Shown here: positions 1 to 64,000 of the stretch, one piece after another
Layout: every line of letters starts with the position of its first letter
How positions within the stretch are numbered: the stretch's first letter is position 1
Assembly: GCF_021134715.1 (NCBI RefSeq)
Contig: NC_060017.1
Location: 7,130,001-7,194,000 of the forward strand
Length of the DNA stretch: 64,000 nt
DNA from: Daphnia pulex
Lineage: Eukaryota > Arthropoda > Branchiopoda > Diplostraca > Daphniidae
Direction of reading: 5' to 3'
Notes under the pieces: model-generated
Seen by the model: the letters and a program-made list of their open reading frames with translations, nothing else
What the model was told of the DNA's origin: nothing
Databases searched by the model: none
Position numbers and translations under genes: made by a program

Positions 1-3000
1 GAATATAACTACAGTGTACATGTTCAAAATGAGCGATTATCCGCCAAGGTCTCGTATCTATACTGATGATGAAAAGTGATCATAATCGAGGGACCCAGGA
101 TTACATCATTTGACTATTAGGAACGCAGGCAATCATTATATAATCATTTGTTAGCATCTATATTATCCTATCCTCCGTATCCACATGCGAATTTATCCCT
201 AATTGAAATCCTTTATTTAAAAAAAATTTGTTTTCAACCAAAAGTTTGATTATACTACGAAATAATTTCTCGTGTATTAGTCAGTGACTATACGAATGAA
301 TTAATCACTTGGACGACGCAATAAGTAAAAGTGTTTTTCTTGTTTTGGAACTGAAATTATTGGCAAAGAATAAAATACCTTAGGCGTAGTCCCACTTTCG
401 GACACAACACCTGGCGGATTGTTATTCCTTTTACGCTTTTAAAAAATAAATAGAGATTTGTAGAGTGAGTGTATGAGATTGGCAGATTCCCAAATTCTTT
501 TTTAAAAAAATAATTTTGTTTTTCCTTTCACGCGCGAAAAAAAAATTGGACACGCCATATGGAACAACAAAATAAAAATGTTGGTGGAGGGATAAAGTTT
601 TTTTTTTTAAATAAGTATAGACGTGGGAAATTGCCAACGTCACACAATGTTGGCGACACCATGGCCAATCTTGCGCTATATAGCTAGGCTACACACTGTC
701 CAGCTCAGACACAAAGGAAATAAATCGAAAGAATATTTGGAATTCTTTTCAAGCTGATGTATAACGTTATTATATAATACCGCCGCCGCTATAGATAATC
801 TCATCGTATTCTCGTTTATGAATGTCTGCTGTCGGCGAAACATGTCTCCGACACTTACGGCGCGCACAATCATAATTCCACTCGGCTTGTGTACAAGTTA
901 TTTTGTTTTCGGAGATATATATAACGTCGTTACACGTTTCTCTCTCGAGTTTCACGCACCACATAGTCTCACCCGTATTGCTTTGAGGCATTGATCGTTA
1001 CTCTTTTCCCAGTAATTGACTTAGCCGTCTATATCAAGACACACACCATCTTTCATCAACTTTCAGTCTAGCGGAGAAAGTTCATGTTGCTATAATAATA
1101 CAATTGCTAATAATTGAGAGAAGCGGAACAAAAGGACCCAACCGCACTTGAATAACATATATCCCAGCATCTGCTGTTGTTTAATATTTTCTTCCTATAA
1201 CGTGATTAGACATCTCTCTGATATATAGACCTGTAGGGTGCTGTGAATTGCGTGGATTGAATAGAGAAAGTCGTACACGACACGGAGCCAGGAAATAACA
1301 AGTTGCCTATTCTCTATATAGATGAATCGAGTATAGTGCGACGACGGAAATATAAGGAGCGCGTTGATTGAATTCCGCGCGGCGGGACGGATAAATAGAA
1401 TCAACACAGCAGAGCTCGGCTGACATCGTCTCTCGAGATCAAACGGCGTGACGCTCTGAATCTTGTCTTGGCCAACTCAAAGAAAAGATATATTTATGGC
1501 TATAATAAAGAGAACTATATGCTGCCAAAGGCGTTGTGTCGTTTCGTTTTGAACGCGCCATCGCGGTAGGAGGTTAGGTTATCAGTTCAAAAAACATTTA
1601 AAAAAGGGCGCCAATACTTATTTTACTATACACGCCGACTGCGGGGAATGCGATTTCAATCGCTTAACTGATGGCATAGTCCAAAAGACACACAGTGCGC
1701 AGTTGAGATTGACAGGCAGGGGTTTTTTTTAAAGCTGTTGCTCCATTATTTATTGGCTTACGTCAGCATCTTCTCGTCCTATCGGTCTCGGGATATCGTG
1801 AAAGCGCGGTTATTCGGTGTCGTATGTTGTGTTGTTTTCCACATTGCAGTTCAGTTAGACTCCTCGGATTCCCTTTGATCATCAGACACAACAACACAAC
1901 GCCCCGTTTGATTTCTCATCTCATTAAGTTCGGTACAACCCAATGCGCATCTTGATAGTCTCAGATTAGTTGAGGTGATGTGTGAAAAGCAGCTTCGAAT
2001 TCCCGCCATGTTTTCCGTATCGCATTCCACAATTTTTGGCAAAGGATGTGATGACACACACGCACATTATCGTGCAGCTAATAACACTCTGAGTTGTTAT
2101 TTCGGAACAAAGTCTGACGCCGATAGATTGCTGTGCAGGATGCTGCAACAACAAGTTACCTTGGGTCGTTGATTGACAAACCGCACGCCTCAGATATTTA
2201 TTATGCCAATTTCATCTTTCTATACGGCTATATATGTGTGCATCGCTTTCTATACAGCAATAATGTAGTGCTTGGCGGGAATGAATGCGTGTTGACCGAG
2301 ACTGGATGGATGCTGTTGGTATGCCGCAAGCGAATTGGAAAGTTGCGGTTGGACGACTCTCGTTCATTTGATATTTCAGGGATTCTTTATGGCCGACAGT
2401 CATGTAACCGGTTCTTGTCGATTACGAAAAGTGCCACTCGATCGACTAGAGCCTTTTGCCATAACTTATTAACGGGTATATTCGGGAGAATCGACAGCAA
2501 GAGAGACATTCGATCTTCGAGTTTTCCATTCGGTTGTCATTACATAAATTATTGGTTTGAGACCTTTTAGACGATGGGGAAAAACCTTTAAACAGCTGTC
2601 TGGCAGCAGAAGAGTTTGATCAACATTTTTACAGTCTAGTGAACACCACCATAGAATTAAGCTAATCAATGTTAGTTTAACAAATATTCAAATGCGACTT
2701 ACCTATAATCAACCAGCGATAGAACTTTCTCGTCGAAGCGTAGACAAGTCAATTCAGCTTGTTTCAGCCAATAATAAACTCGTTTTTTTCCCTACGTGAT
2801 GAGGTATTTTCGCCCGTTTAACAGTAAAAAGTTCATGCACGTTTTGTAGGATAAAACGGGATAGAACTTGGTGAGAAATCGGCCATTAACATCAGAGTTT
2901 GTAAGATTTGTCATGGCCCTCTGCACTTGAGACTTTTTCGGACAAGAACCTGCTGTGTTAAATAATCTAATAGACCAACACTCAAGTGCGTCTCAACGCT

Positions 3001-4262
3001 CGGCTAGCGCTGAACTGGCAGATCGTCGTCCGTCTTCTCCACTTTTTAGCGAGAGCGGCCGGGCGGCGACCCGGGAGCCTTGCGCGATGGCGCGGAATCG
3101 GTGCGCAATTTCTCTTCCTACTGCATGTGTGTCTGGGAGATCTGAACATGTTTCTGTCGATTCCGATAGACGTTTATTCTTTGCCATTTTCACACGAGTC
3201 TCTGCTTTGCTCAGCTGGCCAGTGCAAGATTGGATCGCATCAGGATTATTTTTCTATTATTTTTGGTGAGCATTACGCTGTATTAGTTTGGACAGTGCTG
3301 ATGGCCGTGTCGACTGGACTACTTATTACATATAGAGCTGCTGCTGTATAACCAATGACAATATGAAAAGTCTTGGGCTCCGGCTACTTATTTCTATTTG
3401 ATCATACATCAACGCGATGGAACTGCTGTATAGCCATATGGGAATCCTTTTGCTTTAATGTTTTAGTTTCACAAGATTTGTGTGACGCGCCTAATATTGA
3501 TCTTTAGTGACTTATTTCTTTCCCCCAACAAAATCGAGCATGAATGAATCTACTTGTCAGCAACTTGGGGGACTGGTGCACATGAATTATTTACTTTTCT
3601 GTGAATTGCACGCAGCTTTTCGAGCATTGTCATTCAGTTCCGCCGCCAGCGTATAGATATGCGGAACTCGCATTCAAATCGAAGTCTTCCTTAGCTATGA
3701 ATAGGCATGTACACTGACGAGTTTTGGGGGCTCAAAATGGGTATGGCGTGTTTGTTTCAACTAAAAGTGCGACAGTCCGTACTGCGGTTGAATATGCGAT
3801 TCTCACCGTGAATATTTGAAAATCCCGCGGGATGTATTTTATGGGTCATTGGGTTCGTTAGCGGTTTTCAAAGCGGTCATGGGAAATTGTTTAGAAAAAA
3901 GTTGTTAAAGGGATTAATTTGCTATAAAAGATGTCATTATGCATTATGCATTTAGGTTGAGGAGCTTTTCACAGTCTTTCATAAAAGTTGAGAAAATAGC
4001 AAGACGACATTTTAAAATTTTGTCATAAGAAATACTGCAAAAGCTGCAAAAATATTCATGGATACATTATGTATTATTGCGAAGAACTTTTTATTGGTTG
4101 GTTTTTAACTTTTATCTTGCTTTTCTTTCGAATTTGAAAAATTAGCAAAATCTCATGAGATTATTAATTCCTCCGGCAGGTGGCGTTGATAAAAGTAACT
4201 TTGTGTTGCTGTCCAGAGGAAAAGCAAAACACACAAACGAAGTATATAACGTGGCAAAAGAA
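1..4262. other. Upstream spacer, no supported gene
   Basis: AT-rich sequence with only short open frames and none that I recognise. TATA-like stretches occur near 672-690 and 1310-1325 without a convincing partner exon. A GC-rich patch at about 3040-3115 sits inside overlapping frames of 104 and 121 codons (2955-3351), which match nothing I know. The last 100-200 bases probably contain the promoter and 5' UTR of the BSD-domain gene that starts at 4263. Confidence 0.5.
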
Positions 4263-5869
4263 ATGGCTGAAGCACCCGATGTACCCAAGTAAACAAGATT
4301 TAATTCGTGCTTTTGTCATTTTTTTTAGTTCGTTTTCTTTAATGAGAAAGTGTTTCTTTGTCATTTTCTTGTGTTTTCAGAGAGGAACCTGTTGAAGAGG
4401 CTACTCAAAGCGATTCATGGTGGGGATCCAGTTGGCTGCAAGCAGCCAAGAATAAGGTGATCTAATTACCCCATTGATGTTGTTTGATCAGCTGTTCAAT
4501 ATGTTTAAATATGTAAGTCTGAAAATCATTTTTATTTTTGGAAATTAGTCTGTAGAAGTATTTGACACAGTGAGAAAAGATGTCAATGAACTGGCTCAAA
4601 CTGCCAAAGATAAGGTATGTTGTTTGTTTAAGTTTGCTCAGTATAAGTTGTAACTATTGCTTCATTGTAGTCTGCCGAAGTTTACGATTATGTCAGAAAA
4701 GATTTTGATGAGTTCACTCAGACTGTCTCTGAAGAAGTGAGCACCACAGCCACAGCTTTAAAGGAGAAATTGAAGGTATAACTTTAATTCAACTTTACGA
4801 AACTATTTTCCTTAAAAATTTTCTTGTTATTAGATTGACGATTCAAGTGGAACAGCTGCAACTGTAAAGCGAAGCGTAACCTCTTTCCTCAATCAAGTTT
4901 CTGATGTTTTCTACATTCCTCCAGAGGATGATGATGAGCCAATATTTTTAGACCGCCTAACAGCCATCATTTATACATTGGGTAGTGATCCTGCAACTTT
5001 CCTGGTGAATCCTGATGAAGCTGAGTTTGAGGCTTGGCAGGAATCTTTGAACCTTGAATCACAGCAGGAAGATATTGCTGCTTTAATGGCAAACAATGAG
5101 AAATTACGTAATAATTTCGAAACGCTTGTCCCATCTAAGGTGTGACCGTTCTTTCGTTTTGTTGTAACAGTGAACAAGTAATGTTAAATTTTTTTACTAG
5201 GTGTCAGAGGCTATGTTTTGGGCACGATACTTGTTCCGCATACATGTTGTTCGGGAGGAAGAGACCAAAAGACAAATCATCCGAAAAGAAGCTCAAATTC
5301 GAGCCCAAGCTGACACCAAGGCAAATGATTTGAACTGGGATGATGGTAAAACATTTATTCACAATTGGGAAAACCCCAATTACTTGTAAAATCTAAAAAT
5401 GTTTTTCAATATTTGTAGATGAAGCATTGATGACCACCCCTGAAGAAATTCCAGAAGAACTTCAAAGTAAACTGCTGGCCGAGTATGAAAAGGAATGCCA
5501 AGTTCGACTTTCAAGTGACGATAAAGGTGAATTGAAGTGCAAGGAGAAAGGCGACATGGTATTGGTCTCAAGATCAGGTGAAAGTGGAAGCACTTCACCT
5601 GGAAAAGGTAAAGCATTGAAGTAATTGGGCACCTAATGGTTTGTTAATCATTTGCTTTCGATTGAAGTAGAAAGCAGCAACGAAGATGACTGGGAAGAAG
5701 CTGTTGCGCCCGTCGTTCAGCCCAAGGAACCGGTGAAGGCGACACAGAAATCTCCCCAGAAATCCCCACAGAAGTCTCCCCAGAAATCGGCTAAAAAGGT
5801 ATCGACTACAATTTCTTCTTTCCTAAGAATGTAACTGACAAAAATTGTCTTTTACTCTTTGTTTAGTGA
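4263..5869 (+). CDS. BSDC1: BSD domain-containing protein 1 homologue (BSDC1-like)
   Basis: Nine exons: 4263-4288, 4381-4456, 4549-4614, 4671-4775, 4834-5139, 5201-5345, 5419-5607, 5671-5798 and 5867-5869. They join in frame to about 347 residues. The N-terminus carries the SWWGSSWLQAAKNK motif followed by amphipathic helical repeats, as in animal BSDC1. The BSD domain spans roughly residues 143-215 (SDPATFL, EAWQESL, then the WARYLFRIH block across an exon join). An acidic EDDWEE patch lies near residue 309. The tail ends in four KSPQ-type units encoded by 12-bp DNA repeats. The start is chosen because exon 1 (MAEAPDVPK) joins exon 2 through a phase-2 intron with good splice sites. If the last intron is not removed, the protein ends instead at 5834. 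Exact molecular role is unknown; BSD domains also occur in TFIIH p62 and synapse-associated proteins. Confidence 0.88.
5745..5792 (+). repeat. 12-bp coding repeat (KSPQ units)
   Basis: About four copies of a 12-bp unit of the form cagaaatctccc near the 3' end of the BSDC1-like coding region. They encode QKSP repeats and are probably variable in copy number. Confidence 0.7.
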
Positions 5870-6540
5870 TAAACTGGATGCGATGAACGTTGGGATCAAT
5901 TACTTTGAAAAAATTACAAGCACACCGCGTATTCTTTTTGGGATTTTCGTTGAATTTTGCTGTAAATTCTATATATCATCTCTTCCCTATATACTTTCAA
6001 TTTCATTAGCAAGCGATTTAAAAAACAAACAATCTGTTAACGACGATGGATGCGCTATTGTAACCAAGTTTTTGAATTTCCCATCAAGCCTTTAAAAACT
6101 GCGCTAGTTACAACTGCATACAGGACTTTCTTATGATTTCAGTTTTGTATCATGGATAATGGTATATCAAATATCAGCCGGTCATTAGCACGGAATATAT
6201 TATTATTTACTAATATCGTTTTTGTGCGTTTCTCTTTTATCACTCGAGCATTTGTTTGTCAGAAACTTTTATCTTTTAAAAAGCTGTAGTTGCACCACCA
6301 GCAGCCCAGTCACATCGTCTGTGTCAGATGATTTATCACACAGACTCTGTGTCAGCTGACAAAATTTTCTTTTTTTAAAAATGTTTTCAAACTCTTTGTT
6401 CGTTTCGTATTCCATTTCAGGCAGTTCTTTCTTTTTTTCGTTTAGTTGTTGTAACCAAACCGCTGTATGGGCTCGTCTATCGGGAGACTATTTTATCTAT
6501 TATCTTCTAAAATAAAATAAAATTAAGAATTTGTTATCCG
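5870..6540 (+). other. Probable 3' UTR of the BSDC1-like gene
   Basis: No coding potential is seen. Two overlapping AATAAA hexamers at 6511-6521 are the first canonical polyadenylation signals after the stop, giving a 3' UTR of about 650 nt. No transcript data are available. Confidence 0.45.
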
Positions 6541-9500
6541 ATCGAAGAATAGAATCTTGACAGCTGTTTTGAAAACAATATCGATCAGGCTTTTGAATTC
6601 GGATAACAGGTTGTAAAATGAAAGAAAACTTTCGGGATTTCCATGCCGTACATATAACAAAAGCCGTTCTTAGATTGTTGTTTTTAACAAATCAGCCAGT
6701 ATATGGATATTTTTATCTATTATTTGATATTACGACTTAGTAAAAGTAAAAGGTCAATCTCCAAAATGTTAAGGTTGACTTTTCAGAAATCCATTTCTTT
6801 TCGTTTCCTGACCCAAATCGCCGATCGATCCAGTTTTCCCTTATAAAATGCGATTACTCTTATCCTAAACATTTTTTTACTTCCGTACATTTGAACTTAA
6901 CGGGGTACCGCGCTCAAGATCAGAGTCTAGTTCTCCCGACATTGCGGATACCCCGTAAAAATTTGTCTTGTCTGTTATCGAGTTGAATTCCAACGTCGAA
7001 AATAGGTCACAGCTGAATTAGGACTCCCTAAAAATAAATCACGTGATAGGACAAAGGAATGACAAAGCTGTTCAACATCAGTGATTCGTTAAAAAAATCA
7101 GCTTTCAGCGTAAAAGGTGCATTCAAGGCTTGCGAAACAGGAAGAAAATTCCTTTTACGTACATTTTTATTTATACAAATGAGTCACTATGTTGACGGTT
7201 CCGGAAAAAAACAAAAAACAACACAAGATATTCGTATTCACGTTTTTCGTGAAATCTGATTTTTCACGAACGTTTCTCCCTTCGAGATGCCCATGTGACG
7301 TGAGATAGTAAATTGTCGTGATTGATACCCTCCTTGAAGGAGGGACACTGTATATGTTTACTCGTGAGCGATGCAATGACAACCGCTTGAACAAGAAATA
7401 TGTCAGCAGATGGAAACAAAACGACTGCCAGTTTGAGATGTTCTTGTTAGTTATTTTCGTGCTGTCCTCACCCGTGAAATGTTGAAATATTTTTGGCAAT
7501 TATTTATGATTGGCTATTGTTTGCGCCCTTTTATCATCCCAGTGAAAAATTATCGCTTGCGTCTGGGCATATACTGACAGACCACTGCGCATTTACTTGA
7601 TGAATTCGTATGTAAACTTGATTATTGCGCGTTTTCATGGCCATTTTTATCCGCCTCTGGTGGCAACTTCATACGGTAGTGGAATCAAATCTTCCGCGCC
7701 ACAACCCAGCGTGACGTCATTGACGTCCTTGAACCGACTGCAGAGAACACGACGAAACAAGAAAATGTTAAGAGCTTTTCCATCAGTCGTCACAAACTAA
7801 TAGCTATTTAATGAGTCATTTTTATGCATAAATTCATACAGTTTCTAGGAAAGATGTCAGTTTGTTTCACGTTCACGAAACCATGTGTTACGCGGATCCG
7901 TAATACGCAAAATCTACTATCGACGAGCTTCCAACAGGTGGCGGAACGTTGGTTGGCTGTGGTGATGCTTCTTTTATAAACAATCAACATCATCAACATA
8001 TCAAGAGAGCTAAGTATCTACTCCACTTTTTTGAGTATATACCCCATGACGTAATTTCAATGTGTAACTACGTTTCAATCCACAGGAATTTCACCTCCAG
8101 CGAGATAATTAAAGTTATTACTGCTCCGGTCTCTTGAATTATACACCCCGCCCAAGGCCAGTACCACCAATTTTATATCTACTGTTCACTAGAAAAAAAA
8201 TGGCCTTTCCGTCTTTCTTTCGCCATGTAGCTATATACTTCAAAGAACATGTACATTCGGGAAAATCCCATCCAATTTTCATTGACTCCACGTGTTATTG
8301 ACCGTATTATATGCAAGTTGTCAAAGTTTCAGCAACAGATTGATTGAAATCTGACCCCAGCAACATCAGCCATCAACGTGTTGTGGGTACAGATATGTTA
8401 TTCAACCCCTGGTTTTCGTAATTTAAAGAGATAAACAAATTTGATAAGAGCATCAACAACAAGCGCGTGATTGATTGACTCATAACCAAAATAACATATT
8501 TGTCGATTTTGTGTTTTTGTCAATAGAAGCTGTTCCGCCATCCATACCCACCAACGGGCAAGGTCGAGTTTCTTTTTCGAGAAATTTCTCTGGGTACATC
8601 CCATCAAACTCTTCCTCCTCCTCCTTTGATAAACAAAAAAAGAAAAATGGCTGCCGGTTCGGTTTTCATTCGTCGGGACAAAGAAAGAGCAAAGAAAAAT
8701 AACTAAAGTTCTTTTTCTTATGGTATTTTATGGCGCCAACCGACAACTTGCCTCCCAGCAACCAAAATGCCAAGGGAAATGCTACCTAAGAAATCTGCAG
8801 CTAGGTATTAGCCTGGCGTGATTCTCTCATTTTTTAATTTGTGTGTGTGTGACTGTGTGTGTGCTGAGTTGGGTTCGATGTCACATAATCACGAGTTGGT
8901 ATCCCTCTCGTCTTTTGTATCCCAAACTTTATTTTTCACGAAATGAAACCAGAGATCTGAACGCGATTGAATTACTCAACAAAATCAGAAAAATAAAGGG
9001 GGTGGGTCAACTGTGACGAACAAAATATAATTTAAAAAACAAAAACAAAAACAAAGTTATTTAACAGTCGGCTGACAGGAGTAGGTCAGGTGTGCTGTAC
9101 CTGGTGATGAATTTCCAAATTTGTCATTTTTGTTTTTCTCCCGAAAAAGTGAAATCGCTCGTCATTTGTTCAAAGAGAAAAAAGTGTGATTTTATATTAT
9201 TTAAAAAAAATGCCGGGATAAAAAGAACAAAAGAAAAGGAGAGGGTGGGTGAACGAGGTTGCATGTATTATTGAAAAAAATATATAAAAAAGCCGGTTCG
9301 TCGTCGTCGGGAGTTGCCGAGCTGGGTTGGGAAATGGGCGATAAGATACACAGTGTGTCTCGTGTGTGTGTACCCTGCAGTCAGCTGAGAACCGTCAGAG
9401 GAGCTAGTCGCTCTCCTTCGCTGCTCCGCACACACACGACACACGACCACCGCTGCAACAACAACACGCTGCTCCATCATTCCCGCAATAAATAAGAAGG

Positions 9501-9844
9501 CGCCTGATTTTTATTATCGTGTGTTTCCTTTCGTCCTCGTTTTATTTGTAAGAAAAAGAATTATTCGTCCAATTCCTGTTGGGGTTGGTTGTTTTTAATT
9601 TTTTCGTGGGCAACTTACATCTCAGTCGCCGCCATCTGCGTTCAATCCCGTTTGGTAAATCCCCCGTCACTCGGCAAGTGGGCCGTTGTGTTTTGTGTGT
9701 TTCGGTGTTGTTCAACGTTCACCCCACCACCGTTACATAACCGACTCTTCTTCTCTCTCCTGTTGCTCGGAGAAGAAAAAGTTTCTCGTGAACTAGAACT
9801 TCTGACATTCACCAGCAGACAAATCTCTTCCCGAAAAAAATAAA
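6541..9844. other. Intergenic region and 5' UTR/promoter of ClC-A
   Basis: No gene recognised. A perfect inverted repeat, ccctccttgaaggaggg, lies near 7328-7346, and a TG-rich run near 8840-8865. From about 9300 onward the sequence becomes less AT-rich and runs without a recognisable splice acceptor into the first coding exon of ClC-A at 9845. The 5' UTR and promoter are therefore most likely within about 9300-9844. No clear TATA box was identified. Confidence 0.4.
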
Positions 9845-12800
9845 ATGGCGACTGACCAGATTCAAGGAGAGCTGGAACTCGGCTATCAACACACGTTGGT
9901 AAGTTATATTGCAAGACTTGATTATAATATACTTCGTACACTGTGCCCGAGCTCTTTGTTCCAACAACGAGCACGAGAGTGGATATTTCCTGATTGCTCT
10001 ATATGTAAATGAACGTTGTAGTCTCTTGTTCTATCAACAAGTTGCCCTTGGAAGTTGTTTTTTTTTTAAAGCTAGTTTCTTGGGAAATGTTATTCTTTTA
10101 AGCTGATATCTCTTTTCACTTGCTGCCAATGTTTCTGTTTTGTTCGTGATTTTGAACGCGGAAATATTGTTTGACATGGAAACTGGTTACAACGATTGAT
10201 TTCGAATCTTTTCTCTCTGCCTGAGAGCTACAGGTGTTTTTTGTTTTTCATAAAAGGACTTTGTGAGTTGGAACTATTTAGCCAAACTAACAACACAAAG
10301 CTAAATGTTTTCCTTTTTTGACCTTGTCTGGAAGAATCAGTTTCAAAATTGTTTGGGGTTTTTTTTTATCTTTTCGAATTAAGTTTTTGTCGGGTGCCAA
10401 TGACCTGCAATTAAAGCTCTCTTCACGGCCAGACACGGCTTTAGTCGTACCAGGTACGAAAATGCAAAAGAGAAGAAAGAAAAAGAAATATAGTTTTAAA
10501 AAAAGAAGAAGAGAAGAAAAGTAAAGTGGCGAGCCACCGTGTTGACGTTCGGTAACAGCCGAGGGGGTTCGCGGGACTCCCGCTGCAAGGAGTGGTCACA
10601 TTTTGGGGCTATAATGCCGCGGGGTTGAAGGTAGAATAACAAAAAAAAACGTGAATGTCGTTTCGTTCGTGTTGTTGCCAAGCCAAAAAAAAAACCTTGT
10701 TTTTGTTATTCACTTTGAACGGAAAAAATTTAATGCCAAAGCACATTTTGTTTAAATTCACGACCAGATAATGAGCTTGATTGAATTCAATTTTTTCTTT
10801 CTTTTTTTTCCGGGAGAAATTGATGTTTTTGTGGGCCACCATCACGAGCGCGTACAACATTCAAGCGCGTGATTGATAATGGACATTTGAGAGTTTTTCG
10901 GTGGGAGATTTTGCATTGTGTTAACCTAATTCAATCTAAAGAGATGAAAGGCTGGGTTCATTGTAGACGTTTAATTCTTTTTATTATTTCTTGCACGTTG
11001 CGATTGGGCTCGTGACACGCCCAAGTCATAAATGAAAGATAAGAAATGGCATAAAAGTATCACACGGATGAAAAGACGACCCCCCTCTCGTATTCGCTTT
11101 TTCCAGTTTGAACAGATTTGATGACCAAACACAACACCAAGGCAATAACAATCATAATATTAACAGCAATCTTGGATCATGTGATGATGAAATATCTTAT
11201 CACTCGGGTCTAACGCGCGTGACACTTGAATAAAACGCCGACCTCTGAATCGTCGCTTCTTTAGACTGATTTTGCGTGCGCTTTATAGTGTTGTTTGTTT
11301 CCCCAAAGGGATGACGTAATCGTTCAATGTAGACTCTTTTATCTCCTGGATGTTTCTTTTTTCTCAAAACAACAAAAAATTGAATTTTCTACTGTCGTGC
11401 ATCTTTTTTCCTGTTTTCTATTTTCGAATCTTTAATGAATTTACAACATTCGGACATTTCTTTAGACTGCGCAGCGTGAGGTTGCATATGATTCACGCTT
11501 GGGGCAACAACTAACGCGGGATTGAGGAAGAAGCAACATCATTTTTACACATAGTCTCTCTCCTCTTTCTGACACACGTCTCATGTTCTTGACTCACAGA
11601 CACCTTTTTTTCCCAGATATCTTTTTAAAAATTCACTTTCACTTGAAATTCTAGTCCCGACGCCTGCTGATGATGATAGAAACGAGAGATGACCTAGCCG
11701 AAGGCTTCCAATTCCTTTTGGGTTTTTTGGCGTTACTTCAATTGGTGTTTTCCTTGCTCTTGTAGAAGCTAGCTGTGGCGTCATGCGAATAGCATTATTC
11801 AAATGAAGTATATGGGTTTTACCGGCGATGTTTCAAATATTGGCAAGGAAGCGGAGGGACTTTTGGAATTTTTTAAAAGAACTTTCACAGGCCTTGCTTC
11901 AGTGGGTAATTTATCTATTGGACATAATATCAGGTAGCTAGCTCTCTCTCTCTGTTGGCTAACTATTACGGTGGAACGATTCCTGAATGAAAGTTTTTTC
12001 TCTGCCTTTTTCCGATGTTGCAAATCCGCAAAGACATTGGTCGATTTTTTTGAAGGAAGGAAAAGTAGAGAAAGTTTTCGTGTATTTTTCTTTCTCCCAG
12101 TAATCATTTTTTTATTTTATTTTTTCCTATTAGAAACGGAAAGTTGTGATTGGTATTTTACTCGGAATTAATAAAACAAGTCGAACTAGAAGGAGAAAGC
12201 GATCTTCCCTTTTTCAAAATTGTTTTTAAACGTACAAGTGCATTTCCCCCGCTGTACGGTAAAAGTCCGTTTTGCTCTTGTTATATTTTATCTTCCAACC
12301 GCGATAATAAATAAGGTCAAGATTTCTTGGTCGCCGTATTTCTTTTCTTTTTCCGCCCAAAGTGGACCCCTCGATATGTTTATTCAAAAGCAGCTGCTTC
12401 ACGTTGGCCGAGATTATGCTGACGGGATTCTATTGTTATGAAATCCTATCTGCTAGCGGAGACTCTCACGAACAGGAAAGAATTAATTGCTATTGGGTAG
12501 AAGAAGAAGAACACAATCGCGATTCAGCCTAATTTTTGGTTTTGTAAATTCATCACCTGATAAGAGAGAGAAATAAAACGATTATCGGGAGCTATTCTGT
12601 GGGAAATGGAGTAAGATGTTTGTATCAAATTGTTTTATTTTTTCGGGGGATAATCAGTTGAGACTTTTTTTTGGCGTGTGATAGTTAGCACGGGGAGGAG
12701 ATTAATAATACCTTTCGGCTGGCATTTATTGTCCGTCGTGTCACGAAAATTAACTTTCTGGCCTCTGGGTAGTGTTACTATAGTGTTGCCCCCGCGCAAA

Positions 12801-15800
12801 AAAACCCGTTTCTCTGTCGTACCAGTTGGTACCAGTTGGTACCATGGACGTGGAATCCCGCCGGTGAAGACCTACTTTGATTTATTTTTCTTTTTTCTTC
12901 TTTTTCTTATTCGGTTTATTCATCACGGGTCCCTCATTTTATTTTTATTTTGTTGCAACAATGTTTTTCTGTAATTATTTCTGGTGTTTGTTCAGTCGAA
13001 CGAGTCTGGAATGCGCATTTTAAGAGAGAAACCGCTGCTGGTGGTGGTGGGGTAACAAGTGGAAGAGACATTAGCGGGAAAATGGTGACTGACGGCCATG
13101 GAATCGTCTGACTTTTTCTCATGTTGATGGAATTTCCCGACAACGATGTAATGGCACATTTCCTGAAGGATGTTTTGTTCAAATCGCGACGTGAGGAAGT
13201 TGACCGTGAACTCGCCCCTTTTAACATGTCAGCAGCACATCTCCTTTGTGTAGATCGAACCGGACCTGCTAATAATATCCAATGGGATATCCGGAGATTA
13301 TTTCAATGTTGAAACCCCAAAGTCTTCTCAATGCCAATTCACCGTCTTTTTCCTCTTTCACGTCTTACCATTGAATTTATCTACAAAATGACTCGACTAT
13401 TTGATCAAAAGAATCAAAAAGGAAAGGAAACTATTGAGATTGCGCTTTATTTTGGCGGACGAAAAAATACAACCAGACTCTCTCGCTCAAGTCAAGGACT
13501 GGGCAGGACTATGTGTGTGAATTGACGGAATATTTTTTGGCATGAATATTCACACACAGTCTGGGTTTTTCAGGTGTGTTTTTTCTTAGACTCACGCCAA
13601 TTTCTCAAAAGAAAGTTATAAAACACTAAACACACAAAAGTATAACTGTGTGTCTGCCGTAAAACAAGATTGCGCGCGCGGTTTTTCTGTTATCTGGTTG
13701 GTTATTTCAAAATAAGGAATTGCCTTTTCTTGTTTTTTCGTCATCCCAAACAGCTGAGCAGAGAGCCACCACATTTCATTCAGTTCTTCACTGCTGACAA
13801 ACTTCGACGACTCTTTTATTTTACGCAAACCGTTTCGGTTCTATTGGCGTCATCCATTGAAAAACCTCTTGCGCTCATGTCCGAGTCAAGGTTCGCCTTG
13901 TTCTCAATTGAACTGTACAACATATCGGGCTACATTTCACGAACATTTGGCCTCTTTTTTCTTATTTTTTTTTACAAGTCTCTACCTAAAATGGAACACG
14001 TTGCCAACTCTCGTTCATAAGGAAACCTTGGAAGGAACTTTTTGGTTTTTCTTTCGCCAAAGGACCTTCGTGCGTGCGCTCTCATTCGACCTGTCAAAGA
14101 AATAAAAAAAAATTGGGTTTTCACCATACAGGTGATGAAATGAAGAGCACCATTTGCCTGTGTGGTGTCTGTGGGAAATCCTATGCTTCTCTCGCCCTCG
14201 CCTCTAGCGACACTTTTCAAATGGGCGTCGGAGAAGAGAAAGAGACTTCCAATGTTGTAACTGCAGTTTCCTAGAGCAGCAGCCCCCCTGTTACATCAAT
14301 GAACAACATCCTTTTGACATTTGAAAATCACCAGCAGTCAGTTGAGTTAATCAGGATATATGGGGGCCAATCATTCTCTCTGCTCTGGTCTTCGGCTTGG
14401 CATTGCGACAACTTGCTCCTTTGTACAGTTGAAAGTTTCTCTCCTTATAATTCAACTCTGCAAACAAATGACTGTAAGGCGTGTGCATTGCTTCAGCGTC
14501 TATCGAACTTCCTTCTTATATTCCACAATTTTTCTTTCCGAACCCACCCGGAGTCATTGCGGTCGCGCCAGAGTTGTTTCCGTTTCTTTTATGTACTACA
14601 CATCCCAGCACCCCGAACGCTCAACTGCGGTTGGGTTGCAAGCTGACGTCACACACGTATATTCACGCTGCGGTTATTTCTGCTCGGACGGGAGGTGGAA
14701 GACGTGGTTGGGCATGAAAATGGATTCTTTGAAATTTTGTTCAACTTTGGTGGAGAAAAGGAGGGAAAAAGAAAAACTAATAAATCAGGTCCTTTTCCCA
14801 TCGTCCTTCTTAGGAAAACAGCACGCGCTTCTAACATGTGTCCTATATACCCTAGAATATGATGAAGTGTTGCAGCTGGTGAGTGTGACTACCACCAAAA
14901 CAATTTACCGGGCCGCCCATTTATGGACTTGAGGAAAACTCTTGTGAATATAACGTCAAGGTTTTTTCCTTGGTTAGTTTGAACCGTATATATCTTATCT
15001 GGAGTTTGAAAAGGACTGGCGGAATCCTCCATCAACAAGTGGTCAAGGAATACTATACGCTTGTATTTTTATTGTCGTGTTATGTAACGTCGTAAACTAC
15101 CATCTGCTAGAGGCTCTAAGGTTTTTTTTCTTCTTCCTCAGCTAACCTTGTCCCATATTGTGGAAAATTGACGAGGCCTTTCTGTACACTCGAACGTCTG
15201 TTTTGCAGCGCGGCCGAGAGTTTGTTATCCCGTTGGATAATATGGTCAACAACAAAAAATGCGTTGCCAATTTTTAATGGTTAAAGGTCAGGTAAACGTC
15301 CCCCTTAATTTAGAGCTAATCATGTAGTAGATTCGCAGAAATTTAACTGGAATTCACGTTTACCTTTCATTCCCTGACATGGTTTGTTCATAATAACTCT
15401 AGTAAAAAAAAAAAAAGTCAAACTTGTTTTTTCTGTTTGTTCCCAAGTCCTCGTGAAGAAGGATGAAAGAAATCCCGAAATAAAATTTTTAGAATGGTGG
15501 GTGCACACAGCGCTGGACTTGTCGGTACCAAGGTTAAAGCTGAATAATGGTAGGACAATCGTTCCGTGTGGTACCGGGCGACCCGTTCGTGTAAACAGAA
15601 CCAAGGTGGAAAACATGGTGTAAAACTCCCGTGAGATATATACGATGATCTGCAACTATAAAAGTGAAAGTACTCTACGACCGTACGTATCTATCGGTTG
15701 AGTAGTGTCAATAAAAATGAAGGATCTAAATTAATCCCAAGTGACCTCTATCCAGTTCTATCGTCTAGTTTCTATTTCTTTTTACCGCGGAGATTGTGTG

Positions 15801-18800
15801 TGCGTGGAAAATATCCGACGGAAAAACTTGAAAACATTCACGAGGGTTATCAGAACCTTTCACCGGTGAATAATTTCTGCTCGTTGGTCGTTTCACCTAA
15901 ATAGGGTCGTCGCTTAATATCGCCAAGTTGTTTTGAGCTGTTCACCGCAGTTTTTTTTTTTTTTGTCTTTTATTACAAGCGCAGATAACAGGATCCACTT
16001 CACTTTTACTGCTTTACTTTTATGCAGGACAAGGTCCCTATTAAAATGTTTTTTATTTTTTCTCTCTCTCGGTCGAAATAGTTTAATTTCGAAGAAATGC
16101 ATTTTGATCCAACTCGTCTAGAATGTCACATTCGCAATCTTTTTCCTTTCGATTCGCCGAAGTTGACTCGTTAAGACACGTCTGTCGTCACAAATATCCT
16201 TGTCACGCTCTTCCCATTTCAGGTGATCGATCGTGATGTGGAAAGACGTTCCACCGGTCTCAAATTAGCCCTGAAATTCGACGTTTTTATTTAAGTCAAA
16301 ATGACCCCGAAAAACGAACAGGTTTTGATTCCATCATTGTTCCACTATCTATTTGTCGGCATGACACTAGCTCTAGATGGTGTCCATCTGCTATCGATGG
16401 TTCTTCCTTGTTTAGTCAGTTCCCGCAACGTTACAGCCGCACCGTGACGAATGCGGTCAAAATTCCCCCCTAGCTGATATTATCCTAGGTTGTGTGTGTG
16501 TGTGTTTTCGCGTTTGAAGGTCTTGCGGGAGTTCCAAAAAACCTAAAATTAAACCGCGCTGGCTGGATGCCCGCAACACAGTGCAAGATTTTTAGCATGG
16601 CGTTCGTGTGTCGTCCTGTTGGGTGTGTGCGTTTGATTTTCCCGATGTTGGCGAACTTTTTTTTTCTTCTCTTCTGCTGGGGCACCAGAGAGATGAGACT
16701 CTTGTCTCATTATTATTACGCTGGAACTTGTATGAGCCGGGGCAGTCACAGTTCGAGTGTCAAGCGAACAACTAGGATCATCTCTGCGTCCGCGCCACTA
16801 TAGTCGCGTTGCTGCGTCTGTGGCAGCAACTGGACGATGTGGCCGAGTCCAAAGTGCGACATTATGAATAGGAATCCCGAACTAGTCGATATCGACAGCA
16901 ACTTTAACTACGTTTTCACAATGGTATTTTATCGTGCATGGCCAAAAACATCTACTTTACTTCCCCTACTACTCCTGTACCTGCTACTACTAATAGAATG
17001 ATTTCAATTGTGGCTCCTGGCTGTTGCATCACGAGGAGTTATTCCGACGTTTTTCCTTTTTGTTTTCACGATGACAACGGACGTTGCCCTGTGGCATAGA
17101 CATAAAAAGAGTGAAAATTCGCGTCTTGTTTTATTCTGAGAAAGTTTTTACGACTTTTTCGAACGCCGGTCTATTCTCTACTTTTAAAATGTACAACTTC
17201 TGGATGCAGAGATGTTGTTACACCGTCCACCAAATTTTGGAAATTTTGTGGTGTGGACGTGCTGCACTAGTGATGGTAATTTACCCTCGTCGATGATGAC
17301 GATGACCTGCATTTTTATGTGAATGTTATCACGCCGTAACCTCCGGGTTGGCCCTGAGGCGCGTGAAAATCCCAGTGTGAACTTCGCCACTCTCGTGACG
17401 AAATAAATCCCGTCGTCTTTTTGTGATAATCAGAGAAACTTTGAACTTAACGCCCATTCATTTTTCCTTCAATCATTTTGCTGCTGTGCTGTCGATGATG
17501 ACGATGAACGAAAAATCAAAAAGATGTACGGCCGATACTCGCGGAGTCTTGGCGAATACGCCAGACAACAGGCGGCCGAGCTCCGTGAAGCGGAGAAGAA
17601 CCGGAAGAAAGAAGAGAAGCAGCGGAGCAAAGAGCTGCGCACGTATCGAGGCAAATGGACTTCGCGTTTCCTTCGAGTCATTTCCTTCATCTGGCGCCAT
17701 ACTTTCGCCAAAATCGGCGAGGATTGGGTTTTTCTGGCCCTTCTCGGCATCATCGTGGCCATGTTTAGCTACATCATGGACTACGGTATCGTCATGTGCA
17801 ATAACGGTATGTTTATTACAGTTCCAGGAATGTTTTTAAAAAACACATTTTGTTTGTTCCCTATAATAAAATCTGTTTTTCTTTTTTAAACCAGCTCGAG
17901 TGTGGATGTACCGTGATTTGACGACAAATCCTTTCCTGCAGTACCTGGCCTGGATCTGCTTGCCCGTCTTCCTCGTCCTGTTTTCCGCCGGTTTCGTTCA
18001 CATCCTGGCACCCCAAGCCATCGGTATGTGTTCTCTTCTCTCTCTATCATCTTTCTCTTTAGAGCTTCACATCCTGCCCCCGCCAAGAATATTTACACTA
18101 TATAATGAAACACTGTGCACGAGTCTGTTTTGTGTCACTACTACCGCCTCAAACCGGATTATATCCGCTCGCTGGATACAACGAGATTGGCTGTGTGTGT
18201 GTACTACCAACTATTTTATAAAGTAGCGATCGTTTATCATCGCCGGGGGTTATTGTACAGCACATAATTTCACGCTGCTGTGAAATGAGAGCATCGATTG
18301 TCACGTCAATCCCGACGTTATATGCTAATGCGCATTATTTTCCTCCATCTTTATTATTTCACGCCAATAATGCTGCTGTGCTTTCTATTTTTATAATAAT
18401 TGAATTTTCCTTCATGTTTTTTGGTTTGTTTTGTTGTAATTTTCAGGCTCGGGAATTCCAGAGATGAAGACGATTTTGCGAGGTGTTGTTTTGAAAGAGT
18501 ATCTGACGTTCCGCACGGGAGTCGCCAAAGTTGTGGCCCTCACGGCCGCCCTGGGCTCTGGAATGCCACTGGGCAAGGAGGTAATAAAAACGTCCGTTTT
18601 CCACTCGTTCTGCAAAATGGTTATGATGACCATTAATAATAATTTTTTATTTGGTTCCGTTTTGGCATTCCGCAGGGTCCCCTGGTGCATATTGCCAGTA
18701 TCGTCGCCACTCTCATGTCCAAAATGGTGACATCCTTCAAAGGAATCTACGAAAATGAATCGAGAAACAGCGAAATGTTGGCCGCTGCTTGCGCTGTGGG

Positions 18801-21800
18801 TGTCTCGTGCAATTTCGGTGCTCCCATCGGAGGTCAGTCTTTTTATAGCGGATTATTCTTATTTTCGTGCAATCACCTGAATAACCGGAAATCTTATAAA
18901 TATAAAATAGGCGTGTTGTTCAGTATTGAAGTAACATCCGTTTACTTCGCCATTCGTAATTACTGGCGTGGGTTCTTCTCTGCCGTTTTCGGGGCTCTCA
19001 TGTTCAGGCTCATGGTAACTAAATAAATTATTACTATTTCGTTACGGATGTGATTTTAATAACTTGCTTTCTTTTTCTTTTTTTGGAAACCAGGCTTATT
19101 GGTTCTCCAATGAAGGTATACATTTATTAACTCGACGTCGTTTTTATGATCATTTTCTAAATAAGAGTTTTTATTTTTCACAGATACCTTGACGGCCATT
19201 TTTGGAACGGATTATCACGTTGACTTTCCTTACGATCCCCAGGAGCTTTTCATCTACGCTCTCGTTGGGTAAATTTATTTTGCAAACTTATTTATTTGAA
19301 TACAATTTTTTAAAATAATTATTTTAATACAATAGTGCTTTTGGTGGACTATGTGGAGCGGCTTTCATCTTGTTCCATCGCAGATACGTTCTGTTTATGC
19401 GAAAGAACAAAAGGATCAGTTCCTTCTTGCAGAAAAAGTGAGTTTTCATTCGAGCCAAAGGATTGAATAACATTATGTTGTAATTTTATACTTTTGATCA
19501 TCATCAGTCGTTTCATCTATCCTGGTCTGATGTCACTCTTGATCACCACCTTGCACTTCCCACTGGGATTGGGTCAGTTTCTCGCTTCGACATTGTCGAC
19601 TCGCACGCAGATTTTGCACCTCTTCTCCAATTTCACTTGGGTCAGCGATGACTTGACGGTAGAACAAGCGGAAATTGTCTCCCATTGGGTCACGGATAGC
19701 TGCAGTATCTTTGTCAACTTGAGCCTTTACATGTTGGTCACTGTAAGTTTCACTTATTTGCTGTTTCATTTTTGCGGTTGACTTATTATGGCTGCTCTAA
19801 ATTTCCCTTCGTTTCTCCAACTTAGTTTTTCACCACCATTTGGGCTTCCACGTTGCCTGTTCCGTCTGGTACTGTCATTCCCATTTTCAAAATGGGGGCC
19901 GCTTTCGGTCGCATGATCGGCGAGGCCATGCACCTCTGGTTCCCGGAAGGTGTTCGCATTGGCGGCGCCTTGTCGCCCATTTTACCGGGTACAATTTTGA
20001 ACAAAACAATTATTTGTTTTTTTCTTTTATGGAACTCGCAAATTCACGGAAAACATTTTTCTGCCGCAGGAGGTTACGCCATTGTGGGAGCCGCAGCTTT
20101 CTCTGCCGGTTTGACCCATTCGATTTCCATTTGCGTCGTCATTTCGGAAATGACGGGCCAAATTCGCCACATCATCCCCGTTATGATTGCCGTTTTGGTA
20201 GCCAACGCCATTTCGACTCTCCTCCAACCGTCTCTCTACGATTCAATCATTATGATCAAGAAACTGCCTTACTTGCCCGACATTATCTCGTCCAGCAGTG
20301 GTACGTTTCTTATTATTCATTTATACCTGTCGATTGGTGCTGTTATCTAACAAGTTGAACATCTCAACAGCTGCCTACAGTATTTTCGTCGAGGATTTCA
20401 TGGTCCGAAATATCAAATTCATCTACAACGGCATGTCCTATAAAGAATTGAAGAATCACATTCGCGAAAGCCGACGTGTCCGTGCCTTCCCTCTAGTCGA
20501 TAATCCAGGTACGTAAAAAATACATTACATAACGCTAGCTGAAAACTATATTTAACTCTGATTAATCTCTTCTCACAGATAGCATGATCTTGCTGGGTTC
20601 CATTCAGCGAACGGAACTGATTGGTCTTATCGAGAGACATATCGGCCGTGACCGTCGCTTGCAAATAGCCGCCAAGAGGCAAAAGGAAGCACGAGTCAGG
20701 TAAATGCAATTTAATTTAGCCAATTTTATTACACAGCTGAGCTAATTTTTTTAAATTTTAGAATGTACGAGGACGCCATGACGACATTGCAGCTGGATCC
20801 CCCGCCCTTCAGCAGAGTCAGTCTGGCACTTCCGGCACCGCCTGCAGGACCTTCCGCCGAAGACGCCAGCAAGAAACCTGTTGCAAGGCGGCCATCTCGA
20901 TTTGAGGTAGTCAAGGCACCGGAAATGTTGCACAGCGTCGATGACCAGCCACAAGAGCAATCACCTGGATCCGATCCAATGACTCCCAGCTCCGTTCAAT
21001 CTGGCGATATTGAAGACGTATGTGAAATTTTACTACGCACGACTGGATTGAATTCCCAGTGTGATTAGAGTTAACCGCAAATTTGATTATGTTTTCAACA
21101 GAGAGCCTACTTGGGCAGTCGACCTCAAAAGTCCATTCTCAAGCGAACAAATTCACAAACGTTGAAATTTGCTGGACCGATGGCCACTCCTTCCTTGACG
21201 CCATATTCTACCGTCACTGGAGCTGAAGGAAGGTAAAAAATGGCTTTTATTTTAAAATTCAAATCTTTATTCCTTTAAATCTTATTCCTTTATTAATTCC
21301 GCTTTTTTGTATGATTAGTAAATTCCGGGCGGCTATTGGCGCTTTCATCCGTAAATCGTCGACCATGTTGGATTCGTCCAAATTCGATTTCACTGGCATG
21401 GGTGGAAGTGGATCGTCATTGCCGACCAGTCCTACATCCTTCAAGAAAGTCACACTGGTAACTAATTAATACCATTATATCATTTCAAAGTCGATATTAA
21501 TTGATTCATTAATGGATTAGCCGAGGGAGAGAGTGATCGACATGACTCCGGAAGAACAAAAGCAATGGGAGGACAGCGAGATGATGCAACCGGTAGATTT
21601 CCATAAATCGCACGTCGATCCCGCTCCTTTCCAACTTGTTGAACGAACCTCACTGCTCAAAGTTCACTCCATGTTCTCGTTGTTGGGTGTCAACCACGCT
21701 TACGTCACCACTACTGGCAAACTCATGGGAATCGTTTCACTTAAAGAAGTACGTTCATTTTAATGCAATAATGGAAAGATGTGTTTTTCTAATAACTTAT

Positions 21801-22297
21801 CATTTGTGTGTTTCTTTATAATAGTTGCGCAAAGCCATTGAAGATGTCAATTCAGGTATCGTCCCAACCAGCCATAACTTGCCAGCCCATCCGATCCATC
21901 ACGGAAGAGATGTTTCACCAGGAGCCCCCATCGATGTGGAACACGGTACAGAAATACATTTTGATTGTCAAAGAAGGGCCTTTTGTTAAGGGTACTTGTT
22001 ATATTTTTAGGTCCTGAGCCTCCAGGTTTTGATGATTCCGATTCGGATTCTGACGATACCGACTACGTTGTCGGTCCCGGCAATTCGATTGCGGTTCAGC
22101 CATCATCGGCTACTCTTTCTTCCATTGTTCCAGATGATTCAGCCTCCGAAAACGGATCAACTGGCATATACATAACAAGCCATTCTCGTGAAGACGAGAA
22201 CAGCATCAAACTACGAGTGACTGGTGCTGGATCTTGTTCCGACGAATCCGACGACGGTGCTGCCAAGGGAACGGATGAAACTGAAAGAAAGTCTTAA
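9845..22297 (+). CDS. ClC-a: CLC-2/ClC-a type voltage-gated chloride channel, paralogue A
   Basis: Plasma-membrane chloride channel. Exons: 9845-9898, 17524-17806, 17895-18023, 18447-18580, 18676-18832, 18911-19014, 19094-19115, 19184-19268, 19336-19437, 19508-19742, 19826-19988, 20070-20300, 20371-20508, 20579-20699, 20762-21017, 21102-21232, 21319-21457, 21521-21748, 21825-21945 and 22011-22297. They total 3120 nt (1039 residues), and every phase agrees. GSGIPE lies at about 156-161. GKEGPLVHI carries the gating glutamate at about 200. The third selectivity motif reads GTVIP (about 450-454) instead of GxFxP. The pore tyrosine (SLYDSI) is at about 546. CBS1 is about 570-640 and CBS2 about 850-918. 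The linker holds RRPSRFEV and KSILKR motifs, and the tail is Asp/Ser-rich. Exon 1 joins MYGRY exactly as in vertebrate CLC-2 (TLMYGRY), which supports the start. This copy has the most GC-rich codons of the four. It is longer than human CLC-2 through its linker and tail. Confidence 0.95.
9899..17523 (+). other. Large first intron of ClC-A
   Basis: A 7.6-kb intron between the short first coding exon and exon 2. It holds only unrecognised open frames, the longest 190 codons at 14360-14932. It also has a palindromic cgtaccaggtacg motif at 10445-10459, tandem ccagttggta units near 12825-12845 and a TG run near 16490-16504. Enhancers or alternative first exons could be here; none is identifiable by eye. 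Confidence 0.6.
18581..18675 (+). other. ClC-A intron nearly identical to the ClC-B intron
   Basis: This 95-nt intron follows the codon of the gating glutamate. It aligns almost throughout with the 95-nt ClC-B intron at 27263-27357, differing by a few short indels and substitutions, while the other A and B introns I compared are not alignable. The first part of the following exon is also identical. Confidence 0.85.
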
Positions 22298-24289
22298 AAC
22301 AATGAGGAGAAAGAAACAAAAATAGGAGGGAAAAAAAGATTTGTTTTTATCGTCAAGCACCTTTTTGTAAAAGGAACTTTTGTTATCAACTGATTTTAGC
22401 TAGATAAGCAAGCAGTGTGTAATAATGAGCGGTGTATTCGGTATTATTCCTAGCGGATAGCACAGGTTTTACTATATAGACGAGCGAATGCAGTTGTAAG
22501 GTCGACTGGAACAGTGCCTTTTTAAAAAATGTGTCATTAGAAAAAATCAGAAAACAACAAAAATAATCCAAACGTGGTGTAGCAAAAACAGCCAATTTTT
22601 CAACGCAAAACGTGTAAAATCCCGATAGATGTGTGCGTGTCAATTTTTAACCTTCGTGAACGTTCAGCGTGTGCGCGTTTTTATCTGTGTTAATTATATT
22701 CTTAATGTTTTAATCTTTCCCTCGACCAACCTTATACCCAGCACACACATATAGACTAACACGAAAGATGTAAAGTCTCTTTTTAAATATTTTTCTTGGC
22801 TATCGCGAATTTTTTAAAAAAGTATCACATTTGCTGTATTATTTTATGTGTACCATTTAAAAAAAAAGAAATTGTAGTGTAGAGACGTTATAGCGTGTTT
22901 GATTGGACAGGAAAAGACCAGCGCAGCAGCATGCCCTTATAACATGAACTTATAACCCGTAAGAAACTAAACTGGAACAAGATTTTTTAAAAATTTCGAC
23001 CGGGGGGACGCATCTCACAATTCATTCCCTGCTCTTCTCTGAACCTCAAATCCGCCCCAATCTTTTATCCCATTATATATATCTATTAAAAAATGAGTAT
23101 GGTAGAAATAAATGTCAGAAGAACCACTTTCTTTGTACATGTATTGATGATTCGAAATGGTGGAGCAATTGAGTTGAACAACGAAATAATAACCCATATT
23201 AGAATCTTGTGTTTAAGAGGAATTTTGTGTGTTTTGAGTCGATAAAATTGGATTCATTTTTCAACGTCTTTCATCCGGCTTTGATTAACACTTTTTGTTT
23301 TTATCATCATGTTATATTGTATGTTGTGAAAAACTATGCCTATATTTGATGTAAGAATTGTGGCAAATAAATCATCCTTCCAGTGTGCTCGGGAATCTGT
23401 AGCGCGTTATGAATTTATGAATAATGAATTTATTGCGAAAGAAGCTCTAATACGAATGAATCAGAATATTTTTCCGCCTGTCAGAAATGGAAATAACAGC
23501 AAATTGTTATTCCGAATTTCGAGCGCAGAGATTACGGATGCCATTCATTTTCAATCTCAGTTAATATTAATAAGCTACTCAAAATTAATTAATTACGTGT
23601 GTTTAATGGCAGGGATTTCATTCCAAACAGAAACAATTAAAGAGTCGAGATCAGAATACAATATCTTGTGTTACATAAACTTAATTTCGACATTTTCTGT
23701 TATTACATAACAGCTAGTAAACAAGGTGAAAATTGCACTGCTTAGCTAAACGTGAATTCATTGAACTCATATTCCTTTCTAAACAAAAGCTTCCTGTTAC
23801 GCCTGTTGTTTTAAAAATCATAGGGACGGGTGCAATAAAATCGTCAATGTTGATATGCATATCGAAAACGGATGATGATGTCTATTGTCTAGCCTTGGGG
23901 CTGTGTGTGTATACGTAAGAGTGGCCGAGTGGGATAGGGGGGAATAGGGCTGTATATTTAGATTTTGCTTTTGTTATCGTCCAGATGGGGTGAAGGTGGT
24001 CCTGGCGCCAGGCTGTACCTTTTTCTGTACTAGATGAACTTGGCCCTAGACAAAAATCTTTTTTTTTTAAAGAGGGTAGAAGAAGTGCAGTGGCAGCAGC
24101 CTCTAACCCTCAGTGTATGGCCGGTCTGCCTCCGAGAGTAGACACATTTCAGCCCACCCCCAGTTGACATAAACGACGTTTTGAAAGTAAATTAGTGTTT
24201 GCACTTTTATATAACGCACACTGGAACTCAATTGTTTTTCTTGATTATTGCTTCAGTCATCGAAAACATCTGATCGAAGGTTTCAAAAC
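22298..24289. other. ClC-A 3' UTR and A-B intergenic spacer
   Basis: No gene recognised. AATAAA at 23107-23112 is a candidate polyadenylation signal for ClC-A, giving a 3' UTR of about 810 nt. An open frame of 124 codons at 23336-23710 is AT-rich, low in complexity and not credible. The segment ends with the ClC-B promoter and 5' UTR. Confidence 0.45.
24206..24256 (+). promoter_or_regulatory. Candidate TATA promoter of ClC-B
   Basis: TATATAA at 24208-24214 lies about 80 nt upstream of the ClC-B start codon. A TCAGT arthropod-type initiator lies near 24252. Spacing is slightly longer than the usual 30 nt, so the initiation point is uncertain. Confidence 0.35.
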
Positions 24290-27200
24290 ATGGCGACTGA
24301 CGAAAAAACACAGACCTCATCATGCGAACTCGAAATGGGATACCAAACAACTGTGGTAAGTTCCAACATTGCAATATTTTTATCAATGCTAGATTGTGTC
24401 TCCTTGGTTCACTAATGGAGTGAATTAATTTACTTTGTCAAACGACATTCGTCAACTGTCAAAATTTGCTGTCGGCTGCAGCAACTGTCATTTTTACGAT
24501 GTGGGGAGAGACCGGCTTTCTCGAACACAAAAGATTAGCCATTTTGAATATCATTGTCTTTAATTATACCCAAAAGTATAGAGCAAATGTTAATCACCGA
24601 CTAGCGGTTTTTGTTATTGTTCTAAGCTTTGTGGGAATAGTTCAAAGAACTCGGCGACATCTCTGGGTCGTACTGGGTCGATTTGCCCAGCAACATCTTT
24701 CTACCCTCATTCTGACCCTCTCGTCTAGAAATAAAGAATCGTCCTTTATTCTTTATGTTTTGCCCTTGCCAAAAAAGATGCTCGAGGACACTGATCAGCA
24801 GTGCATTCGACCTTGTTTAAAATCCCATAGACGTGTGTATTATTGTTAGCCTTCGTGGTTTTACACGGGAAATGTTTGAATACAACAACGCCCCTCCATA
24901 TTTATTTAGAGGCATAGTTCATTGAACTCTTGTCGTTATAGGACTTAATCTTGTCGTTCACGATGAGATTTTTATTTATAAAATCCATTTCTTTGTTTCG
25001 TTTGACATCATCTTTTATATAAGTCGCTATGTTCGTTTAAAAAGCTTCGGTTGTTTTCCCCTCGTAGCCGGGAGCTATAAGTGAAAACGACCCCATTTTC
25101 TTGCGTGTAACTAAGGGCATCCCAACAACCGTAAGGCAGTAGCTATTGTTAACCTCAAACTTGGATATATACACACGGCCTTGTGGTTTTTTAAAGAAAA
25201 TGGGGAAAACCCTCCCACGAAATTCCCTTTTTTCTTCCTTCTTTTAACTTCGGCCTATTTTCTCCGAATGCCTGGGGGACATTTTAGACCAAACTACCGT
25301 GAACAAGACCGGATCTGCTTTTGTGACTTTCTCCACTACGGTACTATATACATGTGAAAACAGCAATGCTACTACATTACTACTGGGAATTGTTTTTGTG
25401 CTGGGTGGCCAAACCATCCGATACGCTAGCTAGCTACCCAGTGTAGTATGTCGAATATCTGACCAGTCATCTTATTACTAGCCAATGCTGATGGCATGAG
25501 AAGTTGTTAGGGAAACGAGATGGTCGATTCATATCCAATACACGTGTATACTATACTATGCTTCGCCATGTCCGACTGTGATCTTGTTTTGAAAGACATC
25601 ACAGAATGATGAATGAACGCGTTATCCAAAACACATCTCGAATGTCAGGTAGTCTTTGACACTCTAGATATAGTAGAACAGAGTTCTATAGCCCTTTTTC
25701 TGAACAAAACAGCATTTGTAGTTTAAGATTCCCTTGTCGAGATGATGGCCATGCAGTTTTTCAGACTCCCCTCTTTCCCATTGACTCGATAAAACCGGTA
25801 GAAACCAGAACGACCCCCCGACAAATTATAAAAGTGACGATAGTTTTTAACACAGTCTTTGGACAACAAAATTAATTGGTTTTTATTAGATATTAATAAT
25901 AGCCTCTTTCATTCCTTGGTCGGATTACCATCCGCTCGTAAATCATGACGACTTTGGTCATTATGAAATCTATCGAGACATTTCAGCCATTAACAGGTTG
26001 ATGGGTTCATTGTTACACCAATCCATGCAATTACTACTTCCTTGTTGTCTGTTACGTAATTAATGTTTTCTAGCTGTGATTGTCCGATAATGCGGTCAAA
26101 AAACCCTTTTCCTACTCGGTAGAGTGGCGCTATTAAGTTTACACATGGGGAGGGGGGCTGATGACTTGTGAAATGGCCAGTCTTGTCTTGAATGGATCCG
26201 TCCTTCCTGCTGATGGAAGCAAAGAAGGAGGGGTGTTTGGAAGATGAGTTTGTGTTTACACTGCTCTGTGATTGGATGATTGGGGGCAACACAACTCTCG
26301 CTGCTGGATCGATTGCTCTCCTTGGGATGATGACTTCATATCCTCCTATACTACATGAGGCCATTGTCGCATCTTCCTTAATCTGATTGGATGAAAGTGA
26401 AGACGATCCGGCTAGGCAAAGTCAAATAAATGCGCCGACTAATTTGCAGTTGAGCGTCAGTCCGTATCCTAATTCCCAATCCTCCATGACTCGTACTGAT
26501 TGCTACTATCCTCGAAATAACGTCGTTATTTTCTTTCCTTTTCATTCTTTTCATTTGACCCTGGCGTTTGGTGCTATGCTAAGATGTACGGCCGGTACAC
26601 TCGCAGTTTGGGTGAATACGCTCGAGAGCAAGCTGCTGAACTACGCGAACTGCAAAAGAACAACAAGAGGGAGGAAAAGATAAGAAATAAAGAATTGTGG
26701 TCTTATCGGGGCAAATGGACATCGCGACTTTTCCGGGTCGTATCCTACACATGGCGCCACACTTTTGCCAAAATCGGAGAGGACTGGATATTTTTGGCTC
26801 TTCTCGGTAGCATCATGGCTTTGCTGAGTTACATCATGGATTACGGAGTCAATCTGTGTAACACAGGTGAGCACACTTTTTAAAAAATTCTGGCAGGTGT
26901 TTTAGTTTTCTAATTTTTACTATTATTATTTTTTTTTTAGCTCGGATGTGGATGTATTTTGAATTGACAAACGATCCGGCGGTGCGCTATCTGTCCTGGA
27001 TTTGCCTACCCGTCTTCCTTGTCTTATTTTCTGCTGGATTTGTTTACTTACTAGCCCCCCAAGCTATCGGTAAATCTTGAAATTGTTTACTATTTTTGTT
27101 TCAAAGATTTTACAATTTTTAATTTCAGGCTCTGGAATTCCGGAGATGAAAACAATTTTGCGAGGTGTTGTTCTCAAAGAATATTTGACTTTCCGCACCG

Positions 27201-30200
27201 GAATAGCTAAAATTGTAGCTTTGACTGCTGTACTTGGTAGTGGGATGCCACTGGGCAAGGAGGTAATAAAAACGTCCGTTTTCCACTCGTTCTGCAAAAT
27301 GGTTATGACCATTAGTAATTTTTTATTTGGTTCCGTTTTCGTTTTGGCATTTCGCAGGGTCCCCTGGTGCATATTGCCAGTATCGTGGCGACTCTCATGT
27401 CAAAATTAGTGACATCCTTCAAAGGAATCTACGAGAATGAATCAAGAAACAGTGAAATGCTGGCAGCTGCTTGCGCTGTGGGTGTGTCCTGCAATTTCGC
27501 AGCTCCAATTGGAGGTACTATAATTAAGATTGATTTTTTGGATTAGATTTCTCATTCATAAATTTTTTTCTTCTTATAGGCGTATTGTTTAGTATTGAAG
27601 TCACGTCCGTTTATTTCGCCATTCGCAATTACTGGCGCGGCTTCTTTTCTGCCGTTTTCGGGGCTCTCATGTTTCGCTTATTGGTATGATATACATTTGA
27701 TAAACTTTTATCTGTTTGACTTGTTTAGTAATTTTCGGATCTTTGCCCTTTATGCATTTCTACAGGCTTATTGGCTCGAAACAGAAGGTAAACATCCGCC
27801 ATCAATTATTCCCACTTTCACTTTCTTAAATTGTTTTTTAAAATTATTTTAATTAGAGACTTTGACAGCCATGTTTCGCACGGATTTCCGGGTTGACTTT
27901 CCTTACGATCCCCACGAACTATTCATTTACGCGCTTATCGGGTGAGAAAATATAAAAATTGATTTGTCGTTTTCTAACACGTCGTCAACTTATCAAATTA
28001 TTGATTTTTGAAATCAGGGCTTTTGGCGGCTTATCGGGAGCTCTTTTTGTCCTATGTCACCGGAAGTATGTCCTTTTTATGCGGAAAAACAAAAGAATCA
28101 GCTCATTCCTTCAAAAGAAGTAAGTCGCATTGTTGTTATTCATCTCAGTTTACGCTTGTCGTCTCCCATAGCCGAAATGAACAGCAAACAACTCTCGTCT
28201 TACTAACTTTGCACTATCTTTTTTTTTTTTTTATTTATTATTATTATTATTCGATCCAACCCAGTCGTTTTATCTATCCGGCCGTGGTTTCGCTTTTCAT
28301 CGCAACCTTGTACTTCCCGCCGGGCCTGGGCCAGTTCTTGGTATCAACCTTGACGACCAGACAACAAATTATGAGCTTGTTCTCCAACTTTACCTGGATG
28401 AGTGACGATTTAACGGCGGAACAGTCTGAAATTGTTTCTCACTGGACCAATGAGTATAGCAACATTTTTGTAACACTTGGGATCTACATGGCTACAACGG
28501 TACCCGCTACTATACTTACACCATTATTGCTCAATGTTTCATGTAACGGTTCTTTGTTTTGGCAGTTCTTTCTAACGGTTTTGGCCTCTACTCTTCCAGT
28601 CCCATCCGGCAGTCTCATCCCAATCTTTAAGATAGGAGCGGCTTTTGGGCGTATCATTGGCGAGGCCATGCATCTTTGGTTCCCAGAAGGTATTCGCATA
28701 GGATCCGTCATATCACCTATCCTTCCAGGTATGCCCAGTAGACAGAAGAAAATATAATACTTCATTGGAAATGAAAAAAACCTAAACCGGTTGGCTTTTC
28801 ACGCATCCGCAGGAGGTTACGCCATTGTAGGGGCAGCGGCTTTTTCCGCCGGAGTGACCCATTCAATTTCGATTTGCGTCGTTGTTTCTGAAATGACTGG
28901 ACAAATTCAGCACATCATCCCTGTTCTAGTTGCCGTTCTCGTTTCCAACGCCATTTCGACTCTGCTTCAACCTTCTCTTTATGATTCAATCATTATGATT
29001 AAGAAACTGCCTTATTTGCCCGGCATCATCTCATCCAGCAGTGGTATGTGATCAAGAAAATTGATTAATTCCTATTTCACTTTTAATTGATTGATTGTCT
29101 TGCTAATTTTCTAACAGCTGCTTACGACATTTTTGTCGAGGATTTCATGAATCGTAACATCAAGTACATTTGGAATGGCATGACTTACCAGGAATTGAAA
29201 ACCGTTATCAAGGATAAACCGAAAATCCGATCGTTCCCACTTGTCGATAACCCAAGTTTGTTACTTCCTGATTATACGGTTGACATTTTCCTCGTAACTA
29301 AACAATTCGTTCAAACAGGACATATGGTTCTCCTTGGATCTATTCAACGAGGAGAGCTGATTGAACTGGTAAAGCGACACATTGGACATGACCGTCGCGT
29401 GAAAGTGGCCGCACAACGTCAAATAGAAATTCAGTCGAGGTAAGCCAGCTTGTTGGAATGAGCCAAAATTTAAACAAAGCACGTAGTATGTCATTCATGA
29501 GCAGGAGTTTCGGACATATTATCCCCATCAACCTCGATCCCCCACCATGCCGTCTGGGTGAAACCGAAGAATCGTCGTTGACACACGATCCCGCCAAGCA
29601 GCAACAGCAGCAGACTTCGCGATTTGAAGTTGTGAAAGCGCCCGATGATTTGGGCAATGGCTTAATAACCGATACTGCAATTCAGCGTTCATCGCAACAT
29701 CTCCAGCAACTCCAGCTGATTACGTTACTGCCGTCACCCGAGCCGCAAACCCCCGTTTCAATTCAGTCAACTGAAACAGACGAAGTATGGGAACGACTGA
29801 CCCATTGATGTGCTCTATTTCAACACTAACGTTTGTACATTTTCATCGTAGGAAGCGCAACCGAGAAAATCTATTCTGAAAAAGGGAAATCGATTTAGTT
29901 CGATTCGGTCAAAATCATCTCAACAAACGATTCAAACTACTCCAAATTCAACAATAACTGGGTCAGAAGGAAGGTCAGTATTCACACCTTAATTAATGAC
30001 CTTTAGGAAATTGTATAAAAACTTGTTCTTTCTCCCCCCTTCTCTTATTACTTCCTTAACAATTTTAACGGATTTTGTTGTTTACAGCAAATTCCGTCAA
30101 GCCATCGGTGCTTTCATCCGTAAATCGTCTGCTAACGGAGGTATCTTTAACTTTGCTACTGCCACATCACCGCCGACTAGTCCTAGCCCATTCAAAAATG

Positions 30201-31052
30201 TCGGTGTATCGGTAATAGCCCTTTTTCTTGATTAAAAAATAAGTACTATTTGATTAAATTATTTTTATACGACAGCACAAATCAAACGATATGACGCCCG
30301 AGGAGAAGAAAGAATGGGAAGAAAGCGAAATGTTGAAACCAGTAGATTTCCACAAATGCCACGTCGATCCAGCTCCCTTTCAGCTGGTTGAACGAACCTC
30401 GTTGCTCAAAGTCCACTCCATGTTCTCATTGTTGGGCGTCAATCGCGCTTACGTCACCACAATTGGCCGACTTATTGGCATAGTCTCTCTATCAGAAGTG
30501 AGTGGAAACACACATGGACTGAGCCAAAAATAGTTGATTTTATTAAACGTCTGCTGGTTTCTTTGTATTTGATTTCAGTTGCGTAAGGCTATCGAAGACG
30601 TGAATTCAGGTGTTTCTTTAGCATTTCACCGCTTCAGTTTTAGCAGCCAAGGAGAGAACAGCGAGTTTGATATTCAAGGTGTTTCCCCAGGCGCTCCGAA
30701 AGATCTCGAAACAGGTACAAGGCAATCAAGCGAAATTTTTTTTACAGAGTTATTTACTTACACACAAAAAACTGTTATTGTTGTACTACTCAAAGGCCCC
30801 GATTTGCCTGGAGTGTCGGACTCTGATTCTGAAACGGACCAAGATGAATCATCAGCTTCGTCTGCTTTTGTGATCCCGGTGCAATTTGATGTTCATCATA
30901 TGCCAACTGTATCCGTCGACGTTGAAAGTACCGCCTCTACTACGATTAGAATGAAAGATAACAGCATCAAATTGGTCGTTCCCAGTGCATTTGCATGCCC
31001 CGGTGGCGCTGCTGGTGAATCGTCTGTTGCCAAGACTGATGATGAGAATTAA
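24290..31052 (+). CDS. ClC-a: CLC-2/ClC-a type chloride channel, paralogue B
   Basis: Exons: 24290-24355, 26584-26866, 26941-27069, 27129-27262, 27358-27514, 27580-27683, 27766-27787, 27857-27941, 28018-28119, 28265-28499, 28566-28728, 28813-29043, 29118-29255, 29319-29439, 29505-29784, 29852-29973, 30088-30211, 30276-30497, 30579-30714 and 30796-31052. They total 3111 nt (1036 residues). Exon structure matches ClC-A one for one. GSGIPE and GKEGPLVHI (gating glutamate about 204) are intact. The third motif is GSLIP (about 454-458), with Leu in place of the usual Phe. The pore tyrosine is near 550, followed by two CBS domains. The linker keeps SRFEVV, preceded by a polyGln run instead of Arg-Arg, and KSILKK. 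The tail has a SDSDSE acidic patch. The last intron (30715-30795) is 81 nt and open in frame, so retention would add 27 residues. AATAAA at 31622-31627 may end the transcript. Confidence 0.95.
24356..26583 (+). other. First intron of ClC-B
   Basis: A 2.2-kb intron with scattered open frames of 60-127 codons, none recognisable. I see no repeats of note in it. Confidence 0.6.
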
Positions 31053-32399
31053 ACCAGTTGCACAAGAGTGATAAGTTCCTTTTTTCTTCCTTGGCAAAAT
31101 TGATGGCGTACAGCAGCAAGACTAGGAATGATCATCAGTATTAAAATGTCTTATTATTAATGTTTTTTTTTATATAAAGAAGATGTGAATAAGGAGTGAT
31201 GCGGCTGAATGCATTTAATTTTAACGTCAATGCCATCAATGAAGTGTTCCACCGTCAAGTGTTTGCCCACTTTTGATTAGCCTTTGAATTAATTACCTCA
31301 TCATTTGTAATCTCTGTGTCATATTACGACGCCATTGACCGCCGATTTCTGACGCAACATGTTTAATTCCCTTTAAATTTTGAGCTCGTCACTAGAGAAG
31401 ATAACAAGCGCTCTCTCCCAATTCATTCCATTATATTACTTGTGTACACCTTTTTGCTTTCATTTTCCTTTTTGTGTTCCCTGACAAGAAAACTAAAGCC
31501 TGTTTGCTTTTCCAGAGTTGACCTCTCGTCTGACGAGCTAAGCTGTTTTGGTATGTCAAGTTCGTACCGTTTGTCTTTCATTCCCTTTTGTCCGTTTTAT
31601 ATTTGTATTCTCGTAGTGAATAATAAAATTTCCCTTTTTTTAGTTTATCGAAAGGTGCTGCAATTCATTTTAAAATTCTGTCGGAAAACTTACATCGCTG
31701 AAAAAGTGGTCAAACTTTGAGCGTCCTTGTCATTTACTGATGATAATAATCTACTGCAAAGCACAGCAGAAAAAAGTAAACCTGATATCACTTTTTAAAA
31801 AGGGGCCGGCGTGATATTGAGACTTTGACACGTGCTACAGTTCGATCCCGGCTCTAATCATTCGCCGTTGTTCGTCACTACCCTGTGGTCAGTAACAAAA
31901 GTGCCTGCCTAGAGGTAGTTTGAGCAAGTTTCAAGGCAAAACTACTGCAAAATAAAGTATGGTGGTCTTGATTCTTTTTCCCCCCCATCCAGTGGAGGGG
32001 AACCCGGCCGGTGTGTAATACTTGCACCCATGTGTCGTTGGACTCAGTCGTCTCTGAGCGCTCGTGTCGGCTGGTTGTGTGTGTCTTGGCTTCTCGTGGC
32101 TTCTACGAGCAGTATTATTTCACAAGTGCACCAATAATAATAGAAATAAATAAATCTAGATAATTGTAGGTACTACTGTAAAACAAACAGTTGACCTTGG
32201 TTTTTTAGTTTTTTGTTGGCGTTGAGTGATTTTGATAAAACTTGTTTTTCAAAGCATTTTTGTAACGGCGATTATTCGACTGGCGTTGTCATAATAACAC
32301 TGCCACCTGGGCTGCTATACAAGCAGTTTGCAAGCAAGCAATTTGAAGAAATCGAATCAATTAAATCAGTGCACAAATCGAGCAACAAAGGCAGAAAAA
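31053..32399. other. ClC-B 3' UTR and B-C spacer
   Basis: No gene recognised. It contains the probable 3' UTR of ClC-B (AATAAA at 31622-31627) and the 5' flank of ClC-C. The block from about 31980 to 32400 directly precedes the first coding exon of ClC-C and probably includes its promoter. No clear TATA box is seen. Confidence 0.45.
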
Positions 32400-35300
32400 A
32401 TGGCGACAGCAGAAGCAAATGACAACAACAACAAAAGTGTTGTGGAGATGGGGTACGAGACGACTTTGGTAAGTTATGTTATATCCTTTGTTTGGATATT
32501 GCAAGGGTAGATTTCTATTATTTCCTAAACCACAACCACAGAAAAGGATATCCCCAAAGAAATTGTCGTGTGTTGAATTCTCAATGTCGTTGTCTGTCGG
32601 TGTATACAAGTTGGGGAATCTCATTTCCTGTAGTGTGTAACTCTGCAAGTTTAATGGACATAAAAACCAGTGATGGTTTTGATTTCAAGCTAGTCACGTT
32701 AAGAATGCATTAAAACCTGTTGGCAGATGCCACAAGTTGCAGTTATAGGGCCATTGTAATACCGACAATAACAAAACAATTTGATGGGTATTTCTTCCCC
32801 GCTGCTGGCGATTCGGCGCACGATATCTAATTCAATTGATAAGCAGCTACTGGAAACAATTCCCTTTGAAAAAGAAATCCGACACGGCAAAGTAAAATTA
32901 CGTCAGCTTTCTCAGCTTCGGTCATTTTTAAAAAATGCAACACCTGCGGCTCCAATAGCTGAATTCAACGCCCCCCCTCCCCCCTTAAGGCTTGTAATTT
33001 TTATAAAAGATTATTGTCCGAGTTGGAATTTGCAACAAAAAGACGATGTGCGGTGAATATTCTGGTTTCGTGGTTGGCCGTCACAGTATATAATCTTTTT
33101 GAGAAAATACCCAGAAACAGTTTTTATTTAGCTTGCAGCTTGCTCTTGCGCCATGGACCGCTTCAATTTCCGTCTTTTTCGTTTTTCCCATCCAAAAATG
33201 GGGAATGTGAATAAGACTAAATGCCCCAAAAATGTCAGCGTAGTCCATGACTTTGAGATTTTCCCATGTTGACGTAATTACCAGTTAATCTAGATACCTG
33301 CACACCTTATCGGGCGAGCTTCTGTTATAGTCAGGCGAAGGAAACAAAATTTTCCAGTCGACAATTCCGAGATTTTTTTCCCCTACGGATAACCTTGTCC
33401 TTGTTTACCTGCCGAATAACAACCAACAAAATAGAATAATAAGAATGATGAAGGAATAGTACTGGAGGATAAAACGAACCACAGAAAACACGTCTTTTCG
33501 TGCTACTCCATATGTGATTGCCATTAAACAACTGAAGGTTAAAGGAGGTGGTGGCTGGCACGGGTTACTAGAACACACTCCCTGTGGTTGCACTGACGTT
33601 AATGACAGACACGACCGTAAAATTATGCAACATGGATTGCCTTTTTTTTTCAAGATGATCAAAGCAATGGTCTGTAACGAAATTGTGACTCGGCATAATG
33701 ACTTTCGTCCTTCCCACTGAATGAAACACCGTTCAATATAAACTGTTACTATGTTTAATTAGTTTGCGCGTACGCACAGCAAAGCATCAGATTTCTTTTC
33801 CTGAAGGTTTTGACGTGGGAATCGGTCTTTTTAAGACGTGCCACTCTGGGATTTTTAAAAATGATAACCTCCCCTCGTGTCACCTTTTTCTGTCTTGTCA
33901 CGCTTTGGTAGATCCCACAGCCAATTTTAAAACGTGACGTCATTTACGACCGCTCTTGTGGCACACTTTCAACTTAACTACTGGTGAAATTTGCAATTCT
34001 TAAAATGAGGGTAATGTATGTTAAGTTAGTTTCGAAAGTTATTTTCCCGGGAGAAATATCTATTTACTGTGCTCTACTATTGATCCCCCCATAAAATAGT
34101 ACTAGAGAGCTTATATGAGTCAAGGGAATTTTATGCATAACAACTGGTAAAAAGGTTATTCACCCTTAGGGATCAATAAACGTATGCAGCATAATAGATT
34201 TTTATAATTTGTTTTTCCCCAGATGTATGGCCAATATTCGAGGAGTCTTGGAGATTACGCCAAAGAGCAAGCGGCACAACTTCGCCAACTTGAAAAGAAA
34301 AGCATAACTGGAGCCACGATTCGCAGAAAGGAACTGCAAACCCATTATGGCAAGTGGTTCGCACGTTTTATCCATCTGCTCAAGTTCATATGGAGCAAAA
34401 CGTTCGCAAAGATTGGAGAAGATTGGGCCTTTCTCGCTATACTTGGAATCATAATGGCTTTGCTGAGTTTCACCATGGACTTGGGGATCTACATGTGCTT
34501 TACTGGTACGAGTCTTTACACATTTATTCTTTGAGTATTACATTGACATTATCTCATCTTGAACGTTTAAGCTCGAATGTGGATGTACAATGAGTTCACA
34601 ATCCATCCCGCTGTTCAGTACATGGCCTGGATCACACTGCCTGTCACCCTCGTTCTATTTGCAGCCGGATTTGTATTTATAGTTTCACCCCAAGCAGTTG
34701 GTATCTATCCTACATTTTTTTGAAATTTAAACATTTTTCACGTTGGCCAAAAGCCGGCAAAATCTCTAATTTCTATGGCGGCTTTGTTTGATTCTCAAGG
34801 CTCAGGGATTCCGGAAATGAAAACCATCATGCGGGGTGTGGTTCTAAAGGAATATTTAACATTTCCTACTCTCATTGCCAAAACGGTTGGACTTACAGCT
34901 GCATTGGGTTCTGGAATGCCATTGGGAAAAGAGGTAGTATACATGATACTGTCAATGGTCAAACATGATTTCATACAAGGGCATTGTAACGGGTTAAACA
35001 GGGTCCACTGGTTCATATTGGTAGTATTGTCGGAACTCTTCTTTCACAACTACTCACATCGTTTAAAGGAATATACGAGAATGAGTCACGAAAGACCGAC
35101 ATGTTGGCCGCTGCGTGTGCTGTGGGTGTGTCCTGTAGCCTCGGTGCTCCCATCGGAGGTAAAATTTTTGACAAGCCTGTTTTTTATCGATCCATTGCAC
35201 CATAAATGAACTCACCGGTCTGGTTATTACCTTGATTGATATGATAGGGGTGCTATTCAGCATTGAAGTAACTTCCGTGTATTTTGCAATTCGAAACTAC

Positions 35301-38300
35301 TGGTAATGTATTATAATAGATTAGCTGACAGCAATATTCCGAACTTAATAATAATTTTGTTTTCTAAGGCGTGGATTCTTCTCAGCGGTTTTCAGCGCCC
35401 TAATGTTTCGGCTTCTTGTAAGACTATTTAAAATAACTCATTTTACAAATTTTTAATGTATAATAATCCAATTTCCATTCAAATTTCTTATGTAGGCTTA
35501 CTGGTCCAATTCAGAAGGTACTTCCACTAATTTCAGAATTTTTTTAAACGAGTTTATATAATCTCTTTGTGACTTTAGAAACACTCACGACAGTATTTCC
35601 AACTAGTTTCCAAGTTGATTTCCCCTACGATCCTCACGAGTTATTTATTTTTGCACTTGTTGGGTAAGTTTGAAGAATTGTCCTTTATGCTTGAGAAACT
35701 AGACGCAATACTTAACGATCAATCATCATCAATCAAAAGTGTGTTTGGCGGTCTGTCGGGTGCCGTCTTCGTTTTATTTCACCGGCGGTACGTCCTATTT
35801 ATGCGCAACAATACAAGGATCAGCTCTTTCCTCAAATACAAGTAAGCGTTTCATTTCGGATATTCATCTTGATCAGTTAAGACATTATTTTGTTCTAATA
35901 TATATAAATGATGATCATGTCTGCAGTCGCTTCATTTATCCGAGCATCGTGTCTGTCCTTATTGCCTCACTGTTTTACCCGTCGGGTTTCGGTCGTTACT
36001 TGGCCACGACACTGTCGACAAAGCAACAAGTTGGCGCATTGTTTGCCAATTTTACGTGGCTAAGTGACGATTTGTCGGTAGAGCAAGCGGAACGGCTCTC
36101 GCATTGGGATGTAGCAAACACGAATCTCTTCGTAGGCCTCGGAATTTTCATGAGTGCTAATGTATGGCAACGTATCATAACCCAAAAATGTGTCCAACTA
36201 CTAATGACATCTAATTAACAGTTCTTTTTGAGTATCATTGCTTCAACTTTGCCTGTTCCTACGGGGAGCCTCATTCCCATTTTTAAAGTTGGTGCTGCTT
36301 TTGGAAGGATGATTGGCGAAGCCATGTATCTTTGGTTCCCGGAGGGTATCCAGACTGGAGGAGTCTTGCATCCTATTTTGCCAGGTGATCTATTTTCAAC
36401 CGGTTTATTTTAGACTTCTTTTAAATGTTTATTGTAATTTTGTCCATTTTAGGAGGTTACGCTATTGTGGGAGCAGCGGCTTTCTCGGCCGGAGTAACTC
36501 ATACGGTTTCCATTAGCGTAGTCGTTGCGGAAATGACTGGTCAAATCCAGCACATCATTCCCGTTCTAGTGGCCGTTATTGTATCGAATGCGATATCCAC
36601 TCTTTTACAGCCATCGCTCTACGAGTCAATTATTATGATTAAAAAATTGCCTTATTTACCCAATATTCTTCCGTCCAGAAGTGGTAATTTACGATCTGAG
36701 TTTGTTTTTTTCTACTTTAAATTTTAATGTTTTCTTCTTGAATATGGTAGCCATTCACAGTATTTTTGTCGAGGACTTTATGAATCGAAACGTCAAGTAC
36801 ATCTGGCATGGTATTACGTTTGGTGAACTAAAGAATCTAATCGCAGATAGTCAAGGAATCCGCTCATTCCCGTTGTTGGGTGACACGGGTAATCCACTAA
36901 TAGATGATTTTGTTTTGTTTAACTAAGCGAAACATGTTCTTAATATTTTGCGGTTTCCATACAGAACAGAAGATTTTACTTGGCTCCGTTCAGCGCGTAG
37001 AAGTAATCGCATTATTAGAACGTCATATCGGCGAAGAGCGTCGCTTGGAGGTCGTCGCCAAGCGTCACATGGAAACTAGGTATTTAGGTTACATTTCACA
37101 AATAATTTCAGTTCAAAGTGAGGCGCACTGTTTACAAATCTGGTCCTATTTATACAATCCTCTGAATGATATTATTAAAAAAGGCCGCCAACACTGAACT
37201 TTGATGTGTCGCCAAGTGTCGCATCGGCGCTTTTGAAGTCTTGCTAATATCATTAATCTTTTGTGGGCTGAATTTAGAAAAAGGCTGATCCGACAAAGAG
37301 CAAAATTGGCTACGACTTCAGTCGATCCTCTACCGACACTTGCACCGACGCCTGCACCACTACCTGCTCCACTACCTGCACCACTACCTGCACCACTACC
37401 AATCTCTCGACCCGAAGTACCGGCAGTACAAGAGCCAGTTCGACGGAAAGTTTCGCGTTTCGAAGTAATCACGTCGCCTAATGTCGTCGCCACTGTCATT
37501 TCCGAAACTGGAGCCCAACGATCAGGAGTGCCTTCCGAACCGCCAGTGGTTACCCATCCATTGTCTGATCCTTTAGCGGTGACTTGTATTACTGTCGAAC
37601 CTGACGATAAAGTGGTGAGTAGTTCAATGTGCAAACAAATGATGATTCATTGTTATCAACCCTTTCCAAAACAATTCTTTTAAATTAAATAATGCATCTT
37701 ATTTATCATGACGTTAGGAATTCCAACAGAGCTGTGAACCGCAACCCCAACGACGCATCAAATCTATTCTGAAGAGAACCAACTCGTTTACTTTTCCTTC
37801 AGGAGAACGACCGAAACCCGCCGCTGACCATTCGGCAATCACAACTTATTCGACGGTGACTGGAGCCGAAGGAAGGTATCGTATTTAATTATTTTACCCT
37901 TTGCGATAGTTGATGAAATTAGGCTAATCCGCGATTTCATGTTGATTTCTACCGTGAAGCAAATTCCGTAATGTCATCGAAACCATCCTTCGACCAAAGC
38001 CATCGGATTCTAATGACGTTGACAAATTCAGTTTCTTCAATAGCATGACGTCGATGCCAGACAGTCCACCAAGTTTCAGGAGAAAGGTCAGTACCGTATT
38101 CCATTTGAATTGTCGAACTTGGTGGTCAAAAGAATCATTTTTTCACCTCGATACTTTGCGTACCAACTCTTTGCTTTCAGGGAAGTCTTTCATTCAAGAA
38201 CAAGGAGCGAAGTGCTGATATGTCCCCTGAAGAAAAAGAAGCATGGGAGGAAAAAGAAATGCTCAAGAAAGTTGACTTTAATCAATGCTTGATAGATCCT

Positions 38301-38886
38301 GCCCCTTTCCAGTTAGTTGAACGAACCTCATTACTCAAAGTCCATTCCATATTTTCTTTACTTGGAGTCCACCACGCTTACGTTACCACTCTCGGGAAAC
38401 TAGTTGGCATTGTTTCTTTAACCGAGGTAATTCCGACTTCCTCAGTGTATTTTAGAAACGAAAGAGATTATCATGCATTAATTTCCTTTCGACAGTTGCG
38501 CAAAGCGATTGAAGACGTCAACTCGGGTGTTCTCTTAGGAGCGAGCGCCCAGTCAACAGGTAACGTGTCGTCGGAGCAGAGCATTGAAGAAGTGGCGCAA
38601 AGTACCACGGAAAAAGAAAGCGAAATAGGTAACAAAACGGCATCATTTTTATTATTGGATTGCTAAATACTCCATATTGCGTTATTTTCTTCTTCTTGTA
38701 GTTTCACAACCAGCGCCGGATACAGAAAACTATGATTCACTGACAACTGCATCTTCCCGTCATGTTAAGTTTATGTTTTTACGAAGACTGTCAGTCTCAC
38801 CTGGCGCAGAAATGACCGACATTAATGTTTCAGAGGGCAGGAGCAGTTCTCCTGCTTCGAATTCTCGCGGTGATAATCAACCTTGA
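32400..38886 (+). CDS. ClC-a: CLC-2/ClC-a type chloride channel, paralogue C
   Basis: Exons: 32400-32468, 34223-34505, 34572-34700, 34800-34933, 35002-35158, 35248-35302, 35369-35417, 35496-35517, 35579-35663, 35740-35841, 35927-36161, 36222-36384, 36453-36683, 36751-36888, 36965-37079, 37278-37614, 37718-37875, 37960-38086, 38181-38426, 38496-38628 and 38702-38886. They total 3153 nt (1050 residues). It differs from A and B by an extra phase-2 intron (35303-35368) inside the Trp codon of the NYWRGFF motif. GSGIPE and GKEGPLVHI (gating glutamate about 205) are intact, with PVPTGSLIP as the third motif. The CBS linker has a Pro/Leu/Ala repeat, then RRKVSRFEV and [10 protein letters not shown]. 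The tail lacks the SDSDSE patch seen in A and B. Exons 8-10 and 13-14 are almost identical to ClC-D. Confidence 0.94.
32469..34222 (+). other. First intron of ClC-C
   Basis: A 1.75-kb intron. Only short open frames are present, with no recognised element. Confidence 0.6.
35579..36161 (+). repeat. Near-identical tract shared with ClC-D (tract 1)
   Basis: This 583-bp tract covers exon 8, its intron, exon 9, its intron and exon 10 of ClC-C. It aligns without gaps to 55233-55815 in ClC-D, and I count about ten differences, introns included. Neighbouring exons and introns of the two genes are clearly more diverged, which points to recent gene conversion. Confidence 0.9.
36749..37010 (+). repeat. 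Near-identical tract shared with ClC-D (tract 2)
   Basis: Covers exon 13, the 76-nt intron and the first part of exon 14 of ClC-C. It matches ClC-D 56491-56752 with two differences seen in exon 13 and none in the intron. Similarity drops shortly after the GTAGAA hexamer in exon 14. Confidence 0.88.
37351..37400 (+). repeat. 12-bp coding minisatellite in ClC-C linker
   Basis: Four tandem copies of the unit cctgcaccacta, one with a single change. It encodes a Pro-Ala-Pro-Leu repeat in the cytoplasmic linker between CBS1 and CBS2. It is absent from the other three paralogues. Confidence 0.9.
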
Positions 38887-41040
38887 GGTACATTCTCGAG
38901 CGTTCAGAAAAAAAAATTTTAGTATCAAACCTTTTTCCATCTTCCACTCAATTTTTTGAAACCCTGTTTGTACCCACCCATTTCTAATTCATGACGGTTG
39001 ATTTCCTAACTGTTCATTTGCCGTTTGTGTACAGTATGATATGAATGCAATTTGTTCCTCGAATGCAGCCAAACCCAGATTCGAATCTTTCACTTTCTCA
39101 GATGCTGTCTTTGATTGGTATTCCTAAGGTGTTGTTTTTCCTTGTTCCATTTAGTAAGGAGTCCTAGAAAATGGATTTTTAAGAAATTAAATTGTCTGTT
39201 TACAAGCGCTGGTCGATATCTCATTTGTTTGATCGTTTTGTACAAATACAGTTCGCTAAGGCAATCTCCCGTCTACGGGATTCTGTACAAGATTTTTTTG
39301 GCATGGGCTCGCACCTCGTCATAACGTAAATTTAGATTCATTTTTTAGAATTTCATACCTTTTGCTGGTTAGTATTTCATTAATTTAACCACACGCTAGA
39401 CTACATCTGATTTTTTTAGTTGTTTTCTATTTGAATGCGCTCCAGCGAGTATTCCAGCATACAGTACAAAATGTTTTCAATTTTTACACTAGGTGGCGAG
39501 CGGTGTTGTTTTTGTCGTGGCTATGTCGTGGCCATGGCGAACAAATGTCGAAAAAGTTGTTAGCTTTTTTCTCCGTGTTCGAGTGTTTTTACGGATCACA
39601 TTCAACCATATTTTTAATATGTAATAAGTAAGTCTGTAATTCTAGACTGGTCACCATAGTTTATCATTATACACAACTCTGTATTTTACTATTAGACTAG
39701 ATGATACATATTGGGTCTGTTCTGCTGTCCCATTAGGTTATATTTATGGATCAGTCCCAGTTTTTTAAACAACAAGTTGATTATTTTACTACCAATACCA
39801 AGCACATTGATGGCAATTAATCATAGACAATGTGATTTAATATCTTTTTAATTTTTCAGGTTCTCTCTTGACAATTACGTAAATGGTACTTCCAAAACAG
39901 CTGAGTTAATCAAGTAGTGATCATTGTTGCATTCCCAACAAAGAGCATGCAGCAAACTTCAGAAAAAGAAAAACAGAGGTAAAAAAATGGCAACAATCAA
40001 GATTCTATTTTATTTGATATTATCACAGATATTATCTGTAAGCTCTGTTTACATTGAGTTTTGACTTTGAGGATTCATCAGGTTGACAGCCGTTTCAATT
40101 TTTAAGTTTATTTTTTACTTAGATTTGGCTTAATAGATTGAAAAAAATTTTTTCAAAGAAAAAGTAAAAGGGCAATAACACGATCGACTAAGTTCTTTGT
40201 TTATTTACCCGTTGGCTGCTAGCCTGCTACATTGAATTTCCCTCTTTGACTTCGGGCATGCTTCGGGCCCGCTCTTTTGATTCGAGGTATTGCTTGGTGT
40301 CGTTACAATCTTCTTGACATTTTTTGTGTCTAAAGTAAAATCCATTCTCATTTCAGGTTATTCCTGCGCCGCTATTCAATAGATTGAATCCTTTGAACCT
40401 GACGTGCTATCATTAGCCATACTGCTCACTTGCCTCTTTCGTCGCTCCGAGGCATGGGGGCTGGGGCTGTTCAGCCTGTTCCAGCTACGCGGCCAGCATC
40501 ATTCAACTACCCAACCGACTTGTACTACCCCTGCTCTAAACATAGCACGGAATTTTCATCTTCAGATTGTTTGGCCGGTGTTCGATGTGTGATGGCGTTT
40601 CCTTGACGACGACGAGATGCTGATTTTGGGGACGAGAATATTAAGTGAGTGTCGAGTCTTTTTTTGTTATTGTTATTTGTTTTTTGTTTTTTTTTTGTTT
40701 TTTAATTGGTTGTCGATGAGATTGAGCAGGAACGTTTTTGTTTAAGCATTTCTTCTTTTTGACGTTAGATGGCTATAGCAGACCTTAGATCGTTTTACTT
40801 TTTTATAGCTGTCATTACTGTCATTACAGCTGTCAGTTACTTTTATTTTGCACATTCCTATATATATATTTATCGGAGTTAATGTAAGAACATTTGAGGT
40901 GATTTTTGACCGTTAGGATTCTAACAACAAAGCTCACTTGTTAGATTTTTGATAATGTCATTTGTGCTTTTTGTCTACTTCCGGTTTCTGAATCAGTTAA
41001 TAGTTCAGGAAGTATTCGTTTGACAACCAAATAACCAATT
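38887..41040. other. ClC-C 3' flank and repeat-bearing spacer
   Basis: No protein gene recognised. It includes the probable 3' UTR of ClC-C. A segment at about 40205-40390 recurs in diverged form at about 41597-41745. T/G-rich low-complexity sequence lies near 40655-40705. Confidence 0.45.
40205..40390 (+). repeat. Diverged direct repeat, copy 1
   Basis: Contains cgttggctgcta, a cgggccc block and gaggtattgctt. It is followed by an AG-rich site and a related downstream sequence. It resembles 41597-41745 in the same orientation. Origin unknown. Confidence 0.5.
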
Positions 41041-41165
41041 ATTCGTGATCCTCGTGAAATTTGGGGTCGATTACATGTATCAGTAAAAATATCGGAAAAT
41101 CGGCCAATTTTGGATTTCGATTGAAACACATGAAATCGACCCCAAATTTGACGGGGGTCACGAAT
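41041..41165. mobile_element. Small foldback (MITE-like) element
   Basis: Imperfect inverted arms of 38 bp, 41041-41078 and 41128-41165, enclose about 49 bp. The arms share attcgtga at the outer end and aaatttggggtcgat inside. No convincing target-site duplication is seen. Direct copies of cttccgg lie outside both ends (near 40978 and 41215). The family is unknown. Confidence 0.6.
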
Positions 41166-41596
41166 ATCTGATTTGATTTGAAGACAGCTCAACAGTTGAG
41201 AAGCTATCGCTTACTTCCGGTCTACTTCCGGGAAATTTGCATTGAACTAGCAAGTGTTTTATCTATATTTCTCAAGGTGTCTTTAAGGTTTAGGTTAATT
41301 TAAGTGCGCTGTTCAAGTTTTGTGAGTATTTTAAAGTTTTGATTTGCTCTTAAAGTCTATCTATAGTATCTAATGTTTAAGAGACGATTTCGAGTGCATA
41401 CTAATAACTGTTTAATTATTCTTTTAGATCTAGACGTCAAGCACATTGTTGACACAAATTTTAACCACGATGACTTATTTTTCTTTTTTTCTTTACAGGT
41501 TCTAAACTACAGGTTTCTAAATTTGCATGACAGACTTTATGAGAAGCCTTGTCCTTTGAAGAAAACGGACAATGACTATACAGTCAACAAGGTCCC

Positions 41597-41745
41597 TTGT
41601 TTGGTAACTCGTTGGCTGCTACCCTTTTAACTTCCTTAAACGGGCCCTCTTGATTTAAGGTATTGCTTTCTGTCGCGATCTTATTTAAAGTTACTGTCAT
41701 CCAAATAAATTGTTCATTCTGCTTACAGGGTAACTCCTTCGACCT
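41597..41745 (+). repeat. Diverged direct repeat, copy 2
   Basis: Same orientation as 40205-40390, sharing the cgttggctgcta, cgggccc and aggtattgct blocks in order. The spacing of about 1.4 kb suggests an old tandem duplication. Confidence 0.5.
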
Positions 41746-42123
41746 TCACTACTAATCGTGGACTTCATCGATTGGTGAAAACTGACGAGAGAATGCTGTG
41801 ATTCAAGACTGATTAGTTGTGTAGTTGATAGATAAATAACAAGTGCATATCTGGGCTCCCTTCTTTTCTGTGGCCCCGTTTCCCTAACTAACCACTAACC
41901 AACGCCCGCCGGTGGTCACTCACCCGCTGTGAAACCAGGAGGAGGGGAGGGCTCTGGTCGAACGGGGACTTGGAAGGCGCATGATCCGACGAAAACTTTT
42001 AGAGGGTCATGAGTCTAACCCGGAAGCCTAGTATGACTAATCGCTCCCCAGTAAAACTTGCCTCGCACTCTTCTCTCCTCTTCCATTTCCAGGTAATCTC
42101 CCTGGATCTACGCCGACACTGCA

Positions 42124-42657
42124 TGTGCGAGTTTTAGCAAGCAATGCGTCACCCAATTTGACAAAAAGTGATGGTTTATTTTTGCGGAAAGTGCGTCTGA
42201 CGGTCAAAACAATTTCTAATTCAACAGTCACATGTAGAATTTTGGATCTATTCTACTGGTACAAATCACGATTCTTTTATTTTGATTATTTATGAGATGT
42301 GTTAACAAAAATTGTGGTTAGACCGAAAAATAGAACTAATCCACTTTTTCAGAATATCTTGAAGTGGTTTTAGATCACTTAAGTGTGTTTAGATTTTCTT
42401 GTGATCTCAAACACTTCAAAGTATTCTGAAAAAGTGGATTAGTTCTATTTTTCGGTCTAACCACAATTTTTGTTAACACATCTCCTAAATAATCAAACTG
42501 AAAGAATCGTGATTTGTACCAGTAGAATAGATCCAAAATTCTACATGTGACTGTTAAATTAGAAATTGTTTTGACCGTCAGACGCACTTTCCGCAAAAAT
42601 AAACTATCACTTTTTGTCAAATTGGGTGACGCATTGCTTGCTAAAAAGCCTCGCACA
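42124..42657. mobile_element. Large foldback element with ~256-bp arms
   Basis: Arms at 42124-42379 and 42401-42657 are near-perfect inverted copies around a loop of only about 21 nt. The outer ends read tgtgcgag and ctcgcaca. Only scattered mismatches and small indels are visible along the arms. No target-site duplication or transposase is seen, so it is either a non-autonomous foldback transposon or a hairpin-RNA locus. Transcription from either strand would give a long double-stranded RNA. Confidence 0.85.
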
Positions 42658-43049
42658 AAAAAAATTGTCTTGAACCGGACGCTTTGTTTATTGAATTATT
42701 AATTTTATGTACGTTCCAGAATACAAATGGGTTTTACATGTCATATATATAGTTTATTCATTCAACAAAATTATACAGATATTACAAACATTTGTGGGGA
42801 AATTGGGGTTGAAGGAATAGATGTTGGTGGAGACTATGGGGTTTGAGGAATAAATGTGGTTGCATGGGTTGGTATATGGATGTGATTAACAAAGGATTTT
42901 ATTTCTACCTCATTAAACCAACTACGACTTCTTGTTAATGAAAATCAAATGCCTCCCCCCCAATCTCCTCCTAGTTGGTTTCCCAATCGCGAAGGCATGT
43001 TTATTATTTGTTCAACGTAAAAATTCCCCGTATTACTATTTTTTTTTCA

Positions 43050-43260
43050 TTCTCAACATATAAACGGTTAACTTCATAAACGCAAATAGCAATTAGATAA
43101 AATACTGGATGTAACTCCAGTAGCATAACACCAGCGATTCAACACCAAGGAACTGTTTGTTCCTTTTCAACAAATTAACGGTTGTATGCATAGACACAAA
43201 TAACAATTAAAACTGGATGTAACTTTTGTGCACAACACCAGCAGTCCGGCACCAAGGAAC
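43050..43260 (+). repeat. Tandem duplication of ~100 bp
   Basis: Two diverged units, 43050-43153 and about 43165-43260. They share ttaacggtt/cggttaac, the caaatagcaatta block, actggatgtaact and a closing caccaaggaac. A partial similarity recurs near 44818-44845. Confidence 0.6.
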
Positions 43261-43305
43261 AGCAACAGTATAACTCGATGCAAAAATTCTTTCACCAGTG
43301 TAGGC

Positions 43306-44040
43306 TGCAACAACATGCCATATTGGAAAGCAACATCACTAACCTATGACCAAAATTGAATTAATGTTTGCATCAATGGAATTTTGTTATTAAATAAAAA
43401 AATGGAGTTAACCCAAATATTCTATGGCAAAATTATCTGATAACTATAATTGAAACAAAAATTTACATGAAACTAGATTACTCATTTAAGATTTAAATAC
43501 AAATTCATTTGAAATTTGTATACTCTGTAGCAAAACAAAAACATTCTACAGTATCTGCCTATCTTGTTAAGAAATTCCTCTTAAGCAATCCATAACTCAA
43601 TACATATGATCGAAGGAAAGAGCAGTTGACTTGATGATATCCCCAAATGTTAAAATTAACCAATGTAAGCAATTATAGTAGTCCAAGCATGATACTTCCC
43701 CAGTTAAAACTTATAATCTTTATCAAATTACCATTTCAAGAAGGCTTCTTGCAGTTCTACTAGATGTCCAACATTTCGGCAACCACAACACAGCATGATC
43801 CACTGTCAACTCAGATATGGCTTATCCAATAAGACTTGAAGCATGGAACTCTCCCACACTCCAGGACAACATCGGAACCAAAGACTGCATGCAACAGCTC
43901 AATTTATTCACACCTTTCACTGGATGACTGCAACAAATCCACGTACTGCAACAAAGAAACCCAGACTTCACCTGGCTATTGAAAAACAAAATCAAGTTAC
44001 TATCAAGGAACAGAATCTCATGTCATGCAACAAAACAAAA
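43306..44040 (+). repeat. Dispersed duplicated blocks, first copies
   Basis: The segment 43306-43345 (aacaacatgccat, ttggaaagcaa) recurs at 44168-44207. The segment 43836-44037 (gaagcatgga, aaagactgcatgcaacagct, acttcacctggct) recurs at about 45681-45860. All are in the same orientation, indicating an old segmental duplication in this spacer. Confidence 0.6.
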
Positions 44041-44783
44041 GAAGTATGAAGTTAACTATACAATCTCTAGAATTACCATGATAAATCTTACAAAGAAATC
44101 TGTAATTGTCAAGTTTTTCAAACTTAAAAATAACAAATGTAAACCACATTTCCATCGTCTTAACTAAGCTGGAACAACATGCCATTTTGGAAAGCAAAAT
44201 GGCTGCTATGTAAATGTAAAGCTATAACCAAAATGAAATTAATCGTCAGCATCAATTGAAATGTTACATGGAACAATAAATTAATGTTACATTATGTCAT
44301 ACTCGTACTCGAGCAATGCAGCTAACTGGGTTCCCTTTCTCTCAGAAGCCACGAATCAACTAACAAAACAAAACATCAAGAAGGTAGAGGCTAAAGGGCT
44401 AGGCCTAGGCGGCTAGCCTACGCACAATAACTAAAGATAAACATGGCCACCAGATGTCAAGCTATGAGCCCATAATCATTAAAAAAAATACGAATTAACG
44501 ACCATATCCATCAGGACTTCATTTTAGAGAACATTTCAGTCAGGCATTAACGAAGACGTGATAAATTTGCGTTGAAACTATTTGCCGGCCGGTCAGTTGC
44601 AAGAAACGGATGGTCGTCTTTCAGTTCGAATTTCATTTACTTAAATGTCAAACTGATATATCCCGTGTTGTTTCAACCACGTGAAAGCGGATGAGGCACC
44701 CGTGAATAAACCCGGTAGCAATTAGGTAATAGAGAAACAAAAGAGAACTTGGCGAATTTTCAGTACACTATCACTTCATGAAA

Positions 44784-45568
44784 CTAAACAACGTTTCGAT
44801 ACCTTAGAACCAACCAAGCAGTCAAGCACCAACGAAGCAGCGGTTGGCACAGTGGACTAGATGATCGTTGGGTCATAGCAGAGCTCTTTCCGAAATCGGT
44901 AGACGAGTTAGAGATGAATCCGTAATTCTCCTGGCGCGAATCGAAGGACGGAAGGGTGCCGAGTGCAAGGAAACAAAAAATGAGGTAAACGACGATCTCC
45001 GTGTCCATGCCGATTTGCCTCACGTTCAGTTAGAATGTTCCGGTGAGTTCTCCCTATGATGTTCAGCAGATGGAGGCCCATCAACACTACCGTGGCGGTG
45101 CCAAGGAGTATCAATGTAGGTTGGGGGCCAGCAAAGCCGCAGCAAAGCAAGTAAGTAGAAGGATAACTTTCATGATGAGAACTCTGATATACGACGGTTT
45201 AGGTTACGTAAAGGCCACTGCCGCCGAAAGGAGCATGAGATTGCCCAGATGAACCTTAAATATTTGTGAAAGATCGTTGAAAAGATGGAAATTGAGTTAC
45301 TAAAATATTACGTTGTACCTAAGAAGTGAGTGCCAGAATCAGGAGCCGATCTCTCAGTGTCGAACGGGTAAATAACGCCAACAATAAAGTTGATAATGAC
45401 GGCCAGATTGAAGAGAATTTGATTCTAGATGGACATCGGCGAACTGACTTGGAGACTCCAGGCTTTATGAACCAAATTGCAGAGATAGTCTTGGACAAGA
45501 ATTACAGTCGAGCTGAATTTCTAGTGAACGGCCTCTTTGTTTCTTGTTCTGGCGGTTTTTTGTCGTAA
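44784..45568. other. Overlapping small open frames of unknown status
   Basis: Frames of 63-80 codons occur on both strands. The minus frame at 44908-45150 includes a hydrophobic stretch of about 20 residues (TLILLGTATVVLMGLHLLNI) that could be a membrane segment. On the plus strand a GTAAGT donor-like site lies at 45150-45155. I do not recognise any of these proteins and cannot say whether a gene is present. Confidence 0.2.
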
Positions 45569-45680
45569 TTTCTGATTAAAAGTTGTTTGGGGATCTCAGA
45601 CCACAGGTGGGCGTATTTGACAGGTGTGAATGGCTCTTGCAAGTCCAGCATTGATTCAGACATGATTGATTCCATAAAAC

Positions 45681-45860
45681 GTGAAGCATGGAGCTCTTTC
45701 ACACTTCAGGATAACACCGCCACCAAAGACTGCATGCAACAGCTTAAGGTGCACATTAGACTGCAACGAAGAAGCTCAAACTTCACCTGGCTGTTAATCC
45801 TACTTGAAAAAAAAAATCAATTACTATTGCGGAACAAAGTCTCGTGTGACATAACAAAAT
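45681..45860 (+). repeat. Dispersed duplicated block, second copy
   Basis: Related to 43836-44037 in the same orientation. The shared string aaagactgcatgcaacagct is exact, and flanking similarity is interrupted by indels. Confidence 0.6.
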
Positions 45861-47333
45861 TACACAAGTAAAATTAAAATATTGAATCTCTCAGAATTAC
45901 TTTTAAAATGTTACAAAAGAATCAACAAGCTTTTCCAACAAAAAAAAACACAGTTCAAACCAATGGAAATTAAATCATGTAAGCCACATTTCTGGTCTTA
46001 ACTGAAACTGAGAATCCACTGAGAAGCAAGTCTAATCAGTAGTCATTAACAAACAGAATCTGTAACCTTATAATTAGAAAGTTTTATCAACATAATTACC
46101 TTAATAGTTCTCAACTTCTTATGTGTTTCTGCGAGTGACGAAACGTTAAAGCAGGTACCAGGTAGGCCTACACATAAACGCATGGGCATGAACGATGGGC
46201 ATCACTATCACATCACTAGGCGTATCGAAAACAATGGAGGATGTCGTCTGCATTCTGTAACGAAGATGCAAGCGCCATCTAGTGGACATAATTTAAAACC
46301 AATAGATTCCTTGTCATCCATATCAACAACGACTGGACGGAACGGGAACGGCTGGATAGCTTTCAGACAGCTCAGCTTCTTCCGCCCGACTATTATCCGC
46401 TGACCTGCTCAGCGGTTCAGCCATAGAAGCTGACAATTATGATGGTCCCTAGGTTGCCATTTTACAGTTCTCAAACAACTTCCATTTTCCACAATATTTG
46501 TTTTCTAACATTTCCAGATTTTTCACTTTTTTAATTACCATGAAATATGACGCACACGACAGTCTGACGACACCATGAGCCTATGACCATATGGCAAAAG
46601 GTATAGCCACATATTTGGGAGCAGGACCCTCCCATCCAGCAACCTCCAATTGCCTTTTTCTCTGGAAGTGCTTATTAAACAACCTTAACAAATAAAACAT
46701 CTTTCTATAGAATTATATGAATTTTACTATTTCGTATTACAATTAGAAAAAAAAAGTAATATAATTGTCACATAGTCTTTGTAACTCGAAAATACCTCTT
46801 CCGCATGGCAATACATCGCACTTTCAATTTCGTTACTGAACATAACTTTCTGAAAACTTTAAGCATTATTGGTAGCGCTCATCTTAAGTGACATTTCGTA
46901 ACGATATCTAACCTACATTTTCCCCTATCGAATCGCGATATTCGTTTCAACTTCAAAAAGAAAATTTTCGAAAGGAGTGATGATCAAATATCGCAAAATT
47001 ATAGTCCCCTATCGATTTGCAGCAAACACCAATTGAAATGCCTATCGTCAGAAGATAACAATCGTTATCTGACGTATTGCGTATTTCAACTAGTAATTTA
47101 ATTTTATTTAACTGAATTGTCTGATTTGGTTTGACAATTCAACTAGATTAAAAAGTAAACGCAGGTCGGTGGTTTTGATAACTACATTTCCACAAAGTAA
47201 AACTAATAGAATAGTTTGGAACACCACACTAGGTAAAGCCATCAAGAGAAGGAGTTAAGTTAAGGTTAATAAACACTACCAACACAAGTAACACAAAATA
47301 ATATAAAGTTTTTTTGACTTATGAGTTATGACT
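45861..47333. other. Spacer and 3' flank of TPI
   Basis: No gene recognised. On the minus strand AATAAA (complement of 47103-47108) is a candidate polyadenylation signal for the TPI gene, about 230 nt after its stop. A short inverted repeat surrounds 47047-47075 (cgtcag-n-ataac / gttatctgacg). Confidence 0.4.
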
Positions 47334-48927
<1,594 letters not shown>

Positions 48928-50842
48928 ATGGATGCGTACAGTGATGACATTAACAAAGATAGCACTAGTCAGCATGCTATACGTGTAGGAAAAGTAAATG
49001 GCAAGCATTCAAAGCAAAAAATCCATCAAACAAAGAATGTTCCAGTGAGCTGTATTGGAGATTTCAAAAATATGCCAAAGGCTATGCTTTTAAAGAACTT
49101 GAAGCTTTTCAAACTAAACACTAATGGAAGTAGAAAAGTCCTAATGAAGCGACTGGAAATGTACAACAAAAAAACTACAGAAATGTTTGACTACTATGTT
49201 GTCATTGACTATGAAGCAACATGTGATGAAAATACGAAGAATTTTGAGTAAATTTTTTGTTTTTGATTTACATAGATGAATTTTAGTAATGTTATGTTTC
49301 TATTTTATAGCAAAAACAATCAAGAAATCATTGAATTCCCTGCTGTGTTACTGAACTGTCACACTGGAAAAGTGGAAGCTGAATTTCAGTCCTACTGTCG
49401 ACCAGTAATTAATCCTTTATTGACAAAATATTGTATCAAACTCACTGGGATCACACAGGTACATTTTTAAAAAGTATGTCTATTGGAAAACTTTAAAATC
49501 TAATTTTTTCTCTTCAGAATATTGTGGACAAGGCCCCTTCATTTCATGAAGTTTTGGCTTCCTTTGAAAAATGGTTGCAGAACAAGAAACTTGGTTCAGA
49601 GTATTCATTTGCAATTCTAACTGATGGATCAAAAGATGTTGGTCACTTTCTGAAAAGACAGTGTGTGGTAATAAGGATTTAAAAAAAATTGCACTGATCA
49701 TTATTTGTTTTAATCGTTTCTGTTGCTTTCAGTTATCGCAAATTGATATCCCGGAATATTGCAAATACTGGATAAACATTCGAAAGTCATTTACTAATTT
49801 CTACCAGACCAACGATTTACAATACTTTGCTCGTTTGGCTAATGACACAGTTCTTAACATAATGATTAAAGAGATTGGATGTAAATTTCAAGGAAAACCC
49901 CATTCTGGATTGGATGATGCTCGAAATATTGCGTATGTTGCTCAATGCCTTCTTCAAGACGGAGCATCCCTAGTATTTAATGAAAAGTTGTCTGATGAAA
50001 ATGCCGAAAAAAAGGCAAATAGCAACTCTTCTTTCTCTACTCCAGTCTCTAAAGCAGAGTTCTCAATCATTTGTGGCACACTTAAGCCTAATTTTCCAGC
50101 CAAGAAGTCTCCGGTTACTTCAAAAACTCCTGACACAAACACTGTTGCTAAGGATGTTCTTGTAAAGGCTTGTAACAGTGAAACAAAGGCAAAACCTGTT
50201 GTCAAAGAAGTTGTGAAGATTCCGGCCATAGCAAGCAATTCTGCCAATGGAGCTTCGACAAAAACTACAGCCAAGAAGAAGAAGAATCAACATTCAACCA
50301 AAGATACAGTCAAGATTCCAGCAACGAAAAAGAATCAACCAAATATGCAGCCAGATTCTCTGGTGAAGACTTCTTCCAAAGCAAACACGCCATCGACTTC
50401 AGAAAAAACTTCTGCCAATGTTACTCCGACACAATCTTCAGTCAAAAGGACTCCGGGGAAGAGTACTGCCAAGATTCCGGAGACTGCAGACGTTATAAAA
50501 CAGGAATTGATGCTTGCCAAAAAAGTTTTGTACTCTAATGCTGAACATATTCCATTCTGGAAGGTGACGCAACTAAAAGAACACATAGAAGATCTAAAGA
50601 AATCGTTGAAAGCAGCTAAATCTAGGGAAGAGAAGGCAGTTTTAGTTACAAAGTTGGACTTATCTGAAAAGAAAGAGTTTGAAGTACCTAAAGCTACTAG
50701 TAAAACTACTAATCGCGGTTTGGTTGCGCTGAATGAAAATCTTATTTCTGGAATTTACGCTTCCAGTACAGCCGTAAAAGAACAATTATTCTTTGAAGAT
50801 TTCGAAAATTTGTTAACCATGAACAACAACAGTTTCCCGTAA
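48928..50842 (+). CDS. Eri1: ERI1-type 3'-5' exoribonuclease with long C-terminal tail
   Basis: Four exons, 48928-49247, 49311-49458, 49518-49667 and 49733-50842, encode about 575 residues. A SAP-like domain spans roughly 45-82 (GDFKNMPKAMLLKNLKLFKL). A DEDDh exonuclease domain follows: DYE (Asp94, Glu96), TDGSKD (Asp192/Asp196), WINIRKSF, and HSGLDD with His263 and Asp268. All catalytic positions are present. In animals this family trims siRNA ends, histone mRNA stem-loops and 5.8S rRNA. Residues from about 292 on form a Lys/Ser/Thr/Pro-rich tail of about 280 residues with repeated KIPA/KIPE motifs. It ends with a predicted helix (VTQLKEHIEDLKKSLKAA). Human ERI1 is 349 residues, so the tail is extra. 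A TTG triplet upstream is in frame, but the ATG at 48928 is preferred. Confidence 0.93.
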
Positions 50843-51920
50843 AATTGCAAAAGAGGCTCAAAATCCATTAATGATATTAAAATGGATTTTTTAAATTCCT
50901 GTGACCAATTTTTTTATTTTAAATTATGAAGACACATTGATTTGTTTCCGCAAGTTCAACATTGTACTAGTGTTGACTGTATGTCCGTACGTGTGTTTTC
51001 ATTTTTCAACTTCTTTAATAACTTCTTCATCCTATAATTCAGACAGTAAAACTGAAATTGAATGGTATTTTTGATAACCTCCTCATGTGGAAATAATTTT
51101 GTATTGTTGTAATCATGTGTCGATGTGTGCTTGTGTGCCTTATCTCAGCTACATGCAAATTAAGAGAATACATACTTTACCTTGAAAATTACGAGGGCAA
51201 CCGAGACATCTTTCAACTTCGATTTGGCTCTTTTACTTCAGCTTTTAAACCTTTAAAATAGAAGAAATTCGAATCATTCGTTTGCAAAGAAAGATGTGGC
51301 CAAGAATTAAAGAATGAATTAGTGGAATAGCAATCGATGTAAAATCATTTTTAGTCATTTCAAGCTGCCATTTTTTACTTTAGATGAAGCGAACGCCGAT
51401 CGAGCCAAACCTACGTGACCTTTTTTGCTGTAACGCACGACCAAAATGGCAACATTTAAAACTAAGATAAAAAATTTAACAGTGATGCAAGGATCCTTTA
51501 CAACTGCTTCCCTTTAGCTACAGTTTAAGCAGTAAAAAAAAAAGTTAGCTGTTTGCTTCCTATCAATTTCAAGAGAAATAGAGAAGAGCCATGTGTTATG
51601 GTTGGACTGTTACCTCGTGAACACGGACTGTTTTCTGAACAAAAGGAATCATACATGTGTTGTTTGTCTCAGTCGATTCTTGACTCTTTACTTGGTAGGT
51701 TGTGTGTTTCTTGTTAGCTGGAAGGTTCGGAAGACAAGAAAAAAAATATTGCTAGAGGGTCTTTGAAGGCTACCGTATTTAGTCAAATAGTCAAATATTG
51801 TTAGATTAGTTCTCGCGGATTAGTTCTCTGGAATTAAAAAACGCAAAGTCCGCTGGTTACATTCCAAACCTATAGTTCACATTCGCTGAATAAGAAGAAA
51901 TAAGTCAAATAACGCTAGTG
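50843..51920. other. ERI1-like 3' flank and ClC-D 5' flank
   Basis: No gene recognised. ATTAAA near 50876 is a possible weak polyadenylation signal for the ERI1-like gene. The right-hand part should hold the promoter and 5' UTR of ClC-D; no TATA box is clear. Confidence 0.45.
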
Positions 51921-54900
51921 ATGAATAGTTCAACACGAGAAATGAAGATGACAACAACAGATTCAGTCGAGGACGACAGCAAAAATGTTTTGGAGATGCG
52001 GTATCAGACAACTGTGGTAACTATAATACATTTTCTATATCTATGAAACTCACAATACGTCACCAAAGGTTCACTCCAATTTATCGTTGATGGTCGAATA
52101 CTTTTGAAATTACTGCGCTTTCTTAATTACGGACGATAATCTGTAGTGAAATTAAACCAACGAAACACTGTGTTAAAAAAAACTACCTCTAAATCACTAG
52201 TTAGAAACTATTCGCCCACTGTTTAGTTTTAGCCATGGGGCAATGCAGCTTACACTGCTAACCGCTTAAATAATAGATCGTTTCTCGAGAACCAGTTTCT
52301 ACCATGTCGGGTCAAACTGCATACGTGTCTTCTTTATAGGGAAAGCCGTACCAGGTAGATTTAAAATCCGTACCTGGTACGAAAAATGTCTCTCCTTCGC
52401 ACGTTCCATCAATTTCAAAGTTTAAAGAAAGAACGGGAGAAAGAAAGTAACTCTTACCAGGGCAGCACTCGTAAAATGTAATTGGTTACTGCTGACTCGC
52501 CCAAAACTATTGGGGTATTGGCTATGTATCCGTTTGGCTGATAGCCTGATACAGAAAATCTGACGTACTAATAACAACATCCAGCACCAATTTAGGAAGG
52601 ATAATTGTGCGCAGAGCTTTTTTACGAGGGTTTCCGTGTATGGGTATAATATAAATTAGATAATGGAGAGTTTTTACAACCATGGGCGATGTCGATATTT
52701 GCACACATTCCTTTCTAAAAAATGCAATTATAGTACATAAAAATTACTACTCTTTGGAAATAACGGAATTGCAAAAAGATTCGTAAAAGAGCGTGGCGGA
52801 GAAAACGTATTACATTCTTGCATTATGATGAGTTAAATACAGAACTAGAATTCGTCACGCGAAATGTTACTGTACCAGGAGGTGCCGGTGTGGCGGCAGG
52901 TCCCTATCTGGCTATCTCTTTGGTCATAAAATTTTCTAGATGCACTTGCAAAATCATTTAGTCTAAATTGTGAAACGTAGGTGTTTTGATAGCATATGAT
53001 TCCAGTGTTGTTCTTCTTAGAAAATCAGAATGTTTACAATTACTAACAATGATACATTTGTAAAGTAAATTGCTAAAAACTGCAATGACAACACTGCAGC
53101 ATGAAATAGTTCAAGACATTTGCAAGAAAAATTTGAAAATTTTAGTTTTCTAATGTCAACGTGATGTTTTCCACATAAACTTGTGATTTTCCTTTAGGAA
53201 CACTGGAATGGTTTCCTGACTAACCACTTATGTTGGTTTCATAACTAAATTATTTTCAAATAAAAAAATGGTTTTAACTTAAATCTTGATGAGCAAAGAG
53301 CAAATATAAAATGTTGTGTTTACCACATGTGTTTGCATATCAACATATGAATGCTTTTCAGAGATAGATTGTAAACATGAAAATAATATACTATTTAATA
53401 GTTTTCAAATTTTATTTACCTTTAGCTGAATTCGAACGTTATCATATTCCTTTTTGTTAGTAATCTCACGTAATCTTAAACTTCGTGTAATTTTTGAAAA
53501 GCAAAACGACACTTGAAAAGCAGACGACACTTTTCCGATGGAAAACCAAAATCGACCCCTCCCCTAAATTCCAAACCGCTCAAAATTCAAAAACGATAAA
53601 AGCAGCTGTTTTCTATCCGCTGAACCTGAACGGATCAGGATTATTTTCAAAATATCTTTCGTTTCAACAAGTGCACTAAGCCCCAGTCCTCCCCACAGTT
53701 AACCTATTAAGTAAAAATTTGCACCAAACCTGCAGATAATTACTTTTAGACCGAAACTCGGAAACCACCACAATATTTAAAAAAAGGAATTGCGTTTTCC
53801 ATGAGGCTGCCAATTAAGACGTGTACGGCTTCGAGGCTGAATAAATTTTAAAGGCAGTCGATTTTCTTTTGAAGATGTCAGGCCAATACTGGAGGAGTCT
53901 GGGCGATTACGCCAAAGAGCAGGCGGCCCAACTTCGGCAACTTGAAAAGAAGATCGTCGATGGGGCCAAGGTTCAGAAGAAGGAGCAATCCCATTACGGA
54001 AAGTGGCTTGCGTGGTTGCGTAATCTCCTAAAATTCACCCGAAGAAAAACGTTCGTACTTATAGGCGGAGATTGGGTCTTTCTCGCTCTACTCGGAATAT
54101 TAATGGCTATTCTCAGCTTCACCATGGACTTGGGAATTTACGCGTGTTTCACTAGTACGTGTTCTTTATTTATTTTTTATTTTAACATATTCAAAATCAC
54201 AGATGGGCTAGAAAATTAACAATTACTAAATACATTTTTGTATTATTCACGCTAAAGCTCGACTTTGGATCTACAATCACTTCAGAATCTATCCTGCTCT
54301 TCAATTCTTTACCTGGTTTACGTTGCCCGTCTTACTCGTCCTTTTTGCAACCGGCTTCGTATTTATTGTTTCACCGCAAGCAACAGGTAACAGTTGTTTT
54401 AAACGTCGAGCGTGCGACCAAGCAAGTGGAGAAATTTGTAATTGGACTTATCCGTGTTTATATTAAGGCTCGGGGATTCCGGAAATGAAAACCATCATGC
54501 GTGGTGTAGTCCTGAAGGAATATTTAACATTTCGGACTCTAATTGCCAAAACTGTTGGACTTACAGCTGCATTGGGTTCTGGAATGCCTTTGGGAAAAGA
54601 GGTAATAAAATACATATATGTTTATTCAATTGGTTCAACCAGATTTACCGCAAGGAAGACGCAACAACTTACTTAGGGTGCACTGGTTCATATCGGTGGT
54701 ATTGTCGGTACACTTCTCTCAAAGCTACTGACGTCATTTAAAGGAATATACGGAAACGAGTCACGAAAGACTGACATGTTGGCCACTGCTTGTGCTGTGG
54801 GATTGTCTTGTAGCCTCGGTGCTCCCATCGGAGGTTAAACGAATTTATTTTCTTTTAATTCACTGACACATTGAGATTATTCCTTTCTGTAAAATAGGAG

Positions 54901-57767
54901 TGCTATTCAGTATTGAAGTAACTTCCGTGTATTTTGCAATTCGAAACTACTGGTAATGTTTTACAGTGGACTAATAATTGATGTGTTCTGTTATTAAACT
55001 TGATAATAATTTTGTTCCTTAAGGCGTGGGTTCTTCTCAGCGGTTTTCGGCGCTCTAATGTTTCGGCTTCTTGTAAGACTTTAAATTATAGTCTTGTGTC
55101 CCAATCAATCTAATTTCCTATTTAACTATCCAATGTAGGCTTACTGGTCCAATTCAGAGGGTATCAACTAGGCTAATCCCGAAATTTTAACAAGTTGACA
55201 TAATATCTTTATACATCTTATGTGATTTTTAGGAACACTCACGACAGTATTTCCAACTAGTTTCCAAGTTGATTTCCCCTACGATCCTCACGAGTTATTT
55301 ATTTTTGCACTTGTTGGGTAAGTTTGAAGAATTGTCCTTTATGATTCAGAAACTAGACGCAATACTTAACGATCAATCATCATCAATCAAAAGTGTGTTT
55401 GGCGGTCTGTCGGGTGCCGTCTTCGTTTTATTTCACCGGCGGTACGTCCTATTTATGCGCAACAATACAAGGATCAGCTCTTTCCTCAAATACAAGTAAG
55501 CGTTTCATTTCGGATATTCATCTTGATCAGTTAAGACATTATTTTGCTCTAACATGTATAAATGATGATCATGTCTGCAGTCGCTTCATTTATCCGAGCA
55601 TCGTGTCTGTCCTTATTGCCTCACTGTTTTACCCGTCGGGTTTCGGTCGTTACTTGGCCACGACACTGTCGACAAAGCAGCAAGTCGGCGCCTTGTTTGC
55701 CAATTTTACGTGGCTTAGTGACGATTTGTCGGTAGAGCAAGCGGAACGGCTCTCGCATTGGGATGTAGCAAACACGAATCTCTTCGTAGGCCTCGGAATT
55801 TTCATGAGTGCTAATGTATAGTTTATAAATCATACCAAATTTGACAAACCTATTTTGGATTTCAGTTTACGCTCATTGCTGTTCTTTTAAATTAACAGTT
55901 CTTTTTGAGCATCCTTGCTTCAACGTTGGCCGTCCCTAGGGGTAGTCTCATTCCCATTTTTAAAGTGGGTGCTGCTTTTGGAAGGATGATTGGCGAAGCC
56001 ATGTATTTCTGGTTCCCGGAAGGCATCCTCTGTGGAAATTTGCATTCTATTCTACCAGGTATTTTCTATTAAGTTCAATACGTACAAAAGTGATTACGTT
56101 ATGACTACACTAGCTTCTCAGGAGGTTAGTTTTGGAAATCTCATAAATATTCATTATTCATTTAATATTCTTGTCCATTTAATAGGAGGTTACGCTATTG
56201 TGGGAGCAGCAGCCTTCTCGGCGGGTGTGACTCACACGATTTCTATTAGTATAGTCGTTGTAGAAATGACCGGACAGATCCAGCACCTCATCCCCATTCT
56301 AGTGGCCGTTATTGTGTCGAATGTAATATCCACTCTTTTACAACCATCGATCTACGAATCAGACATCATGATCAAACAACTGCCCTATCTGCCATGCATC
56401 ATTTCGTCTAGGGGCGGTAATTTTACATCTTCTTGGTACACTTCCTACTTCTAATCTTAATCTTTTTTTTATTTTCTTCTTTACTATGGTAGCCATTCAC
56501 AGTATTTTTGTCGAGGACTTTATGAATCGAAACGTCAAGTACATCTGGCATGGTATGACGTATGGTGAACTAAAGAATCTAATCGCAGATAGTCAAGGAA
56601 TCCGCTCATTCCCGTTGTTGGGTGACACGGGTAATCCACTAATAGATGATTTTGTTTTGTTTAACTAAGCGAAACATGTTCTTAATATTTTGCGGTTTCC
56701 ATACAGAACAGAAGATTTTACTTGGCTCCGTTCAGCGCGTAGAATTAATGGCATTAATAGAGCGTCATATCGGTGCCGAGCGACGCTTAGAAGCCGCCGC
56801 AAATCGTTACATGGAGGCCAGGTATTGTAAGCTTTACAACAAGTTAAATTTTTAAGTAGCCAGTTTTGAAACAGGTTGAAAAACACACGGTTATTGCTGA
56901 TTCAATACCATCATAAACGACCGTCCATATCGTAACGTATCCGGAACAAAACTAGTTAAACAAAATCAAAGTGACGGTATTGGCATTTGGATCACGCGGG
57001 GAAGCCGTCAAACGGAATCTGACTAATATTTTTCTATCCCGTAAAAGATTTACAATTATTCCGTTTTCTTTGCAATTTAGAAAAAATGAAATAAGCCGAA
57101 GAAAGAATTCGTCGTTTATCGTTCCTCCATTGGCTTGGCAATCTGTAATTCCCGATCCTAATGCACCAATTCGTCGGAAGGTATCACGTTTCGAAGTAAT
57201 AACATTTTCTGACGTCACTGTTACCGAATTTTCCGGAATTGGAACGCAACAATCTGATGAGCGTTCACAGCCGGAGACAATTACGCCTAATTTGTCGTCC
57301 GATTCTCTGATAGTGACTGTCGAATCCGACGTTAAAGTACAGGTAATCAATGAAAGGCCTGAAATCAATTCATTAAAAATAGATTTAAATATTTCTTTTT
57401 TCATCCATTTCATATTTCATAGAGTGGCTTGTCTTTCGAACAAGGTATCGGAATGTCCCCAGAAGAAATAGAAGAATGGGAGGCAAATGAAATGCTCAAG
57501 GTGGTCGAGTTTAAGAAAGATATGATCGATCCTGCCCCTTATCAGCTCGTAGAGCGCACTTCACTTCACAAAGTCCATGCCATATTTTCCTTACTCGGAG
57601 TCCAACAAGCTTACGTCACTGCTCTCGGGAAACTAGTTGGCGTTGTTTCTTTAACGGAGGTAAATAACTTTCACGTTGACAAGGATTGAATACGGTGTTG
57701 TAATAATATTTCTTTTTTTTAGTTGAGAAAAGCGATTGAAAGTGCAAATTCAGGTGTGTTATCTTAG
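51921..57767 (+). CDS. ClC-a: CLC-2/ClC-a type chloride channel, paralogue D (shortened, divergent filter)
   Basis: Exons: 51921-52016, 53875-54154, 54258-54386, 54468-54601, 54677-54833, 54898-54952, 55024-55072, 55139-55160, 55233-55317, 55394-55495, 55581-55815, 55899-56058, 56186-56416, 56493-56630, 56707-56821, 57081-57342, 57423-57659 and 57723-57767. They total 2532 nt (843 residues). All phases agree and no stops intervene. The start may instead be the third in-frame ATG (51948), which aligns with the other copies. GSGIPE and the gating glutamate (about 213) remain, but the motif reads [11 protein letters not shown] instead of GKEGP. PVPSG is AVPRG before SLIP, and IGEDW is IGGDW. It shares the extra NYW intron with C. 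The two linker exons (KSILKR and KFR) are absent, only 80 nt of intron remaining. The protein stops 14 codons into the last exon, without the acidic tail. CBS1 and CBS2 are retained. Confidence 0.9.
52017..53874 (+). other. First intron of ClC-D
   Basis: A 1.86-kb AT-rich intron without recognised genes. It has cgtacctggtacga at 52369-52382 and a related half-copy at 52346-52357. These resemble the palindrome in the first intron of ClC-A. Confidence 0.6.
55233..55815 (+). repeat. Near-identical tract shared with ClC-C (tract 1)
   Basis: Partner of 35579-36161. The tract is 583 bp with no gaps and about ten differences. It spans exons 8-10 of ClC-D with both introns. Confidence 0.9.
56491..56752 (+). 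repeat. Near-identical tract shared with ClC-C (tract 2)
   Basis: Partner of 36749-37010, covering exon 13, a 76-nt intron identical in both genes, and the start of exon 14. Confidence 0.88.
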
Positions 57768-60722
57768 AAAACTAACGACCAAATGTACCATACATCGCAT
57801 CAAAACCTGAAAACAACATTAAGAACATAAAATGTTGTGTCTATAAGCTGAACGTCAGCGCATCCAAATAATATTTTTAAAAAGCTGATTTGTCGACCGT
57901 AAAAGATGTGATTAAATAGTACAAACTGGAATTTGTGGTTTACCGCGACGCTGAAATTGACAGGAATGGTCTTTTTTGTTTTATTCCTAAAATCCTGACT
58001 TTCCCTTTACGTTCTTCGTCCTTCCTCCCACGTCCTTAAATCGATCCGTTCATTCCAAAACGTCATTGGTGGTGGTTTTTACTTGAATAAATTTGTTGTT
58101 GTCATAATTTTGTTTCTGTCACGAAATTAAATAAAGTGACGACGTTCTCTTGTGTTTTCTTGTTCCAAGCCGAGAAAAAATTCCGGATTCCGGGCCAGTA
58201 TCTTTGAAAACTAAATACTCGTTTAGGCTACAGATGTCGCTTGAAGCAAATTATGCCTGTATTGCACACGAAAAAATTCAAACAAATCTTATTTTTAGTT
58301 TTCCATTTGCTAGCATATCTTATTATCCGAGTGGATAATTAAATTTCTAATAGACTAAAATCGTGATAATAATAATTAACTCATCAATTAGAAGTTAATT
58401 ATTTAGTTATTGAAAATTGTGATAAATTTAAACTTTACAGAAGTTATCCTGGCGGCCGTATTTTAAATTCAAACTGATTTCATCTGCCTCAAACACGAAG
58501 CGCACCTGGAATTAATTGGTATTTCTTTAAAAAAATAAGAAAACATCCAGCGACTTGTCGGTCAGTGGAGCAATGGGTCGCATTCGCAATATTTACACGT
58601 CAAACAGACGCTCAAGTGAAGGCTGTCGGCATTTATCAACTCTGCTCTATGCGGGAAGACGATTTTTTTTCAAATTGAAATCGCTTTCAGTCTTCCATGC
58701 AATGTCAAAAAGTGTACCGTCAATCCCGCGAAAGTAATCAAGTCATTATTTTCTCTTCTTCTGACACGGGGAAATTTCTTTTCTTTTTTTGCTCGTTTCC
58801 CGTATCACCCAGTGGTACATATATATCTCATTTTGTTTATACTACATCATCGTCGCTACAACTAAACACCACCCGCGTCAACACTAATCGATTCTTGTAT
58901 ATAATAGTCGCCAGAGGTGAAAGTCAATATCCTGGTATGATGAAATTACCTAATTATTACTCAAAAAATCTCTTCTTCTCCGTTGTCAATCGTTCGCAGA
59001 TTCCACCGATTTCCAGCTCGCGCCATACAAGAACCATCACCTGGTGGGAATCAAACAGGAGTTGAAATACACAATCGCCTGCCTTTTTTAAGTGCCGTTT
59101 TTCCCTGTCGCCCCATTAACGCGACTGATAATAAATGATCAATTTGCTGATGGGGAACGCGCATTTGAAAGAAAAAGGCCTTAAAATCATCAGCTATCTG
59201 TCGAGTTATTTTCGACCGAAAAACGTGGCTGTGTGTGTGGGGGGAATAGATTGACGTCAAGGAGAGAAAACGAAACTCACGCCATGTCCTTACAATGGAC
59301 AGCTTCGATTTCACATCAAAACCGGTACTACTCTCGTCGTCTTTGTCACCACTGAGATAATAATAGCCAGTTTCTTACGGGGCCGGCGCGCTCCGTGTTT
59401 TGTGTGTGTGTGTTTGGCTGGGCAGCCCAGCACATGGCCCTCTGCTGTCGTGAAACACGAAAAAAATAAATAAATAAAAAAAAGAACTTTTTTGGGTTTG
59501 AATTCCTCGTTTCGTCATCATCATCGATTTCTCAAACAATAGAAACAAGTACTCGGCTCCGTCTAAACTCTAACGAGTTCTTCACGTATTCTTTATATAT
59601 ATAAATATCTATTTGTTTTTATGTAACGGTCTTTTTTGTCTGGGAAACTCTTGATGATTTTCACACGACGATTGGCTGTCGGTCCGCCCATATTTAGTGC
59701 CCGGCGCTCTCTCAGTCAGAAAGACTTTGACGTGGATGGATATTGTGAAGGACATCATCGGGCCTTTCGGTGTATCGCTATAGGACATCACAAACATAAT
59801 AGCGGAGCTAGAGTGAAAGGCAAAACTTCGCGACGAAGGTGTATGTAAGTACTTTTTTGTATATTTTTGAGCCATGGGTGCGCGCGTTTATAATGTGTTG
59901 GATTCCACTTCTTTTCTTGTGTGACGTGTTCCTCCAGTTTTTCCATCAATACACCAAAATCAGAAAATAATCAAAGGACGAGAGTCTACACACTTTATAG
60001 ACAAAGGGGCAGCAGATATTACCCCACCAATGGTGAAGACAAAAAGTTGTTTTTAATAGATTAAAAAGTGAAGTGACAGATATACGTAATAGTTTACAGA
60101 GGGAAAGGGAGAGAGAGAGAGATCAGGGCACTTGTGGCCATCAGTCAGTTTTTTTCTTTTTTTCACAATATATAAGGCCATTGTTTGTGATTGGCCAACT
60201 AATAGATTTCGTTGATTGAAAGGAATGTGTATGCACAGTTGCACACACAGCAGCAGCCGAGCCGTTTCGTGATTTTTCTTCTTTTCACTATGGCCCAATA
60301 GAAACAGTTCACTGGACACCGGCCTCGTACAAAAACAATGAATGATGAAACAAAACAAACACTCACATGATTCTTCCCCCCCCCCCCCAATTAAAGATAA
60401 ACAAATCAATGTTTCCCAAACTTGTACAATTTTCAGAACTCATTTTCACTCCCATTTTCATTGACACAAATTTTTAAATTACTCCCACGCAAGATATCAA
60501 AAGAATGGCGAGATCGACAAACATAAACAAACAGCACAAAAGATTATACGGATCCAAAATGAATCATACACATTCGTTTCTTTTTTCATTCTGATTTCAT
60601 TATCAAGAAAATGTTGCGATTGGAGCGTGTCACAAAAAGGCACGACAGTTTTTTCAGTTTCGCTTGCGTAACACAAACAGTTCGACATTAAAAAGGCGAC
60701 GGATTTTCTAATGGAGACTCTC
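57768..60722. other. ClC-D 3' flank, spacer and gcm 3' UTR
   Basis: AATAAA at 58086-58091 and 58130-58135 may end ClC-D transcripts. Between about 58200 and 59900 I see only unrecognised frames of 60-122 codons, a TG run at 59400-59413 and TATA-like runs near 58815 and 59595. The part next to 60722 is probably the 3' UTR of the minus-strand gcm gene. It includes a run of 13 C at 60376-60388, which reads as G in that transcript. Confidence 0.45.
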
Positions 60723-62404
60723 TCATAAGGCCGGATGAAGAGGTTCTTCGTTTAGTGTTTGGTAATTGTTGTTGGCGTTGTTGTTGTCGTAGGACGACGA
60801 CTCAAAGTGGCGGGCCGTCGGCGAATAGGTGCCGATCTCGACTTTGGTGCCGCCGTGGGTGCCGATGGCCGGCTCGGATGAGGCCGGCGGCGTCGTGAAG
60901 ACGCAAGCGGCGAAACAGTAGTTGGGCAGGATGGGCATGTCCGACTCGGACGGGCAGCCCGTCAGGCTGTTGTCGGCCGGATAGGCCTCGCTATTAAGGT
61001 TCGTGAGGCTGGCCGTCGGGTAACTGTTGGCGCCGTAGTGGCCCCCCGCCGTCGTCATGGTCCACTCGTTGTTGCCGTAATTGGTTTCGTACTCGTATTG
61101 GAATTCGGGCGTCGGCATCTGCTGGACCAGGTTGGAATGAATTTGCAGAGGATCGGCTTCCATCTCGTTGGCCGTCGTGGCCGACGTGTTGTTGCTGCCG
61201 GCCACCGCCACCGATCCCTCGACGGACGAACTCTCCATCGAAGTGTTGTTGTGGTTGCTCTCCAGGGCGTCGACAAAGGCCGCCTGGTACTTCAACTCCA
61301 AATGGTCGTGACTGTTGGAGTAACAATCGTAGGGCGTCGACACCATCAGCGACGACACTGAACTGCTGTTGTCCGTCATTTGATGCGTGGCGTAGTGATG
61401 TTGTTGTTGCTGTTGTTGTTGCTGGTGGTGGTGATCGACGACGGGCGAGCTGTAATAGCCGGAAGAAGATTGGGCGTCGGGCGCTCCGGCGACGGACGGA
61501 GCGGCCGCAGTGGCGTAGTGCTGCTGCTGCTGGTAGGGATAGTTGGCCTGATGGAGATCAGCCGGGCAATAGCCGGCGGAATTGTTGTAGTCACAAGGCA
61601 AACTGTAGGAACTGTCCATCATCGTCGAAGGATCGCCAATCAGCTGTTGGTGTTGATGCTGCTGCTGTTGCTGGTGCGGATGGCTGTGGTAGTAAAGCGA
61701 ATGGTCGTGCACTTCCGTCGGATAAGCGGCTATCGATGGATAATTATCATCCATGTGAACTTGGTGGTGGTAGTCGACTGAGACGGGCATCGAGGCCGGC
61801 TCAACTGCCGGCATCATCATCGGAACAGCCGGACTGACTTGAAGTGGACACTCATCTAACAAAAAAATAAATTCAAAAGATCAAATTAGAAATGACGTTA
61901 ACTTTAATCGATTTAAAAAAAAGATTTGATTCTTTACCTTTGATAATGGTCGTGGCCACACCCTTATTTTTATCACGTTTGGAAGAATGACCGGCAACAT
62001 TCTGCGGAACACAACAAAACATGTTTTCAAATGATTTGATTCAACCTTTAAATAAATTCAATTTAAAAATTCAAATTTCAAGTGTGTCCGTACCTTGTTG
62101 GCTTTTTGGTGGGAGCGGGCAAGGAGAAGAGCTAGGCCTCTGGTGCGTCGGTATCCCGACGATCCGCCGGCCGATCCAGCCGTGTGATGGAGTCCGGCTC
62201 CCAGGGTGGCGGCGGCTCCGCGCAACCGCCGCTGCTCGGCCGTCGATTTGGCCTCGGGTCTGGGGTGATCGTGAACGCCCTTGGACTGAAAAAAGACGGC
62301 GTGCTCCGTGTGTCGCCAAAAGTGAGTCACCGGGTAGCCGCAATGGCCTCGGCAGGCGATGATCTCCAATCGGCCGTTGCATCGACGATTAGGACACGGT
62401 TTAC
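60723..62404 (-). CDS. gcm: Glial cells missing (GCM) family transcription factor, 3' part
   Basis: Nuclear zinc-dependent DNA-binding factor; in flies it directs glial and blood-cell fate. Exons in transcript order: 62404-62094, 62001-61938 and 61855-60723, giving 501 residues to the stop. The first visible exon encodes the second half of the GCM domain ([44 protein letters not shown]) with its Cys/His zinc ligands. The phase-1 acceptor shows that an upstream exon supplies the rest; I find no matching exon up to 64000, so the gene is cut by the window edge. The C-terminal region is rich in Gln, His, Asn, Ser and Tyr, with CAG/CAA-encoded polyGln and polyHis runs, as is usual for activation regions. 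No second gcm copy is seen here. Confidence 0.95.
61390..61680 (-). repeat. Gln/His-coding triplet repeats in gcm
   Basis: Several runs of CAR and CAY codons (near 61393-61425, 61518-61532 and 61645-61675) encode polyGln and Gln/His stretches. They are likely to vary in length between alleles. Confidence 0.75.
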
Positions 62405-64000
62405 CTTTTTGATCCAAAACACAAAACGTTAATACAACTCGAGAATAATGATTGACCGGCGGTCATTGGCTTCTTTTCTTTTCTTCCTTATCTACCCATA
62501 ATATCAAAAGGAAAAAGGGGAAATCCCTACAGGCCCTGGGGCTCAATTGCCTAGCAAATTAGGAAGAGTCAGCAACAAATTGGAAGGGAACCAGAACAGA
62601 ACTCTCAGCTATAGCGCCGCTTTTTTTTCGAAGGTCCATAAAATAGATAACACCAGCTGGGATATTTTATGTATACCTGAGACTCTACTCTCTCGAGGTG
62701 TGTGTGTGTGTGTGTCTATAATAATAAAACAAAACAGAAGCCTTCAATAATAATCACTATCCCTTCTTTTGTTTGTGCGTCCCCTCCTTTCGGTTGTAGT
62801 TTGTAGCCTGGACCGGCTCACACGCGCGCGCACCCTAACACGAAATCAGTGGGTTTTTCAGAGTGTCTGCTATACACTGTGGAGCTAGAAGAAAAGGAGA
62901 TCTGGTCTCTCTAGTTATTAATGGATGCACCATTAGGGCATCGATTACACGGAAAAGGCTGGCAATCAAAAACTGAAAAATCACCTGACCCTGCTGGTTG
63001 ATGCCACACAGTTGGGAATTCTTTATTTATATTTTTTGATTCGATTTTCACTCGAAAGAAAAGAAAAAGAAAAATAGAAAAAGAAAGAAAACTAACAAGA
63101 GAAAAATATAAATCCTTTTTTTGACGTGTAGTTTGTAGCGCTGTCGGCTCGTCTGGAACTCGAGGCTTTTTCGTTCGGAGAAGAGAGAAAACGATGGCAG
63201 GTGAAAAGACGAAACAAATTGGCGTTGCGCACCAACACAAACACAACCGCAACAAACAAAACCGAAAAACAAAAAAAGAGCTAGAGAGCCAGCAACAACA
63301 ACAACATGGCAACACAACACTCGCATTCTTACACAGAGTCTCTTTGATGGATGAGATGTGTGTGTGTTCCAGTCTCTCTCTTTGGTTTTTCTGAGCTCTC
63401 CTCCAGCGCTCTTTATTTTATTTCATTTTTATTTGATTATGATTTGAGTTTTGTTTGCGTGGCTGTGGGCGATGCGATTGACGAATCGGGAATCAAAGTG
63501 GCGCTGGGTTTTTATGGACAGAAATGATGTGCCGACTGTATTATACTATTTGGGGGAAAACCGAATAATACAAATAGAAAACTAGGCGGAATGTTTAGAT
63601 GAGTCGGGAGCAAACCGTTCGAGAAAATGAATTATTCGGAATAAATTAAACAGAAAAACTAGACGCTCGAGCGTGAAGGCTATTGAAAAAAGTTGTCTGA
63701 TAGGCTCTTTTTGATGGTCGTGTATAATCACGAGCAAGCGAGCCCTTATCATGCGCAATCACCCTCATGTTGTTGTTGCACATGAATCTGGAAAATTTAT
63801 TGTACCTCGACGGTGCACTATAGTGAAATGGAACAGCTGAAAAACACTCATCATTTGAATATTATCTCTTATTACAATTTAGACCCCCCCCCCCCGACCA
63901 TGAGACAAATAGAATAAAAGATACAAAATAGCGGGCGGCCTAATAACAAATATTACAGGCCTATTCTTCTCCACACAATTCAGATTAAAAATATCTCAAT
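62405..64000 (-). other. gcm intron, no exon recognised
   Basis: This should be intron upstream of the visible gcm exons. It contains a TG run at about 62699-62716, a run of 12 C at 63894-63905 and low-complexity A/G sequence near 63055-63110. A minus-strand frame of 134 codons (62911-63315) is Cys/Phe/Leu-rich and does not resemble the missing half of the GCM domain. Confidence 0.5.

Follow-up and report, generated by a model that had tools for sequence, protein, structure and literature searches.

A tandem array of four ClC-2/ClC-a-type chloride channel genes in Daphnia pulex, with gene conversion between two copies and substitutions at conserved gating positions

Flies have a single ClC-a gene. 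Its product is a CLC-2 homologue with similar electrophysiology that acts in epithelia and glia (PMC6851788). The available text of PMC5422481 gives three ClC-type genes for Drosophila and seven for Aedes aegypti, and expansion of the family as a whole in arthropods is thus not unique to the host of the array described here. In CLC proteins, a central Phe (CLC-ec1 F357) and an outer Phe (F190), conserved across the family at ~76% and ~94%, respectively, are described as making up an aromatic slide for the gating glutamate (PMC7274781), so that the pair is typical but not strictly defining. In the same study, Ala at either position of CLC-0 made single-pore gating nearly voltage-independent, whereas putting a non-aromatic cyclohexyl group in the central place caused a rightward shift that favoured the closed state, with a sign opposite to that of Ala; its authors state that indirect effects of Ala cannot be excluded. 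Mutations at the central position disturb CLC-1 and cause myotonia, and changes at the slide positions alter gating or transport in CLC-0, CLC-5, CLC-7 and CLC-ec1 (PMC7274781). The Cl- ion at the central site is coordinated by backbone amides and not by the side chain (PMC9726985).

Organisation and identity of the array

The stretch analysed (64,000 nucleotides, hereafter the window) lies within one contig of a 133.2 Mb, 13-contig assembly and contains no N. Genes were modelled by spliced protein-to-genome alignment, and for A, for D and for part of C the result was checked by eye on translations in three frames; the first coding exons of A, B and C were located by an upstream motif scan, and a similar exon was then found for D. 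Four full-length ClC-2/ClC-a-type genes, A to D, all on the + strand, span 9845-57767, with two other genes between C and D:

9845..22297, + strand: ClC gene A, 20 coding exons, 1039 aa (spliced model and Pfam)
9845-9898, + strand: exon 1 of gene A, followed by a 7.6 kb intron, with exon 2 from 17524
24290..31052, + strand: ClC gene B, 20 coding exons, 1026 aa (spliced model and Pfam)
32400..38666, + strand: ClC gene C, 20 coding exons, 982 aa (spliced model and Pfam)
47334..48420, - strand: triosephosphate isomerase (TPI) gene, two pieces matching Pfam TIM
48910..50842, + strand: ERI1-like exonuclease gene, RNase_T E 2.3e-5, SAP below cut-off (E 0.008)
51921..57767, + strand: ClC gene D, 18 coding exons, 843 aa (spliced model and Pfam)

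As predicted from the DNA, each of the four models begins with Met, ends at a single stop and has no internal stops, and all 74 introns have GT-AG borders, a count that is partly built in since the aligner places introns almost only at GT-AG. Four same-strand paralogues with intact frames had been proposed in an earlier note on this DNA, whose limits prove exact, the start being the ATG of A and the end the stop of D; TPI and the ERI1-like gene were also found where it had placed them. Its description of the exon order as matching holds but for two differences: an extra intron (35303-35368 in C), absent from A and B, interrupts the NYW|RGFF codons of both C and D, and the linker that joins the CBS domains has lost two exons in D, whose protein ends directly after CBS2. 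The note had missed the conversion tracts, the fast evolution of D and the changed gating residues. The first coding exon of A, B and C ends GY-x-x-T-[LV], and D has a similar first exon of its own carrying the LEMxYQTTV motif common to the array. The first intron of A (9899-17523), at 7.6 kb, is longer than those of the other three genes (1.75-2.2 kb). Pairwise protein identity among A-D is 60-79%, which excludes chance likeness.

All four proteins match Pfam Voltage_CLC (PF00654) and Pfam CBS, although in A the best CBS stretch is CBS1 and no single stretch passes alone; a profile of A-D aligns with both tail (CBS) regions of human CLC-2. In a PDB profile search, human CLC-2 was the best solved relative (E 7e-283), with CLC-1 next; full-length CLC-2 and CLC-1 chains gave E <= 4e-247, followed by CLC-K (1e-166), CLC-3 (3e-71) and CLC-7 (6e-48). 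The proteins are 45-50% identical to human CLC-2 over 636-638 residues (membrane/CBS1 part). These results bear out the earlier assignment to the ClC-2/ClC-a type. GSGIPE, the gating Glu, the pore Tyr, a complete CLC membrane domain and the CBS regions are present in all four, the gating Glu lying in G-K/R-E-G-P with Pro replaced by Ala only in D. All four read FSIEVTS where the CLC-3/5-type genes of the same genome read FSLEEV; the Val of this motif occupies what we take to be the proton-glutamate position, and since Glu is absent there, channels and not exchangers are to be expected.

A six-frame Pfam search of the genome returned at least 25 exon matches at four places, namely the array, C4, C6 and C12. 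From their motifs, we take the C4 and C6 genes to be of CLC-3/5 type (exchangers) and the C12 gene of CLC-7 type. This search and two further probes, whose counts are lower bounds, revealed no additional complete gene of ClC-2 type in the genome. With the first probe, array exons gave E 1.6e-28 to 1.0e-4 and C4/C6 exons 3.4e-7 to 2.6e-5; with the second, carrying the canonical Phe, at least nine matches were obtained, comprising two exons of each of A-D (E 1.5e-36 to 5.8e-18) and one fragment on C8. The C8 fragment (~8006584-8006944) is a broken, intron-bearing piece of A, in which stretches of 94% and 87% identity match 20177-20350 and 19675-19861, the intervening stretch, which includes most of helix N, being missing. 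The two CLC-3/5-type genes, at C4:5513500-5520500 and C6:1956500-1963500, are similar to each other and both read GLYIP, with Tyr for the Phe of GxFxP. Among viral contigs, 20 pattern matches to possible relatives yielded none that was confirmed. A genome scan for GKEGP as a DNA pattern was uninformative (48 matches against 67 for a reversed-pattern control), since an intron interrupts the codons of this motif in the array genes.

Besides the two TPI pieces that match Pfam TIM, the first piece of the gene was assigned by motif and is presumably correct, and 'ERI1-like' is likewise our assumed name for the RNase_T/SAP exonuclease gene. The gap between C and TPI contains a near-perfect palindrome (42124-42657; arms of 238 bases, 97%) along with a pair of diverged repeats (43811-45950). 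Both belong to dispersed repeats, with at least 80 and at least 43 matches when 40 candidates were scored for each, and copies 97% and 98% identical to them are found ~63 kb upstream, similarly spaced (3.3 vs 3.4 kb), which suggests one transposon-like insertion. The array is flanked upstream by a piece of a BSD-domain gene (4834-5145, + strand, E 3.3e-5, just under the curated cut-off) and downstream by a piece of a GCM-motif (glial cells missing) transcription factor gene (62058-62462, - strand, E 1.7e-29). An Rfam search of the window gave no matches.

Gene conversion between C and D and the history of the copies

Identity between C and D along a sliding window is mostly 65-85% and rises to 96-100% at two places. 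Segment scoring delimited two tracts that are 98-99% identical, against 76% elsewhere over 1951 ungapped columns:

C 35580..36165 / D 55234..55819, + strand: conversion tract 1, 586 aligned bases with 9 differences, spanning introns 9 and 10
C 36743..37002 / D 56485..56744, + strand: conversion tract 2, 260 aligned bases with 2 differences, spanning intron 14

Introns 9, 10 and 14 are 97, 96 and 100% identical between C and D, whereas the other 11 introns compared are 47-72% identical, and random intron pairs (40 draws) had a mean identity of 50% and a maximum of 63%. Five C/D introns outside the tracts, at 68-72%, exceed that random maximum, indicating that C and D are moderately close outside the tracts too. 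C and D are identical without interruption for up to 199 bases, whereas no run in 5000 shuffles went beyond 60. A conserved intronic element in place of conversion was ruled out: introns 9, 10 and 14 of C are only 43-55% identical to their counterparts in A and B, which are unrelated at those places. The blocks are sharply bounded, near-identical and cross introns between diverged flanks, the pattern by which gene conversion is recognised, and C and D have thus exchanged sequence by recent gene conversion in two blocks. Three smaller C/D segments, of 60, 60 and 132 bases, may reflect either earlier conversion or simply conserved exons. Intron 4 of A (18581..18675, + strand) is 81% identical to intron 4 of B (27263-27357) and of equal length, the other 16 A/B introns being 41-60% identical; this likeness probably reflects an older A-B conversion.

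A tree of the four genes, with human CLC-1 and CLC-2 as outgroups and sole other CLCs, was built over 485 columns outside the conversion tracts. It has the form ((A,B),(C,D)), with supports of 94/96 and 93/93, which are good though below the program's starred class. At least three duplications would account for it, an ancestral pair arising first and A/B and C/D afterwards. Silent divergence, taken over the nonconverted core (exons 2-8, 12-13 and CBS2), amounts to 0.56 between C and D and to 1.16 between A and B; from one pair to the other it runs from 1.7 to beyond the range of the formula. The array is therefore old and its closest pair is not new. The dN/dS of this core is ~0.20 for C-D and ~0.09 for A-B. 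In tract 2 as scored over 66 codons, pN between C and D (0.032) is higher than pS (0.023), with very few changes involved.

Of the nonconverted core sites with the same state in A and B, 39 are changed in D only and 10 in C only (p 4e-5); the corresponding counts inside the tracts are 1 and 3. Branch lengths are 0.32 for D and 0.043 for C outside the tracts, a ~7-fold difference, and 0 and 0.022, respectively, inside them. The simplest reading is that the copying ran recently from C into the fast-evolving D, as suggested by the near absence of changes private to D inside the blocks and their abundance outside, the comparison resting on few within-tract sites (Fisher p 0.04).

The two blocks of 98-99% identity are also what might be seen if C or D were an assembly artefact, either an uncollapsed haplotype or a chimera, a possibility that the earlier note had itself raised. 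It is very improbable, and was rejected on divergence, flanks and intron lengths: C and D are 76% identical outside the blocks, their introns are unequal in length, their flanks and first exons differ, both lie on a single contig of the 13-contig assembly in a window without N, and the blocks themselves hold 9 and 2 differences. It is more conceivable, though still doubtful, that D is a decaying copy which looks intact partly because conversion from C renews pieces of it. Its long branch outside the tracts, the two missing linker exons and the short tail agree with this, as do 13 private changes, against 9 in A, 3 in B and 2 in C, at sites common to human CLC-1, human CLC-2 and the three sister copies (373 columns), including the change that turns GKEGP into GKEGA and an Ile-to-Asp change close to the pore Tyr. 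Against it, all 843 codons are open, D retains its own first exon with the shared motif, and its core dN/dS relative to C (0.113/0.559) indicates that D is constrained, only less so.

Slide residues and predicted channel behaviour

Neither slide position is intact across the array. The outer residue, F190 of CLC-ec1, is presumably the F of its AFNAPLAG stretch and hence aligned with FGAPIGG. The codons concerned, with the change beside the gating Glu in D, are:

19874..19876, + strand: central slide codon of A, Val (GTVIP; human CLC-2 has GAFMP)
28614..28616, + strand: central slide codon of B, Leu (GSLIP)
36270..36272, + strand: central slide codon of C, Leu (GSLIP)
55947..55949, + strand: central slide codon of D, Leu (GSLIP)
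35140..35142, + strand: outer slide codon of C, Leu (human CLC-2 has Phe)
54815..54817, + strand: outer slide codon of D, Leu (CSLGAPIGG)
54680..54682, + strand: Ala in D for the Pro of GKEGP (GKEGA), two residues past the gating Glu

The aromatic pair (central Phe of G-x-F-x-P plus outer Phe) is thus absent from all four proteins, the central residues being V, L, L and L and the outer ones F, F, L and L in A to D, whereas both positions are Phe in human CLC-1 and CLC-2. Elsewhere in the same genome, the outer and central residues are Phe/Tyr in the C4 and C6 genes and Phe/Phe in the C12 gene. A six-frame scan of the window for a hidden exon that might supply a canonical GxFxP or FxAPIGG gave nothing beyond the copies of helix N and helix I, four of each, already in the models.

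We consider it fairly probable that the array encodes four plasma-membrane Cl- channels of the ClC-2/ClC-a type, of which C and D have undergone conversion, with gating changed at the slide positions. Like ClC-2 and fly ClC-a, each protein would form a double-barrelled dimer passing Cl- across the plasma membrane of epithelia or glia. Channels of this type characteristically carry an inwardly rectifying Cl- current activated by hyperpolarisation. Given that Cl- is held by backbone amides (PMC9726985), selectivity need not change, and the prediction is one of altered gating. Since Ala at either slide position leaves CLC-0 nearly voltage-independent, the Cl- conductance of A-D would most likely depend little on voltage, and least in C and D, by analogy with a channel that is not ClC-2 and a substitution that is neither Leu nor Val. 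The sign of any gating change is uncertain, as Ala opened the single-pore gate of CLC-0 and a central non-aromatic ring moved it in the closed direction. D, under relaxed constraint, may be a specialised or modifying subunit. More tentatively, the slide may have been removed stepwise, the central Phe in the ancestor of the array and the outer one in the ancestor of C and D, leaving gating to proceed by another route, for example as a constitutive or pH/volume-set leak, and conversion would keep part of D matched to C.

Daphnia genomes are rich in tandem duplicates, and the array could be an ordinary Daphnia or branchiopod tandem expansion in which Phe to Leu or Val is tolerated and ClC-2-like gating is unchanged. 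This is a serious possibility, to which we give somewhat less than an even chance: the central Phe, at ~76% conservation, is missing from a quarter of CLCs (PMC7274781), the genome's own CLC-3/5-type genes have Tyr there, and the seven ClC-type genes of Aedes (PMC5422481) point the same way, but human CLC-1 and CLC-2 keep Phe at both places, C and D have lost both residues including the outer one conserved at ~94%, and slide changes do alter gating or transport in CLC-0, CLC-5, CLC-7 and CLC-ec1 (PMC7274781). The suggestion in the earlier note that the array has been kept for freshwater osmoregulation or eggshell/epithelial Cl- transport is a conjecture that we regard as rather unlikely. It would fit the epithelial Cl- transport served by ClC-2 and by fly ClC-a, the latter in Malpighian stellate cells (PMC6851788), but among the literature matches listed, in which coverage of subscription papers is thin, there was no report of a Daphnia CLC-2 array or other Daphnia CLC-2 paper, and a Daphnia magna chloride-channel paper concerns CLCA, a different family. 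The array would offer four natural paralogues, two without one ring and two without both, that keep the gating Glu and purifying selection, a ready-made comparison for a role so far tested, in PMC7274781, by mutating proteins that normally have both Phe residues.

Comparison with described systems

Four tandem copies with gene conversion are ordinary in kind. The loss of slide residues in A-D is unusual and worth specialist attention, with a weight that depends on whether other arthropods share it. In practical terms, the array supplies named candidate genes for epithelial Cl- conductance in crustacean physiology, and, because of the conversion tracts, the exons inside them have to be omitted from gene trees of C and D and from short-read estimates of their expression, which would otherwise be misleading.

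The array resembles tandem duplicates evolving partly in concert through conversion between linked paralogues, in that near-identity is patchy, here crossing introns, and it differs in that the partners are full ion-channel genes, separated by ~19.7 kb and by two genes unrelated to them; PMC3236188 deals with duplicated exons of Dscam in Daphnia. As in the expanded arthropod CLC set of Aedes aegypti, there are more CLC genes than the three of Drosophila, the Aedes total of seven being for ClC-type genes overall, with the share of ClC-a type and any clustering unstated in the available text of PMC5422481. With Drosophila ClC-a and vertebrate CLC-2 (CLCN2), the four genes share the full-length architecture, the gating Glu, GSGIPE, the pore Tyr and the CBS regions, and with human CLC-2 also an N-terminal exon ending Y-x-x-T-[LV] ahead of an exon 2 that starts M-[YS]-G-[RQ]-Y, the human sequence being LQYEQTLMYGRY (LQYEQTL at that place). 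They differ from fly ClC-a in being four linked copies where flies have one gene, and from human CLC-2 in that the central slide Phe is gone from A-D and the outer one from C and D, with GKEGA in D.
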